Shown here: piece by piece, positions 1-64,000 of the stretch
How positions within the stretch are numbered: the first letter of the stretch is position 1
Layout of the letters: the number at the start of each line of letters is the position of its first letter
DNA from: Diploptera punctata
Taxonomy: Eukaryota > Arthropoda > Insecta > Blattodea > Blaberidae
Direction: 5' to 3'
Assembly: GCA_030220185.1 (NCBI GenBank)
Contig: JASPKZ010003845.1
Coordinates: 2,613,501 to 2,677,500 of the forward strand
DNA length: 64,000 nt
The notes under the pieces: model-generated
Database searches by the model: none
What the model was told of the DNA's origin: nothing
What the model saw: the letters and a program-made list of their open reading frames with translations, nothing else
Position numbers and translations under genes: made by a program

Positions 1-275
1 TAGTTTTTTCTATGGATATTTTGAGATTATATTGTTCACATATATTATGTAATTTAAAAATATTCCTTTGAAGTTCGTCTTCCGTATTTGCTATTATTAC
101 CTGGTCATCAGCGTATAATAATGTTTTCAAGTAGTGTTTTATCTAATTTTATTCCTTTATTTGTTTCTTCGTTCCATTTCTTTATTATATCATTGATGTA
201 TAGGTTAAACAAAACTGGAGAGATACTGCATCCTTGTTTAACTCCTTGATTAGTATGAATCAATGTAATCATATT
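1..275 (-). pseudogene. Non-LTR reverse transcriptase fragment, cut by window edge
   Basis: Read on the minus strand, this stretch gives reverse-transcriptase blocks in order: QGVKQGCSISPVLFNLYI, then after one frameshift near the middle LYADDQVIIA, the catalytic YxDD box, followed by a segment ending LKISIEKT. This is the palm domain of a LINE polymerase that copies its RNA into DNA at a nicked target. The element runs off the window at position 1 (its 3' side), and the 5' part is missing beyond about 275, where a SINE begins. The frameshift means it is dead. The clade cannot be assigned from so short a piece. Confidence 0.8.
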
Positions 276-290
276 ATTGTATCTAAAATC

Positions 291-640
291 GTCCGCGTGG
301 TTTAGTGGTTATGTTTCTTGCCTATGGTCCCAAGGGTTGCGGGTTCAAACCCGGCCGGGATCGATGGATTTTTGGGAAGGAAAAATCGAAGGGACAAATC
401 CTCCGGTAGGGACTTTAAGCCGTGGGTCCCGAGTATAACATTTTTCAGGCTCTTAAAATAACCGCAAGCCTGAATAAAATACATCTGTGTAAAATTTCAC
501 CGTCCTTCATCGATCCAAAAAAAATACGTTTGCTGCCTACTATTTGTCTCGTTGAGGTGATGTGCTAACAGCATGTCAATTGTTAACATCTGTGGGTAAA
601 TAAGCGTAACTAAGTTAGCTTGGTTAAGAAACTCCCGTTA
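291..640 (+). mobile_element. SINE family A, copy 1 (tRNA-headed)
   Basis: The head starts GTCCGCGTGG and has pol III-type A-box (TGGTTTAGTGG) and B-box (GGTTCAAACCC) sequences. It is followed by a conserved body ('caagtcctccgg', 'gggactttaagccgtgggtcccgagt', 'agcctgaataaaa', read in pieces) and a tail ending near 'ggttaagaaac'. At least eight other copies lie in this window, so this is a dispersed SINE rather than a tRNA gene. The peptide readable across it on the minus strand is not a gene. Confidence 0.85.
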
Positions 641-852
641 GAGAATATCCGTGTCTCCACGTGGATCGTATAGAGTTTATACATACATTGTATCGAAACA
701 TAGTAGGACACAAATTATATAATGCATTAATTACATCCAATCCCGAGCAATATTTTTTTTTGTTTTTTTGAATGCATTTTCTTTTGTGAAACTTGTACCT
801 ATATTTGTATATTTTGTTTTCTTTCTCTCATTAACTATACTTTTATCCATCC

Positions 853-1162
853 ATCCATAGTAATTCTGCCCAAGGACAGGTCTTTCACTGCAATCATATC
901 ATTTTCATGCTATGCTTTGCAGTTTTACTGGGGAATTATAGGTGTGGTGGCTTCCCGTTGGTTTCCACACCGGTGAAGGATGATTATGATCGGATGATTT
1001 TCGGGGACCGTTGGGCCCTAAGCTTCCTGACATTTGTCTTACAGGTGAGGAAAAAACCCGAAAAAACCTCACCCAGGAGTCTGTCCCGACCGGGAATCGA
1101 ACCCGGGCCCGCTGCGTGACAAGGCAGCACGCTACCTCGAGACCACAGCGGTGGACATCTAT
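853..1162 (-). mobile_element. SINE family B, copy 1
   Basis: On the minus strand the head reads TCCACCGCTGTGGTCTCGAG, with a B-box GGTTCGATTCC, then a body with 'cacctgtaagacaaatgtc' and 'caccggtgtgg', and a tail of ATGG repeats seen as ccatccatccat at 848-860. It matches copies near 28472 and 41300. The plus-strand open frame across it (907-1119) is a by-product of the repeat. Confidence 0.85.
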
Positions 1163-1284
1163 ACTTTTATAATGTTTATTATTTTTTTTTGGAGAAGTTC
1201 AGATAAGAATCCCTTTAATGCACATTGGCATGCGTTTTCGGAGTTGAGCCAATTTTAATTTATTTCTGCACCTCATTCCTATTC

Positions 1285-1329
<45 letters not shown>

Positions 1330-1694
1330 TATCATCATTATTGTTATTATCGTCATCATTATTATTACTGCTGTTTTAAAACTAGCGTAACGTATCTTGT
1401 TTGGGTGAGTTCAGCATGATCAATCAACAGAAACCACACTTTGTACTGCTATTTGTTTAGTTTACCGCAGCTTCATGTGCCAATGTATTTTATTAACATA
1501 TGTATGTTCTCCGTCTTCTTTCTCCCTCTCCCGCCAGTTAATACATTTTCTAGCAATGTCTAAAGAGGAGTAAGAAGTAAAATTATGTCACATTATACTC
1601 AGACTAGGAAAACACATGCAATTTATGTTGAAACTGCAGTAGGCCGTAAACTATTGTTTCGATATACATTCAATTTCACAATATCTTATTTCTA
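1163..1694. repeat. TTA microsatellite in otherwise featureless AT-rich DNA
   Basis: Positions about 1286-1328 are a (TTA)n run followed by imperfect ATC/ATT triplets. I see no gene or recognisable element in the rest of the interval. Confidence 0.8.
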
Positions 1695-1935
1695 AGATGC
1701 AAGAGACAAGTCCTCCGGACAGGGACACTTTAATCAATGGAACCTGAGCCTGAAGATTTTTCGGGCTCGTTTAAAAAGAACCTCAAGTCTGAAATATAAA
1801 AACATCTTAGCAAAATGTAACCGGACTTTCATCCATTGGGAGTAATACTTAGTTTCCTACTAGATATCGGGTCTATAGGATATACTAACCACGTTCCCTT
1901 CACTGACATCTGTAAGAAAATAAGCCGTAATTTTT
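1695..1935 (+). mobile_element. SINE family A, copy 2, head missing
   Basis: The stretch matches the SINE A body ('gacaagtcctccgg', 'gaagatttttcgggctc', 'cctcaagtctgaa') and the distal part ending at 'acatctgtaagaaaataag', but has no tRNA-like head. Confidence 0.65.
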
Positions 1936-2111
1936 TTAAAAAAAATCGTTCTGTTCCCTCTGGTCAAGACATTTCCCACTATGGAAGCACTCATTCCCCG
2001 CAGTGGTACGAATTGAGGCCAATTATCATCAATTATGTCTAATTTCAATCTTCTGTGATATTATACAATTATTTTAAGAGATTTTATACCTTTGAGGTAT
2101 TGTCAAATATT

Positions 2112-2325
2112 TAAAACAAAATTTGTAACTGTCACATTCGTCCTCAACAAATTAAATTTGTTTAAATTATTCAGCTAGAGCTTTCGGAACTGGTTCCATT
2201 TTCAAAGCTGTTCATTGTGTACTGAATACATATAATGTACATATTGTATATTGGTCTAGCTGAATAATTTAAACAAATTTAATCTGTTGAGGACGACTGC
2301 CACAACAGTACAACTTTTGTTTTAT
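2112..2325. repeat. Foldback repeat FB1
   Basis: Two arms of about 40-55 bp (about 2138-2180 and 2253-2298) are inverted copies of each other, each containing GTCCTCAAC and TTTAAATTATTCAGCTAGA. Outside them both ends share a TTGTAACTG / GTACAACTT type end. Inside the left arm, on the minus strand, is a GGAAC-CA-GTTCC hairpin followed by GAAAGC. This is a degenerate form of the hammerhead-like unit seen in other foldbacks here, with TTGAAAA in place of CTGANGA. Confidence 0.7.
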
Positions 2326-2723
2326 ATATGTATTATAAAATAGCCAACTTTCAACAAAATATGATTATCTATGGCAAGCCTAATTAATAAATTTAATAGT
2401 AAACAATAAAGCGCATTTAGTACAAATTATTTTAATATAATATTTATATTATTTAATAACAAGTCCATACCCTCAGTATTTATTTCGTTATAAGGCTAAC
2501 TGAAAATAAATTATTTCCTTTTCCTCCTTACTCCTAATTTAACCTCTTCCTTTTAGGTAGGCCTACTTTTACGTGTCCCATGCCACTCGAGCCTTATGGT
2601 CATACGACCTGTCGGGAGTGGAAGTTTAAACTTTGGATAACATATAAGTTATACTTTTTATCATATATCAAAGTCGTGGAGGGCTTCCCAAATGAGCGAT
2701 CAGCTCAGTGACAATACGAACAT
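2326..2723. other. No feature recognised
   Basis: AT-rich DNA without an open frame or a repeat that I can match elsewhere in the window. Confidence 0.6.
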
Positions 2724-2727
2724 TTAA

Positions 2728-3489
2728 GGGGGGACCTACACATTTAGCCATTAAAAATGTGGCATATTTCAATTTTTTCCCCTCAGCAACAATGCTGGTT
2801 ACAGAAATGAAATTTGGTATGTGATATCTATATTACAGTGTGAGCATGTTTGTGTACTTAAGTACAATCTAACTTCAGTCGTTATTGTTAATTAAATATT
2901 CAAAACGTCAGCTCAAAATTTGCATTATCTTGCCGTTTCCCTGATAATTTTCCTAAAGTTCAGTAGTATATTTTAATAATTCTTGTTTTATTTTACTCGT
3001 TAATGTTATAGCTAAAAAGTATACTACAATTGTTTAATTATATAGAGTGTAAATATTTTATTTTTAATTTTCAATTGATGCATACTCATTTTTGTTAAAA
3101 TTCGCATTAAAAGTACTATTTTAATAAAATATAATAGGTACATTACTAATTGTAGTATACTTTGTTCAACCCTGTAAACTACATAGGCCTACTTGCAAAA
3201 TTTCATCTCAATATCTTGAAAACATTGGCAGTTATCAGGGAAACCATATCGAAAAAATTAGTTACGGAAAAAAGTGACAAACTTACCGAAGATGTAGGTA
3301 CCTTCTGAAATTAAAGGGCTCACTCGAGTGACAGCATTGCGCATTTTTAAACATAACTCGAAAAGTAATAGAGATATAAATGAAAATCTTCAGCATTTAA
3401 AAATTAAGTTTCAATCTATATGGGGAAAAAAAAAAAAAAAAAAAAATGAAAAATGACTTTCTTTTACCCTCAAAGGTGTACGTCCCCCC
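2728..3489. mobile_element. MITE with TTAA target duplication
   Basis: The element begins GGGGGGACCTACAC and ends with the inverted form GTACGTCCCCCC. It is flanked by TTAA at 2724-2727 and again at 3490-3493. Inverted matches continue inside the ends: TTGCCGTTTCCCTGATAA near 2930 against TTATCAGGGAAA near 3234, and AGTATACTACAATT near 3019 against its complement near 3149. It has no coding capacity. TTAA duplication is typical of piggyBac and Kolobok transposons, so it is likely a non-autonomous derivative of one of these. A 22-A run lies near the right end (3425-3446). Confidence 0.8.
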
Positions 3490-3589
3490 TTAAGACAATA
3501 CACACAATTTACTGGCATATTTATACTAAATAAGGAGAATAATATGATAGAATGGTTATGATGGTTATACGTTATTGGACACTGTTTGG

Positions 3590-3722
3590 GACTTAAATTT
3601 TCTGACATGTGTTTCACAGGTGAGGAAAACCCCCGAAAAAATCTCAGCTAGAAAAATTGTTCTGATCGGGTATTGAACCAGGGCTCGCTGTTTACGAGGC
3701 AATGACATTTCCTCGAGTACAT
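3590..3722 (-). mobile_element. SINE family B fragment
   Basis: It matches the SINE B body around 'ttctgacatgtgtttcacaggtgaggaaaa' (read in pieces) and a decayed head. The match ends near 'gaggcaatgacatttcctcgag'. Confidence 0.6.
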
Positions 3723-4319
3723 GATTTCACGTTTCAAACTTGAATTTTTGACACAAAATAGCCTACAATTTATGTCGAGATTTTTTGTCAGTTTCCATAA
3801 TGATTGAATCAGTCGTATTTTTTATACATATTTCGACTCATCCATAAAATCGAACTTTGAATTCTTGCAATGTAAATAACCAATACCTCCATAAAGCCAA
3901 TTTATTCTTTAAATTCTGCAATTTTTTAGACATGTATTTTAAAAAATTCAAGTAAGTTACAGAAGTATGCAAATTGACAATTTTCCGCACCCCTGATGGT
4001 ATGGAAAATGCATAGCTGGAACGTATGGACAGATGCCTTACAGACTACTTATTTATTTAACAGAGAAGGGCGGAGCCAGCCCCGAGCATCTCCAATTACA
4101 AGACCAATTTAAAAAAGAAATTTTAAAATAGCTCCGAGATAAAAACTGCACATTAACACGTGAAATTTGTGATCATGTGTTATGTTTGATTGATTGCTGT
4201 GCTACTGTGTTAGGTCCTTCCCGCAGGGTACATTGGGGTTTTATGCTCTTTTCAGCCCTATCTCTTACCCCGCTCATGTAAACATTAAGAACACTACGTG
4301 AAATCATTTTATTTTATGC
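3723..4319. other. No feature recognised
   Basis: AT-rich DNA; nothing I can assign. Confidence 0.55.
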
Positions 4320-4800
4320 TATGGCTCATTTCATAACCTTCTGTCTCATTAAATGACCGAAAAAATATAATAATAATAATTCATTAATTTTGAGAATTTT
4401 CCTCATCATTGAGGGTTTTCTCCAATCAATCTTAATAATTAACATGAGTTTTAAAAATACATAAATGACTACGGACTTATTGACCGTCAGTTTGTAAGTT
4501 TTCCATAGTTCTCTGTCCTCTTTGTCTCCATCCGTTACACCAGATTTCCTCAATGAATTCTGAATGTTATTCTTTCAAGTTGTTCTTGGTCTTCCTATAA
4601 TAATAATAATAATAATAATAATCTTCAATCATGGATTAGGCTATTAAGCCTGTTCCGGCTTCACATATTCTCCAACCAACGTTTCCTTGGTCTTTCCAAA
4701 TATCTTCTTCCTTCAGGTTTATAATTAAGAATTCTTCTAGGAATACGACTGTAGCTCATACTTTCTAGGTGATAAATCCATTGATCTTTATAATGACTAT
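4320..4800 (-). pseudogene. Degenerate LINE 3'-end fragments
   Basis: Two broken pieces read on the minus strand. At 4320-4400 the peptide has FFGHLMRQKVM, resembling the 'YFGHVMR' segment that follows the reverse transcriptase in RTE-like LINEs. At 4590-4800 the minus strand reads RPRKRWLENM, then a 'ggaacaggc' trailer and an (ATT)n tail at 4597-4622. The same trailer closes the LINE copies ending near 51000 and 36385. Neither piece keeps a full frame. Confidence 0.5.
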
Positions 4801-5485
4801 TTAACTCATGTCCCAAATGGGAGTCAATGACCAATCACGTTTCAATGATTTCTGTTTTACAACCAGAGTCGTGTTTCACGAAATATTTATCAGTGTTATA
4901 ATTACCATATATTAAACAAAGCTCCTCGTTTTTAATATTCTGAACAGGTCTGACCGTTATTTTGCAGTGACTGAGCCTATAAGAAATACGGCTACCAGAT
5001 TGTATATATAGTGCATACATGTCAACATTTGTAGCAATTTATTATACCACCAAAAAAAGAAACCACTGTTTGACTTTCTTAAATGTATTTTTTCCCAGGT
5101 AATAATCCAGAAAAATATAATTGTAATATTTACATCACACGACATCAGAAATGAATTAATATACAGATTGATGTTTCATTTTTTCTCCGCTAGAGAGCAT
5201 TCTTACAATATTGCGTTCCTTTGGCAATAAATAGTATGATCTGGTTGCAGTGATAAACAAAAGAAGCAGTAGAAGCGTACCTATCGTTTCTCATTTGTTT
5301 TCAAACATCGCCGTTTGCATTAAATATATAAATATTTTGAAATAACTACAGTTAAATAATGATTTGTGAGTAAACAGCTTAATTTTATTCGTTAAATAGT
5401 CCTAACAAATGCCACTCTTGATTTCCAAATTCTCTAGATAAATTGGAAATCACTCGTGGCATTACTTATGATAAATCTTTTCCTC
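4800..5485 (+). repeat. Hairpin-ended repeat H, copy 1
   Basis: A ~680-bp non-coding repeat that starts near 'tttaactcatgtcccaaat' and ends with a strong hairpin at 5405-5463. Related copies are at 21555-22205, 32055-32345, 35440-35645 and 42285-42885. Shared landmarks, in order, are 'caatgaccaatcacgtttcaatg', 'tctgaacaggtc', 'ggcaataaatag.atgatc', 'tcatttgttttcaaacatcgcc' (each read in parts) and the end hairpin. It has no protein frame. The class is unknown; a non-autonomous DNA element is my best guess. Confidence 0.65.
5405..5463. repeat. Conserved terminal hairpin of repeat H
   Basis: The left arm AATGCCACTCTTGATTTCC pairs with GGAAATCACTCGTGGCATT across a short CTCTAGATA loop, with a few mismatches. 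The same hairpin closes the copies near 22128, 32065 and 42826. Confidence 0.7.
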
Positions 5486-5504
5486 TAATGATATTACATT
5501 TAAT

Positions 5505-5735
5505 TATTTTCTTATATCCTCATTTTTCAATCTATCTAACATAATACAACCCCTTAATTGATATAAAAAACCTCATTTCTGCAGCCTCCAATTTGTTAAT
5601 ATCATTTCGTGTCATGGCCCAAGTTCCTGATCCATTTAGTAGAACTGGTATTGCTGTCACCGAATAGAACTTCATTTGAGTTTTCTTTCTCGTTTTGCAA
5701 AATAATATATTTTTCCTGGAAGAATTAAGACTTTA
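5505..5735 (-). pseudogene. LINE 3'-region fragment
   Basis: On the minus strand the peptide reads KMKFYSVTAIPVLLNGSGTW followed by AMTRNDINKLEAAEMRFF. This matches the segment after the reverse-transcriptase palm in RTE-like LINEs (compare LYGCERWTLTL in the copy at 18.9 kb). It is short and has stops. Confidence 0.65.
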
Positions 5736-6400
5736 AGGCCTTTTTTACCACTCAACGAGGTTAGGAAAAAAATACAAAAATTATTGTTACATCTAAATTA
5801 CAAGAAACAAAACTATTTCATAGTATATGTACAATACAATTGTTATTTACAACATATTTTGATTTACGCTAGATTTAACGAATTAAATATAAAATGTACA
5901 AGATAGAAAAATGAAAAAAAAAATCAAATTCTGGACAAAAATTATTTAACAAATAATTGTACAAGCGTGACTTAAAAGTGCAAAGAGTGCGGCAACCCCT
6001 GATATCTTGAGGGAGGAAATTCCAGGAGCGGGCAGAAGCTTATGTGAAATAAGTAGAATAAGAGGAAGTGCTGTGGAGAGGGAGTGTTAACAGACTTATT
6101 TTGTGACATAGTGTCAATATTGTGGAAAGAAGATGACTTCTCAAATCTGGACGCCAGGTAACTAGGAGTATATAAATCCAGAAGGTTGAAAAGAATTGAA
6201 AGAGTGCAATATACGTATGCCACTAAGACGGAGCTAAGAGAGATTATTGAAGTGTTCAGAAATATGATCATAACGGCGGATGTTGAAAATAATGCAGACA
6301 TTATGAACACGCTGCAGTCTCTGCGACAAGTCATAGTTTAGATAATTAAGTATAACGACACAAGATTCTGCACTAGGGTTTGCTTAATGAAACTTGGAGA
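5736..6400 (-). pseudogene. CR1/Jockey-like LINE C-terminal fragment
   Basis: Minus-strand reading gives LYTPSYLASRFEKSSSFHN, then after a frameshift ARSWNFLPQDIRGCRTLC and TFKSRLYNYLL. This is the usual C-terminal end of CR1/L2/Jockey-type LINE polymerases ('R.WNSLPQ.IR'). The 3' trailer ('taaggccttttttaccactcaac' in complement) matches the trailers near 10690 and 35300. Frameshifts make it a dead copy. The 120-residue frame at 5972-6334 covers only part of it, in one frame. Confidence 0.75.
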
Positions 6401-6702
6401 AATTTCTTTCAACGTCTAAAATAATGTAAGATGGAGAAAGTCTTTTTACAGATGTGTTTCACTTGTGTTTGCCAGATTAAATTTTCATCCAGATAGAGTA
6501 CAAGGCCTATTATTGACGAAAAATAAGAGATAATTAGACCTATATTATTTATAGTAATGTTTGGAAGTGTAGATATTACATGTTCTGTAATATTCACAAA
6601 ACGAACACACCGTCATATGATAAACAATGTCAAACTTAATTATAAAATTCAGATCTAAGAATCAAGAGTATTCTATAGAAATTAAATGGACATAAATAAA
6701 TT
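6401..6702. other. No feature recognised
   Basis: AT-rich spacer between a LINE remnant and a SINE. Confidence 0.5.
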
Positions 6703-7015
6703 GTCCACCGCTAAAGTTTAAAGGCAAAGTCCATTGCCTCAGACGCAACGGGCTCGGGTTCGATTGGGACAAGTCTCCTGGGTTATTTTTTCGGGGTTCT
6801 TCAAATGTCAAGGAACTTGGCCCAAAAAGTCTCTGAACACCTTCTGGCCATTGCGATCGTCCTGTTTAGTAAGAGTGTTTGAATGAATGGTATGTTTTGT
6901 CTTAAATGTTCGTGTTGCCTCGGAAGTGGTCCTGACCTTTAACTGGGCACACATCCAGGAAGCCCTCAATGTCCATGTGTGATCTGAAAAGTACATATGT
7001 AATCAAAAGGTTAAA
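6703..7015 (+). mobile_element. SINE family B, copy 3 (subfamily with long 3' end)
   Basis: The head is decayed (TCCACCGCTAAAG...GGGTTCGATTGGG). The body has 'gacaagtctcctgggt', and the 3' end has 'ttttgtcttaaatgtt' and 'catccaggaagccctcaatg' (in pieces). This 3' end is shared with copies near 46500 and 55605 but not with those near 28472 or 45013. Confidence 0.7.
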
Positions 7016-7362
7016 CTAAGATAAAGAAATATAGAAAGAAAGAATAATTTCATACCATCGGAATTTTTAAGTATATGAAGTGGCGATTATTGTTAAATAT
7101 ATTCTCGTAATTGAATACTAACTCAGGAGATTCCTAGGAAAATATAATAAGAGTAAATGGTTTTTAACTGATGAATTTAAGGCCATATGATCATCTCTGT
7201 CACTTCACTATGTATACATTATACAGTGTGTTTGTATTCATTTTGAAACAATATAAATAAAATAAAAATGCAGTTGGTCAGCACCGGGTTCAGAAATTAT
7301 AACTTTCCAAATGAACGCCGAAAAAAACCTCGTTTTTAATTATTTAATTTTCTTTTTTCCAG

Positions 7363-7424
7363 GTATGTGCAGGGCAGAGTTTTATGGTGAACTTGTGTCA
7401 AGTTTAATGGAATTTAATATTAAG
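7363..7424 (+). other. Candidate single coding exon of an unknown host gene
   Basis: A polypyrimidine stretch ending TTTTCTTTTTTCCAG (to 7362) is followed by 62 nt and then an excellent donor AAG|GTATGT (7425 onward). Only one phase is open and gives MCRAEFYGELVSSLMEFNIK. The splice signals are the best I found in the window, and the segment does not match any repeat seen elsewhere here. I do not recognise the peptide. Isolated splice-like signals occur by chance in AT-rich DNA, so this is tentative. If real, the surrounding DNA is intron. Confidence 0.35.
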
Positions 7425-7546
7425 GTATGTTAAGCTATTTGTTATTTAAATATGCTTTTTATATGAATACGACTATACATTAATGAACTGAAAATTTCTT
7501 TGCTATGTAATTTTACTTAGCAACATGTTATGAATTACTTTATGTA

Positions 7547-8238
7547 GGGTGATTCTGTAAAAGCGTGCAAAAATTAGACAGGGCTTAGGGGATTATCCAC
7601 TCAACAATTTGAGGTAGCTAATTTTACAGTCCGAGAAGCCAGCCTATAGAGACATGAAAATAATCTTGCCTATCACATCGTCTAGCATTATTGTTTTCCA
7701 CTAGATTTACAACTAACTTGTGTACAAGTTTACGTGTACTGTGGTATTTATTTACATGTACTACATCCTTCAGTTGCTGCAAAGAAAAGCCTGATGTCTA
7801 GGAAGTCATGATGCAGGATTTTACCTGACTACCTATGGTTATTTCCTAGGTTGATATCTAAAGTCACTTGTGTTTGAGGCTCTAGTGAAAACGGACATGC
7901 ATAGTTGCCAGGATTGTGCTGCCTGTGATGTGATTCGAAATACACCAGAGTGTGCGGCAAAATATTATACGCTGATGTCATGTTTACATTGAGTTAGTTG
8001 GTGGCCGTCAGTTTGAGCAATTGTTGTAAGATACAAAATTGTACATTAATTGTGTCAATGATGGTACTTGCAATTAATTGATAAATAATGTAAATCAAAA
8101 GGAGACTAGATAATAATGTGAAAGACAAGTTCACTTCCATATCTCCTTAAGCTGGCTTTTCGGATCCTAGTTCCCTATCTCAAATTGTTCAGTGGAGCAT
8201 CCCCATGTTTAATTTTGCACACTCTTACAGAATCACTC
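7547..8238. mobile_element. 692-bp MITE with long imperfect terminal inverted repeats
   Basis: The left end GGGTGATTCTGTAAAAGCG and right end (complement) GAGTGATTCTGTAAGAGTG begin inverted repeats that stay alignable for about 110 bp, including CAACAATTTGAG and AAGCCAGC on both sides. TA flanks the element at 7545-7546 and 8239-8240. It has no coding frame. A Tc1/mariner-type non-autonomous element is the simplest reading. Confidence 0.75.
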
Positions 8239-8374
8239 TATATACCATTTTTCTTCCAACCAACGATACAAATTATGTCTTTCACTGATATCACAGTTTT
8301 AACAAGTCAATTAGTATTGATTTATGTACTTCCTGGTAACCGAAGATATTTAACGCATTATATTCTTTGATGCA

Positions 8375-8830
8375 GAGCTTGTATTAATTGGAGTCCCCCA
8401 CGAGGGAAGACATTTTATCATGGAATTTCGGTCAGTACAGGATCGTTGCCTATCCAGCATTGGTAATTTGGACATTATCGCCTCACTGTGGTGGTTGTCC
8501 GTTTTTATTAAAGCGGGTGCCGCGCAACTATGCTTGACAATGATTAACATGCGTGGTTATTATAGTGGCGGTAGTCAGCATCTTTTTATTTCATTAGGAT
8601 ATATAACAGCTGCGGGGAAACAAAGCGAGCCGCTGGACAACCATCATAATGAGGATATATGTAGCGGCTTCAGATCGAGAAAAACCAGTTATGTTGGCTG
8701 TAGGATCCAACATGCTGACAGCATATTACCCCTATATTGGCCAGATAATTGTCCACCCTTGCGATTAACACATGTGAATTTGAGGTATGGAGTTGGCGGT
8801 AGACCAAGGGCCTTATGTACTATTTCCGAT
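8375..8830 (+). mobile_element. SINE family C, copy 1, interrupted
   Basis: Diverged plus-strand copy of the repeat at 13408-13757. It shares 'gggaagacattttatcatgg', 'tttcggtcagta', 'ccagcattg', then beyond an insertion 'tagcggcttcag', 'acatgctgac', 'cacatgtgaatttgag' and 'aagggcctt' (in pieces). The 148-residue open frame at 8420-8866 runs across both SINE and insertion and is therefore very unlikely to be a gene. Confidence 0.65.
8479..8656. mobile_element. Small TIR insertion inside SINE C
   Basis: Arms CCTCACTGTGGTGGTTGTCC (8481-8500) and GGACAACCATCATAATGAGG (8635-8654) are inverted matches, 16 of 20 by eye. The DNA between them is absent from the other SINE C copies. It looks like a ~175-bp MITE. 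Its target duplication is unclear because the flanks are AT-rich. Confidence 0.5.
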
Positions 8831-9430
8831 CTAAGTTCCAGTTGTACTGTAAACAAACGTGCATAATATATTACTCTGCCGACTCCATCTATTGGGGGAA
8901 CTGTGGCACTACTTTTGCCCGCCATTTGACTGAAATGTGTAAGGATCTGTAAATGATAGAAACATGTTTCTTAGGCAACATTGTATTTACGGTATATAAG
9001 ACAAAATACAAGACAAGATGGCGCAAATAATTAGGAACTTCCTCCATTTCTTATTTATTTGTGACAAAAAATATATATCGGATCTACCTAATCAGACGTT
9101 TACCCTTTTCCATTATGTCTATAGATATCCTTAATGTGCAATTTTATTACTAGCAGGATATATATGCTCTTTGCTTACTCACCTGTAAATTCTACTGTTA
9201 TTTTCACCATATCCTCAAAAGTGACTAATGTCGAATATTTTTCACTATAACTGTTTAAACATTCAAAATAATTTGTTTCTCTCCGCTTTTCAAATGCTTT
9301 ACTTTCCAATGTTTTATTATCATACAGAAGCGGTCATTTGAAAACAACTGAAATTCCAACGTATTATACATTGCGCATGGGTAAAAAATATTACAATGCT
9401 AATTGATCTATTAAAATTGTAATATTTTAA
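8831..9430. other. No feature recognised
   Basis: No frame or matched repeat. The sequence from about 9370 ('aaaatattacaatgc') loosely recurs near 38235. Confidence 0.5.
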
Positions 9431-9434
9431 AATT

Positions 9435-9765
9435 CTCCCATATAACCTGTATGGGCTACATAATAGTGAACTACATGGTCTTTATGGGAAGCCAGATGTA
9501 TTAAGAACAGTTAAGTCTCGTAGACTGCGATTGGCTGTGGCATGAATGGGGAGTGAAAGACGTGCTTGGAAGCTTCTTGTAGGAAAACCAGAGGAAAAAC
9601 GCCTAGTTGGTAGACCAAGAATGAGGTGGGAGAGTAACATTAACTATGATTTGAGGGAAGTAGATTATACAGGGAATGATGGGAAAACATTAGACCAGGA
9701 TAGGGATGTACGGAGAGCTTATGCCCGTGCGGCCATGAACCTACGGGTTTGACAGTGCCAGTGAG
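9435..9765 (+). pseudogene. LINE-A 3' fragment
   Basis: 5'-truncated copy of the LINE at 14268-19317. The peptide pieces are RLRLAVA, then WKLLVGKPEEKRLVGRPRM, RWESNINYDLREVDYTG and RAAMNLRV before a stop. The trailer 'gtgccagtgagttag' is the LINE-A 3' end. It is a dead, truncated insertion. Confidence 0.8.
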
Positions 9766-10689
9766 TTAGTTATAAAACACACATGTGCTAGATAATACAT
9801 AGTTTATTTTATCTATTTTGTGTGTTTGAGGCGGAACTATATTTTCTTACGCGTTTAAAGATAAAATTGTTATTCGACCAATCAAAAAAGGATTGTTACA
9901 TCTGCTTTGTTTACGTTACAACTGGAACATATCTCGTAAGATATATTCGCGCCGTGGAATTTTAATTTTGGTAAAAAATTAATAAGATATCAATAATAAC
10001 GTGTGCGAATGTTTTAGCCTGGCCCATTCGTTAATATACCTCCACATTTTAACTAATATATTATTAAATTTGTGAACAAAAGACAAATGTCTATGAAGAA
10101 TGGAGTTGATTTATGGAATGCTGAAAGTGTGTGTGGATGTTGAATTTACTTTCATCACATCCGCCGGAGATTTAACGAGCGTCATATCACACATTTTCAT
10201 CGAATTTGGCGCCAAAAGCTAATTTCGAATTCATAATACGCATCCACTATCACACTGTCATTTCTCTTTAGTCTTCAATTAAGGCGGCATCGTTAGCTAA
10301 CGTATTTTGTCATGTACACAATCCTGAGAAATACGCTTTTCAAATTGTGTCTACTATGGAACTGTAAACTGTGCACGATAGCAAGTTTCAAAGTATTTTA
10401 ATGCCCTATTTTTATTGTAAAAGATAATATTTTTAAAACATATGGTCACACATAAAAATATAATATTAAATTGGAATTGACATTTATGAACAAATTTGGG
10501 ACATTTTGAAGAGGGGAAAAAAAAAAAAAATAAAACAATGAATATAACAAAAACATGAAAATAGGCGTGGAGGTAACTCTTCATCTGTATTTTTATTTTG
10601 TTCTTTCCTTGTCAACTCTAAACTGTGTAGCCTATGCATATTATATATTATCAATCAACATGTAGGTAATTCATAATTGTTATTATATG
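9766..10689. other. No gene recognised; short poly-A at 10515-10530
   Basis: AT-rich sequence with one A-run. I see no repeat match or coding signal. Confidence 0.55.
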
Positions 10690-10770
10690 TATAATTTAAC
10701 CCTGGTGAAGTGGAAGAAAAGACCTTACGGTCTTAACTCCATAAGGTAAAGTAAATAAATAAGTAAAAAC
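10690..10770 (+). mobile_element. CR1-like LINE 3' trailer
   Basis: 'ctggtgaagtggaagaaaag' and 'ccttacggtcttaactcc' followed by a (TAAA)-rich tail match the trailer at 35300-35370. Only the extreme 3' end of the LINE is present. Confidence 0.5.
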
Positions 10771-10775
10771 ATAAA

Positions 10776-11008
10776 GACGCTGTTATTCCAAAACTCGTAA
10801 CTCCACCAGCCGTTAAATTTGGGATTTTGAGTCCTGTGAATTCAAATACTTGATCCTCAACTGTGTACGAAATCTTAATGAACAATGCGCGATACATTTT
10901 ATTGCACATTGCTCATTAATATTTCGCACACAGTTGAGGATCGAGTATTTCAATTCACAAGCCTCAAATTCAGCTGGAGTTATGAGGTTTTGGAGAAACA
11001 GCGACGAT
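10776..11008. repeat. Foldback with ~110-bp arms
   Basis: Left arm (10776-10897) and right arm (10898-11008) are inverted copies. Landmarks are AACTCCA, GTGAATT, ATACTTGATCCTCAACTGTG / ATACTCGATCCTCAACTGTG and TTAATGAACAATG / TTAATGAGCAATG. The similar open frames on both strands here are a direct result of the palindrome. The central spacer is almost nil. Confidence 0.75.
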
Positions 11009-11481
11009 AGAATATCTAAATGTAATCGACGGTTCAAGTTTTGCAATGTTAGGGAACAACGAGGGTTGTTCATACACTGTAATGAACATTTCTCAATTAA
11101 TTATTAGTTTTTGTATCATTTATTGTTTTTGCAGTGTGGTCTTGAATTATATTACCTTTAAGTTAAAATTTCGTTTTTCGATTTGTAAAAAAGAACACTC
11201 CATAGTTTTAGATATGTACGGTAGACTGTAATGTAGAAATACGAATTCACCATAAACTGTATTGTATGTTATAAAGGAGATAGGTTGTGCAGTGTTTGAA
11301 TTCGTGATGCACCTCTTCCAATTTGAATTTCTTTGCATTGTTTTTCTGCCACCCTTTTATGGCTCTGGTAAATCCCGCATACGATTGACCTTCACCATGG
11401 TGCGTAAGCCAAAGTGTTTGGGTGTGTCTATGGCTTGTAGCTTTCAGAAATTTATCACACACTTTGAGTACTATTGTATTC

Positions 11482-11552
<71 letters not shown>

Positions 11553-11689
11553 CTTTAGATCAGAAGTTTTAAAACTGTGCATCATAGTTTCCAAGGGAGG
11601 TGTTGATTTCCGTTAAAGGTGTATTTAGATTTCATTTACTTTAATATTCTGGTGTGCAAAGGGAAATCTCTCCAAAACTCTTCTTCTTA
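11009..11689. repeat. Featureless DNA with compound (TG)n(TA)n microsatellite
   Basis: About 11481-11506 is (TG)n and 11507-11547 is (TA)n. Open frames across it encode the microsatellite and are not genes. Confidence 0.8.
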
Positions 11690-12035
11690 GGCCCTTGCAT
11701 TCCCTTGACGGGATTAGGGCGCTCCCTAATGGGAACATATTGACCAAGTTAATTCAGTTACCCTCATTTACCCATAGATGTCAGCGAGTGATAGGGCATC
11801 TGCCTAGCGCCTCGATTGGACATCTAGTGGGTAACTAAGGTATTATTGGAAGGGAAACGGTCGGCGAATTTTGGATAGAGGTCTTTTTATTCAGGCTTGT
11901 GGTTCTTTTACGAGCCTGAAAATCTTCGGAATCGGGACTCATCGCTTAAAAGTCCCTCCTGGAGGACTGGTTCCTTGGAGTTTTCTATCCTAAAAACCTA
12001 TTGACCACGGCCGGATTTCAACCCATTAAAAATAC
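11690..12035 (-). mobile_element. SINE family A, copy 3
   Basis: Minus-strand copy: the 3' part is at 11690-11870 and the body is at 11880-11990 ('ttattcaggcttgtgg', 'aaagtccctcctggagg'). The head is near 12003-12035 with a weak B-box, GGTTGAAATCC in complement. Confidence 0.75.
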
Positions 12036-12039
12036 TTAA

Positions 12040-12200
12040 CGTCATTGGCTCAGACTCAACGGAAGAAGTTTATCAGGTGAAATTTTTCTTAGGGATTTTC
12101 CTCATCTGTGAGAGAAAATTAAGAAACCTTAAGCGCAAATAGAACCCGAACACCATCTAGCCATCATAACAATCCATATCATATTTGCCTTGTTTAATAA
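12040..12200 (+). mobile_element. SINE family B fragment
   Basis: 'gggattttcctcatctgtgag', 'aacaccatctagccatcata' (in pieces) match the SINE B body. The head is mostly lost. Confidence 0.6.
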
Positions 12201-12225
12201 TAAAATAATACGTTGTAAATACACA

Positions 12226-12450
12226 ATGGAAGGACACCGTAGCACAATTGATCAAGGCAATAAGCTACTAGCTGGAGGGTCGAGGTTTGAGAGAGGAGTT
12301 TAGACCTGATCTAAATCCTCTGACGGTACCATGTCCCAAGGGTCGATTTAAAGTCTAACGGAACTGAGTAACAGACACAGCTATACAATCTTTACATATC
12401 TCATATTGGGAACATTGTGTCCAGAGGAAGAAAATTGAATGTTGCGTGTA
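12226..12450 (+). mobile_element. tRNA-headed SINE, minor family
   Basis: An A-box-like TAGCACAATTGATCAAGGC and a B-box-like GGTCGAGGTTTGAG are followed by a non-tRNA body. Only one copy is clear, so it is assigned with caution. Confidence 0.45.
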
Positions 12451-12691
12451 GTCAATACTTTACTTGACATTATGATAATTGTTGAATTAATTTTAGCTTG
12501 TATTTAATCAGATCTGCTCAATATAACCTTTCAGTTAAAAACACATTAATTTGTCATTTCTTCTTTAGACTTATTTAGAATAATTTTCAGAATTTCGAAA
12601 ATAATCACTTAAAACTACCTCCATATTTGATTTGACATTGTAAATGTCGACCCTGAAGTTAACATCATAATAGTACGCCTGGTGTCTTATA

Positions 12692-13046
12692 TATATCATC
12701 ATCATCGTCACTCCAAGGATTAGGCAATTATCCCTTCCGATTTCATAGTGCATCAGCCCAACGTCTTCTAGGTCTTCCGACATCACGTTTTCCTCTTGCT
12801 TGATAATTTCTTGCTAACAATGGATATCTCTGCTTACTCGTTCCATTCATGTGATCAATCCACTTTTGTCTATAATTCGTGACTTTATCCACTAAAGGCT
12901 GCATTTTTAATTTTTCTGTTATATCCTCATTTCTTATTCCATGAAGTTTTGTACATTCTTTAGCTTGTCTGAGGAACCTCATCTCTGCCGTCTGTGTTCT
13001 ATCTTTTTGCTTCTTCGTCGGAGCTCAGGTCTCACATCCATGTAAT
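12692..13046 (-). pseudogene. LINE 3'-region fragment
   Basis: Minus-strand peptide: TAEMRFLRQAKECTKLHGIR, QKWIDHMNGTSKQRYPL, then RGKRDVGRPRRRWADAL. This is the post-RT tail of an RTE-like LINE (AEMRFLR... W..H... GRPRRRW), with an (ATC)n 3' tail at about 12692-12710. It is broken upstream. Confidence 0.75.
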
Positions 13047-13407
13047 ATACATAACTTATACATTTTTATATGTTCACTTTATATAGTCTATTATATTTAT
13101 TTTTGAATATTTCATTATATACATATTGTTATCAATTTAATTAAATGTAACAATTCAAGATTATAGAAAATAAAATGTAGTGAGATACAAGACTTTTACG
13201 TAGTCAAACTTCTGAATAACGGACATATATGTTGAAAATAAGAAGTCCGCTATTAAGAAGTGCAGAAAAATAAATAAAAGTACAGTACTGTACAATGTGT
13301 AGTAGTATGGTAGAAAGAAAAGTACAATATATGTGTAAATTACAGAACATTTTGAATACAGTACCGATATGAAATATAAATGATACTTAATGTATACGCC
13401 TACAGAT
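13047..13407. other. No feature recognised
   Basis: AT-rich DNA with no matched repeat. Confidence 0.5.
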
Positions 13408-13757
13408 TTTTTTTTCTCCTGGCGCGACAGGCCTAGAAGGCCCTTAGCCTACCATCCGGCTGCTGGTCTCACATCCACATGTGCAATCACAGAGGTAGAA
13501 GTCATCCAGCCAGTGTAAGGGCGACATATGGTCAGCATGTCGAGTCCCCCAGCCGTTATAGCTGGTTTTCTCAACCTGGAGCCGCTACTTATTATAGGTA
13601 CCCAAAATACCTCACGATGCTGGGTGGGCACCGGTCCCATACTGGCCGAAATACCATGAAAAAATGTCTTCCCCCATGGAGACTCGAACCAGTGCAAGTC
13701 CCGTAGGTCTGCGCCCAGGCTTCCTGCCTTAACCACTCGGCTACGGCGCGGGACCTA
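13408..13757 (-). mobile_element. SINE family C, copy 2 (best copy)
   Basis: On the minus strand the head reads GTAGCCGAGTGGTTAAGGC, a Ser/Leu-tRNA-type A-box, with B-box GGTTCGAGTCTCC. A ~250-bp body has 'ttatagctgg'-type segments, and the T-rich run at 13408-13416 marks the 3' end (poly-A in sense). Copies lie at 8375, 31728 and 55195. Open frames on both strands across it are not genes. Confidence 0.85.
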
Positions 13758-13855
13758 CACATGCTTTAGACTCGTGAATTCTTAACTCCCTGACGATTTT
13801 GAGCGCTTTTTCGCTCCCAGTATGGCAGAACATTTCAAAAAACCAATCTGCCAAC

Positions 13856-14125
13856 TTATAATTCAGTGTCGGGAAAAGTTCTTTCAGCATCAAGGTTTTC
13901 ATTTTCAGTCCACGATTTCAAAATGTCTTGTTTCTTTTTTATAATGTCATCGATTTGTGTTTTTCCAACGGCTAACTGCATGGCCATATCTGTAACACTA
14001 AACTTTTCCCTTTTTCGTAGATATTGATTATTCTCTACCTCTTTATTCAGTACTGACCGTTTGCGTTTTTGTGACATTTCAGCAAGATGTAGCGTTATCA
14101 TATGAAGACACATACAGAAATGCAT
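13856..14125 (-). pseudogene. pogo/Tigger-like transposase N-terminal remnant
   Basis: The minus-strand frame contains MSQKRKRSVLNKEVENNQYL, then RKREKFSVTDMAMQLAVGK and TQIDDIIKKKQDILKSW. This resembles the CENP-B-type helix-turn-helix that pogo/Tigger transposases use to bind their ends ('KRKR..L....K..II......G.....A....VG..TI.DI.K.K..I'). Only the DNA-binding domain is left. No DDE catalytic domain follows, and I could not find terminal repeats. The Met at the first position is probably not the original start, since the recognisable domain begins at SQKRKR. Confidence 0.6.
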
Positions 14126-14252
14126 ATTAACATGCTGCTTCCGAGAATCTAGTAAATAAATGGACGTAGTTATGCATCAATCGGCTAAACGCCATTTTTT
14201 AAAATAAATTGAGATTTTAATGTCATCTGTTGAACTGAATCATTAAGTAAGT

Positions 14253-14267
14253 GTAAGTACACTTAGC
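14253..14267. repeat. Target-site duplication of LINE-A (left)
   Basis: GTAAGTACACTTAGC, identical to 19318-19332 on the far side of the LINE. Confidence 0.9.
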
Positions 14268-14271
14268 TCAT

Positions 14272-16098
14272 ATGAAAATTATCTTAGGAGATTTTAATGC
14301 AAAAGTGGGGCGGGAAGATATATTCAAACCAACAATAGGCAAATTCAGTCTCCATGAAAATAGTAACGACAACGGGGTTAGATTAGTCACATTTGCCACA
14401 TCAAAGAATTCTCATTGTTAAGAGCACAACGTTTCAGCATAAGGATATTCATAAATACACCTGGACGTCCCCAGATGCAGAAACTCGGAACCAGATAGAT
14501 CATGTATTAGTGGATAAACGCTGGCACAGTAGCATCATCGATGTTAGATCAGTTAGAGGGACAGACTGCAATTCGGATCATCATCTTGTCAGAGTGAAAA
14601 TCAGACAACGGCTATCGGTTATGAGAGGAACAAACGCTACAGATGATTCTGTAAAATTTGAATTAAAAAACTTGAAAAATGATGAAATGAGGCAAGAATA
14701 CCAAATCAAATTGCTAATAGATTTGAAGTACTGGAATCTTCAGATGACAATGTGGCAAACGAAGAAGAAACTCATATAAATAAAGAATGTGAGGCTATAA
14801 GAGATACTATTAAATTGTCAGCATCAGAAAGCATTGGTTGTTTAAAAAAGAGGCAAAGCAAGAAATGGTTTGATGAAGAATGTGCCGACATTGTAAAGAA
14901 AAGAAAGCTAGCAAAAATGGAATGGTTACATGAGCCAAATGAGGTAAATTTAGAGCAATTGGGTAGTATTAGACGGGAAACCACCAAGTTACTAAAGAGT
15001 AAACAGAGGGAATATTTGAGAGAGAAGATTAGTGATCTTGAAATGAATGCAAAAAATAGTAACATTAGAGAATTATATCAGGGAATTAGTATAGAGAAGA
15101 AAGGGTTTCAGGCTAGAACAAACATAATTCGGAATGAAAATGGGGATATGATTGCAGATTCCAGAAGTATATTAAATAGATGGAAAAGTTACTTTAATCA
15201 GCTATTAAATGTACATACAGAACAGGACATTGAGGAGGATAATTTACAGACAGTAGAAATGCTAGTCGCAGAGCCAACTGCATTAGAGGCTGAAATGGCG
15301 ATTGAAAAATTGAAGATGTATAAAGCATCAGGTTCAGATGAGATCCCAGCAGAACTGATAAAATCAGGGGGAGAAAAATTGATGGACAAGATACGCTGGT
15401 TGCTTAGTATGATTTGGGAAAAAGAATCTCTTCCAGATGAATGGAAGGAATCAATTATTGTACCAATTTATAAGAAAGGAGTTAAAACCGATTGCAAGAA
15501 CTACAGGGGCATCTCATTACTTTCAACTTCGTACAAAATTCTAACAAATATATTAGTAAGCAGACTTACTCCCTATATTGATGACATTCTAGGAGATCAT
15601 CAATGTGCATTTAGAAGAAACAGGTCTACAACAGATCAGATTTTTAGTATAAGGCAGATTTTAGAAAAGAAATGGGAATATAATGGTAGTGTACATCAAC
15701 TATATGTAGACTTCAAAAACGCATATGATTCAATTAAGAGGGTGAAGTTATATAGTATCCTGCTGGAGTTCGGAATTCCTAAAAAGTTAGTTAGACTTAT
15801 ACGAATGTGTCTAAATGGCACAAAGAGTAGGGTGGTGTAGGCAAACAGTTTTCGGACACTTTTGAAATCCAGAATGAGTTGAAGCAAGGAGATGCACTAT
15901 CTCCTCTAGTATTTAATTTTGTACTAGAGCATGCCATTAAATCTTTAGAGAATGAGGAAGGTTTACAACTGAATGGTATTAATAAGCTGTTAGTTTATGC
16001 TGATGATGTAGTATTGTTGGCCGATAGCGAGGAGATACTAAAGGACAATACGTACACACTATTGAGTAACACTAAGAAATTAGGACTGGAAGTAAATA
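14272..16098 (+). pseudogene. LINE-A endonuclease-reverse transcriptase, 5' part
   Basis: This encodes the element's target-nicking endonuclease remnant and the RT palm. In order: MKIILGDFNAKVG (an endonuclease motif, at 14272), a frameshift near 14405, DHVLVDKRW and NSDHHLVRVKI (the endonuclease C-terminal SDH motif). A frameshift near 14750 opens the long frame 14752-15840, which carries the finger and palm blocks. A third frameshift near 15837 precedes KQGDALSPLVF at 15882 and the YADD box at 15996-16007. The coding line is cut at about 16098 by the inserted LINE and resumes at 18613. The reading order matches RTE-like LINE proteins. No first methionine can be chosen because the 5' end is truncated. 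Confidence 0.88.
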
Positions 16099-16101
16099 TC
16101 A
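16091..16101. repeat. Target-site duplication of nested LINE-B (left)
   Basis: AGTAAATATCA, repeated exactly at 18602-18612. Its last bases merge with the (ATC)n tail of the inserted element, so the length is 7-11 bp. Confidence 0.85.
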
Positions 16102-16292
16102 TCATCATCATAGTACATTCACGAATTTAGGCCATTTGTTGACCTGTTTCGGCCTCAAGAGAAACACCATCCAGAAGTCTTTTGAGTGGACGTCCTGGTC
16201 TTCTTCTTCCTGCAGGTTGATATCTTAACATTAGTTTGGGTATTCTGTGATCTTCCATTCGATGAACATGTTGTATCCATCTTGACTTATAA

Positions 16293-18542
16293 CACTGGGG
16301 AACAGTGATTTTGGTGCCTTAATGTTTTCACCTATTTATGGGTATATTTGGGTCACTGATTCCAAAGATGATTTCAGTTTCGTCCTATCAGCTCTAGTTT
16401 TTGAGATAGAGTTTATTCAAATTATATACCAGTTCAAAAATACTGGTCCACATATACAACTATATTACTCGCATACAATTAAATACAAAAGAACAAATAC
16501 TTTCTTTTTCATGAAACAACTGTATCTATATAACTACCATAATTTATTTACACATTAGTCTCGTTAGAATCATTAATTTTCCTCCATCAGGTCGCAGAAT
16601 CCCCGTTTCTGTGATTTCCTCCGATGCAATGATCTTGGACATTCTCGGTGGATGCTCCAACAGTAGTCCGCCATCATATGTATATCCCACCGTCCACGAT
16701 ACCTTTCTTCCATTGTACTTAATTCCTGGTGAAAACGCTCACCCTGTTCCTCACTTACATCTCCAAGATTGTCTGGAAATCGATCCAAATGACTGTGTAG
16801 GTAGTGTAATTTGATGCTCATGTTACAACCTAGTGCACAAAAAGCAGTGAGCATATTCTCCACTAGTTCATCACTATTAGGAGACTTATAGTTTCCAAGG
16901 AAATTCTTCACTACCATACAGAACGAAGACCATGCGGCTGCTTCAGTATCATTCATTGAGTCTTGAAATTGATGGTCATTAATAAGTTGGCGGATTTGTG
17001 GTCCATCCAATATACCTGCTTTTATTTTTTCCTTACTCAGTGCAGGAAATTTTGTACATATGTAGCCAAAACATGTTCCATCTCTATTCAACGCCTTGAT
17101 GAACTGTTTCATTAAACCAAGTTTAATATGCAGTGGTGGCAAGATGATGTTGTTTCTGTCAACCAAAGGTTCTGCAACGATGTTTTTTTTCTCCAACGGT
17201 CATGCTTTCTCTAAGAGGCCAATGCCTTCTCACCCAATGTTGATCTTTGGCTCTAGAGTCCCATAAACATATAAAGCATGGGTATTTGGTGTACCCACCT
17301 TGTTGTCCTAGAAGAAAATTCACCATCTTGAGATCGACACACATTACCCATTGGTGATCACGGTAAGAGATCTTCTCTAGCACTGTAGCTATTGTATGTT
17401 GATTTTCACGCATAGAAACTGAGTGACCAATTGGGATTGACCTGTATATGTTCCCATTATGCAAAAGAACACATTTTAGGCTGCGTTTGGAGCTATCTAT
17501 AAATAACCGCCATTCACTTGGTGTGTATTTTCTTACACCCAGCTTCATTAACAGTCCTTCAACATTCATACAAAAAACAAATTGATTTTCTACTGTGAAG
17601 AATGGCAGGAAGTCTGTTTCTCTTTTGCGATAGACTGTGACCTTTGTTCCCGGTACACTTGTTTCTCTGCCAGCCTGGAAGCTAACAACTCAGATGACTT
17701 CTTTGGAAGACTTAGATCCCTTATGAGGTCGGTTCAGTTCCGCTTGACTAAAACCGGATGAAACTGATGAAGGTCCTGGGAAATCGCTGTCATTTCCCTC
17801 AGAATAGCTTTCAGTTTGAATCATCCTCTTCTTCTGGTGACTCTGGAAGACTGGTAAAAATTGGAACAGGTATCTCCTCTGAATGTGGAACAGGGCGTCT
17901 TGCGGAGCGTAGATTGGGATATACCCATCTATTCCGGTTTTTGCTATTGATGCCCTTTACATTGACTGAACAAAAATAGCAGTCATCACTATGGTTAATT
18001 TGTTCTCGCCAGATCATTGGTTCCCCAAATTTCAAGCATTTCCGTTTCCCATTTGTCCATTGTCGTAGATGCTCTGTGCACGTTTTACATACAATGTGAG
18101 GTGCCCAAGGCTTATCTTGATCTCCCAGTTGTACTTTGAAATAGGCCAAATAAGCTCTTCTTACAAAGTCAGTTATAGGTTTTCTTTGTTGAGTGAATGT
18201 GTACTCCCCACAGATGAAACAAAACACATCAGGATTATTCACACATTTTCTTCGTGTTGAAGCCATGTCAGTCTAGAAAAAGGATAAACAATTGTCAAAT
18301 TAGTAAAATTACATATGCAAACGGCAACAACAACATGAATATAACTTGGATTAAATCAATTAGTATTATGCAAACAATCGATTTACAATGGTGGTACATA
18401 AGAGCAGTATCATCAATATCTTGCAAACTAGAGCTGCTGCAACAAAATGGATGACATTTTTGGAATCAGCAGTGCCGAAATACCCAGAATCAGGTGAAAA
18501 ATTTCAGGCACCAAGAAAAAAATATTTTTTTGTTCCCCAGTG
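16293..18542 (-). mobile_element. CACTG-ended DNA transposon, copy 1 (2250 bp)
   Basis: Ends are CACTGGGGAACA and its inverse, followed by imperfect inverted repeats of about 110 bp. It is flanked by TAA at 16290-16292 and 18543-18545 (TTA on the element's coding strand). The paralogous LINE-B copy near 26655 preserves the empty site GATTATAAG, which confirms a 3-bp duplication. The second copy at 32590-34838 is nearly identical and inverted. CACT(G) ends with a 3-bp duplication fit the CMC (CACTA/Mirage/Chapaev) superfamily. This class assignment is inferred, not looked up. Confidence 0.88.
16573..18266 (-). pseudogene. Transposase-like gene of CACTG element, copy 1
   Basis: This gene would encode a protein of about 560 residues that presumably cuts and moves the element in the nucleus. 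The minus-strand start is ATG at 18266 (MASTRRKCVNNPDVFCFICG). Domains in order: an N-terminal Cys-rich segment with CFICG and CKTC...CYFC (likely zinc-binding), an acidic patch (PEEEDD), then the core with FIDSSKRSLKCVLLHNG, CVDLKMVNFLLG, a CxxC pair in YPCFICLWDSRA and FHQELSTMEERYRG. The last frame ends with LHRRKSQKRGFCDLMEEN. I read the D of FIDSS, the D of CVDLK and a C-terminal E as candidate DDE residues, which is an inference. Lesions: an extra base near 17819 giving a premature stop, a 4-bp deletion near 17665 and an extra base in a T8 run near 17184. I recall this protein family as widespread in arthropod genomes, usually annotated only as uncharacterised. Confidence 0.8.
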
Positions 18543-18601
18543 TAATCAGTAACCTGTCCTAAGGAACTTCAAAACTACTTTCAAGTCTCAACACGAAAAA
18601 A

Positions 18602-18612
18602 AGTAAATATCA
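18602..18612. repeat. Target-site duplication of nested LINE-B (right)
   Basis: AGTAAATATCA, identical to 16091-16101. Confidence 0.85.
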
Positions 18613-19300
18613 ATAAAACTAAATATATGGTCACACGTAGAAATTCAATGCATAATGGAAATGGACAGCTAATGACAAATGTGGGAAATTTTGAGGAAGT
18701 GGCTGAATTCAAATACCTAGGAACAGTAATCACAAATAGGAATGAAATGCACAAAGAAATTAAACATAGGCTCAATTCTGGGAATGCGTGCTATTATGCA
18801 TTGCAGAGACTCTTGATGTCCCAACTCCTTTCAAAAAATTTTAAACAGAAAATATATAAAACTATTATTCTACCAGTTATATTATATGGATGCGAAAGAT
18901 GGACTCTTACTTTAAGGGAGGAAAGGAGATTACAAGTATTTGAGAATAAAGTACTTAGGAAAAGGAGAGATGAACAGACAGGTGAATGGGGGAGACTACA
19001 TAACAATGAACTACATGGTCTTTATAGGAAACCAGATATAATAAGAACAGTTAAGTCTCGTAGACTGCGATGGGCAGGACAAGTTGCACGAATGGGGAAT
19101 GAAAGACTTGCATGGAAGCTTCTTGTAGGAAAGCCGAGGGAAAACGCCCAGTTGGTAGACCAAGAATGAGGTGGGAGAATAACATTAACTATGATTTGAG
19201 GGAAGTAGATTATACAGGGAATGATTGGAAAGCATTAGCTCAGGATAGGGATGTATGGAGAGTTTATGTCCGCGCGGCCATGAACCTACGGGTTCGATAG
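18613..19300 (+). pseudogene. LINE-A polymerase C-terminal part
   Basis: Continuation of the LINE-A coding line after the nested insertion: INKTKYMVTRRNS, EFKYLGTVITNRNEMHKEIK, ILYGCERWTLTLREERRLQV, SRRLRWAGQVARMGNERLAW, then after a frameshift near 19140 GRPRMRWENNINYDLREVDY and RAAMNLRVR with a TAG stop at 19298. The motif normally between KVLRK and RDEQTG is shortened, an in-frame loss. The AGH...GRPRMRW segment is a conserved post-RT tail used here to find ten other fragments of the family. Confidence 0.88.
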
Positions 19301-19317
19301 TGCCAGTGAGTAAGTAA

Positions 19318-19332
19318 GTAAGTACACTTAGC
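19318..19332. repeat. Target-site duplication of LINE-A (right)
   Basis: GTAAGTACACTTAGC, identical to 14253-14267. Confidence 0.9.
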
Positions 19333-19944
19333 GCCAAATCTTTAAATATAGTCTGATTATTGAAGAAAAATGTAAACACCATCAGTCCTATCACAAATTC
19401 TATGTTTTGCAACAAACGACTATAAAACTAGATCTTGATAAATGCTAAACTTAATTTTGCAAAATGCACATAAGCACCGATTGTTCGGCACTTAGATTAT
19501 TGACGCCTAAGTGTCAAACAAGGAAAATAACTTGTAATATCTAAAATTGTTAATTTGGCGCTACAATAAATAGTAAGGATTAACTTAAACTTTAAACGTA
19601 TTTTTCTCGAAACTTACATACTGGCGCATAGCCGGTTCGTGCATAACGCCGTCCAAATGTGCTATAATAACGTTCAAATACGTGATAGTGTTCATTGTTG
19701 CAAATAATTCCATATACACGCTGTTCGTTATACGAAAGTTTTAATTGCAGTTCGGGGGTATATTTTAGTGTCCTCGTCCGTTATTATAAATGTCCGCTAT
19801 TGGGTAGAGATTTCCCTGTAAGAGCCAATGTTTCTTTTACAATGTATTTTGAATATCGATGAAAAATGGTGCTTTCGTCTATCGACATGTATAAACATTT
19901 AAACTCATAAGTAAAACACAGTTTTCAATCTTTGTATCGTGATA
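19333..19944. other. No feature recognised
   Basis: Probably pre-insertion host DNA, continuous with the DNA left of 14253. No frame or repeat seen. Confidence 0.55.
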
Positions 19945-19946
19945 TA

Positions 19947-20564
19947 CAGTGCGATCAGTATATCATTGGATAGCAGACGCGGGATTTGTGCTATGCGTCG
20001 ACGAGCCATGAAATGTGCGCTGACTCAGCAATATACAAGCACATCCCACTCATTCACAGTCACGGTCAGATCGTTTGCTTCGAGTGGATAAGATGCTCGC
20101 TCGCTTTTCCTTATTTACAAAATGGCGTGTGTATTCAATTTTAAATTTTGTATCTTATAAAACAGGCGTGTATAAATGTAAACTGAAAGATGTGTGTATA
20201 AGTGTAAAGTGTATAGTGGTTAATAATTTTTCTACTGAACATCGTGTATTTATTTATGAACAATATTTGTTAACTCAGTCTGCCAGCCAAGTACGAAAAC
20301 TTTTTGAAATTCCGTCACGTTCAACAGTCGTTAATCGGTACAACAGATTTTATAAAGATGTGTAAAAAATGTATGGATAACGAAGGTGAACAGTTCCAGC
20401 ACTTGCTTCAATAAAGTTGGTAAGTACAACAATTTGTAAAATAGTTACGAAAATGTGTGGTTGTATCATCGCGATCCTACGCTGTTCGTTCCCCGCCGCG
20501 AGTGCGACAGCAGTGTATAGTGAAATCCCCGCGTCTGCTGTCTAGTGCTATACTGATCGCACTG
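19947..20564 (+). mobile_element. Internally deleted Tc1/mariner-type element (618 bp)
   Basis: Inverted ends CAGTGCGATCAGTATAT and (complement) CAGTGCGATCAGTATAG continue through GCAGACGCGGG. TA flanks it at 19945-19946 and 20565-20566. It keeps the start of a transposase-like frame but no catalytic domain, so it would depend on a full-length relative. Confidence 0.85.
20075..20365 (+). pseudogene. Transposase N-terminal HTH remnant
   Basis: A 96-residue frame inside the 618-bp element. The C-terminal half, FSTEHRVFIYEQYLLTQSAS then QVRKLFEIPSRSTVVNRYNR, resembles the helix-turn-helix at the N-terminus of many insect mariner-type transposases ('T.E.RV.IVE.Y..T.S....R.F'), which binds the terminal repeats. 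The frame ends at 20365 just where the internal deletion removed the DDE domain. The N-terminal ~50 residues are not recognisable and the ATG at 20075 is arbitrary. A short product that binds ends but cannot cut is conceivable but unproven. Confidence 0.6.
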
Positions 20565-20566
20565 TA

Positions 20567-21149
20567 CTATCACATTGTTAAAAATCCGTTGGACATGGTT
20601 CCAACAAGCGACACTCGGTTTGAGACCAATTTGGGAGGTGAGCTTAAGATTAAGAATTTAAATGGTAGAACGCCAGCGCATAAAACGCGAAATCTCGGGT
20701 TCATATTCCGGCTCAGTTGATATTTTTTCTCTCTAGTCGTGTTTATAGTAACTTTAATTACTTGAAAACTATGACATTAGTTTGTAAACCATTTGTCAAA
20801 CTGAAGGAAAGACAACAAATGGTTTGGAGAGCAGTTTAAATATTACAAATGCGAAATGTAATCTGCATAAATATGGGGCTTTCTATTTAAGAATGACAGG
20901 ATCATATCTCACTCGCAGTGACATCTGAACCCAATTTAAGAAACTTGTCGGAAACAAAAGGCGAGTGGGCACTCGTGAACTTTGCCATCTGTCAAAATAT
21001 TTATTCCCTACGTCATTACCATAAATGTTGTTACATTTATTTTTGCACCGGGGGTCCCCACATCGATCCTTCTTACTCAAACTAAAGCAAATGCTCACCA
21101 ATAAAAAATATTTCTCTCTCAATATAAAATTTATACCTATAAAGAATCA
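20567..21149. other. No feature recognised
   Basis: No frame or matched repeat. Confidence 0.5.
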
Positions 21150-21270
21150 TCGACCTCAACTTATTTAATTTATTTAAAATATAGGCGTTTCAAAAAAAAA
21201 TTCTACTGAGGATGGAACCTGTTTCCGAAAGGCCTAGAGCTTTTAAATATTTTAACAAGTTTGAGTTTGC
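21150..21270. repeat. Foldback repeat FB2
   Basis: The left side CGACCTCAACTTATTTAA and right side (complement) CTCAAACTTGTTAAAATATT form imperfect inverted arms around a hammerhead-like core at 21206-21236. Confidence 0.6.
21203..21240 (+). ncRNA. Hammerhead-ribozyme-like core
   Basis: CTGAGGA (21206-21212, fitting CUGANGA), a stem-loop GGAA...TTCC, GAAA (21227-21230), palindromic AGGCCT (21230-21235) and A as the UH base (21236). Stem I is weak, with a mismatch next to the core. An extra T separates CTGAGGA from stem II. Confidence 0.4.
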
Positions 21271-21342
21271 ATATATACATTTTATAATACAATTTTACTT
21301 TTTAACTGATACTTTAACAGAATTATCATGTATTATAAGAGT

Positions 21343-21462
21343 ATAGTTCTCTCCCTCCCTCCCAACCCTCTCTCCCTCCGTCCCTCCCTCCCTCTCTCCC
21401 TCTATCTCCCCCCCTCTCTCTTTACTTCCCTTTCTCTCTCTTCTTCCCTCTCCCTTTGTTAA
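21343..21462. repeat. Polypyrimidine tract (CCCT/CTCTC)
   Basis: About 120 nt almost free of purines on the plus strand. Such mirror-like tracts can form triplex DNA; nothing else is seen. Confidence 0.85.
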
Positions 21463-21554
21463 ACCAACTTTTTATAAGTATTTTTTGGTGCCTCACGTCA
21501 CCCGGATGTTACAGGAACTGTAGGGAGATAATTTTTAACTTTTATCACTTTTTT

Positions 21555-22205
21555 GCAGACTATTTAAATCATACGCCAAATGGCAGTCAATGACCAATCA
21601 TATTTCAATGAATTTTGATTTACAACTAATCACAGTCTTTTTCACCTCGATTTTATCACTTCCATTTTTACGCTTTCATTTTATCAAGTGGCTCCCAGAT
21701 TGTATATATAGTGCACGGATATAACCAGATTCTGCTTGCGAGATATAATAGAAAAACATTCGTAGCAATTGATTACACCATAAAAAAGAAACCACTGTTT
21801 GCACTTTCTTAAACGTATTATTTCCCAGGAATTAACGTTGCAGAAAAATATAATTGACAAATTTACATCATAGAACATCAGAAATTAATTATTAACCTGT
21901 AATCATGTGTCCTGTTTTCTACACTAGGGTGCATTCTTACAATATTGCGATTCTATTTGGCAGTAAATATGATCTGGTTGCAGTGATGAGCAAATGAAAC
22001 ATAACGTTTCTCATTTGTTTTCAAACATCGCCGTTTACATTAAATATATAAATATTTTAAAATAACTATATTTAAATAATGATTTGTGAGTAAACAGCTT
22101 GATTCTATTCGTTAAATAGTCCTAAGAAATGCCACTCTTGATTTCCAAATTCTCTAGATAAATTCACTCCTCACGAAATTTGGAAATCACTCGTGGCATT
22201 AGTTA
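21555..22205 (+). repeat. Hairpin-ended repeat H, copy 2
   Basis: It matches copy 1 from 'agtcaatgaccaatca' through 'tcatttgttttcaaacatcgcc' to the end hairpin at 22128-22198, whose loop carries extra bases (TCACTCCTCACGA). Confidence 0.65.
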
Positions 22206-22801
22206 TAATAAAAATATTCGAAAATTATGTTCCTAATGCGAAAATACGATCCCATGAAGGATGTAAATGAAGAATGCAGACTTTCTCAAGACGAACTCCA
22301 TATTTTTTACGGCACTTTTTTCCTACAGCAGATTTAGTGGAGTGGCTGTGTGACAATAGAAAAACGATTTTTACAAGATTTGTTTTAATGGTAAACCAAT
22401 GAAGGATAAAATCTTTGGCAGGGACTAGGCATAGGCTATATTAGAGGATAATATTCGGATGCATTTAGAGAATTTTGATGGTGTGAACTGGGAAAATCAG
22501 CAAAATTCGACCATTATAAACGGAAATTTACGTTTCCTTGAAACCCGAAATTAAAAAAAATCGCTCTAGCAGCTGCCATGTTTGCATTGTCGCAATGTAT
22601 CAGTATACCATACAATTTATTTAACCCTTAAAATGCCAATGTATCGTGTAAGATACATTGGTTTAATTCAATATCTATAATAGAGCAATGTAAAAATAAA
22701 TAAGTAGAAATTATTTAAATCTGAACTAGGTTAATAACAGCTGTCAGTACTTCTAAAATTCATTGTAAATCACCGTTGAGGTTATGTAGTAAAATGTTAA
22801 A

Positions 22802-23029
22802 ATATTAAAATAAGTACCAGATATATCAGTCGTCATCAACTACAATGAATTTCTGTTTAATTAAATTTCATCAAGTAGTTAAAGCCATGTAGGCATTTCA
22901 GAAACATTGACATGAAAAGATGCAACATGTTTCTGAAAGGTCTACATGGTTCTAACGACTCGACGAAGTTTTTTTTTAAAGAAATTCATTTTAGTTGAGA
23001 ACGACTGATATATCTGGTACTTATTTTAA
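22802..23029. repeat. Foldback repeat FB3
   Basis: Arms begin TAAAATAAGTACCAGATATA and are mirrored at 23029-23008, with CAGTCGTCATCAAC / GTTGAGAACGACTG further in. The central part holds a decayed version of the hammerhead-like unit (GATGCAAC...GTTTCTGAAAGG, flanked by CATG/CATG). Confidence 0.7.
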
Positions 23030-23200
23030 TCTTCTTCTTCTTATTCTACGTGATGGAATTAGGCCATAGACATGTTTCCACACCAAGAGAGACCGTATCC
23101 TTCCATTTAGTTATGGAGTGCCCAATATTTTTTCTTCCTTTGGTTTGTTAGTGAAGCAAAATTTGTGGGAGTCTATTAGGTGTCATTCTTTCTATATGTC
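23030..23200 (-). pseudogene. LINE 3' fragment
   Basis: Minus-strand piece starting from an (AAG)n-like tail at 23030-23045, with complement motifs of LINE tails ('gtgatggaattaggcc', 'agaccgtatccttcc'). It is short and degenerate. Confidence 0.45.
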
Positions 23201-23420
23201 GGAGTCATTTTAATAACTTACGGTTATGCATAATTTGTTTTCGCTGCAGTCCAACACATTTAGAAAGATGGCATAGGAAACAGTGTACGTTCAATTTAAG
23301 GGTCGACAAAAGAAACATATATTCAGTGAACCAGCAAAATGGGACGATGAATTTGATTTGCTGAAGTGAATTCGATTCGTTTAGGTTACGTAGTTCTTGT
23401 GTGACGGACATTTATTTTGA

Positions 23421-24314
23421 TTCAAATTGGAAAAGTTGCATAACAGGATGTGGGAAGTGGAGTATAGACATGTGGTCAATGAGAAAACAAAGAAAGGAAT
23501 CGGGGAGGAGAATAAATATTAGTTTTGAGAATTCCCCATCGTGAAGCAAAGTGTTTTACTGTGGAACGAGTTTCTCGCACTGGGACGCCTGTTACCATAC
23601 GGCGCGCCCGCTGATATGTCACCAATCATTAACAGACTTCACCAGACGGTGTACATTTCTACTCGCAAATGAAGCTCTTCTCAATATCTTATTCAAGACG
23701 CTTTAACATAATCATATCGCGTCTTAAGATTAGTTGTGTGGTAATAAAAATCTTAAGGAGGCGAATATGTTGATAACATTGGCCAGATGGTGATCTATGA
23801 CCATTTGAGTCTTAACGATTTTTTAATCCGTCTTACAAGGGAACTGACAGCCATGCAATCAGAAACCTATCTTAAAATTTCTCCCAGAGAAGCGTTGTGA
23901 TGTATCAAGGCCGTGTAGAAAAAAATCTGCCTTTTTAATTGCAAGTCACAGAAATCGGAACCAGAAGCAATCCGCTGTGCGGAGTGGAGTGAGGCAGATA
24001 GTGAGGATTACCCATCACATGAGGAGTTGTATTACTTCCCCGTAGTTTAGATGAGAGATTTAGCCTTGGGTTTTAGTTTCTTGCTGTTAAAACGGTAGAT
24101 ATTTTTTAGACATGGCCTTTGTATATCACAACGCCTCTCTGGGAGAAATTTCAAGGTATATTTCGGCATGCAGTGTTTGACAATTCCCTTTTAGAGGCAA
24201 GGAAATACCTTTTTGAAAAAGTGTTATGTCATTCGGATTTTGAACTAACTCAACAGGTAGCATCAGTCGATAGCGTTTTTGTGAATCCGTTTCGATTACT
24301 CATTTAGTTTATTT
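23421..24314. other. No feature recognised
   Basis: A 62-residue frame at 24119-24307 (+) has no recognisable motif and no splice or promoter support. Otherwise nothing. Confidence 0.5.
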
Positions 24315-24478
24315 AACATACTAGAAGTAGAGATTAAGGATAAAATGAGTAAAGAACCGAATGGTTTTATCCAAGGAAGATCATATATGGATAGGGTATA
24401 TTGGCAGTTTTGGAAACATATCACATGTATTGATTTAGAAAAAGATTATGACTCTATTCCACGCCATTTGTTATAAGG
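24315..24478 (+). pseudogene. Reverse transcriptase fragment
   Basis: KDKMSKEPNGFIQGRSYMD followed by CIDLEKDYDSIPRHLL gives the RT 'FR.GRS..D' block and the 'F.DL.KAYDS.PR' catalytic block of a LINE. The sequence is cut by a TAA right after. Confidence 0.7.
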
Positions 24479-24769
24479 AATTTTCAGGGGTCAATCTCAA
24501 CGTTGCCTCGAGGATACATATGGCGATAAGTGTATGTGACAAATCCTGAGAAAAGCTGCCCGCTAGAACACTGGCAGCTCTGTTGACAAGTCTTGCTCCT
24601 ATGTTCATGTCGTGGCCCCCTGATCACTGATCAGTGCGTTGTTATTCAATATTGTAGCAGACGGGAGAGAATATAGGCGAGAAGATCTGACAAGACTGAC
24701 ATAATAAAGTAATAATTAACTTTTTAAGAATCCACACTATGATGTTTTATTTATTTAAGTAAAATTTTA

Positions 24770-24905
24770 TCAACCCACCTCATAATTCTTCTTCGTCTTC
24801 TTAGACTAGTTTCGGATCTTTATTCGGTTCCATCATCAGTCACTGACGGAAGATGCGAAACTAGTGTAAGAAGAGGAAGAACATGAGGTGAGGCGATAAA
24901 CATTT
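24770..24905. repeat. Foldback repeat FB4
   Basis: Arms AAATTTTATC..CCACCTCATAATTCTTC and (complement) AAATGTTTATCGCCTCACCTCA are inverted partners around 24835. The core on the minus strand is annotated separately. The plus-strand partner at 24843 reads CTGACGG and is degenerate. Confidence 0.7.
24800..24842 (-). ncRNA. Hammerhead-ribozyme-like core
   Basis: Minus strand: CTGATGA (24839-24833), imperfect stem GGA...TCC, GAAA (24813-24810), palindromic ACTAGT (24810-24805), then C (24804). The cleavage triplet would be the classical GUC. Stem I pairing is poor. Confidence 0.4.
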
Positions 24906-24989
24906 TACTTAATTAACTTATCAATTATTCAGCTTGAATTTATAGAAGACATAAAATAAGAAGCAGCGTAATTAAACAAAATATGAATG

Positions 24990-25215
24990 TTCGAACTTCA
25001 GTGAATTTCATAAAAAAACGAACAATTAAAACTATATCGTCATGTAAAAATAATGATAAAAAAATATTCCCAAGAAGAATTCTAGATTGCGTGCCACTTG
25101 GTAAAAGAAGATGACGGCCAAAAATAACGTGGACTAATAGTGTTTTGAGCAGCTTGAGGGAGAAAAAGATTGGCGATAGAGATTGGAATGACAGATGTGG
25201 AGGAGAATGATAGTA
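24990..25215 (+). pseudogene. LINE 3' fragment
   Basis: The pieces KKIFPRRILDCVPLGKRR, RPKITWTNSVLSSLREKK and GDRDWNDRC resemble the LINE tail 'G..R.RGRPK.TW...' and '...DR..W'. Several frame changes are present. Confidence 0.55.
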
Positions 25216-26214
25216 CATTAATTGAGCGCAGGAAGATGTTATGAAACATTGTGATACCTGCTAAATAAATTAATTAGTATGTGAAGACAATCAGAAAAGG
25301 GATATGTGTATAAAAATACAGGTTTCACAATATTAACTTAGTTGATTATTATAAGAAACAACAAACTTGCGAAAATGTTCCTCTGCAAGTTGAAACACCA
25401 CTCTAATACAACCTCCCTGATTTCGAATGCATGCTGCACAACGGTCATAGATTTTTCTTAACTTCACGTCCAATTCTAGTTTGGGAACATTCAATACAGA
25501 AGCTGGTTGTTTTAGCATTATTTCATCTCTCTCCGGGAGTCGCACCCCACGCATCCTATTAACATTTCACTCTTGTGCAAAATACGGCACTTTTAACTAG
25601 AATATCCACATTACTGCTGTCGTCAGCCTCACTTCCTTTTAAGTGCGATATATTACTGTGTCTGTCATATCCAGGACTATGACTTATATACAAGTGTTCA
25701 ATATGTCCATATGCCATTAATATTTAATTCTTATTTTGAGATGCTTTAACGTATAATGTCATTTCAAATCTCTTTATATATTTTATTTTTTAATGATATC
25801 GAGAAATGATGAGTGTGATCAAGTAAGTCCTGATATAGATGAACTTGGAAATGAACCTGCGCCACAGTCCACTTTCACGTTCTGCGCAGATTGTTAGTAG
25901 TGGGGGTCAGTCTAGAGTTGAGCTTGTGTGTGTTAGATTATCTCTCAACCAGTACGTGCTAACCGTGTTGTATTAATTCCCAGTCGAAGTAGACTTGGAG
26001 TATATCTAGTATAACTCAGCCTATTGGATCGCTCACCAATTGATTTTGTTCCCGCATAGTACGGTCACGTAAGTAGGCTACTTCAAATTTACAATATTCA
26101 TTTCCAGTGTACAGACATAATGAGATTCCAATGTGGCATTTGCCTTGACTGTTGTGGAGAAAATTAAAAAAATAAACCCCTGGTAGTCAGCACCAGAGTT
26201 TGAACATGATTTCC
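25216..26214. other. No gene recognised
   Basis: A 73-residue minus frame at 25333-25554 (LELDVKLRKIYDRCAACIRN, then QGGCIRVVFQLAEEHFRKF) loosely resembles the C-terminus of a mariner-type transposase. I could not support it with ends or catalytic motifs. Confidence 0.35.
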
Positions 26215-26862
26215 CGAATACTAGTCTGATACTTATTTCAAGGTGTAGATCCTGCCAGAAGTAAAATTGTACTTGGCAGTAAAATTTTGGAGCAGGTGAA
26301 TAATTTTACATATCTAGGATGCAATATCTCATATGAAGAAGAAAAGCATGGAAATGCAAAAATATCTAAATTTTTAAGAATTTTAGGGTTAATAAATTCT
26401 ATCTTCAAGCCACAGTTAGTCCAAAAACATTCAAGACTAAAAGTGTATAAAAAACTGGCTCTTCCAACTCTTTTGTAAGGTAGCGAAGTATGGACGTTGA
26501 AACAGAAGGATATACACAGACTTAGATCTGCTGAAATGAGATACCTTCGGAGGACTGCAGGATACACACTACTAGATCACACACAAAAAAAAAAAAAAAA
26601 AAGAAGACATCTTAGAAGAATTACACATGGAAACTTTAGAAAACAACATTTCTGATTATAAGTCAAGATGGATACAACATGTTCATCGAATGGAAGATCA
26701 CAGGATACCCAAACAATGTTAAGATATCAACCTGCAGGAAGAAGAAGACCAGGACATCCACTCTAAAGACTTCTGGACGGTGTTTCTCTTGAGGCCGAAA
26801 CAGGTCAACAAATGGCCTAAATTCGTGAATGTACTATGATGATGATGATGATAGTCTGATAC
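26215..26862 (+). pseudogene. LINE-B 3' half
   Basis: Coding remnant after the RT palm: EQVNNFTYLGCNISYEEEKH, ILGLINSIFKPQLVQKHSR, LYKKLALPTLL-type 'KVYKKLALPTLL', a stop, WTLKQKDIHRLRSAEMRYLR, DYKSRWIQHVHRMEDHRIPK. The trailer ends in (ATG)n at 26836-26860. An A17 run at 26585-26602 breaks the frame. This copy holds the empty-site sequence GATTATAAG for the CACTG transposon at 16293-18542. Confidence 0.8.
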
Positions 26863-26877
26863 TGTTCTCCTTGCTCG

Positions 26878-26879
<2 letters not shown>

Positions 26880-26924
<45 letters not shown>
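26880..26924. repeat. (TTA)n microsatellite
   Basis: About 14 TTA units; it lies between LINE-B and a LINE-A fragment. Confidence 0.9.
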
Positions 26925-26925
<1 letters not shown>

Positions 26926-26934
26926 TATTCATAT

Positions 26935-27335
26935 TTTACTTTAAAGGAGGAGGAAATATGAGCATTTGAGAATAAAGAGCGTAGGAAAAATTTTGGAACA
27001 AAGACAGACGAACAGACAGGTGAATGGAGAAAACTACCTAACAGTGAGCTATATGCTCTTTATGGGAGACTACATATAGTGGAAATAGATAAGTTTCGTA
27101 GACTGCGAAGGGCAGGCAGGGCATGTGGCAGAAATAGGGGATGAAAAAAGGACATGGAAATTATTTGAAAAAATTACTATAGAGAAAGTGCTCTGTAGGT
27201 GGGAGAATAACATGAAACCTGATCTGAGGTAGCTGAATTATACAGGAAATGATTTGAAAAATAGTAGTTCAAAATAGTAATGTATTGAAAACTTATATCA
27301 GACATGAATACCCATGTTCGATAGTGTCAGTGAGT
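26935..27335 (+). pseudogene. LINE-A 3' fragment
   Basis: Decayed match to LINE-A: 'ttactttaaaggagg', 'gaacagacaggtgaatgg', 'gtttcgtagactgcgaagg', and the end 'ttcgatagtgtcagtgag'. No frame is kept. Confidence 0.75.
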
Positions 27336-27419
27336 TATCGAAATTAGATTTGCCCTATGCAGCCAAACGCAATCAGTTTTGTTGTTTAGCCATCTACTTT
27401 CTCATCATGATTCTGACTC

Positions 27420-27660
27420 TGTGAGACAACTAAAGTATTATTAGGATGAAAGAGGTCGCTAAATATTCCTTAGAGACCTCTTTATTTAGGCTAAGGATCT
27501 TCTACAAGCCTAAAAATCTTAAGGCTCGGGATCCATAGTTTTTAAGTCTCTCCCGGAGAACTTGCTCCTTGGATTTTTCCATCCTAAAAAATGCATCGAC
27601 CCGGCCGGGTTTGAACCCACGACCCTCGGGACCAGAGGCAAGAACATAACGACTTGTCCA
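27420..27660 (-). mobile_element. SINE family A, copy 4
   Basis: Minus strand: tRNA-like head at about 27600-27660 (B-box GGTTCAAACCC in complement of GGGTTTGAACCC) and body 'ttatttaggctaagg', 'aagtctctcccggag'. Confidence 0.8.
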
Positions 27661-28471
27661 TATTTCGTAGCTATAGAGTTTAAGAGTATACAATTTATAA
27701 TAGGTCCGCATATTTATATTGTATTTATAAAGTTTTATTTTTAAGGGGGATTGAATTTGAATAGGAATATATTTAAATTGCAATCTTAATTGATAGCATT
27801 AGGGGCTGCTGGACCCACACTTTTTTTTTCTGTCATATATAAAACATACTTGTATATTGGCCATAGGTAGGTTGTAAAATTAAAGTCAGAAACATCGCCT
27901 CCATGGTCTTAAAGTCGGAAGACAGTTTGTTATTGATGTATGGTTTGAAAAGTGAGTGTATTTTTGTTACAAAGCTGTAATGGCGGCGCTTTGTGATATT
28001 GAGATAATAGATTGCCAGCGAGTAGTATTTCTCGTGTAAATATTGTAAGAACACACTAAATCCATCATGACCTCTCGTTGTGTATCAGATTGTAATGCTT
28101 CGTGTGAACTTGTGTTTTCCCATATAGTGTACCGGCAAGTAATGAATCATTAACACTCTTACCAACCCATGGATCATTTTTCTTCTTCCATATCTCCGCG
28201 CTGCTTATAATGACCATTGATCACTGTAATAGGTGAGAATTAAATACGTTATTAAGTTTCTGCATCTTACTGGATCTTGTCTGATTCCCAAGTCCAAACG
28301 TTTTCTCTCTAGAGAAAAGAATGATATCGATGTTCACTGGGGAGACCCTTGTATTAAGTACCGGTAATTTAAAAAAAAAAGTCTGTTACGGAGAAAATGT
28401 GTAAACTAAACACATTCCTTAACAAGTCTAAGTTATGATAACATTATTTTATCACTCATTATATCATCGGG
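27661..28471. other. No feature recognised
   Basis: AT-rich, no matched repeat; a short A-run at about 28369-28380. Confidence 0.5.
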
Positions 28472-28925
28472 AGTCCACCGCTGTGGTCTCGAGTAGCGTG
28501 CTGCCTTGTCACGCAGTGGGCCGGATTCAATCCCCGGTCGGGACAGTTTTTCTGGATGAGTTTTTTTTATCGGGGATTTTCCTCACCTGTAGGGCAAATG
28601 TCCAAAACGATCCCCGAAATCATAAGGCCATCATCATCATCCTTACCATTATCATCCATCACCGGTGTGGAAAGCAACGGGAAGCTACCACACCTATAAT
28701 TCCCTAGTAAATCTGCAAAGCATAGCATGAAAATGCTATGATTGCAGTGAAAGACATGCCATCGGGCAGAATTACTATGGATGGATGGATATCATTGGGG
28801 TAACGTAACTCCGCCTTGCAGGTGCCCCAAACTAAGAAATTAATAATAATTCCGCCAATGCTAGAGGAGAAGCCAGGGAATGTCATAGAAGATAACCTGG
28901 TTGCATTAGAAAAAAAAAAGTCATT
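28472..28925 (+). mobile_element. SINE family B, copy 5, with extra 3' segment
   Basis: The head is TCCACCGCTGTGGTCTCGAG at 28474 with B-box-like GGATTCAATCCC. The body runs to (ATGG)n at 28779-28790. A further segment, 28795-28925 ('ccgccttgcaggtgccccaa', 'gataacctggttgcatt', A-rich end), is shared with the SINE at 45013. Confidence 0.8.
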
Positions 28926-29183
28926 TAACGAAGTTGGAATGAAATCAAGGCTTTGTTTGGAAGTATAATGCAATGGCGAGCTTTTATAAGGCCCTGCGTT
29001 TCTCGATAAAGATAGGAACATGATGCTACTTCTACCTTATACTACTACAATTACTAGGGCCTATATCTCCACGTTACTCATTCTCAACTCTGGAACTGTT
29101 CAGTTTTAGACAAAAATCAATAAGATTACTTCCGTTTTGGGGAATTATGTATTAATCAAATTTTAATTTTATAATTTATATAT
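28926..29183. other. No feature recognised
   Basis: Spacer between SINEs. Confidence 0.5.
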
Positions 29184-29486
29184 CAGCCGCGGTGGACTAG
29201 TGGTTATGCTCCTTGCCTCTGGTCCCGAGGGTCACGGGTTCAAACTCGGCCGGGGTCGGATGGAAAATCCAAGGAGCAAGTCCTCCGGGAGGGACTTTAA
29301 GCCGTGGGTCCCGAGTCTGAAGATTTTCAGGCCCGTAAAGATCCTTAAGCCTGAATAAAAAGGCCTCTGAGCAAAATTTACCTAATTTTCCCGTCCTAGT
29401 ACTACCTTGGTTTCTTAGATGTCAGTATGAGGCGGAACGCTTAGTGCGGGTCACTCCAATGATATCTATACGAAAACAAGTAACTA

Positions 29487-31329
29487 TAGTCCGTCTGCTC
29501 AGTTAAGAGAATCTTCCCGCGTATATTTTCAAACGGTTGCTGCACGGCCAGTCGGAGAGTGGGAGTAACTAGCCGAAGTTTCTAAAATGTTAACACTTAT
29601 AGCGTCTACGAGAGAAACGACCCGTCCGTGCAATTGAATTATATTATAATATCAACTCCAGGAAAAATGTATAAATGTTTAAATTATTGCTGTACTTACA
29701 GGTCACTCCAATTCAACAGCAACATTGTTACTTTCTCTTTCCAATTGGACTCCGAGTCACTGCTGCTGTCATCACTGTCATCCTCCAGGTTGATAATAAA
29801 TCTGTCAGTTTGTCCATCAGCTGATCGCGTTCCCAATACAATTCTTCCCTTTTATATGCATGATGGCAAGCATCTCTCCAGTTTTCCACATTCACCGAAT
29901 TGATTGCTTTTTGAAAAAAAAAACAGTTTTTACGTGACTCATACAAAATTTCATATTATATTTTCGAACATAATCTTTCACTTGGGCCCAATCCAATTCT
30001 ATCGGATTAAATTCGCAGTGATAGGTGATAAGCGAACAACAACATGACCCTATGTCTCTGCTAGTTTATCTATTTCATATGTTTTAAAGTGGGTTTTTTG
30101 CAATTTTATTATATTATATAAGGTTGCCTTGACCATGCGCTCATCAAATGGTATTTTTTTCACCCGTAACCATTCCTGCATTTCATATTTCTTGGAGTTT
30201 GATGTGGGTGCCCTGTTAAGTTCGCGGGAATGATAAGTGGCATTGTCCATTACGATGCATGAATTTGGTGGAATATTGGGAAGTAGCTGGTCTTTAAACC
30301 ACGATAAAAATCTATCACTGTCCATTTCTTCGTGGTAGTCTTTAGTTGACTTCGACTGAAATATTAATAAACCATTATTAACAAAACCGCTCTCGCTACC
30401 GGCACGAACAACAATAAGACGGGAACCTTTACCAAGTGGAACTTTTACTGGAGTGGTGTCATCATCTATTGCCCACATTTTATCACGTGTCATATGAGCA
30501 TTAATCCAAGTCTCGTCAATTTATATAATATTTTTTCCTGAAGTACGAATATCTTTTATTGTGTATAAATATTGGTTTCTCTTTTAAATTATGTCAGAAC
30601 GTACAAGTAAATACTATCTATTATTATTGTTGTCATTTTTCTTGAATTGAAATCCTATATTTTTTATAATTTTCCATACTGCCCTTCGAGTGAAGTCGCC
30701 TTTTATTTTCGCCCTGCATGCTCTGAGAATGTCATTAAGACTTGGGATATAGCCCTCATTATATAAGCTTATAGCATCGCGATCAAAACCATCTACATTT
30801 GTTTTCTTACACTCACGAGGACGTTTCTTACTTGGACTTTTAAGTTCATTTGTCTCCCGCTTTTCATTCAGAATTCTCCCTATAATAGCCTTTGATAAGC
30901 CAGTTGCGCTACTCGTTCTGTCCCACACCTGACTGACTGATATTAAAGGTTTGCCGATTTTTGTATTTTCAGATTCACTTTAAAAAAAAATGTGAACGCG
31001 GCACACAGGCTCCTTACTATCCGAATTAATTGGTTTACCTGCTATCAAACACACAGTCACAATAATACACAGAAAAAATAATGCTGCTGTTATAATTTCA
31101 CTCGTTGAAAAAAAAAAAAAAAACTTCACGTAGCACAATTCATACGTCAACTACCACTAAATGCTACAATACCTTGAAAAGAAAGAAAGAAAGGAAGAGA
31201 AAAAGAATTTCCCACCCTTCCTATATCTGATGCTGACCTTCAAGTAGACAGAGAATTCACCCCCCCCATCGCCCCTAATCCCTTCAAATATTTGCGCGGG
31301 AAGATTCTCTTAACTGAGCAAACGGACTA
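29487..31329 (-). mobile_element. IS630/Tc1-mariner-type transposon (1843 bp)
   Basis: Ends TAGTCCGTCTGCTCAGTTAA and (complement) TAGTCCGTTTGCTCAGTTAA extend as inverted repeats through GAGAATCTTCCCGCG. TA is duplicated at 29485-29486 and 31330-31331. The internal gene runs on the minus strand. The empty site in the paralogous SINE at about 37605-37617 has a single TA, which supports the duplication directly. Confidence 0.9.
30050..30928 (-). pseudogene. Tc1/mariner-superfamily DDE transposase, broken
   Basis: This would cut the element out and paste it at TA. The N-terminal part (30614-30928) has SATGLSKAIIGRILNEKRE and a DNA-binding segment ending GDFTRRAVWKIIKNIGFQF, a typical 'T...V...L...G' HTH. 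Around 30520 lies IDETWINAH, with the first catalytic D, preceded by an in-frame stop. The C-terminal part (30050-30493) has SCIVMDNATYHS with the second D, then EWLRVKKIPFDERMVKATL. Counting from VMD, a D lies after 33 residues and an E after 34, compatible with DD34D/E-type spacing; the exact third residue is uncertain. A stop and at least one frameshift make it a pseudogene. The protein would act in the nucleus as a multimer on its own inverted repeats. Confidence 0.8.
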
Positions 31330-31395
31330 TAAATTAGTATGGTTCAATCTCTTCCCTGTAGGGGGATAGCGCTCAAATCTCGTTGAGGGCTTACA

Positions 31396-31727
31396 AAAAA
31401 AATAATTTGTATATTACCGTATATTGAAAATCTTTTTTAGGATAACATTTCTGAAAATGTTAATAAAATCAAGTTGTAACGAATTTTATAAACATTTTTT
31501 TCCAATGTAAATTAAAACTCTTTCATTAAAATTATTAACGTATTGTCTTTATTAATCTTATAACGCTCCGGACCGATATACTGAGTGCAATACAGATGTT
31601 TTACGAAACATATGATTAAACAATGACAAATTAGTAATTGTACTAATAAACAAAAGGTAATCAATAGAAATTATATAAACGTAAATAATAAGATCATTGC
31701 CGGTACTTCAGTACTTCATTATAAAAG
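31396..31727. other. No feature recognised
   Basis: AT-rich spacer. Confidence 0.5.
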
Positions 31728-32045
31728 TCCACGGCACGTCAAGCCCTTAGCCTAGCAACAGGATGTTGGCCTCACATCCACATGCTAATCATAGAGGTGG
31801 ACAATCATCTAGCCAGTAGATGGATGACATATGGTCAACATGTCGGATGCCCCAGCCGTTATAGCTGTTTCTCTCAACCTGGAGCTCCTACTTATTGTAG
31901 CTACCCAAATTCCTCACGATGCTTGGTGATTATCAATTCCGTACTGGCCGAACTTTCGTGAGAATTTTTTTTTTCCCTATATGTAATCGAACCAGTGCAA
32001 GTCTCGTAGCTCTGCGCCAAAGCTCATAAACCCCTCTACTACTGT
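31728..32045 (-). mobile_element. SINE family C, copy 3
   Basis: Matches copy 2 through 'cccttagcct', 'cagccgttatagctg', 'tcaacctggag', 'tactggccgaa' and 'gaaccagtgcaagtc'. The tRNA-like end at 32000-32045 is decayed. Confidence 0.8.
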
Positions 32046-32054
32046 TCTTTTTAT

Positions 32055-32345
32055 TAGTATTGCCACGGGTGATTTCCAATTTATCTAGAGGATTTGCAAA
32101 TCAAGAGTGGCATTTGTTAGGACTATTTAACGATTAAAATTAAGCTGTTTACTCACAAATCATTATTATTTAAATATAGTTATTTTAAAATATTTTATAT
32201 AATGTAAACGGCGATGTTTGAAAACAAATGAGAAATGTTTGGTTATGTTTCATTTGTTCATCAATGCAACTTGATTATATTATTTATTGCCAAAAATTGG
32301 ATCGCAATATTGTAATAATGCACCCTAATGGAGAAAAAATTAATC
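32055..32345 (-). repeat. Hairpin-ended repeat H, copy 3
   Basis: Minus orientation: the terminal hairpin is at about 32064-32120, followed in complement by 'tcatttgttttcaaacatc' and 'ggcaataaat'. The distal part is lost. Confidence 0.65.
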
Positions 32346-32589
32346 ATATCAAACTGTATATTATAACCAACACTAGATATTATCCATTAATTTTCTTTTT
32401 TCGGAAACAACTCAGTAAAATCAGCATTTATAAACACAATTATCAAATGTGTAGGTCGAAGGAATCTGTTCATTATTTGCTGTAGGCCTATTCAACGTTA
32501 ATGTCCGAAAATACGATCATATTTCTCAAATTTTCCAACCAATTGTCGTGGCTACATTTAAAAGAGAAAAAAATTACACTGTCCAATTA

Positions 32590-34838
32590 CACTGGGGAAC
32601 AAAAAAAATATTTTTTTCTTGGTGCCTGAAATTTTTCACCTGATTCTGGGTATTTCGGCACTGCTGATTCCAAAAATGTCATCCATTTTGTTGCAGCAGC
32701 TCTAGTTTGCAAGATATTGATGATACTGCTCTTATGTACCACCATTGTAAATCGATTGTTTGCATAATACTAATTGATTTAATCCAAGTTATATTCATGT
32801 TGTTGTTGCCGTTTGCATATGTAATTTTACTAATTTGACAATTGTTTATCCTTTTTCTAGACTGACATGGCTTCAACACGAAGAAAATGTGTGAATAATC
32901 CTGATGTGTTTTGTTTCATCTGTGGGGAGTACACATTCACTCAACAAAGAAAACCTATAACTGACTTTGTAAGAAGAGCTTATTTGGCCTATTTCAAAGT
33001 ACAACTGGGAGATCAAGATAAGCCTTGGGCACCTCACATTGTATGTAAAACGTGCACAGAGCATCTACGACAATGGACAAATGGGAAACGGAAATGCTTG
33101 AAATTTGGGGAACCAATGATCTGGCGAGAACAAATAACCATAGTGATGACTGCTATTTTTGTTCAGTCAATGTAAAGGGCATCAATAGCAAAACCGGAAT
33201 AGATGGGTATATCCCAATCTACGCTCCGCAAGACGCCCTGTTCCACATTCAGAGGAGATACCTGTTCCAATTTTTACCAGTCTTCCAGAGTCACCAGAAG
33301 AAGAGGATGATTCAACTGAAAGCTATTCTGAGGGAAATGACAGCGATTTCCCAGGACCTTCATCAGTTTCATCCGGTTTTAGTCAAGCGGAACTGAACGA
33401 CCTCATAAGGGATCTAAGTCTTCCAAAGAAGTCATCTGAGTTGTTAGCTTCCAGGCTGGCAGAGAAACAATGTCTGTTACCGGGAACAAAGGTCACAGTC
33501 TATCGCAAAGAGAAACAGACTTCCTGCCATTCTTCACAGTAGAAAATCAATTGTTTTTTTGTATGAATGTTGAAGGACTGTTAATGAAGCTGGGTGTAAG
33601 AAAATACACACCAAGTGAATGGCGGTTATTTATAGATAGCTCCAAACGCAGCCTAAAATGTGTTCTTTTGCATAATGGGAACATATACAGGTCAATCCCA
33701 ATTGGTCACTCAGTTTCTATGCGTGAAAATCAACATACAACAGCTACAGTGCTAGAGAAGATCTCTTACCGTGATCACCAATGGGTAATGTGTGTCGATC
33801 TCAAGATGGTGAATTTTCTTCTAGGACAACAAGGTGGGTACACCAAATACCCATGCTTTATATGTTTATGGGACTCTAGAGCCAAAGATCAACATTGGGT
33901 GAGAAGGCATTGGCCTCTTAGAGAAAGCATGACCGTTGGAGAAAAAAACATCGTTGCAGAACCTTTGGTTGACAGAAACAACATCATCTTGCCACCAACT
34001 GCATATTAAACTTGGTTTAATGAAACAGTTCATCAAGGCGTTGAATAGAGATGGAACATGTTTTGGCTACATATGTACAAAATTTCCTGCACTGAGTAAG
34101 GAAAAAATAAAAGCAGGTATATTGGATGGACCACAAATCCGCCAACTTATTAATGACCATCAATTTCAAGACTCAATGAATGATACTGAAGCAGCCGCAT
34201 GGTCTTCGTTCTGTATGGTAGTGAAGAATTCCTTGGAAACTATAAGTCTCCTAATAGTGATGAACTAGTGGAGAATATGCTCACTGCTTTTTGTGCACTA
34301 GGTTGTAACATGAGCATCAAATTACACTACCTACACAGTCATTTGGATCGATTTCCAGACAATCTTGGAGATGTAAGTGAGGAACAGGGTGAGCGTTTTC
34401 ACCAGGAATTAAGTACAATGGAAGAAAGGTATCGTGGACGGTGGGATATACATATGATGGCGGACTACTGTTGGAGCATCCACCGAGAATGTCCAAGATC
34501 ATTGCATCGGAGGAAATCACAGAAACGGGGATTCTGCGACCTGATGGAGGAAAATTAATGATTCTAACGAGACTAATGTGTAAATAAATTATGGTAGTTA
34601 TATAGATACAGTTGTTTCATGAAAAAGAAAGTATTTGTTCTTTTGTATTTAATTGTATGCGAGTAATATAGTTGTATATGTGGACCAGTATTTTTGAACT
34701 GGTATATAATTTGAATAAACTCTATCTCAAAAACTAGAGCTGATAGGACGAAACTGAAATCATCTTTGGAATCAGTGACCCAAATATACCCATAAATAGG
34801 TGAAAACATTAAGGCACCAAAATCACTGTTCCCCAGTG
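32590..34838 (+). mobile_element. CACTG-ended DNA transposon, copy 2 (2249 bp)
   Basis: Inverted relative to copy 1 (16293-18542) and close to identical by reading. The terminal CACTGGGGAAC / GTTCCCCAGTG is flanked by TTA at 32587-32589 and 34839-34841. The target differs from that of copy 1, so this is an independent transposition, not a segmental duplication. Confidence 0.88.
32867..34558 (+). pseudogene. Transposase-like gene of CACTG element, copy 2
   Basis: Same protein as in copy 1, from MASTRRKCVNN at 32867 to DLMEEN and a TAA at 34556. Landmarks in order: CFICGEYTF, CKTCTEHLRQWTNGKRK, an acidic PEEEDDSTE segment, FIDSSKRSLKCV, CVDLKMVNFLLGQQGGYTKY, CFICLWDSR, HIKLGLMKQFIKALNRDG, ERFHQELSTMEERY. 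Total length is about 560 codons. Lesions differ from copy 1: single-base losses near 33140, 33512 and 34228 and an extra base near 33996. Because none of the breaks are shared, both copies probably came from an intact source and decayed, or were mutated, after insertion. Confidence 0.8.
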
Positions 34839-34844
34839 TTATCT

Positions 34845-35119
34845 TATTTAAGATCCTACATACCTCGACTCCCAATTATTTATCATCTCGTTTCCAGTAT
34901 CTATCCTCCAACCATAACACAAGATCACAACATAGGCTCCTGCTTAATATACCGCAATATAGGACATCACATCACTCCATGTCATATTATTTTCACTTCT
35001 CGCAACTGGAATTCCCTACCACAAGAAATATGGGGCTGCCGGACATTGGCATCTCGACTTAATCATTACCCAGTGAAAGGCACATATGTTAATTGGTGTT
35101 TCTCGTATAATTTATCATA

Positions 35120-35159
<40 letters not shown>

Positions 35160-35370
35160 TATCGTAAGTATTATTATTGTTATTATCATATAAAATGTTG
35201 TTTGTGCATGAAATTTACATTACAACATTTAATATATTTTTAACACTTTATAATTAGTATAGTGTATATCTATATTTGTCAAATATTTATTTGTGTTTGT
35301 GCTGGTTGAGTGGAAGAGAAGGCTTTATGGCCTTAACGCTGCCAGAATAAATAAAACATTTATTTAATTA
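34845..35370 (+). pseudogene. CR1/Jockey-like LINE C-terminal end and trailer
   Basis: STPNYLSSRFQYLSSNHNTR followed, after a frameshift, by SRNWNSLPQEIWGCRTLA. This is the same 'WNSLPQ.I' end as at 5736-6400. A (TTA)n run at 35120-35160 precedes the trailer 'gctggttgagtggaagagaa' and 'atggccttaacgctgcc' with a (TAAA)-type tail. Its truncated 5' end lies right next to the CACTG element. Confidence 0.75.
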
Positions 35371-35439
35371 AATACGTAATGGATTTTCACCAAGTAAACA
35401 CCAACTCCATTGATTAAACAAATCATTATTATTATTATT

Positions 35440-35645
35440 ATTAGTTAGAGAGTCAGTCACTGCAAAATAATGCTCTGACCTGTTCAGAATATTAAAAAGG
35501 AGGTGCTCTCTTTATTTTGGTAATCGAAATTCGATAATTATGGAGGTGAAACGCCGACTGTGATTGGTTGTAAAACAAAATTCATTGAAACGTGATTGTT
35601 CATTTGGGGCATGAGTTAAATAGTCATCATAAAGCTTAATATAAA
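35440..35645 (-). repeat. Hairpin-ended repeat H, copy 4 (5' part only)
   Basis: In complement it matches the start of copy 1: 'gactatttaactcatgcccc', 'acgtttcaatgaatttt' and 'ctgaacaggtcagagc'. The end hairpin is absent. Confidence 0.6.
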
Positions 35646-36384
35646 TAAATTATTGATTTGACATTGCAGAAGCCTATTTTTAAGAGTCATAATGTAGTTT
35701 TTTATCTTAATGTTGTGTGGTCTCGAAGGAGGCCCTGACATTGAACTGATCCTTCATTCGAGAATTTTTTTATCTCTAATACCCTGATTTCCTATCGCAA
35801 ATTGCTTGTCTGCAACTCCTCTATAACGATAAATGTCTTCAGATGAATTCTGAAACATCTGGTATACATCCGCTTTAGGTTCAAACGACTTCTAGGAATT
35901 AACATAGCTCTTAAAAAGAAAATGCAGTAGTATAAGGGGCCATTCCACCCTCTGTGATCGTGAGGATCAATTACCTGACTGATCATGACGTCAGATGACA
36001 TGGGAAACACTTAACATGCCGTGATGAAAGTCAGACCGCTTCTGCATTAAGTTCTCGTACCATTTTCTACAAAAACTTGATTTTGTGACGAAAACTAAAC
36101 CACGTTTCCCCACGCGACTTCAGTCTGCGAAAATGTGTTCTAACAAAAATAATAATAAAAAGTATGAAAGGATTATGGGCTCAAGGATAAACACATGAAG
36201 ATTCTAAGTATTTTGCATAGCCCTATATAGGCTCATTTGAAATTAAAATAAACACATTATTTAGTCACATTAAATGTAGAAGACTTATGTAGAGTGGCAA
36301 CTATATATCTCATTGAGAAATAGGGCCTATATTAAGGAGATTACACAACTGAAGCCTAAATCAGGACACTGGTTTTCCAATTTT
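35646..36384. other. No gene recognised
   Basis: At 35706-35770 a short stretch ('tctcgaaggaggccctgaca') resembles the 3' end of SINE B. The rest is unassigned. Confidence 0.45.
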
Positions 36385-36520
36385 TTATTCTTCTTCTTCT
36401 TCTTCACGGTTTAGGCTTATTTACTAGCCTGTTCCGGCTCCAAATTGCTGCTCTTTCCATCTTTTCTTTGGTCTTCCCGAACTTCTTCTTCCTCGTAATG
36501 TTTTATGTTTCCATAATTAT
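36385..36520 (-). pseudogene. LINE 3' tail fragment
   Basis: Minus strand: GRRSSGRPKKRWKEQQFGAG then 'ggaacaggct' and a (GAA)n tail at 36388-36402. This is the same 3' end as the LINE finishing at 51010. Confidence 0.6.
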
Positions 36521-36839
36521 TGTAAAATAATTGAAAATCCACAGAAATTGTTATGAGACCATGGTCATGGTTCAGACATTTGTTTTTGTATTTAAGTTTA
36601 AGATTGTTTTTAATTAAGTATATTTTCAGTTTTTATGTTTGTTATGGAAACATTTAAAAATGGAAAACTGGGGTCGTGGTTTAAATTTCGGTTGTGCAAT
36701 TCACTCATTAACAGATGTTTCTCACGGACTTTCCAAAATATTTTTTTTACTAAAAATGATTTTTTATAGGTTCATCTTTATGAAATGTTTCATGTGTACG
36801 GAAATAAGCGTATCTAAATTGTGCTAAACGTCAAAATTT
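36521..36839. other. No feature recognised
   Basis: AT-rich; nothing assigned. Confidence 0.5.
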
Positions 36840-36935
36840 ATAAAATAAATACCTGATATACCAGTCGTCCTCAGCTAAAATGAATAGTTATGGACGACTG
36901 ATATCAGCTACTTATTTTAACATTTTACTACATAA
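36840..36935. repeat. Foldback repeat FB5 (internally deleted)
   Basis: The ends TAAATACCTGATATACCAGT and (complement) AAATAAGTAGCTGATATCAG with CGTCCTCAGC / GGACGACTG form a short inverted pair. The central unit found in other foldbacks is missing. Its right flank ('acattttactacataacctc') matches the flank of FB3 in complement. Confidence 0.65.
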
Positions 36936-37291
36936 CCTCAACCGGTGATTTAAAATGAATTTTAGAAGTATTGATGAATTGCGCTAGGTCAAGAAACTAC
37001 CTACGTTTCTACGAAGGGGCGTATATGAGATATACAAGTAGATAGGCAACTTTGTGAGAATGGAGGATAGAATTAGTTTGAAGATCTTTGTGGGTGAGAA
37101 AAAGAAAAGAAGAGATTAGGCCGGGCCTATGTTGAGATGGTTGGACTGAATAGGAATACCCATAGAATTTGGGAATAAGGAGATGGAGGAGGAGAACTAA
37201 ATGGACTGTCATTCTGAATGAGGCAGTCGCTGAACTATTACAGTTGTATTTCCAATAATAATATAAATAATTTGCGAATATTTCATTTATC
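36936..37291. other. No feature recognised
   Basis: Nothing beyond a short flank shared with FB3. Confidence 0.5.
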
Positions 37292-37645
37292 GTCGGCCGC
37301 GGTGGACCAGCGGTTATACTTCTTGCTCTTGGTCCCGAGGGTCGCGGGTTCAAACCCTACTGGGGTCGAAGGGTTTTTTAGGATGAAAAAATCCAAGGAG
37401 CAAGTCCTTCGTAGGGACTTTTAGCCGTAGGTCCCGAGTCTGAAGATTTTCAGGTTCATAAAAGATCCGTCTGAATTTAAAAACCTCTAAGCAAAATTTA
37501 CCGAATTTTCCAATCATAGTAATACCTTGGCTTCCTAGATGTCATAATGAGGTGGAACGCTGACTCCGAGCCACTCAATGGCATTTATCCGAAAACAAGT
37601 GTATCTAAATTAGTAAGGCTCAATTTCTCCCCTGTAGGGTGGCCT
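37292..37645 (+). mobile_element. SINE family A, copy 6
   Basis: Head GGCCGCGGTGGACCAGCGG, B-box GGTTCAAACCC, full body and the distal end 'tctcccctgtaggg'. It supplies the empty site for the transposon in copy 5. Confidence 0.85.
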
Positions 37646-37667
37646 AAGAACTTTCAGAAAGAAGATT

Positions 37668-37930
37668 TTATTTAACGACGCTCTTCTACAGCTTAGTTCA
37701 TTAACTTAGCAGTTTAAATACGGTCGCTAAAACAGGCAGGCATTTGTGCTCAGATACCTATTTTTTTCAGACTTGGGGTTTTTGTTTTGCCCCATACATA
37801 TATGACACGGGATCCATGTATTTACTTCCCTTACGATGGAAGCCATGTTCAGGATTTTTACGGCCCTAAGAATCCAACAACTCCGGCCGGTTTTGAAGTC
37901 GTGAACCTCGAACCATAGTCGGGCTTAGGA
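37668..37930 (-). mobile_element. SINE family D
   Basis: A minus-strand repeat ending 'gattttatttaacgacgctc' at its 3' side, with a tRNA-like B-box region near 37885-37915 (in complement of 'ccggttttgaagtcgtgaac'). Only one copy is in the window. Confidence 0.55.
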
Positions 37931-38494
37931 TGCGATCCAACAAGCGATTTTTTAAATGCGGCGTGTTCTATAATAAGGTTAATACATAATAAAATAGTTG
38001 GGTTACGCGAGTTAATCGAGATATTTTAACTGTAATTGTACCAATTCATTAGCTATGAAATAAAAGGCACGCCCCACAAGTTTACATCTGTTATGAAATG
38101 ATAGCACGATGCGTTTCTTTATTTAAGAATATATTTATGTTATAAAGAAAGTAAAAAAATAAGCAAGTAGCGTGTTGAGGCTTGAGGCATACCTGAACAC
38201 TTTTATAACATAGCACGCATCTTTCCGATGGGAAAAATATTACAAATACCATTATAATGCGGGAGAATTAAATTCATCATTTTATGGCTGTTCTCTTTTT
38301 AATGAAGAGGTAAATACATAGAGACATGCTATCCATAATTTAGAGGCTTTTCAAATTTGATGTAAATCTTAAAATTTTCCTGGCGTTAATTAATATTCAT
38401 TTGTAAGGATTAAAAATGAGATTTTTATGGATTATTTAACATTTGAAAAATAATAAGAAAAAAAACGAACATTTACAAACATTTCAATATGGAG
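37931..38494. other. No feature recognised
   Basis: AT-rich; nothing assigned. Confidence 0.5.
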
Positions 38495-38770
38495 TTATTT
38501 CTGACATTGCTTTGTTTTATAGCCTACAAGGAGTATCCATGCCCCTCTTTCATTCCCATTATTACCACGTCTTGCCCATCGCTGTCTATGACACTTAACT
38601 GTTATTATATCTGGTTTCCTATAAAGATCGTGTAGCATACCGTTAAGTAATATTCTCCATTCACCTGTCTGCTCATCCGTCATTGTTCCAAAAAAATCCT
38701 AAGAACTTTATTCTCAAATACTTGTAATATTTTCTCCTCCCCTAAGACGAAAGTTCATGCAGGCATAACT
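38495..38770 (-). pseudogene. LINE-A 3' fragment
   Basis: Minus strand: MTDEQTGEWRILLNGMLHDL, YRKPDIITVK then RWARRGNNGNERGAWILLVG. It stops before the GRPRMRW segment, so the 3' end is lost as well. Confidence 0.75.
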
Positions 38771-38973
38771 TAATTGTTTAATTTCCAGTGTAATAATTGT
38801 AATGCCATCTGTTGTTTTGGCTACTGTATGTCATTACTATACACTAATGTATTGATTATGAACTATCAGCACGTGAGGTTTGCTGCCCGTGAGATCCATT
38901 TGTAAATACCTCTGTACTGTATATATTTTACTGTAATAGACTATTATTACTACTGTTACTACTACCATTACCT

Positions 38974-39300
38974 GCTTGTCTAGTGGTTATGTTCCTTGCC
39001 TCTACCCTGAGGGTCGTGGGTTCAACTCCTGCCGGAGTTGATGGATTTTAGGATTGAAAAATTCCATGGGCCAGTTCCTCCTGGAAGGACTTTAAGTCGT
39101 GCGTCCCAGGTCAGAAGATTTTCGGGCGTGTAAAATAACCTCAAGCCTAAAACTGCCTCTGAGCAAAATTTAATCGCCATTTCCATCCAAACAATACCTT
39201 AGTTACCTACTAGGTTTTTCATTGAGGCGATCTTCTTACCACATATCACTCACTGGCAGCTGTAGGAAAATAATGGTAACTAAATTAACTTGGTCAACTT
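38974..39300 (+). mobile_element. SINE family A, copy 7
   Basis: The head 'tgcttgtctagtggttatg' has B-box-like GGTTCAACTCC. The body and distal part end at an A-run (39301-39315). Confidence 0.8.
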
Positions 39301-39469
39301 TAAAAAAAAAAAAAAAACTAGAATATGCTAACAATGAACTGACCCGAATATGCAATGTTAAGGCATTAGGATTAAGTAAAAACTTGGAATATATTTTTAA
39401 AATTATAATAACATTAAAACGTTCCCCTAATATTGCCAGAAACTTCTAAAAAAACACGTTAAACTGAAA

Positions 39470-39900
39470 ATTTATAACTGTTCTATTATATGAATGCGAA
39501 ACGTGGACTCTTACTTTAAGAGAGGAGAAAAGATTACGAATATTGAGAATGAAGTTCCTAGGAACATTTTTGGGCCAAAGAGACATGAACAGACAGGCTG
39601 CATAATCTTGATAGGAAAACCAGATATAATAAGAACAGTTAATTCTCGTAGATTATGATGGGCAGGACATATGGCAAAAATGGGGAATGGAAGAAGGGCA
39701 TGGGAAGTTGAGGAAAACCAGAGGGAAATTCCCATATATAGACCAAGAAAAAGGTGGGAGAATATCATCAACCATGATTCGAGGGAAATAGATTATACAG
39801 AGGATGATTGGAAAGCATTAGTTCAATATAGGGATGTATGGAGAACTTGTGTTCGCGCTGCCATGAATCTAGGAATTCGATAGTGTCAAATGAGTTATAG
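39470..39900 (+). pseudogene. LINE-A 3' fragment
   Basis: 'atgaatgcgaaacgtggactc', 'gaggagaaaagattacgaat', MAKMGNGRRAWEVEENQREI, RPRKRWENIINHDSREIDYT, RAAMNLGIR and a TAG stop, then the trailer. A small piece (39960-40120) resembles the same 3' end once more. Confidence 0.75.
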
Positions 39901-40124
39901 CAGGCCGTGAAGCACGAGTGTTTTTTAAAAATATTAAAAAGAAACCTTGTGAAAAAGACCATTAGGATGGCATATGCGTAAGTTAGAGGATCATTTTGAG
40001 ATAGATATTAGAGAAGTGGATATCAGTTATATAAAATGGATCCAATAGGTTAGGGAGCAATGGAAGACCTTAGTGAGTGCGGCATTGATCCTGCGGGTTC
40101 CATAAGTTCTAGTTATTTATGACG

Positions 40125-40619
40125 TATTTACGCCGTGCGTGGACTGCAACTGCTTAAGCAGGCGCGCTTTGCATACAGTCTATATAACTATCTGTAGGCG
40201 TAAACAACTGTCAACTGATTTTTCTCACTGTGTTTAAATACATCTTAATGTACTGGAAATTTAAGTTTTATTAAGCACTTTGTTTCTACAGAGACGTGAC
40301 GCTTTTTTTAACAATCAACGTTGTAATAATTTTTTTTTGTAGAGATACATTCGTATGTATTATATGAATATGTATGTGTAATTCATTTTACGAAATATAG
40401 CGTTAACTATAATTGAGGCGAGGATTTTTAAACACTATAGGAATAAGATTTCAACATAGTATAACGAATAGTAAGACTCCCTTATGTAATCAGTTGAAAA
40501 TAATGTAATTATTAATATCGAAGTTTTATAAAGTATTTATTTTAATCAACACTCGTGACAGCTGTTTCAATACACTGTAGGGAAGCAGGAATTCGTATGT
40601 AAAGAATTATAATTATTAC
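40125..40619. other. No feature recognised
   Basis: Nothing assigned. Confidence 0.5.
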
Positions 40620-41430
40620 TAATATAATATTCGCCGGTGTGCAAAGAAATGGGAAGCTACCACTCCTATAAATCCCTAGAAAAGATGCAAGCATAGCATG
40701 AAAATGCTATGGTTGCAGTGAAAGACCTGCCCTTGATCAGAACACTATAGAATATATATTTCTTGGTCATGATAGTTTACAACATTTAATACATCATTTT
40801 TTATTTAAAATTTAAAAGATGTGATTCATTTGAAACCAATTGGGAATTCAATAACTTTTTGCTATTCTTTAATTTATTCATTTCTAAATTTCTAAAAGTT
40901 CTTTTGTTACAAACATGTACAACTTTAAAATTTGAATTAAAACAATGATCATATTTAAGTAAGTGGTTAGCTTATTTTGAAGTATCTAGATTTCTATTAT
41001 ATGCTGTAATATTCATATTGAAGTAAGTGGTTGGCGTATTTTGAAGTATCTAGATATCTGTTATATGCTCTGATAGAAATCTAGATACATCAAAATACGC
41101 TAACCACTTACTTCAATATGATCATTGTTTTAATTCAAATTTCAAAGTTTTACATGTTTTTAACAAAAGAAAAATTTAAAAAGAGCAAAAAGTTATTGAA
41201 TTCCCAATTCGCTTTAAATGAATCGCATCTTTTAAAATTTGAAATAAAAAATGATGTATTAAATGTTGTAAACTACCATGACCAAGAAATATATATTCTA
41301 TAGTGTTCTGATCAAGGGCAGGTCTTTCACTGCAACCATAGCATTTTCATGCTATGCTTGCATCTTTTGTAGGGATTTATAGGAGTGGTAGCTTCCCGTT
41401 TCTTTCCACACCGGTGAATATTATAATAGT
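40620..41430. repeat. ~800-bp palindrome containing SINE B ends
   Basis: Left arm 40620-about 41000 and right arm about 41055-41430 are inverted copies. Each carries a SINE B 3' end (CCGGTGTG...CATGAAAATGCTATGGTTGC), then 'aacactatagaatatatatt', 'catgatagtttacaacattt', 'caattgggaattcaataac' and 'agtggttagc'. The centre holds a direct duplication of 'aagtaagtggttRgcKtattttgaagtatctagat' (about 40960 and 41020, read in pieces). The 61-residue frame in the right arm is a by-product. Confidence 0.88.
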
Positions 41431-41605
41431 AATAATAATAATGATGATGGGCAGATGATGCTTGGGGGCGCTTGGGCCTTAAAGCTTCCTTACATTTGTC
41501 TTACAGGTGAGGAAAAAACAGCGGAAAAAATCTCACCCAGGAAGCTTTTCCCGACCGGGGATCGAACCCGGGCCCGCTGCGTGACCACAGCGGTAGACTA
41601 TATAC
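41300..41605 (-). mobile_element. SINE family B, copy 6
   Basis: A minus-strand SINE B that starts inside the palindrome's right arm and continues outside it to the head (GGTTCGATCCCCGG in complement, about 41555). Most of the internal region and head exist only on this side. Confidence 0.8.
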
Positions 41606-41639
41606 ATTATATATATATTTATTTATTGTGTATGCGTCA

Positions 41640-42250
41640 GTTAACGCTCTAGCGGCAGTAATTTTTGTTTCATCAAAACCAAAGTAGGCAAAATCAAATT
41701 ATTAGTTGTGATAGTTCACCTGAAACGAATTTTTAAAAATCGCTTTAGCAGCGCAATTTACGTTGTTTCGCAACGAAACTCAATAAGTTGGGTATTATCC
41801 AGAAGTCAGAGAAATCCGACCATTAGAAGTGCGGGTTTGCTTGAAAGCCGAAATTAAAAATTCGCTCCAGCAACCACCATCTTTGATTCGTCATAAGGTA
41901 TACCATATAATTTAATTAAACCTAAATTGGCAATATATCCCATTAGATATATATTAGTTTAATGTATTTAATATTTTAGTATTAGAAAAAATAATCAGTA
42001 GAGCTTATTTAAATTTGTATCAAATTAGCCTATACAACAATATTTAAAGGTAAGATATTAAGTTATAAGTTTGTTTTCTCTGCAGTCCGACACGTTTAAA
42101 TAAGTTAGCATAATGCTTTGAGTTTCTCCAATTTATGGAATTAACTAGCGAAATCATATCATTACTTTGATTTTTCTGAGGAATTCACTTACTTAACGCA
42201 ATTCCTCTGCGTGACGGACTTTAGTTGTGTATATATTATGTGTTTTCTGA
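41640..42250 (+). repeat. Unnamed long repeat K, copy 2
   Basis: 'gttaacgctctagcggcag', 'cgctttagcagcgcaat', 'ttgttttctctgcagtccga', 'gcgtgacggact'. It directly precedes repeat H copy 5. Confidence 0.5.
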
Positions 42251-42284
42251 ATAAGTTCGCTGATTTAATTTCAATGTCACTATG

Positions 42285-42885
42285 AAATGGGATTACAATG
42301 ACTATTTAACTCATGCCACAAATGCTAGTCAATGACCAATCACGTTTCAATGAATGTTGTTTTACAACCAATGACAGCCGTGTTTCACCTCGCTCTTTAT
42401 CGATTTCTCTTTATCAGCTCCTGCTTTTGTGATAAAGAAAGCTTTTTAATGTTCTGAACAGGTCAAAGCATTATTTTTCTCCAAAAAATACATTGAATAT
42501 AGCAAATTATGAAAAGATTCCTTGATTTTATTGAGTTGTTTAGTAAAACAAATAAACGAATAACCCGTAATGTTGATTATGATATATAGTTTTGATGTGT
42601 TCATTATTTCTCCATTTGGGTGCACTCGTATAATATTGCGATCTTATTTGGCAATAAATAATATGATCAAGCAGCAGTGAATGAACATAACCTCACATTT
42701 CTGATTTGTTTTCAAACATCACCGTTTACATTAAATATATAAATATTTTAAAATAACTATAGTTAAATAATGATTTGTGAGTAAACAGCTTAATTTCATT
42801 CGTTAAATAGTCCTGACAAATGCCACTCTTGATTTCCAAATTCTCTAGATAAATTAGAAATCACTCGTGGCATTACTTATGAAAA
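42285..42885 (+). repeat. Hairpin-ended repeat H, copy 5
   Basis: A full copy from 'gactatttaactcatgcc' to the hairpin at 42822-42880. Confidence 0.7.
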
Positions 42886-43724
42886 GGATCCCGGTAAATA
42901 AAGTTACAATCTAGCGTCTGCCTTTCCAACTGAGGAAAACCAGGGTAAATCGGGATCAGGTTATTCTGCAATGGGGATTGTATATAGAGGTTGGAGATTA
43001 GACGGAAAGCTAACGACTCTGCTTCTTAAAACAACTTACGTTACGAATATTTAGATGTCGCTTTACCTTTTAATAGACATCGAAATATTAGAAAGAAGAA
43101 GAATAAGAATATGGTACTAAGGTTTTTTAACTTGGAATGTCAACATTATTTTAAAACCAGAACCTGAGGAGGGTCAATCAAGAAAAAAATGGAATATCTA
43201 TGAGTCCACAATGCCGTATCTTCAATAAAACACAACATTAACAAAATAACTTTGGAACTTCGGTCGGTCTTCTCATTGGTGTGATATGTTCCAAATAACT
43301 TTTTTTTTTTAATGGCGATGAACATGTGAAAGATGCAGGGTAAGGCCTATGTCGAAATGAAGTTTGACATTATATGTTATAATTTACTAACTCAGATTTT
43401 TTTAAAAAGAATATCTTTATAAAGATGTTACCGGATGATTTATATCTAAATTTATTTTTATATATATGGATCTTACAGTTTTAATTAATTGTCTGGTATA
43501 GTTTTCGAAGAACCGAACATGGCGGTTTTTAGACTCAATTTCTAATGTCGGATATCAGGCAGACCCCCCATATCTAATAGCCGGATTTCACGAATTGTTG
43601 GATAATTCCTGTTTCGATTTATTTTAGTAGCATATACTGAGTTTCGCTGTGAAAAATCGAACATTTCGATCGCTAAAGCAATTTTTAAATGTTCGTTTCC
43701 GGTGAACTCCTATATCTAATGATT
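42886..43724. other. No feature recognised
   Basis: AT-rich, no frame or repeat match. Confidence 0.5.
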
Positions 43725-44050
43725 TTAGAGCTCAATAGATAGCGGTTAAACACTTGCCTTACCTGAAAACTCATATATTCAAATTTTCAAGTCAATCTAC
43801 CGACTACTTTTTGAGTTTTGCAAGCATAAACATACGCAGGCTGATTATATAGCATTTATCGTAATCGACCTTCTGGCGGTACTACAGCACTATGGTCGAC
43901 TCAGCCTCTATCGGTAATGAGTACCAGACGTTTGTTCTGGGGGTAAATATGGCTGTCACCCTGTACCAATTTTCTAGAAAAGTGGAGGCTTCAAGTCCCT
44001 GTCTCAAGGTCCTCCTAAGGCCTGTTGTGGGCTCACTTTACCTATTTTTT
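43725..44050 (+). mobile_element. SINE-like repeat J, copy 1
   Basis: 'agctcaatagatagcggtta' gives an A-box-like start. The distal part 'cggtactacagcac', 'gggggtaaatatggctgtca', 'tcaaggtcctcctaag' is shared with the repeat near 50140-50400. Confidence 0.5.
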
Positions 44051-44756
44051 TATTATAATTGCACTTAGCAAATGTCATATTGTCCAAATTAATAAGATAA
44101 ATAAACTATTAGTATCAGCAAATGTAAAGTGCATACTTAAAATATATTGATGTCATAAATAAATCAAAATACATTTTTATATGCACAAGTAGAACGCAGT
44201 TCTAGGAATATGGTAATTATGAGCATGCGCCACAGTGTTAATGCCTGTCCATCCATAACAGAGCAACCCGTCAAACAGGACCCTTGAGGTGCTCTATGTG
44301 CTGGACCGTAACAATGAATTACCACCATCTGGATACAAATATCCATATTTTCTCAAACATGTTTTACATTCATATCACTCTCAAGGTCCTCCTAAGGCTA
44401 TTGTGGGCTCACTTTACCTATTTTTTTATTATAATTGCACTTAGCAAATGTCATATTGTCCAAATTAATAAGATAAATAAACTATTAGTATCAGCAAATG
44501 TAAGTGCATACTTAAAATATATTGATGTCATAAATAAATCAAAATACATTTTTATATGCACAAGTAGAACGCAGTTCTAGGAATATGGTAATTATGAGCA
44601 TGCGCCACAGTGTTAATGCCTGTCCATCCATAACAGAGCAACCCGTCAAACAGGACCCTTGAGGTGCTCTATGTGCTGGACCGTAACAATGAATTACCAC
44701 CATCTGGATACAAATATCCATATTTTTCTCAAACATGTTTTACATTCATATCACTC
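44003..44756. repeat. Recent tandem duplication, 377-bp unit x2
   Basis: Unit 1 (44003-44379) and unit 2 (44380-44756) both run from CTCAAGGTCCTCCTAAGG to 'tttacattcatatcact' and differ at only a few positions ('ggcctgttg' vs 'ggctattg', one A in 'gtaaagtgc', one T). Near identity indicates a young event or an assembly artefact. Confidence 0.9.
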
Positions 44757-44759
44757 TCA

Positions 44760-44812
<53 letters not shown>

Positions 44813-44813
44813 A
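44757..44813. repeat. (CT)n microsatellite
   Basis: CTCTCT run directly after the tandem duplication; it starts where unit 1 would have restarted with CTCAAGG. Confidence 0.9.
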
Positions 44814-45012
44814 ATAAACAAATTACTTTTAACGTTTCATTTGCTTTCCTTCCTCCTTCATATAGAATGCTCTGGAAAAATCATATTATTTACAAAAAAG
44901 AGATGGTATGGAAGGAGGCAAGATAAAATGTCCCTATAATCATCTTCAACATATTGTAAAGGCAATGCTTTCTCAATGAAACCATAATTCTCTTCTTTCA
45001 ACTACACTTTTC

Positions 45013-45375
45013 ATTTCTTCGCTGTGGTCTCGAGGTAGCGTGCTGTCTTGTGCGGGTCCGAGTTCGATTCTTGGTAGGGACAAGTTTCTTGGGTGAGATT
45101 TTTTTCGGGGGTTTTCCTCATCTATAAGACAAATTCCAGGAAACTTTAAGACCTAAATTGTCTCCGAACACCATCTGGTCATCATAATCATATTCGCATC
45201 ATTAGATTAAGGCCTCTCCTGGCGCATCATTACCGTCATCTTTCTTATCATCATCGTAGCAGCGTAAGCTCGCCTTCCAGGTGCCCCAACCTCAGAAGTG
45301 GGTTACAAGTATGACATGCCAGGAGAGAATGCCAGAAATGTCCTAATAACAACCTGGTGGCTTGATTAAAAAAAT
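45013..45375 (+). mobile_element. SINE family B, copy 7
   Basis: Head 'cgctgtggtctcgaggtagc', B-box GAGTTCGATTC, body, then the 3' segment 'ccttccaggtgccccaacc', 'aataacaacctggtggc' shared with 28795-28925, and an A-rich end. Confidence 0.8.
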
Positions 45376-46104
45376 ATTGACGGTCTCCCTTGCTCTTTCC
45401 CTTATCCCCCCCCCAAACATTTTAACTTCAAAAATTGTTTTAAAGAAAAGTATTGTAATGAAATATGTGACCAAAAAGGATATTTTTTTAGAACTGATTT
45501 TGAAGCTTTCAAACTTGTTGACTTGTTTTCTTGTTATTACCCGTTAAGGAGTAAGTGCAGTTGTTGATGGAGGGCACTGCAGTCGTGTTTATGCAGGAAT
45601 AAAACACATGGCACTGCTATCTAGAGTGCAGAGAGGAATGGGACGTGGGACGCTGACAGTATACACTACCTTATGTGACGTCACGTGTAGCAACAAACAG
45701 AGCTTCGTAATTCTTCCGCCTGCAAAGATATTTTGAATGACTAATAATCGTCTTCATGGCCATATTTCTGTGCTGTCAGTCTCTTTATGTCACTTCTGTC
45801 AGGCATTCTCAGGCATACAACAACAATACACTTCTGTATATACAAAGGTTCGGAAATTTACATATTCTGATTTATAGTCTACTGCATGTTTCAATATCGA
45901 CAACTTTCTACAATTATGCCCTTTTTTGATCCAGTAATCTTTTAATCTTTGAGTTCCCACTTACCTCACATTTATTTTTTTAGCAAGTTTCGAAGTAATG
46001 AAGCTATTAATGTTCTCATTAAACTTGTTTTGAAAAACTGTTACAAATCTTCACCGATCTATCTAGCGGGCACCGAAAATGACCATGACCAAAGTTTGTA
46101 AAGG

Positions 46105-46108
<4 letters not shown>
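45376..46108. other. No feature recognised
   Basis: Unassigned, apparently non-repetitive within this window. Confidence 0.5.

Positions 46109-46142
<34 letters not shown>
46109..46142. repeat. (TA)n microsatellite
   Basis: Seventeen or so TA units, adjoining repeat K copy 3. Confidence 0.9.
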
Positions 46143-46144
<2 letters not shown>

Positions 46145-46146
<2 letters not shown>

Positions 46147-46666
46147 AGTTAACGCTCTAGCGACCGCAATTTTTGTTTTATCAGAATCAAACTTCGGACC
46201 ATTAGGTGGAGTTCATCTGAAAGGAAGATATAAAATCGCTCTAGCAGTCGCAATGTTCCACGTTTTGCAACGAAACTCAGTACATGTTATTAAAATAAAA
46301 ATATTAGCCAAAAAGTAGGGAAATCTGACCATTAGAAGTGGGGGTTTACCTGAAACCTGAAATTAAAAAAAAAAAAATCTCTAGCAGGCGCCATGTTTGT
46401 ATCATAGCAATGTATAGGTATAGGTCTATAATGAAATGTATTCAACTCTTAAATAGCCTATGAGATATAATAGTTCAATTTGTTTATTATCTTTAATAAA
46501 GTAATAGCCCCGGTCGGGACAAGTTTCCTGGGTGTTTTTTTTTTTTTTTGGAGGGGGGTTTCCTCACCTGTAAGACAATTGTCAGGAAATTTTAAGGCTC
46601 AAACAGTCCCCGAACATTATCTGTCCACCATAATCATCATTATCATATTCGCCATGTTCAATATCC

Positions 46667-46701
<35 letters not shown>

Positions 46702-47100
46702 GTGTGTTTCGTCTTCATGTTCTATTATCTCGGAGGAGGTCATGACATTGTGCTAACCACTCTTTCGTGGAGGCCCTCCATGTCTTTGCGTGGTCAAAAA
46801 AAGTATGCGATCCAGAGTTAAAAAAAATCCCTCTCTCGAACAGGTCTTGCCGTTATAAGACCCGAATGACGTGTGACATGTAAAAGTGCCTATAAGATGA
46901 GAGATTAAACCGAGCTAATGGAATGAAATAAAGTAATATAACAGTAATCTATAGAAATTATTTAAATTTCTATAAAATTATACAACAGTAAATATAGATA
47001 TATTCCGTAAACCAGCGAAATTGGATCATAACTTGGATTTGCTGATGAATTCGCTTAGTTTATGCAGTTTTTGCGTAACGGACTTTTACATTACTCTGTT
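46145..47100 (+). repeat. Unnamed long repeat K, copy 3, split by a SINE
   Basis: 46145-46480 ('gttaacgctctagcgaccg', 'atcgctctagcagtcgc', 'gaccattagaagtggggg') and 46900-47100 ('agcgaaattggatcataac', 'gcgtaacggactttt') match copies 1 and 2. SINE B copy 8 lies between them. Confidence 0.5.
46500..46850 (+). mobile_element. SINE family B, copy 8, head truncated
   Basis: It begins at the B-box end (CCCCGGTCGGGACAAG), then a T-run and body, and a (TG)n at 46668-46697 that may have grown inside the SINE. The 3' end is of the long subfamily. Confidence 0.75.
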
Positions 47101-47750
47101 AAGTAAAAAGTAATTTAAACCCTATACTAACTAGTGTCCGACGTTATACCAGATCGAGGAGTGAAATGAGATGAAATCCTTATTAAAACCTGGTTTAAAC
47201 TAGCTTTGACCGTTATCGTAGTCATCAGTAAATTGTTACGCCTTTTTACCAATCTTAAATGTTTCACAAGGCATAGAATATTACATCGCCACTCTTTTAA
47301 AAAAAAAACTCGTAGGCTAAGTCTTATTTTTCACGGATTTGTATATTTGGTTAATATAAAAAAACTTAGTGGCATTACACCCTAAATATCCTAGAGACAA
47401 TGTAATGTAGGTCAAAGTCGCCCAAACGCAATTTGTTTTGCGGGTCAAATGGAAAAAATATCAAGATGGCGCAGGCAGTAGGCTCTATTTAGATGTTGTT
47501 ATAAGCGTATGTTGTTGATTTGCTACTTTTCTTTAAATGTCGTTATAACATATTTCACAAGTTCTTATTCCATTACTGATAGACTAGCATATTTTAATTT
47601 ATTAGAATGCTACAGCCCTTTAGAGGCCGGATAGAATGTGACGGAGGGCAGTATCTGACCCGCGGCTGTAGTTTGTGTGTCCTTGATCTGTACTAATAAA
47701 ATTCATATGAAATTCAGTTGAGGTGAATAGTCATAATATAAAGTTAAACA
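47101..47750. other. No feature recognised
   Basis: Unassigned. Confidence 0.5.
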
Positions 47751-47817
47751 TAAAATGTACCTGTTGGTTGGTGCCGTCGTCCTCAACCTTGTTAAAATGA
47801 TGTATGTAAAATATTAA

Positions 47818-47855
47818 CTGGAGGCCTTTCGCAAGTTAATTTCCATCATCAGCAG
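47818..47855 (-). ncRNA. Hammerhead-ribozyme-like core (left arm of FB6)
   Basis: Minus strand, in order: CTG (stem I), CTGATGA (47852-47846), a stem-loop, GAAA (47830-47827), palindromic AGGCCT (47827-47822), C (47821, cleavage base, CUC), CAG (stem I, 47820-47818). All core bases of CUGANGA and GAAA are intact. An extra T precedes stem II, and stem II has one mismatch here. Confidence 0.45.
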
Positions 47856-47938
47856 GTTGAGCGTCTGCTACTAGTTATTGTTGTTTACTTGGAGTCTACA
47901 TCGTCGCAAACAACAATAACTAGTAGCTGAAGCTCAGC

Positions 47939-47976
47939 CTACTGATAATGGAAATTAACTTCCGAAAGGCCTCCAG
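47939..47976 (+). ncRNA. Hammerhead-ribozyme-like core (right arm of FB6)
   Basis: CTGATAA (47942-47948; one change from CTGANGA), perfect stem GGAA...TTCC, GAAA (47964-47967), AGGCCT, C, CAG. Mutated at one core base, so probably inactive. Confidence 0.35.
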
Positions 47977-48050
47977 TTAATATTTTATATACATCATTTT
48001 AACAAGGTTGAGGACGACGGCACCTGCCAACAGGTACATTTTAATTTTTA

Positions 48051-48845
48051 ACTTTTATCCTTGATCTAGATGTTAGAACGTCTATAAGCAAGTGTATGTA
48101 AAAATCACGAGGTTAATTTTTTCCCCCTCCTGTAAAATTTGTTTTTTTTTTTACTGTGTTTTCACAGAAAGTTTATATGCAAGTCAGCTGTTTTCTAAAT
48201 TTACTCTTTATAATTTTAGGCAAATCCGAGAAGTCTGGCGACGTTAAACTGAATAGTAAGATTAATATAATTCATGAATTATTATGGTACAGTCAACAGA
48301 GAATCAAGTAAAAAACAAATGTTGAGATAATTGACTAAAGAGATTAATCACTGTATGTGTAACATTGTAATAGACATTGATGATGACCCTAATAAGAGAC
48401 AGTCTCCCTGCATCTCAATAATCTAGCTGTCCCTTTCTAGCAGCGTTGCCACATAGAAAAATCCTCCTTGTATATTACAATCTAGAAAAAAAAGCCTATG
48501 TAAGAAATACAACTCAATTAACTAGACCATTACATGGGTATATAGCGGTGCGTGTCCTTTTAAACAAGGACTTGGTGTTAAAACAGCCTGGAGTTGTAAT
48601 GAATTGGCCACACAACCACAAAACCTCATGTACACTGACATCCAAAAGTAATCTACTCGCAAAGCGAAATTTCCACATATTCGAGTTTGGATTTTTATTA
48701 CCTAAAAATCACTAAAATATGCACACAGAAATATGTTATAATCTAAAATTTATAAAAAATATCCACTTAAACATAAAATATATATACATGGAAGGTAATA
48801 TTTACAGTTAGATGATTATTTGAAAAAAGAAATGAGTTAAGTCCA
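48051..48845. other. No gene recognised; weak terminal-exon candidate at 48220-48311
   Basis: A TTATAATTTTAG acceptor is followed by an open phase reading KSEKSGDVKLNSKINIIHEL to a TAA at 48309. The acceptor is modest and the peptide unrecognised. The frame at 48446-48715 has no motif. Confidence 0.2.
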
Positions 48846-48849
48846 TTCC

Positions 48850-49340
48850 AAAGGACTCTGGGCTTGAAAGGGACCCTTTAAGAACTAAGGTCTTTCAATT
48901 TAGATCATCATATATGGCATGACAGCCCGTTCTGGGCCCCTAGCCTTCCTCAGAATGTCCTTTCAGACTTCTCTATTTGTTGCTAAATTCTTCCAATTTA
49001 TAATTTTACTAATTCTAATATATTTGCATGAACATCATGCTCCCATCTTAATTTTGGTCTTCCAAATTTTCTGGTTTGCAATGGTTGTGCCATACAGATC
49101 TTTTCAACATTTTTATTATTGTCCACACGTATCAAATGTCCAGCACAGGACAATCTATTAATTTTTATATACTTCACTAAATCGAGTTCCTTATATAATT
49201 TATAAAATTAACAATTTCTCCTTCTTGTCCAAATATCACCTTCTTTCACAGCCCCTTAAACTGTTCTTAATACCTTTCAAAAATAGCCAAAAATGTCTCA
49301 TTTGACTTTAAAAGAGTGTAAGTTTCTGATGCATAGGCTA
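48850..49340 (-). pseudogene. LINE 3'-region fragment
   Basis: The minus-strand pieces ASETYTLLKSN, NRLSCAGHLIRVDNN and KFGRPKLRWEHDVHANI, and near the 3' end RLGAQNGLSCH, follow the RTE-type LINE tail (SETYTL...W.GH..R...GRPK.RW...A). Several frameshifts. Confidence 0.65.
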
Positions 49341-49467
49341 TGTAATTACATACCGGTATTCAATTTAGAGGTGGGCGTAAAAGTACCGACAAACATTGCT
49401 CAAATGCTTCTATTTCACTTGAGGTTCTTTAATGTGCCATAAATTTGCCATCAGAATTTTTCTCGTA

Positions 49468-49612
49468 ATGTTCCGAGGTTCGTGGGTTCAAACTATTCAT
49501 GAGTCGACGGATTTTTCAGGGCATAAAAATCCTGAGTATGGGTTCCTTCAAAAGTCGTGGATCCAGGTCATAGATTTACACCAAGTAAAATAATCTCAAG
49601 TCTGTAATATTA
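49468..49612 (+). mobile_element. SINE family A fragment
   Basis: B-box-containing 'ggttcgtgggttcaaac' and part of the body. It abuts the next SINE copy. Confidence 0.6.
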
Positions 49613-49631
49613 AAATACTATCCAACTACCT

Positions 49632-49980
49632 GTCGGCCGCGGTGGTCTAGTGGTTATGTTCCTTGTCTATAGTCCCAATGGTCGCGGGGTTCAAGCCCGG
49701 AAGGGTCGATGGATTTTTTAGGAGGGAAACATTCAAGGGACAAGACCTCCGGGAGGGACTTAAAGCCGTGTGTTCCGAGTCTGGAGATTTTTTTGCTCGC
49801 AAAAGAACTTCAAGCCTGAATAAAAGTACTTCTGAACAAAATTTAACCGAATTTCCTCCTCATCCAAGCAATTTCCTGCTAGATGTCTCCTCAAGTCGAT
49901 GTATTACCACATGTCACTCGCTGACATGTATACGGAAATAAATATAACTAAATTAGTCTGGTTAAGAAACTTCCCATGTT
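49632..49980 (+). mobile_element. SINE family A, copy 9
   Basis: Head GTCGGCCGCGGTGGTCTAGTGG (in parts), body 'gacctccgggagggactt', and distal part ending 'ggttaagaaac' like copy 1. Confidence 0.8.
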
Positions 49981-50055
49981 CCTAACTGAGGACAAACTAA
50001 TGCCAATCAATCTACATACCTTATAACATATATCTGTCAATTTATATAAACCTTT

Positions 50056-50126
50056 ATTATTTATTATTATTATTATTATTATATATTATTATTATTATTA
50101 TTATTATTATATTATTATTATTATTG
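50056..50126. repeat. (TTA)n microsatellite
   Basis: Interrupted TTA array. Confidence 0.9.
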
Positions 50127-50139
50127 TAATACTCTTTAT

Positions 50140-50400
50140 AATAATGGTTATGGCAATAAGCTACAAACGGAAGTTCGCATGTTCGGTTCCCGATGAGGTC
50201 AGGATTTTTAAACCGACTTAAAAATCTTCTGGCGGCACTATCACCCTGTGCTCGACTCATTCTGGGAGTAAAGGTGGCCGTTATCTAAGGCTGACATCTT
50301 GCTTGACATATCGTGTTGATTGTCTAGATATGTGGATGCCTTAATCTCCTAATATCCTATGCCAAGGCTCTTCTAAGCAGGTAGTAAAATCACTTTTATA
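50140..50400 (+). mobile_element. SINE-like repeat J, copy 2
   Basis: A tRNA-like start 'atggcaataagctacaaacgg' with B-box-like GTTCGGTTCCC. The distal part 'cgactcattctgggagtaaa', 'gccaaggctcttctaag' matches 43860-44020. Confidence 0.5.
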
Positions 50401-50419
50401 TATATTATTTGTAGTTTAT

Positions 50420-50471
50420 TATTAATAATAATAATAATAATAAATAATAATAATAATAATAATAATAATAC
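50420..50471. repeat. (AAT)n microsatellite
   Basis: AAT array immediately before a LINE fragment. Confidence 0.9.
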
Positions 50472-51012
50472 CTCCTGGAACAAGTAAAAAATTTTAATTA
50501 TTTGGGTTGTAATTTTACTATAAACACAAAAACTGAAAGAGACATACATATGAAACTGTCGAAATTTCAAATGATATGCGGAACTATACATGAAACATTA
50601 AAGAATAAAAACAGAAGAGATACTAGATTGAAATTTTTATAAAACATTGGCAGTTCCTGCATTACTTTATGGAGCGAAACTTGGGTAATGACCAAAGAAC
50701 TGCAAAGTAGAATACAAAGCGCAGAAATGAACTTCCTTAGAAGAACAAAAGGCTGCACAAGTTGGATCGGATGGAATGAAGATATAAGAAGAGTTAAATA
50801 TATATCAATTGGATGAGAAAATCAGAGAATATAGAGAGAAATGGTTTACACACGTGGAAATAATGAATGTATCAAGATTACCAAGAGCAGCATTCAACTA
50901 CAAGCCAAGAGGTTCAAGGAATGTAGGAAGACCAGTGAAAAAGATGGACAGAACAACTGTGAGCGGAACAGGCAATTTGCCTAGCCCGTGAAGTGAAGAA
51001 GAAAGAAGAAGA
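50472..51012 (+). pseudogene. LINE-C 3' half
   Basis: EQVKNFNYLGCNFTINTKTE then FKFL-type pieces, WVMTKELQSRIQSAEMNFLR, RTKGCTSWIGWNEDI, REKWFTHVEIMN, RGSRNVGRPVKKMDRTT, and the trailer 'gcggaacaggcaatttgcc' before (TTA)n(ATC)n at 51013-51065. Several stops. Same 3' end as fragments near 4590 and 36385. Confidence 0.75.
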
Positions 51013-51065
51013 GTATTATTATTATTATTATTATTATTATCATCATCATCATCATCATCATCATT
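51013..51065. repeat. (TTA)n(TCA)n microsatellite, LINE-C tail
   Basis: A tandem triplet array that begins where LINE-C ends; likely grown from its tail. Confidence 0.85.
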
Positions 51066-51699
51066 AGCGGAGACTCTATTAATAATAAATACTGTAGGCC
51101 TACTATAGACCTAGGGTAAAATAAATTAGGGAGACTAAGATGCCGCTGGAAAGAAGAACATAATATTCAAATGGGGAGAGAGAAATGCCCACACCAGAAT
51201 CTGATTATTGTTATTGTTTATTATTATTTCTACTGTTATTAGGTGGCTCACCCTCAACTTCTGCGTTGCGAGTTCTCGTCTCAGTCACTCCATGTGGAGT
51301 TCGTGGTTCTCCAAACGGAGCCAGGACAGGGTTTTATCGGAATTTCTCCTGTTTTCCCCTGACAAAACATATTCCGCCATTTATTTAGTTTCTTTTCATT
51401 TCATCTGCCCCTGTGATGTATGACAGGCCTGGTCAGCCAGCATCCCTATAGATAAGATACCTTCAATAATAGGAACTTCATCACATATCATCCCTCTATC
51501 TGGCATTACGCCGAACACGAGTAGACGATTAACTTTTTTATTATTAGGCCTATTAGTATTACACGTACTAAGCGACCACCTCTATTAACGGCCATTTTTT
51601 CTTTGAGACTGCCATGCGAATGGTTATTTAACAGAAGTTTAACAGTAAATAATTATTTGGTGTAAAGGAGTTAGTCATAATATTAAAATTATAATTAAA
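51066..51699. other. No feature recognised
   Basis: Frames at 51185-51423 carry no recognisable motif. Confidence 0.5.
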
Positions 51700-51755
51700 A
51701 ATGTGTACCGGTACCTTGAAGGCCCGTCTCCTCAACTTCTTAGACTATTAAACAA

Positions 51756-51790
51756 CTGGAGGTCTTTCGGGACTAGACCCATCATCAATA
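51756..51790 (-). ncRNA. Hammerhead-ribozyme-like core (left arm of FB7)
   Basis: Minus strand: TTGATGA (one change from CTGANGA), stem GGG...CCC, GAAA (51768-51765), AGACCT (not fully palindromic), C, CAG. One core substitution. Confidence 0.35.
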
Positions 51791-51838
51791 GAAATATGCC
51801 TACTTCATCGAGGGTTAATGAAATAGATTAGCTACTTT

Positions 51839-51874
51839 CTGCTGATGATGGGACAGTCCCGAAAGGCCCTACAG
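51839..51874 (+). ncRNA. Hammerhead-ribozyme-like core (right arm of FB7)
   Basis: CTG (51839-51841), CTGATGA (51842-51848), an extra T then stem GGGAC-A-GTCCC, GAAA (51861-51864), AGGCCCT (51864-51870), A (51871, UH), CAG (51872-51874) pairing with the first CTG. The core is intact. With FB6 left arm, the best candidate in the window. Confidence 0.45.
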
Positions 51875-51944
51875 TTGTGTAATAGTCTAAGAAGTTGAGG
51901 AGACTGATCTTGAAGATACACTATTTTATAATTTTATATTAGTA

Positions 51945-52556
51945 GTAGCATACCCTTGTGTCCTCAGTGAGACAAGGCGTTCTCCCTCTACAGGGGAGAA
52001 ATTCAACTATAGTAATATAGTTACACTTGTTTTCCTATAGATGTCATTGAGTGGCTCAGGGTCAGCGTTCCGCCTCATTGTGGCATTCTAGGAAACCAAG
52101 ATATACGACAACCCAAGATATAAGACATATCCAAAAGACCATTATGACCGAAGAACTTAATCTTTCAATTCGAAAACACACACACAATAAACTCTAAGAG
52201 TGAAAATTCTCTGTCATTAGAGACACTAAAGCCAGATACACCCATGGCAAACACCAGAAGTGATAAGTCATGACGCCTTAATTAGGCCGTCGATAGCAAA
52301 CACGCCATTCTCTAGAAGGTGCAGGTATGTACTAGGATGGGAACGTTCGGTAATTTTGCGCAGATGCTTTTTTATTCAGGCTTGTTGTTCTTGTACGAGC
52401 CTGAAAATCTTCAGACTCGGGACATACTGCTTAAAAGTCCCTCCCAGAGGAGTTGTCCCTTGGATTTTTCCAATTTATCGACCACGGCCGGGTTTCAACC
52501 CGAGACCCTCTCGGAATTAGAGGCAAGGATCATATCCACTAGACCACTGCGGACGA
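51945..52556 (-). mobile_element. SINE family A, copy 10, apparently interrupted
   Basis: The minus-strand 3' part is 51945-52096 ('ctctacaggggagaaatt', 'ttccgcctcattgtgg', 'aggaaaccaag'). Body and head are 52330-52556 ('tattcaggcttgttg', GGGTTTCAACCC, 'ccactagaccactgcgg'). About 230 bp between (52097-52325) is foreign. I see no inverted ends there. Confidence 0.75.
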
Positions 52557-53300
52557 TTATTTTTATTATTATCTTAATATTGTGACTAACGCCTCAACGG
52601 AGTTTTATTATGAATTTTATTATTGAGAGGAGTTACTGTGTTGTGGAGATGACTGTACGAGGTACAGTAAAAAAGGAAGAAGATACCGGTATGAACTAAA
52701 AGCACACAAAGTCAGTCAGTATTATATACTTGAACAAATTGGATTAATAAATTTTACGTTAAGACAAGGATCACTATAGCGTACATCCGAGTTGATAAAT
52801 TTTAGAGCAAGGGGTTTTTAATTGCACAAATTATCTTGTAAACTCGACGTGTCGGGTTACCAACATGGCCGCTAGGTGAGCTACCAGCGACAGCACAAGA
52901 AGTGTCATACGTCGTTTTAGATATCTCTGCAGGGGTCCCATTAGCAATATTTCATATTTACTACAATTAAAATTGTGTTTCGGTGTTAGGGGTTTGATAA
53001 AAAATAGCGCTTTTACTGTCGGCAAATCTTAATCTTACACCCGTGATTTATATCTCTCATAATTTATACAAGAAGTTTGGTTCATTTATGTTTTTAAAAA
53101 AAAAAGCGACATTAGAAAAGCTTTAGTTCAAACTCATATAGTCTATTTACAGAAAGAGAAAATTGATGTAAACGCATTTAATAATAATAGTCATTGCATC
53201 TTCGAAAACTTTACACATCCTTAAAATTTATTGCATTTTTTTTTATTTTGGATCCTTACTACCACATGCGAATTTTGTCCTTAAGAATTAAATTTGTTAT
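52557..53300. other. No feature recognised
   Basis: A 64-residue minus frame at 52831-53025 with a hydrophobic middle has no recognised motif. The rest is unassigned. Confidence 0.45.
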
Positions 53301-53306
53301 TGGCCT

Positions 53307-53362
53307 ATATATATATATATTATATATTATATATGCGTGTGTGTGTGTGTGTTGTGTGTGTA
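53307..53362. repeat. (TA)n then (GT)n compound microsatellite
   Basis: TA array followed by GT array, abutting the LINE fragment at 53370. Confidence 0.9.
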
Positions 53363-53369
53363 TTTATAT

Positions 53370-54235
53370 AAGATTTATACTGAAAAATCTATTGAAGAAT
53401 GGAAAAAAGAAATGTAAACCGATGGGAATACCACTAGATGATAATTCAACAATATATACACTCCAGTTTGCAGATGACCAATTGATATTGGCTCAAGAAT
53501 TTGAAGATATAGAATACCTCACTAGAAAATTAATACAAGAATATAGTTTATTGGGGTTTAAGATCAATATGGATAAATCTAGATATATGACAATAGGGGA
53601 TCTTCCTCTAGATTTAATACTAGAAGAAGATTTAGGGACAATTAAACACACTGAAGAATATAAGTATTTGGGAATTAAAGTTACTAAAGATGGAAAACAC
53701 AAGAAACAGAGATAAGAAACAGGATCAATATAGGAATGTATGCTATATCTGCCCTAAATGGAATAGCATGGGACAAACATATCTTCAAAGAAACAAAAAA
53801 AACAAACTATTTTTAATACAATAATCAGAAGCATTATTACCTATGGAGCTGGTGTGTGGGCTTTAAATGCACAAATGAAAAAAAAAAATTGCTCGCCACT
53901 GAAATGGACTACTGGAGACGTGCTGCAAGAATATCCAGGAAGGATAGATCAAAAATTCATATATAAAAGAAAAAATGCAGGTACAATATTCAATATTAGA
54001 TTTTATAAAGAAGAACAATTAAATTGGTACGGACACATTAGAAGAATGGAAGAAGGAAGACTACCTAAGATAATCATGGACTGGGAACCACAGGGAAGGC
54101 AAAATAAGGGTAGACCAACTATTACGTGGATTTAGGGAATCAATGAAGCTAAGAGGGAAATGGGAAATAGAAGAAGATATATGGATGAACAGACAGGAAT
54201 GGAAGAATGTGTTGAAACAAATGTGTAGTTAACTG
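53370..54235 (+). pseudogene. LINE-D reverse transcriptase, C-terminal half
   Basis: GIPLDDNSTIYTLQFADDQL (FADD is the catalytic box, about 53466), ILAQEFEDIEYLTRKLIQEY, GFKINMDKSRYMTIGDLPLD, EEYKYLGIKVTKDGKHKKQ. After a frameshift: IIRSIITYGAGVWALNAQMK, WYGHIRRMEEGRLPKII and GRQNKGRPTITW. A LINE family different from LINE-A/B/C, with FADD in place of YADD. At least three frame changes and missing 5' blocks make it dead. Confidence 0.82.
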
Positions 54236-54279
54236 TGAACATGGGTACCGGAAAAATGTATATTCATTGTAAAAGCTGG

Positions 54280-54282
<3 letters not shown>

Positions 54283-54316
<34 letters not shown>
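54283..54316. repeat. (TA)n microsatellite
   Basis: TA array exactly abutting a truncated LINE-A copy. Confidence 0.9.
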
Positions 54317-54319
<3 letters not shown>

Positions 54320-54560
54320 GACATGTTGCACGTATGGGGAATGAAGGACTTGCATGGAAGCTTCTTGTAGGAAAACCAGAGGGAAAACGCCTAGTTGGTA
54401 GACCAAGAATGAGGTGGGAGAATAACATTAACTATGATTTGAACGAAGTAGATTATACAGGGATTGATTGGAAAGCATTAGCTCAGGATAGGGATGTATG
54501 GAGAGCTTATGTTCGCGCGGCCATGAACTTACGGGTTCGATAGTGCCAGTGAGTAAGTAA
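54317..54560 (+). pseudogene. LINE-A 3' fragment, young-looking
   Basis: An intact frame from GHVARMGNEGLAWKLLVGK through GRPRMRWENNINYDLNEVDY to RAAMNLRVR and TAG, then 'tgccagtgagtaagtaagta'. Only about 80 codons remain, but without frameshifts, closest to the 19.1 kb copy. Confidence 0.85.
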
Positions 54561-55190
54561 GTATATATCAACTACATAGCGCGCAAGTTCTGCCAGCCGA
54601 CTGCTAGCTTCACAAATTTTTCCTTTAATTTTTTTAATCCCTTTTTACCAAGTTATTGATTTGTTCAGTCAACAAATTTTATCCTTATGTTAATATACCC
54701 TTATTACTATTGCTGTACCGAAATGGACATTTCGATACAGGAATTACGTCTTACTGCGCAAACTATACGTCATCGCCTCTCCATCTCGAGTGTCATCTTT
54801 ATGAACAGTGCCAAATGCTTTCCTATCTATCCCTTCCCTTCCTAGTGCGCACCCTATGCTATCGCGCTCCCTGTGAACTCTCATAAATAGCTGTGTTTTG
54901 TAACATCGAATCATCATCTACTTAGTCACCATTGGAGTATGGTCAGAGCAGCTCAGGAGAGCTGGTTTAGTTTGTTTAGTCCAGTAAGCCAGGGTGGGGA
55001 CGCTAGGACAGTATTTCCCCCAACCCGAGGCTGGACTAGAGTGAGTGATAATGTATGTATGTATGTTGATTTATATCATATTTTCTTTTGTATAGATGAT
55101 CTACTATGATTTCTTTTCTTTGTAAATTGAACATTTATTTATTTATTTATCTTTATATTATATGCCACAAAAATGGTTTGGCAGAGCGTG
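54561..55190. other. No feature recognised
   Basis: Unassigned. A GTAT repeat near 55051-55064. Confidence 0.5.
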
Positions 55191-55194
55191 GTTT

Positions 55195-55505
55195 AAAAAT
55201 ACTGCACAACTATTGCTGAGCCACATGTGTTAATCAAAGAGGTGGACGATCATCCAGCCAGTACAGGGGTGACATGGTCAGCATGTCGTGTACCCCAGCC
55301 GTTATAGCTGATTTTTTTCAACCTGGAGTCGTTATTTATTGTAGCTACCCGAATTTCTCATGATGCTGGGAGTGCACCGGTCTCATACTGGCCGAAAATC
55401 CATTAGATTTTTTTTTTCGCCCATGGGGACTCGAACGAGCGCAAGTCCCGTAGCTCTCTGCCAAGGCATATTGCCTTAAACCACTCGGTTACAACGCGGG
55501 GCATT
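55195..55505 (-). mobile_element. SINE family C, copy 4
   Basis: 'gaggtggacgatcatccagc', 'agccgttatagctga', 'tactggccgaaaatcc', and the tRNA-like head region 'aaaccactcggttacaacgc' in complement. Confidence 0.82.
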
Positions 55506-55604
55506 ATCTACATCAGGGATACCCAGATTTTTGTTTTTATCCCTGCCCAAATAGAAGAAACAAGAAGATGTAGGGCAATACTATAGCTGTTAAGTAAGAA
55601 TTAA

Positions 55605-55935
55605 TATGTTCTCTGCTGTGATCTCGGGGCAATGTTACCTCGTAAGTAAAAGGTCCTGGTTCTATCCCCGGACAGGGCAATTTCCCTGTGTGAGATTTTT
55701 CATCGCCTATAAGAAAAACTGCCTGGAATTTTAAAGCTACAAATAGCAAATTGTCCCCAGAATACCATTTGGCTATCATAATTATTCTAAAACTTTCAAC
55801 CTTGTTCAGTATGAATGAGTTAGTGAATGTTATGTCTTGTCTTAAATGTTTTCTTGGAAGAGCTCCCGCACTGAACTAATCCCTCTTTCTGGAATGATCT
55901 CCACGTCAAAGAAAGTATATATGTGATCCAAATTT
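55605..55935 (+). mobile_element. SINE family B, copy 9 (long 3' subfamily)
   Basis: 'ctctgctgtgatctcgggg', B-box GGTTCTATCCCC, body, and the 3' end 'gtcttgtcttaaatgtt', 'actgaactaatccctc'. Confidence 0.75.
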
Positions 55936-56077
55936 TAAACATCCTCTCCCGATAGATCGTGTCACTGAAGGCACGAATGGCATAAGACATGTAGCTATTG
56001 AACTTTTATAGGAATAAATCACTATGAGGTTTAATTTAAGATAAAATCAAATGTTTCATAATTAATCTTCTAAGCAG

Positions 56078-56116
56078 ATCGCGTTTTCGGGGTCATGACA
56101 AAGCCATCCTCAGTAC
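56078..56116 (-). ncRNA. Hammerhead-ribozyme-like core downstream of Penelope ORF
   Basis: Minus strand: CTGAGGA (56113-56107), a stem region with internal GTCATGAC hairpin, GAAA (56088-56085), CGCG palindrome, then ATC. Stem I can pair through A-U, U-G, G-C, G-U (GGTA with TGCT). Confidence 0.4.
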
Positions 56117-56490
56117 CGTTTTGCTAACTAATGTTATGTCGATCGGAAGAACCACTTCTTCTTCCCTCTGTTGGTGGACCGACAAACCTCTGAATCAGGT
56201 TAGAATTCGCGGGAATTTCGAAGTTCATAAGTTTTTATTTGTTTTTCTGAATGTGGATTTTTTCCCAAACCTTCAGTTCCTTTTGTTTATCTATTTGTTT
56301 AATTAGACTAGCTTTTGATTCAATTAGATGTTTTTCGGATCAAGCATGAGCAGCTACTGCTGACTTTTCCACTTCTCAATTTTTGACATTCTTAAGATTT
56401 TTTTCGCCCTTGTTTTCAAATTTCTTTTTGTTTTTCCTATATACATTTTGTCACAATCCCTGCATATCAGAATCAAATGTGACAACATTA
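56078..56490 (-). pseudogene. Penelope-like element, GIY-YIG end and 3' flank
   Basis: Read on the minus strand from about 56470: a C.DC..YIGKTKRNL pattern split by a frameshift (DSDMQG.., then NVYRKNKKKFENKG), EVEKSAVAAHA, HLIESKASLIKQIDKQKELK, VWEKIHIQKNK and MNFEIPANSNLIQRFVG. This order (YIGKTKR...R..EH...SA.A.H) is the GIY-YIG endonuclease that follows the RT in Penelope-like retroelements and nicks the target. Downstream (3') at 56113-56078 is a hammerhead-like core, where such elements are known to carry one. Only the C-terminal end survives, with stops. Confidence 0.65.
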
Positions 56491-56564
56491 ATATCTCGAA
56501 GAGCGGAGAGGATCGTCCTTCGGACTAAAAAACCCATTCCAAATTCAGGTCTCGTTGCAATTTA

Positions 56565-57036
56565 TATAAAACTGCTAATATCCCAGTGTTTATATGGATG
56601 CAAAACATGGACTCTTACTTTAAGGAAGGAGAAAAAGATTACGAGTATTTGAGATAAAAATTCTAGGAAATGGACCAAAGAAAGATTATCGTAACAGGCA
56701 GGCGAATGGAAAAGATTGGATAACAGTGAGCTACATGATCTTTGTAGGAAATAAGATATAATAAGAACAGTTAAATCTCACAGTCTGCGAAGAACAAGAC
56801 ATGTGGCACGAATGGGGAATGCAATAAGAGCATTGAAGCTTCTTGTAAGAAAACACGAAAAACCCCAGTTGGTAGAGCAAGAATGAGGTGAGATGAGAAT
56901 AACATTAACCGTGATTTGAAAGACGTATATTATACAGATGTTGATTGGAAAACATTAGCTCAGGATGGAGATGTGTGGAGAGCTTATGTCCCCACGGCCA
57001 AACCTACGGGTTCGATAGTGCCAACGAGTTAGTTAG
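56565..57036 (+). pseudogene. LINE-A 3' fragment
   Basis: SQCLYGCKTWTLTLRKEKKI, then degenerate 'ctcacagtctgcgaagaac', 'ggcacgaatggggaatgc', 'aagaatgaggtgagatgag', and 'ggttcgatagtgccaac'. Multiple indels. Confidence 0.75.
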
Positions 57037-57117
57037 GAGCAGCTCTTATTGTAATGTGGATGGTGTTCAGTAGAAAAGGACACGGGGGTTTTAAAGTGAG
57101 AAAAAAATCGTATGTGT

Positions 57118-57190
57118 CCATTGATACCTTGATAGCTCAAAGGGAGAATGCCAAAGTTGGAGATTCTTGGTTCAAATCCCGGTTTTCAGG
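57118..57190 (+). mobile_element. tRNA-like SINE head
   Basis: A-box-like TAGCTCAAAGGGAGAATGCC and B-box GGTTCAAATCCCGG. The following 'tttttaatttttag' looks non-tRNA, and the acceptor stem does not pair, so this is not a functional tRNA. Confidence 0.5.
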
Positions 57191-57499
57191 CATTTTTTTT
57201 AATTTTTAGTTGTATGTATTTTTTTATTTGGATGCCGTCTTTGTGACAAGTGGTACCTAAAATTGTACAATTTTAACTTTTCCATCCTAAGCTTACTGAT
57301 AAAAACAAAGTGATCCCAATACAGGCTTTAGGAGGCCCTTGGGGTAGTAGGAAGTGAAGACCCCTATCTAACTAGCCGATGCGTACGAGTTGTCAGCCCT
57401 GCGTGATGGCCGCCGTTTTCCCAAAAAATACTTATGATGCTCATTTCTGTTAGAGGAATGAATCGACCACAGGAGCATGATGGCGCCAGAAGGTTTGGG

Positions 57500-57585
57500 C
57501 CAGTTTAAAAATCCAGACCCTCGGAACTCTAATCCACAGCCTTCAGACTTGTAACATATTGCCTTAACCAACTAAGGTATGGAGA
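57500..57585 (-). mobile_element. tRNA-like SINE head
   Basis: Minus strand: CCTTAGTTGGTTAAGGC (A-box-like), then a decayed B-box (GGATTAGAGTTCCGAGGG). Minor family, single copy. Confidence 0.45.
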
Positions 57586-57599
57586 TATACAAGTAACGT

Positions 57600-58129
57600 C
57601 ATTAATTATGTCATATACAGGGTGGAAGTAATGTAAGTGCGCAGATTTTAAGTGTAAATTCCTTATGGTAAATATAATCAAAACGCCTTCTCGTTTTGTG
57701 CTACAAATGTGCAGTTTCTTGAAAAAAAAAACATACAGGATTAATTTATTGGTGCATTAATTTATAATGATGGAATGCAGTGGTCCGAGTTTTACACAAT
57801 ACAAAGGAAATGTGAAATGGAACAACTTTTTCCTTTAGTATTTTTCAATAAAATTCATAATAGCCTCTACAATATTGCCAATTTCCCCTTTTATAATAAC
57901 AATTAAAATGTTTATATATTTTCTTTAATTTAATTTATGTTAAAATAGATCATGGAATTAAAAATACCTAAATGGAATAGTTGGTTCATTTCACGTCTCC
58001 TATATAGGCCTATTGTGTGAAACTCAAATACTCGTCACCATTATGAAGTAATGCACCAACAAATTTATGCACCAAAATTTGTTTACTGAAAAAAAAAAAC
58101 TACATTTACTGCCTTACATTTAAGATTTA
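57600..58129. other. No element defined
   Basis: TACAGGGTGGAAGTAATG near 57613 looks like a typical TA-flanked transposon end, but I could not find its inverted partner. Confidence 0.35.
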
Positions 58130-58495
58130 ATTAGCAAGCCTTGCACTTTGCTGCGGCAGTGAGGCATGGACTTCGAGGAAAGGGAGGAAAGCAGGATAAC
58201 TTCTAGTGTATGAGATATACAGTAGAATCCGCCAAGTGGGATTCCAAACGTAATGATGATGCCTTGAAGGAACTACGTTTAGAACCAGTCATTAAGTTCA
58301 TAAAAGATGCCACATTAACTGGATGAATCATTTCCGACGAATGAGTTCAGAGAGAGTTCTCAAAGCCATGTTTCATATTGTCCAACCGGGATGAGATCTC
58401 TGGGCCATCGAAGGAAGCGCTGGATACAAAATTGATCAGTGAGATATTAACAGGCCTCTAGGCGTAAAACTTGTGCGGATGAAGAAGAAAAAGAA
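58130..58495 (+). pseudogene. LINE 3'-region fragment
   Basis: LALCCGSEAWTSRKGRK followed, across frame changes, by NHFRRMSSERVLKAMFH and trailing '(AAG)n' at 58480-58496. The GSEAWT and H..RM..ER pattern fits RTE-like tails. Confidence 0.6.
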
Positions 58496-58539
58496 GATAA
58501 ATTTATAAGTTATTTTGATTATGTATTTTAAAATACCTT

Positions 58540-59420
58540 TTCGGGATTCTTGGTCATGTCTTGCAGATTCATCACCTACTGTGGGTGACATCTTTCGCGA
58601 GATATTGCTTATGTAAATTTTCGTAGTAAACTGCTAACTAGTTATAAACTTGCGCGTTTTTGCCTAACTATGTATATTAGTAAATCATTTCTAATTGGTT
58701 GATATTAAACGTAGAACAGCTCACCAATTTGCTGTTTCATTGTAGAAGTCATGACTTACTATATTTGTCGTAAAGTTTTATCTGACACTTTTCTAGGGCA
58801 GGATACCATGTTTTATTAATTCTAAAACCTTCCTCTTTTCTCTTAAAAATTTGTCTATGTTTTTATATCTTCAATAGCTTCTCTGTTCCATCAAGTATAA
58901 TAATGCATGGCATTACATAAAACCTGAGTGTCATTAAATCAGATCACGTGATTAGTATTATGAAAATCAGCTACAGCTGATTTCTCTGATTGACCATGTT
59001 GACAGTGTCTTATGTGTTCTTTAATCATGGCATTAACTGATCGTTTAGTAGATCCAATATAAAACTTTCCACAACCGCATAGGATACGGATACACACCAT
59101 CCTAAAAGTTTAGAATCTCTAATATCTTTGGTAGATCATATTCTTGAAGCTTTTAGTAGGTCTCCGTATGTACGGTTTTAATTTAATGTTTCTGAAGGAA
59201 GTTTACCTATAAGATCTGAAACTTTATGAATATAAGGCAAAAAGGTTTTTCCTGTAATGTCTTTGTTTTTGATTATATTTACCACAAGGAATTTATACTC
59301 AAATTCTGCACACTAAATTTCTTCCATTCTGTATATCTTAATGGTACTCGCTCTATACCTTTAATTCACATTTAGGGCTTAAACTCGTTTGAACACCCGT
59401 TAGTTAGTGTCCGCTGGCTA
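58540..59420 (-). pseudogene. Penelope-like element, C-terminal RT/GIY-YIG remnant
   Basis: Minus strand: KTFLPYIHKVSDLIGKLPSE (the segment linking RT and endonuclease), then VCIRILCGCGKFYIGSTKRS and VNAMIKEHIRHCQHGQSEKS, AVADFHNTNHV. The C.CGK.YIG.TKR..N..I.EH pattern with SE.SA.A.H is the GIY-YIG endonuclease of Penelope-like elements. In-frame stops follow (after NHVI and in the WNREAIEDIK segment). About 180 bp further 3' (58575-58539) lies a hammerhead-like but altered core: GTGATGA, CGAAAAGG. Upstream RT blocks are not recognisable beyond about 59420. Confidence 0.75.
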
Positions 59421-60189
59421 TAGTATTTATTAGAATGTATATCTACTCTCCCATCTGATGCAGTTTGCAGTTGTGGTCATATCTCGCTGTAAATTGAAAA
59501 ACATCCATCAAAAGTAATTGGTTAGATCTGTCTAACTAGGTCGATCATTTTCTAGTGCTGACACCTTTCAATCAGTCCAGTGAGCGCTTTATGTAGTGCG
59601 TTAGTTAAATTCCCACAGGGATGCCAACTTGATTTGCAGACTTATTCAATATTCACTTATGTCAGTTTGAGTGCGTGGCTTTTATACAATTTTACGATAT
59701 AATTCACAATTCAGACTTTACGTAATTTGCAGCACAGACCATACATTTATTTATTCACTTGTCTCTTACAATGTTAGTCATCATGTTAGCTAGTTTCATT
59801 TAAGGAAATAACACTCATAAAATTTACATTTGTTGACGTGTGCAATAGTTTATTTGAATACCATGGAGCAATTTCCTGAAATTTTAAGAATTTAAGACCA
59901 ATACAACAATAACCTGATGTCCATAAACTTTATTGGCATTTCAGTATGTATTTGCAATTGAATCGTTGATTTTGTAAAGGAGTCCTCTACATTTTTACAA
60001 AAATTTACAAGAGAAGCAAAAAAGCATTACATTCCGCCGTATAATTTACAGGTTAATCAATTTTTAGCATTACACATTAAGTATAAATGTCTACATAATA
60101 ATTTATGGCCCCACAGGAAGTCCAAGAAAATTATGTTTACCGTTCGTAGAAAACCCATTTTCAAAATTAATCTATGTTTGTAATAGTAG
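59421..60189. other. No feature recognised
   Basis: May contain decayed Penelope RT; I could not confirm any block. Confidence 0.45.
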
Positions 60190-60460
60190 TAGTAGTTTCT
60201 GTTACTTCTCTTCGAATCATAAGGCCTTTGTGAAATTACGATAACGTATTTTTTTTACCAAATTTCTGAATTCACTCCAACTTTTCCCTTGTTGTTTAAT
60301 TTCTGTTATTACAGTGCTGCGCCATATGGTTTTTGGTCTTCCTGTTATTCTAGGCAATTCCTGTGTATTCCCGTCCAGATCTCTCTTTGGTACACTGTCT
60401 AGTTCTCTTCTGAGAGTGTCTCCAATCCATTTCTATTTGCGATATTTAATCTCCTTCCAG
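60190..60460 (-). pseudogene. RTE-like LINE C-terminal fragment
   Basis: Minus strand: KWIGDTLRRELDSVPKRDLD, GNTQELPRITGRPKTIWRST, VITEIKQQGKSWSEFRNLVK, then KIRYRNFTKAL-like sequence before a (CTA)n tail at 60184-60195. This is the classic 'WIGHTLRR...GRP..TWRR' end. Confidence 0.75.
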
Positions 60461-60989
60461 ATATTATGATCTGCTTATATTACATAACTTTTGCTTTTTT
60501 CTTTTTTCTTTTTTTTTTTTTTTGTGTAGGAAAAACAAACAGGGTGTCCAGATTTGCACCACTACCTGTATGATAGAAATGGTTAAGAAAATTTTATTGG
60601 AAATTCATTAGGAAAAATAACATCAGGGGCATGGGTGAGGATAGTAATCGGATGGATCTTACGGAACTGGATTATATAAATAGTATTGAGTTAGCTGAGG
60701 ATAACGGAATGACCATTAGAAACACCTTGTCCTGTGGCCGGCAACCTTAATTAAGGGGAAAAGCCAATAGACGGTAAATATAATATTTCTATTGTTGAGC
60801 CTAACTCTCGGTTAAATTTCATAGCAAGATGTTCGTTAGCGTCGTTTTACGGGCTTGAGAATCACTTAATTGCATATTAGTTGGGTATTTATGAATAAAA
60901 TACCCTAAATGGATCGAAACTCCTAGTGTAGGCCTAGGTGGGGATGCTAATATTAAGGTTAATTTTCAGTTACAATATTATAATCATAA
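60461..60989. other. No clear element
   Basis: A T-run is at 60499-60524. A piece at 60600-60700 ('gaactggattatata', 'ttagctgaggataacgg') loosely resembles the LINE-A 3' end. Confidence 0.4.
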
Positions 60990-61200
60990 CATAAAATCAT
61001 GTCTGCTCAACTCCTTAGATTATTAAAAAAACTGTAGGTCTTTCGGGACTAGCACCATCATAAGCAGAAGGAAGTACTTCATCGAAGGCCAATGAAAATA
61101 TATCTGCTTCCTTTTGCTGATGAGGTACTAGTCACGAAAGTCTAGAGTTTTTAATAGACTAAGAAGTTGAGACGGGCCTTCGAGATACATATTTCCATAA
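60990..61200. repeat. Foldback repeat FB8
   Basis: Arms around 61090: 'tgctcaactccttagattatt' against complement of 'aatagactaagaagttgaga'. Same subfamily as FB7. Confidence 0.75.
61115..61147 (+). ncRNA. Hammerhead-ribozyme-like core (right arm of FB8)
   Basis: CTGATGA (61117-61123) and GAAA (61136-61139) are intact, but stem II (GGTACTAGTCAC) and stem III (AGTCT) pair poorly. Left-arm partner reads CTTATGA. Confidence 0.3.
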
Positions 61201-62094
61201 TTTAATGTTATAATTTTAATAGTATGACTAACACCTCAACGGAGTTTTATTAATGCTGATCTTGTGTTAGCTGAGGAACTGGCATTGAACCTGCAGATTA
61301 CATAAGCTGCAGAATGAGTTCAATGTTGGGGCACTTTGTTTAAGAGAAATTACATCAAGACAAGGGCTTGCACGAGTAGGAAAAGCATAGAAGTATTGTG
61401 CAGTAAGGGAAAATAAGCCACAAAACAAACAAAAACAAAAAAAAAATGAGACAAAAGATAAGGAAACGAAAAGTATTTTGTAATAAAGAATGTGGTTATG
61501 GGCAGATGTTCACACTCGAGTGACCGGACATTTATCTGTTCCCCGGCATCTCTCCCTTCTTAATAAAACAATAGCGATAGTACGCTCCACTATTTACTAA
61601 GCACTAATTATGCCTTTTATTGTACCCCAAAAATTTGCGATCCTTGTCTCATAATATTCTTGCTGCATTCGTAAAAAAAAAATGCATCTTTAAAATGGGG
61701 ATTCCGTACCCTGAACAGCTATGTATCATTAATCTTTGGCTCTACTGCTATAAATATTCCCCTAGATGAGAGTAACTAGTTTATAAAATTTATAATGAAT
61801 CCATGGTTTTGAGTTGTTATCACTGGAGCCTGTTTCAATGGTTACTTATTAGCAATGTTATTGTTAGTCTGGTAAATCTGTTTCATAAACAGAAACATAA
61901 CTGACTGGCACTATTTTTTTTTCTAATGCCACCAGATCGTCTTTTATGCCATTTCAGGCTCTCTCTCTCTTCTGGCATGGCGGAATTGTAATTCATTTTT
62001 TAGGTTGCTGGAAGGCGGAGTTACGGTACTCCGATGATATGATGGATGATAAATGGTAATAAAGCGCCAGGAGAGTTTTGTAACCTAAACTTAA
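61201..62094. other. No feature recognised
   Basis: Unassigned; short A-runs. Confidence 0.45.
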
Positions 62095-62220
62095 ACTCAA
62101 TTCCAGACGATGGGCAACCCTTTGAGGAAAAATTCCTATGGTTTGGCCGGGAATCGGACCCGGGACCTCATGAACTGTAGTCAGGAACGCTGACCACTAG
62201 CCCATGAAGCTGGTCTCACT
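62095..62220 (-). mobile_element. tRNA-headed SINE, minor family
   Basis: Minus strand: GGGCTAGTGGTCAGCGTTCC (A-box region) and GGGTCCGATTCCCGG (B-box) followed by a short body. Well-preserved boxes, but the ends do not form an acceptor stem. Confidence 0.6.
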
Positions 62221-62234
62221 GGCACTATAGAAAC

Positions 62235-62440
62235 ACATATATTCATGGCTGCGCGGATATAAGCTCCATCCTTAACTATTGTTTTCCAATCATCCCCTGT
62301 ATAATCTATTTCCCTCAAATCTCAGTTAATTTTTTTCTCCCACTCCATTATTGTCTACCAACTTGGCGTTTTCCCTCTGGTTTTTCTACAAGAAGCTTCA
62401 GTTCCCCTCTTCCATTCCCCATCCGTGATTTTAATGACAC
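62235..62440 (-). pseudogene. LINE-A 3' fragment
   Basis: In complement: 'aagcttcttgtagaaaaacc', 'gaaaacgccaagttggtag', 'gattatacaggggatgattg', 'cgcgcagcc'. Degenerate. Confidence 0.7.
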
Positions 62441-62499
62441 TTATACTGGTTATTGGGTATTTGGATACCAGAGATTGTAATAAAACTGGAGAACAACGA

Positions 62500-62715
62500 A
62501 TCTAAATGAAATTTGTGAAGAAATTACATTTAGAAAATGGAAATGGGTTGGTCATTGTTGGACCACCGAAGAATATAGGAAGCGAAGAGGAAGATCATCA
62601 GGGATGAAGCTGAACAGGCAGGGATGAGTTAGAATGAAATTAAGGCATTGACAAACAACGGAATGCGTTGGCAGCTTTTATCAAGACCCTATGGCTTCCC
62701 AGTGGAGTGACCAGG
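62500..62715 (+). pseudogene. RTE-like LINE C-terminal fragment
   Basis: EEITFRKWKWVGHCWTTEEY, RKRRGRSSGMKLNRQG, LTNNGMRWQLLSRPYGFPS. This is the 'KWKWIGH...R.RG...W' end of an RTE-type LINE with a (TAC)n tail near 62717-62735. Confidence 0.65.
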
Positions 62716-62842
62716 ACTACTATTACTACTACTGTACTGATTTTTACATTTATTAGAACATCGCATTCTCATACAAAAACATTACAACACATTGAAGTAA
62801 ATATAAAGAAAAATTCTCACTGCCTACCGTCTATTAATATAC

Positions 62843-62872
62843 AGTATATATATATATATATTATATATATAT
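62843..62872. repeat. (TA)n microsatellite
   Basis: Interrupted TA array. Confidence 0.85.
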
Positions 62873-62879
62873 TTTATTA

Positions 62880-63030
62880 GGGAATGTGCACTCAGTGTGC
62901 ATTAGTGGTGGGACAGGACACACACCCAGACCCAAGGTAGAGATTTAAAATCCCCTACCCCGCCGGGAATCGAACCGGGTAGCCGGAGTGGAAGGTAAGG
63001 ACTCTACCGACTACGCCACGGCGACGGACG
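62880..63030 (-). mobile_element. tRNA-headed SINE, minor family
   Basis: Minus strand: GCCGTGGCGTAGTCGGTAGA (A-box) and CCGGTTCGATTCCCGGCGGG (B-box), then a body with 'taaatctctaccttgggtc'. Clean promoter boxes suggest a relatively young copy. Confidence 0.65.
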
Positions 63031-64000
63031 TCTGTTAAATATTACCCAACGAAAAAAAGTAAACATATATATTTAGTGTGCAAACCACGGTACTGGCAAC
63101 ATTGATTGTTACGTGTATAAACATGTGATCATGATTCATGTTATAAAAATGAGTGGCGTAATGTTGTGTAAGATAACATTCTTTCATATGAATCATTCTT
63201 TATTTCTATTAGAAGAGAACAAGAGAAGTCTTAAAAAAGATATTTCAATAATATTTAATGGTATATAATACTCCTCCATTTTAAAAGTAAATTCCAATCC
63301 AATGTTTTTTTCAATAGCTTTAAATGCTAGTACTGTATATTACTGATACCAAACGAGATAAATATCATTTTTTATAAGTTACCAGATGTAGTCCGCATGC
63401 GTAATGAGTAAATCACTCGTGATATCATGTTAAAGGAATGTTCTCCAATTCCTGAAAATATTATGATCTTTAAATCATATTGTTTTAAAAATATTCTCCT
63501 CAGTTATATGGCATTACGGGACCATCTACTTTAGTTTCTTATGGTCTCTTGAAAACATCCAGACTACTGTCATACTTTTTTCCATTACTTTATTCCAGTA
63601 TTACATTTTTGATGTATTATAGAAAGAGTTGAGAGTGTCACGGTAAATATTGTCACTGGTTGTCGGGGGTCGGCTTTCACTTTGTTTTCTCATTTAAAAC
63701 AACATAGATGTTGAAAAACTCCACAATAATTTTATGTAATTCAATTAACTCTCCGTGACATTATATTCACAAATTGCTGTAATACTCGTAATTAATCATG
63801 TTTTAAAGTTTATCTATCAATTATCGTCAGGCTCTAACGAATCAACTCGCCACAGTTTCTTCTTTTTCACAGCTCATTGTATTGCTGTCACAACAAAATT
63901 GACTCACTTCTATCACTGGCAATAGTTTATATAGGCCGGGGAAGAAATTTCTCGGATCCCAATTGAGATTTTTCTCGTACGGAAGTTTATAAGATCGAAC
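63031..64000. other. No feature recognised
   Basis: AT-rich DNA to the end of the window with no frame, SINE head or LINE motif that I can support. Confidence 0.5.

Follow-up and report, generated by a model that had tools for sequence, protein, structure and literature searches.

Introduction

In the accessible part of the account of Penelope elements of bdelloid rotifers, inverted pLTRs are described, the head-to-head arrangement being commonest, together with a target-site duplication (TSD) of 8-10 bp and an optional tail on one side (PMC3846280). Minimal hammerhead ribozymes of Penelope-like elements (PLEs) have likewise been described, in the portions available of PMC6155905 and PMC7761336, and the purpose of the PLE ribozyme is called unknown in the latter, a review. 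Here we analysed foldback repeats with hammerhead-like cores in a 64,000-nucleotide stretch of Diploptera punctata DNA (the window) and in the 3.12 Gb genome. It is highly probable that these cores are minimal, dimer-type hammerheads of PLE 3' ends, and that the foldbacks are two 5'-truncated PLE ends joined head to head.

Results

The five loci named in an earlier note on this DNA, at 21.2, 24.8, 47.8-48.0, 51.7-51.9 and 61.1 kb, all contained the order described there: CTGANGA, hairpin, GAAA, palindrome and UH. When the sequences were read, unsubstituted CTGANGA and GAAA were present in five of ten arms (21R, 24L, 47L, 51R and 61R), and in three more the motif had one altered core base, G8 being A in 47R, C3 being U in 51L and G5 being U in 61L. 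The motif was absent from 21L and 24R, so the claim of one core per arm held at 47, 51 and 61 kb but not at 21 and 24 kb, where only one arm carries it. The companion statement that every copy has an extra U was nearly right, with 61R as the exception. Fetched PLE 3' ends matched all five loci with 67-86% identity.

The best-preserved foldback is a head-to-head PLE 3'-end insertion (47690..48057, plus strand) consisting of a tail with the antisense copy, a spacer and an untailed sense copy. Its inverted arms (47736-47886 and 47908-48058) are 90% identical, and both match PLE 3' ends such as L144 at 81-86%. The left target-site repeat, TCCTTGATCT (47680..47689, plus strand), recurs on the right at 48058-48067, as read directly. 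The left-arm core (47827..47852, minus strand) reads CTGATGA-U-...GAAA with the second pair of stem II broken, and the right-arm core (47942..47973, plus strand) has CTGATAA (G8 to A), an AGGCCT stem III and H17. The foldback at 51711..51919 (unstranded, arms at least that long) also consists of head-to-head PLE 3' ends. Of all cores in the window, the best lies here (51842..51871, plus strand; L134 family match): it reads CTGATGA-U-GGGAC A GTCCC-GAAA-GGCCCU-A with CAG after it, and its stem III is a palindrome plus one base; the core of the opposite arm (51765..51788, minus strand) has C3 changed to U. A third head-to-head pair of PLE 3' ends (61006..61171, unstranded; the L134 match extends to 61243) has a right-arm core with CTGATGA and no extra base (61117..61139, plus strand) and a left-arm core with G5 changed to U (61041..61064, minus strand). 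The two single-arm cores were CTGAGGA-U-GGAA..UUCC-GAAA-GGCCU-A (21206..21236, plus strand; L236 match, 83%) and CTGATGA-U-GGA..UCC-GAAA-CUAGU-C (24810..24839, minus strand; L214 match, 81%); in the other arm of the latter locus (about 24845-24915) the core has been lost.

Further copies, absent from the earlier list, were found in the window. A probable decayed head-to-head copy (22801..23033, unstranded) has eroded cores and keeps GAAAGGTCTACATG; it was part of the profile-search input, so its profile matches arise by construction. It shares a flank with a second probable head-to-head copy (36834..36926, unstranded; short L244 match), whose centre, including the ribozyme, is missing. A probable foldback at 2107..2329 (unstranded; short L244 matches, 86% over 35 bases) retains an eroded minus-strand core (..TTTGAAAATGGAACCAGTTCCGAAAGCTC..). 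Within the probable-copy region at 56.0-56.2 kb lies a PLE 3' end with a decayed core (56056..56164, minus strand; CTGAGGA from 56113 downwards; 87% to L234), and a tail-region fragment without ribozyme adjoins a tRNA-like repeat (52562..52624, minus strand; nhmmer 4.7e-8).

The strict descriptor gave two matches in the window where 0.4 would be expected, and none of 60 order-1 Markov sequences had more than 2; with the looser one, five matches scored at least 30 where 0.83 would be expected, and 30 Markov sequences had 4 at most. The excess inside the window alone is therefore modest. One of the five looser matches, at 60,695, lies outside any foldback and is probably due to chance. Genome-wide, the excess was overwhelming. 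One form of the motif had 7295 exact matches against 0 for the reversed pattern, and four exact patterns together found 50,815 copies, a sum in which a rare core may count twice since two of the patterns differ by the letter after GAAA (reversed controls 0, 0, 13 and 52). These pattern counts contained the core CUGANGA...GAAA with U16.1 and H17. Position N7 was free (16,101 copies with a letter other than T), and G8 was seldom altered (3560 copies against 522 in the control). The search with Rfam hammerhead models proposed in the earlier note came out negative: no curated model matched the window, at gathering or at E up to 10, and ten fetched loci, searched with the same E limit, gave no match either. 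Rfam microRNA matches in the window and the same ten loci were discarded as long hairpins, all below gathering. Viral contigs scanned with the AGGCCT and ACTAGT forms gave no match, nor did one scan of genome contigs.

Stem covariation, which the earlier note had also suggested examining, was present in 42 repeat families of the genome: stems I, II and III all show compensating changes, which supports the reading of the motifs as minimal hammerheads of PLE type. The patterns with which copies were gathered set the core itself; 121 distinct copies were found, of which 115, window copies included, entered the stem II analysis. Loci L169-L188 overlap L131-L168, and identical copies were removed before the covariation and core-per-locus counts. 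Stem II pairs 3 to 6 were paired, G-U included, in 37/42, 36/42, 33/42 and 24/28 families, pairs 5-6 being positions that would leave loops of fewer than 3 bases in the shortest hairpins; pair 7 was paired in 2/12. Pairs 1-2 were uninformative and left uncounted because the gathering patterns fix GG..CC. A perfect stem III palindrome of at least 6 bases occurred in 30 of the 42 families, in eight sequences, against 40 of 588 control positions, and in none of the other 12; H17 was other than G in 30 of 31 palindrome-bearing families. The first three pairs of stem I were Watson-Crick in 66 of 90 cells, which are not independent as the families are related (partner-swapped mean 43.4, with 66 reached in 0 of 5000 swaps). 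Judged by this comparison of sequences, the motifs of the window and the genome are genuine minimal hammerhead folds, since all three stems covary around the fixed core.

The extra base after A9 and before stem II, U or A, was conserved across families, and the same base was present in complete hammerheads of viral contigs. For these two reasons the caveat attached to the extra U can be set aside, and the base does not speak against hammerhead identity; with this, the main objection to counting the foldback motifs as hammerheads is removed. In nine viral-contig loci, hammerheads with the extra base (L001, L018 and L056 are examples) stayed below the Rfam gathering score, which another, ordinary hammerhead at locus L003 reached.

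The elements are PLEs: in two fetched copies, reverse transcriptase (RT) followed by GIY-YIG coding sequence lies upstream of the core, and the frame continues into it. In the domain scan, which covered L172 and L177, RVT_1 was above cut-off in frames of both (1.2e-12 and 1.2e-8, respectively), and GIY-YIG was detected in two L177 frames, once exactly at cut-off (1.4e-4) and once below it (2.4e-3). Both frames pass through the ribozyme motif without a shift and terminate in ..NPADDGTSPESATVK and ..HSADDGTSPERPTEF, respectively; in the first the core has U4 changed to C, and one of them has a weak sub-threshold DUF1854 match besides. In 20 five-kb stretches, no copy with the full pLTR-ORF-pLTR structure was recognised, and the ORFs read were truncated. 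Along the PLE 3' end, the hammerhead comes after RT and GIY-YIG and is separated by about 25-65 bases from a TGAGG block, which is followed by the inner end point and then the tail. Untailed copies stop at the inner end point, and the tail carries CCTCA, complementary to the TGAGG block. The hammerhead motif is real but of a known kind, with tens of thousands of copies in this genome.

The orientation of neighbouring cores was strongly one-sided: among the first 100 listed places of three patterns, 47 of 57 neighbours at most 3 kb apart were minus-then-plus, 1 was plus-then-minus and 9 were on the same strand. Of 40 fetched loci, 15 had a minus-plus core pair. The two outer ends had 10-13 exact bases in common in 6 of 11 pairs, against 0 of 110 swapped-flank pairs sharing 10 bases; the other 5 pairs lacked a target repeat of 10 or more. 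The F51 3' end occurred on both strands in 12 of the 40 loci, and in 11 of these one end lay at F51 reference 307-309 and the other at 260-279, i.e., only one side is tailed. Longer stretches agreed on one tail (L177, 309/271; L173, 266/309), and the twelfth locus, L150, showed no one-tail pattern in its own stretch. When six ACTGCAGT-family pairs were read by eye, four were clearly one-tailed, one had CCTCATA at both ends and one was not judgeable. Homology between tail region and arm inside single loci was not significant (31 to 165 of 200 shuffles reached the score). Inverted pLTRs, TSDs and an optional tail are features of these loci, and the earlier view that the two-arm arrangement is unfamiliar from described elements is not supported, as it matches the head-to-head inverted pLTR insertion of PLEs in the part of PMC3846280 available. 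The foldback arrangement is no new element; the motif stands on both strands because insertion of the same PLE 3' end took place twice, once in each direction.

Three other explanations were weighed and rejected. The RNA of the 51.7-kb foldback, 251 nt long, folds into a rod of -116.8 kcal/mol (z -14.6) in which ribozyme motifs of both polarities face each other. This would be expected of non-autonomous retrozymes or viroid-like RNAs, small, circular and rod-like, whose two polarities each contain a hammerhead and from which DNA copies were made. That origin is very improbable, given that PLE coding sequence extends upstream of the same motif, that minus-plus core spacing ranged from 48 to 1959 bp among the matches listed with no fixed unit, and that the outer ends are unequal by one tail. 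Local tandem duplication was seen in L132 only among the loci read, and the short tandem repeats of constant unit and no coding sequence that characterise metazoan retrozymes were not found. Inverted repeats with direct repeats of 10-13 bp at their ends could also suggest a DNA transposon of the foldback or MITE kind, with palindromes that resemble a hammerhead by chance or descent. This is less likely still: the repeated units are the ends of retroelements, 5'-truncated and with RT/EN coding, covarying stems surround the core (which the search patterns had themselves fixed), 24 of the 40 fetched loci have one core only, and the terminal inverted repeats do not run equally to both ends, 11 of 12 loci being one-tailed. 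Equally implausible is a core kept for protein only, as codons for [AT][DE]DG at the PLE ORF end with no RNA fold, since two L177 ORFs do have the motif in frame at their ends but compensating changes occur in all three stems, and GGAAGTTAACTTCC-type families would, if their frame is as in L177, stop within loop II yet keep GAAA and the palindrome.

Discussion

The head-to-head PLE ends probably arose when the two DNA strands were cut some 10-13 bp apart and each cut 3' end primed its own cDNA from PLE RNA, one at the tail end and the other at the inner point. The two 5'-truncated cDNAs would then have joined head to head, giving a foldback flanked by the target repeat, with a ribozyme motif in each arm, on opposite strands, where both cDNAs were long enough. 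Such priming from both ends, which we infer, is in line with the published biochemistry of an anole PLE. If confirmed genome-wide, the rule of one tail per head-to-head pair would be a sharp constraint on PLE insertion.

Stem III is only a palindrome, and a complete fold therefore needs two copies, in tandem or in two molecules; cleavage would accordingly be expected of PLE hammerhead dimers. Folding was applied to one foldback, that at 51.7 kb, whose ribozyme motif is locked within a long hairpin, and for this reason the single copies of the window are probably silent relics. In the folding of an AGGCCT copy, stems I and II formed in the monomer with the core held open, and in the dimer pairing between the two molecules through the palindromic stem II was preferred; in the ACTGCAGT and ATCGCGAT types the stem III duplex formed, stem II was kept and stem I was open. 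These predicted folds do not prove an active dimer. A more speculative and rather doubtful idea is that the palindromic stem III mainly pairs two PLE RNAs, like retroviral dimer linkage, supplying two templates per particle, one for each cut strand. The outcome would then be head-to-head insertions in which one end has a tail and the other has none, and cleavage would be a by-product or later step. Such a linkage, if true, would explain both why the palindrome is kept in most families despite letter changes and why the anole enzyme inserts in vitro without need for ribozyme activity.

The hammerhead-bearing foldback repeats of the window are now identified, and the family set is large enough for covariation and experimental tests of the purpose of the PLE ribozyme. 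Compared with metazoan retrozymes (PMC7229834) and viroids with hammerheads on both strands, as far as the available descriptions extend, hammerheads, self-paired RNA and both polarities are common, but the copies here have no tandem units and no fixed size and are joined to PLE coding sequence. The minimal type I PLE hammerheads (Cervera and de la Pena 2014; Lunse, Weinberg and Breaker 2017; via the accessible parts of PMC6155905, PMC7761336, PMC6466107 and PMC10085705) have the core in common with those presented here, as well as a tiny or missing stem III loop, expected dimer activity, a position in PLE terminal repeats and massive dispersal in animal genomes. In contrast to what these portions describe, an additional base, U or A, is conserved here after A9 and before stem II, the upstream ORF frame enters the core in the copies read, and the stems were followed across 42 families of one genome. 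The inverted pLTR, TSD, tail on one inverted copy and commonest head-to-head order are shared with bdelloid Penelope, in the accessible part of PMC3846280, whereas the foldback copies here are reduced to 3' ends, which is why their inverted pLTRs resemble stand-alone foldbacks. In PAc, a Poseidon-type anole PLE, the part of PMC11167929 available describes features that correspond to those here: cutting of both DNA strands followed by their extension, a tail delimited by two start points of reverse transcription, and a hammerhead at the pLTR-ORF junction. The PAc ORF begins at stem II, whereas in L177 the upstream frame ends behind the ribozyme motif and, as read by eye, an ATG in the AGGCCT-family core opens only a short frame.

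Hammerhead cores in the window and across the genome

Inspection of the sequences bore out the earlier note, which had placed hammerhead-like cores (CTGANGA, a stem II hairpin, GAAA, a palindromic stem III and a UH base) at five foldback loci of the window. Its claim of one core per arm held for the 47, 51 and 61 kb foldbacks only: both CTGANGA and GAAA were kept in five of the ten arms, three carried a single core substitution, and the motif was lost in two. Of the core-bearing arms, all but the right arm of the 61 kb foldback had the extra U, which lies between A9 and stem II and had been reported for every copy. The proposed Rfam search of the window with the hammerhead covariance models returned no match, either at the gathering score or at E-values up to 10. 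Descriptor searches gave two matches in the window (0.4 expected) and, with a second descriptor, five (0.83 expected), one of which, at 60,695, is probably due to chance; the excess within the window alone is small. The 3' ends of Penelope-like retroelements (PLEs) from the fetched loci matched all five window loci (67-86% over the aligned stretches).

The window also contained two nearly identical (98-100%) protein-coding repeat copies in opposite orientation (16289-18538 and 32595-34842, approximately 14-17 kb apart). A large nested palindrome at 40606-41442 (foldback of 753 bp, 84%) lacked CTGANGA and CGAAA. The near-perfect 149 bp palindrome at 10823-10971, with GATCCTCAAC in its arms, gave a sub-threshold miRNA match. 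At 52300-52640, a PLE tail fragment was seen by eye to be followed directly by a tRNA-derived-like short interspersed repeat.

The 3.12 Gb assembly containing the window was scanned with exact patterns, using reversed patterns as controls. CTGATGATGG..CGAAAGGCC and CTGATGATGG..CCGAAAC yielded 7295 and 3370 matches, respectively, with none for either control. Patterns with a base other than T at N7 (16,101 matches; control 13) or at the extra base (24,049; control 52) brought the four exact patterns to 50,815 matches; the non-T extra base was mostly A among the 100 matches listed. In these matches N7 was free, in contrast to G8, whose alteration left 3560 matches versus 522 in the control. The form without the extra base was found 151 times versus 14, some of these being plain deletions of the main families.

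Fold, covariation and the extra base

A total of 121 distinct copies were gathered from the fetched loci. Those having a single extra base, window copies among them, numbered 115 and were sorted by flank into 42 families; as these are related, the stem counts are not independent trials. Stem II pairs 3-6, left free by the search patterns, were paired in 37/42, 36/42, 33/42 and 24/28 families and involved many pair types (G-U taken as paired); the inner pairs of the shortest hairpins would close loops of fewer than 3 bases. Stem III was a perfect A...T palindrome, 6 bases or longer, in 30 of the 42 families versus 40/588 downstream control positions; such a palindrome was absent from 12 families. 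Eight palindromes were found (AGGCCT, AGCGCT, AGATCT, ACTAGT, ACTGCAGT, ATCGCGAT, ACAGCTGT and ACCGCGGT). Stem I read CTG/CAG, CTA/TAG, ATA/TAT, GTA/TAC or CAG/CTG across families, and 66 of 90 cells were Watson-Crick versus 43.4 (sd 3.7) with swapped partners, a value reached in 0/5000 swaps. Several palindromes and stem I types differed between families on both sides of the pairing. The covariation check suggested earlier was thus positive for stems II, III and I, and on comparative grounds the motif is assigned the hammerhead fold.

The pattern CTGANGATGG..CCGAAAC occurred in at least 120 stretches of viral contigs. In the inspected subset, complete three-stem hammerheads with a U between A9 and stem II were found in L001, L018 (three), L029, L040 and L056 (two). 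Among nine Rfam-scored loci (L001, L018 and L056 included), no extra-U hammerhead attained the gathering score; a separate, ordinary hammerhead in viral contig L003 did. According to the available text of PMC10085705, alignments known to date limit insertions beside CUGAnGA to one or two bases. On the evidence of these sequences, the extra base is natural in hammerheads.

In folding predictions, monomers with the core held open lacked stem III. For ACTGCAGT- and ATCGCGAT-type dimers the predicted fold contained the stem III duplex; AGGCCT-type dimers were predicted to prefer a stem II duplex, and the 51.7 kb foldback transcript to form a long hairpin hiding the core. In the anole element, cleavage by the ribozyme is described as requiring protein, and in vitro insertion as independent of the ribozyme (available part of PMC11167929); a review, as far as available, calls the ribozyme's role a mystery (PMC7761336).

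Link to Penelope-like elements

Twenty five-kb stretches upstream of ribozyme copies were fetched, and long frames of two of them, L172 and L177, were scanned for domains. Reverse transcriptase was found in both, above the Pfam cut-off, and GIY-YIG in two L177 frames, one scoring at the cut-off and the other below. Both GIY-YIG frames pass through the ribozyme, and the stop lies behind it; one of the two L177 ribozymes carries U4 to C. Translated frames of L181 and L184 held further pieces resembling the same kind of protein. This coding content indicates that the hammerhead-bearing repeats belong to PLEs. The original identification as a minimal PLE-type hammerhead was right.

Foldback arrangement and insertion

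Among the first 100 matches listed for three patterns, 47 of 57 neighbouring cores within 3 kb were minus-then-plus, an order that places the element ends outward; one was plus-minus and nine were same-strand. Forty fetched loci comprised 24 with a single core, 15 with a minus-plus pair and one with two minus cores. The outer ends of one family were mapped on a 309-position reference. In 11 of 12 two-strand loci, one outer end fell at 307-309 and its partner at 260-279, leaving an extra outer piece (tail) on one side. The exception was L150; in L175, a longer stretch from the same place, a tail piece lay at the left end and the right match ended at 226. Exact outer-end repeats of 10-13 bases were found in six of the 11 pairs and of 8 bases in two more (one being simple-sequence), and the longest among 110 swapped pairs was 9 bases. 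The window element at 47690-48057 has a 10-base repeat at its outer ends.

CCTCA in the tail can pair with a TGAGG block that lies 25-65 bases behind the ribozyme (L134, L190-L217 and window element 47690-48057), as GTTGAGG/CCTCAAC in one family set and TATGAGG/CCTCATA in a second; the inner end point, at which untailed copies stop, lies between the two pairing segments. The pairing was present in 27 of 62 distinct block-bearing copies, and three permuted motifs reached 2-3 of 62.

The analysis adds the variety of families within a single genome, the conservation of the extra base, the frame entering the ribozyme, the one-tail count and the TGAGG/CCTCA pairing that brackets the inner end point. 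These additions were not found in the literature searched, part of which was available incompletely; primary PLE hammerhead papers may already report some of them.

The initial observation was mostly right. The foldback arrangement, for which it knew no described counterpart, is already known: PLEs form inverted insertions of their terminal repeat (pLTR) with a target-site repeat (TSD) and a one-sided tail, most commonly "head-to-head" (available text of PMC3846280). The anole PLE enzyme, in the part of PMC11167929 available, cleaves and extends both strands and has two reverse-transcription start sites, which bound the tail; the foldbacks probably arise by priming from both sides of the target cut. 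In the order of neighbouring copies, TSD and one-sided tail, the foldbacks match the inverted pLTR insertions of PLEs, as described in the available text of PMC3846280.
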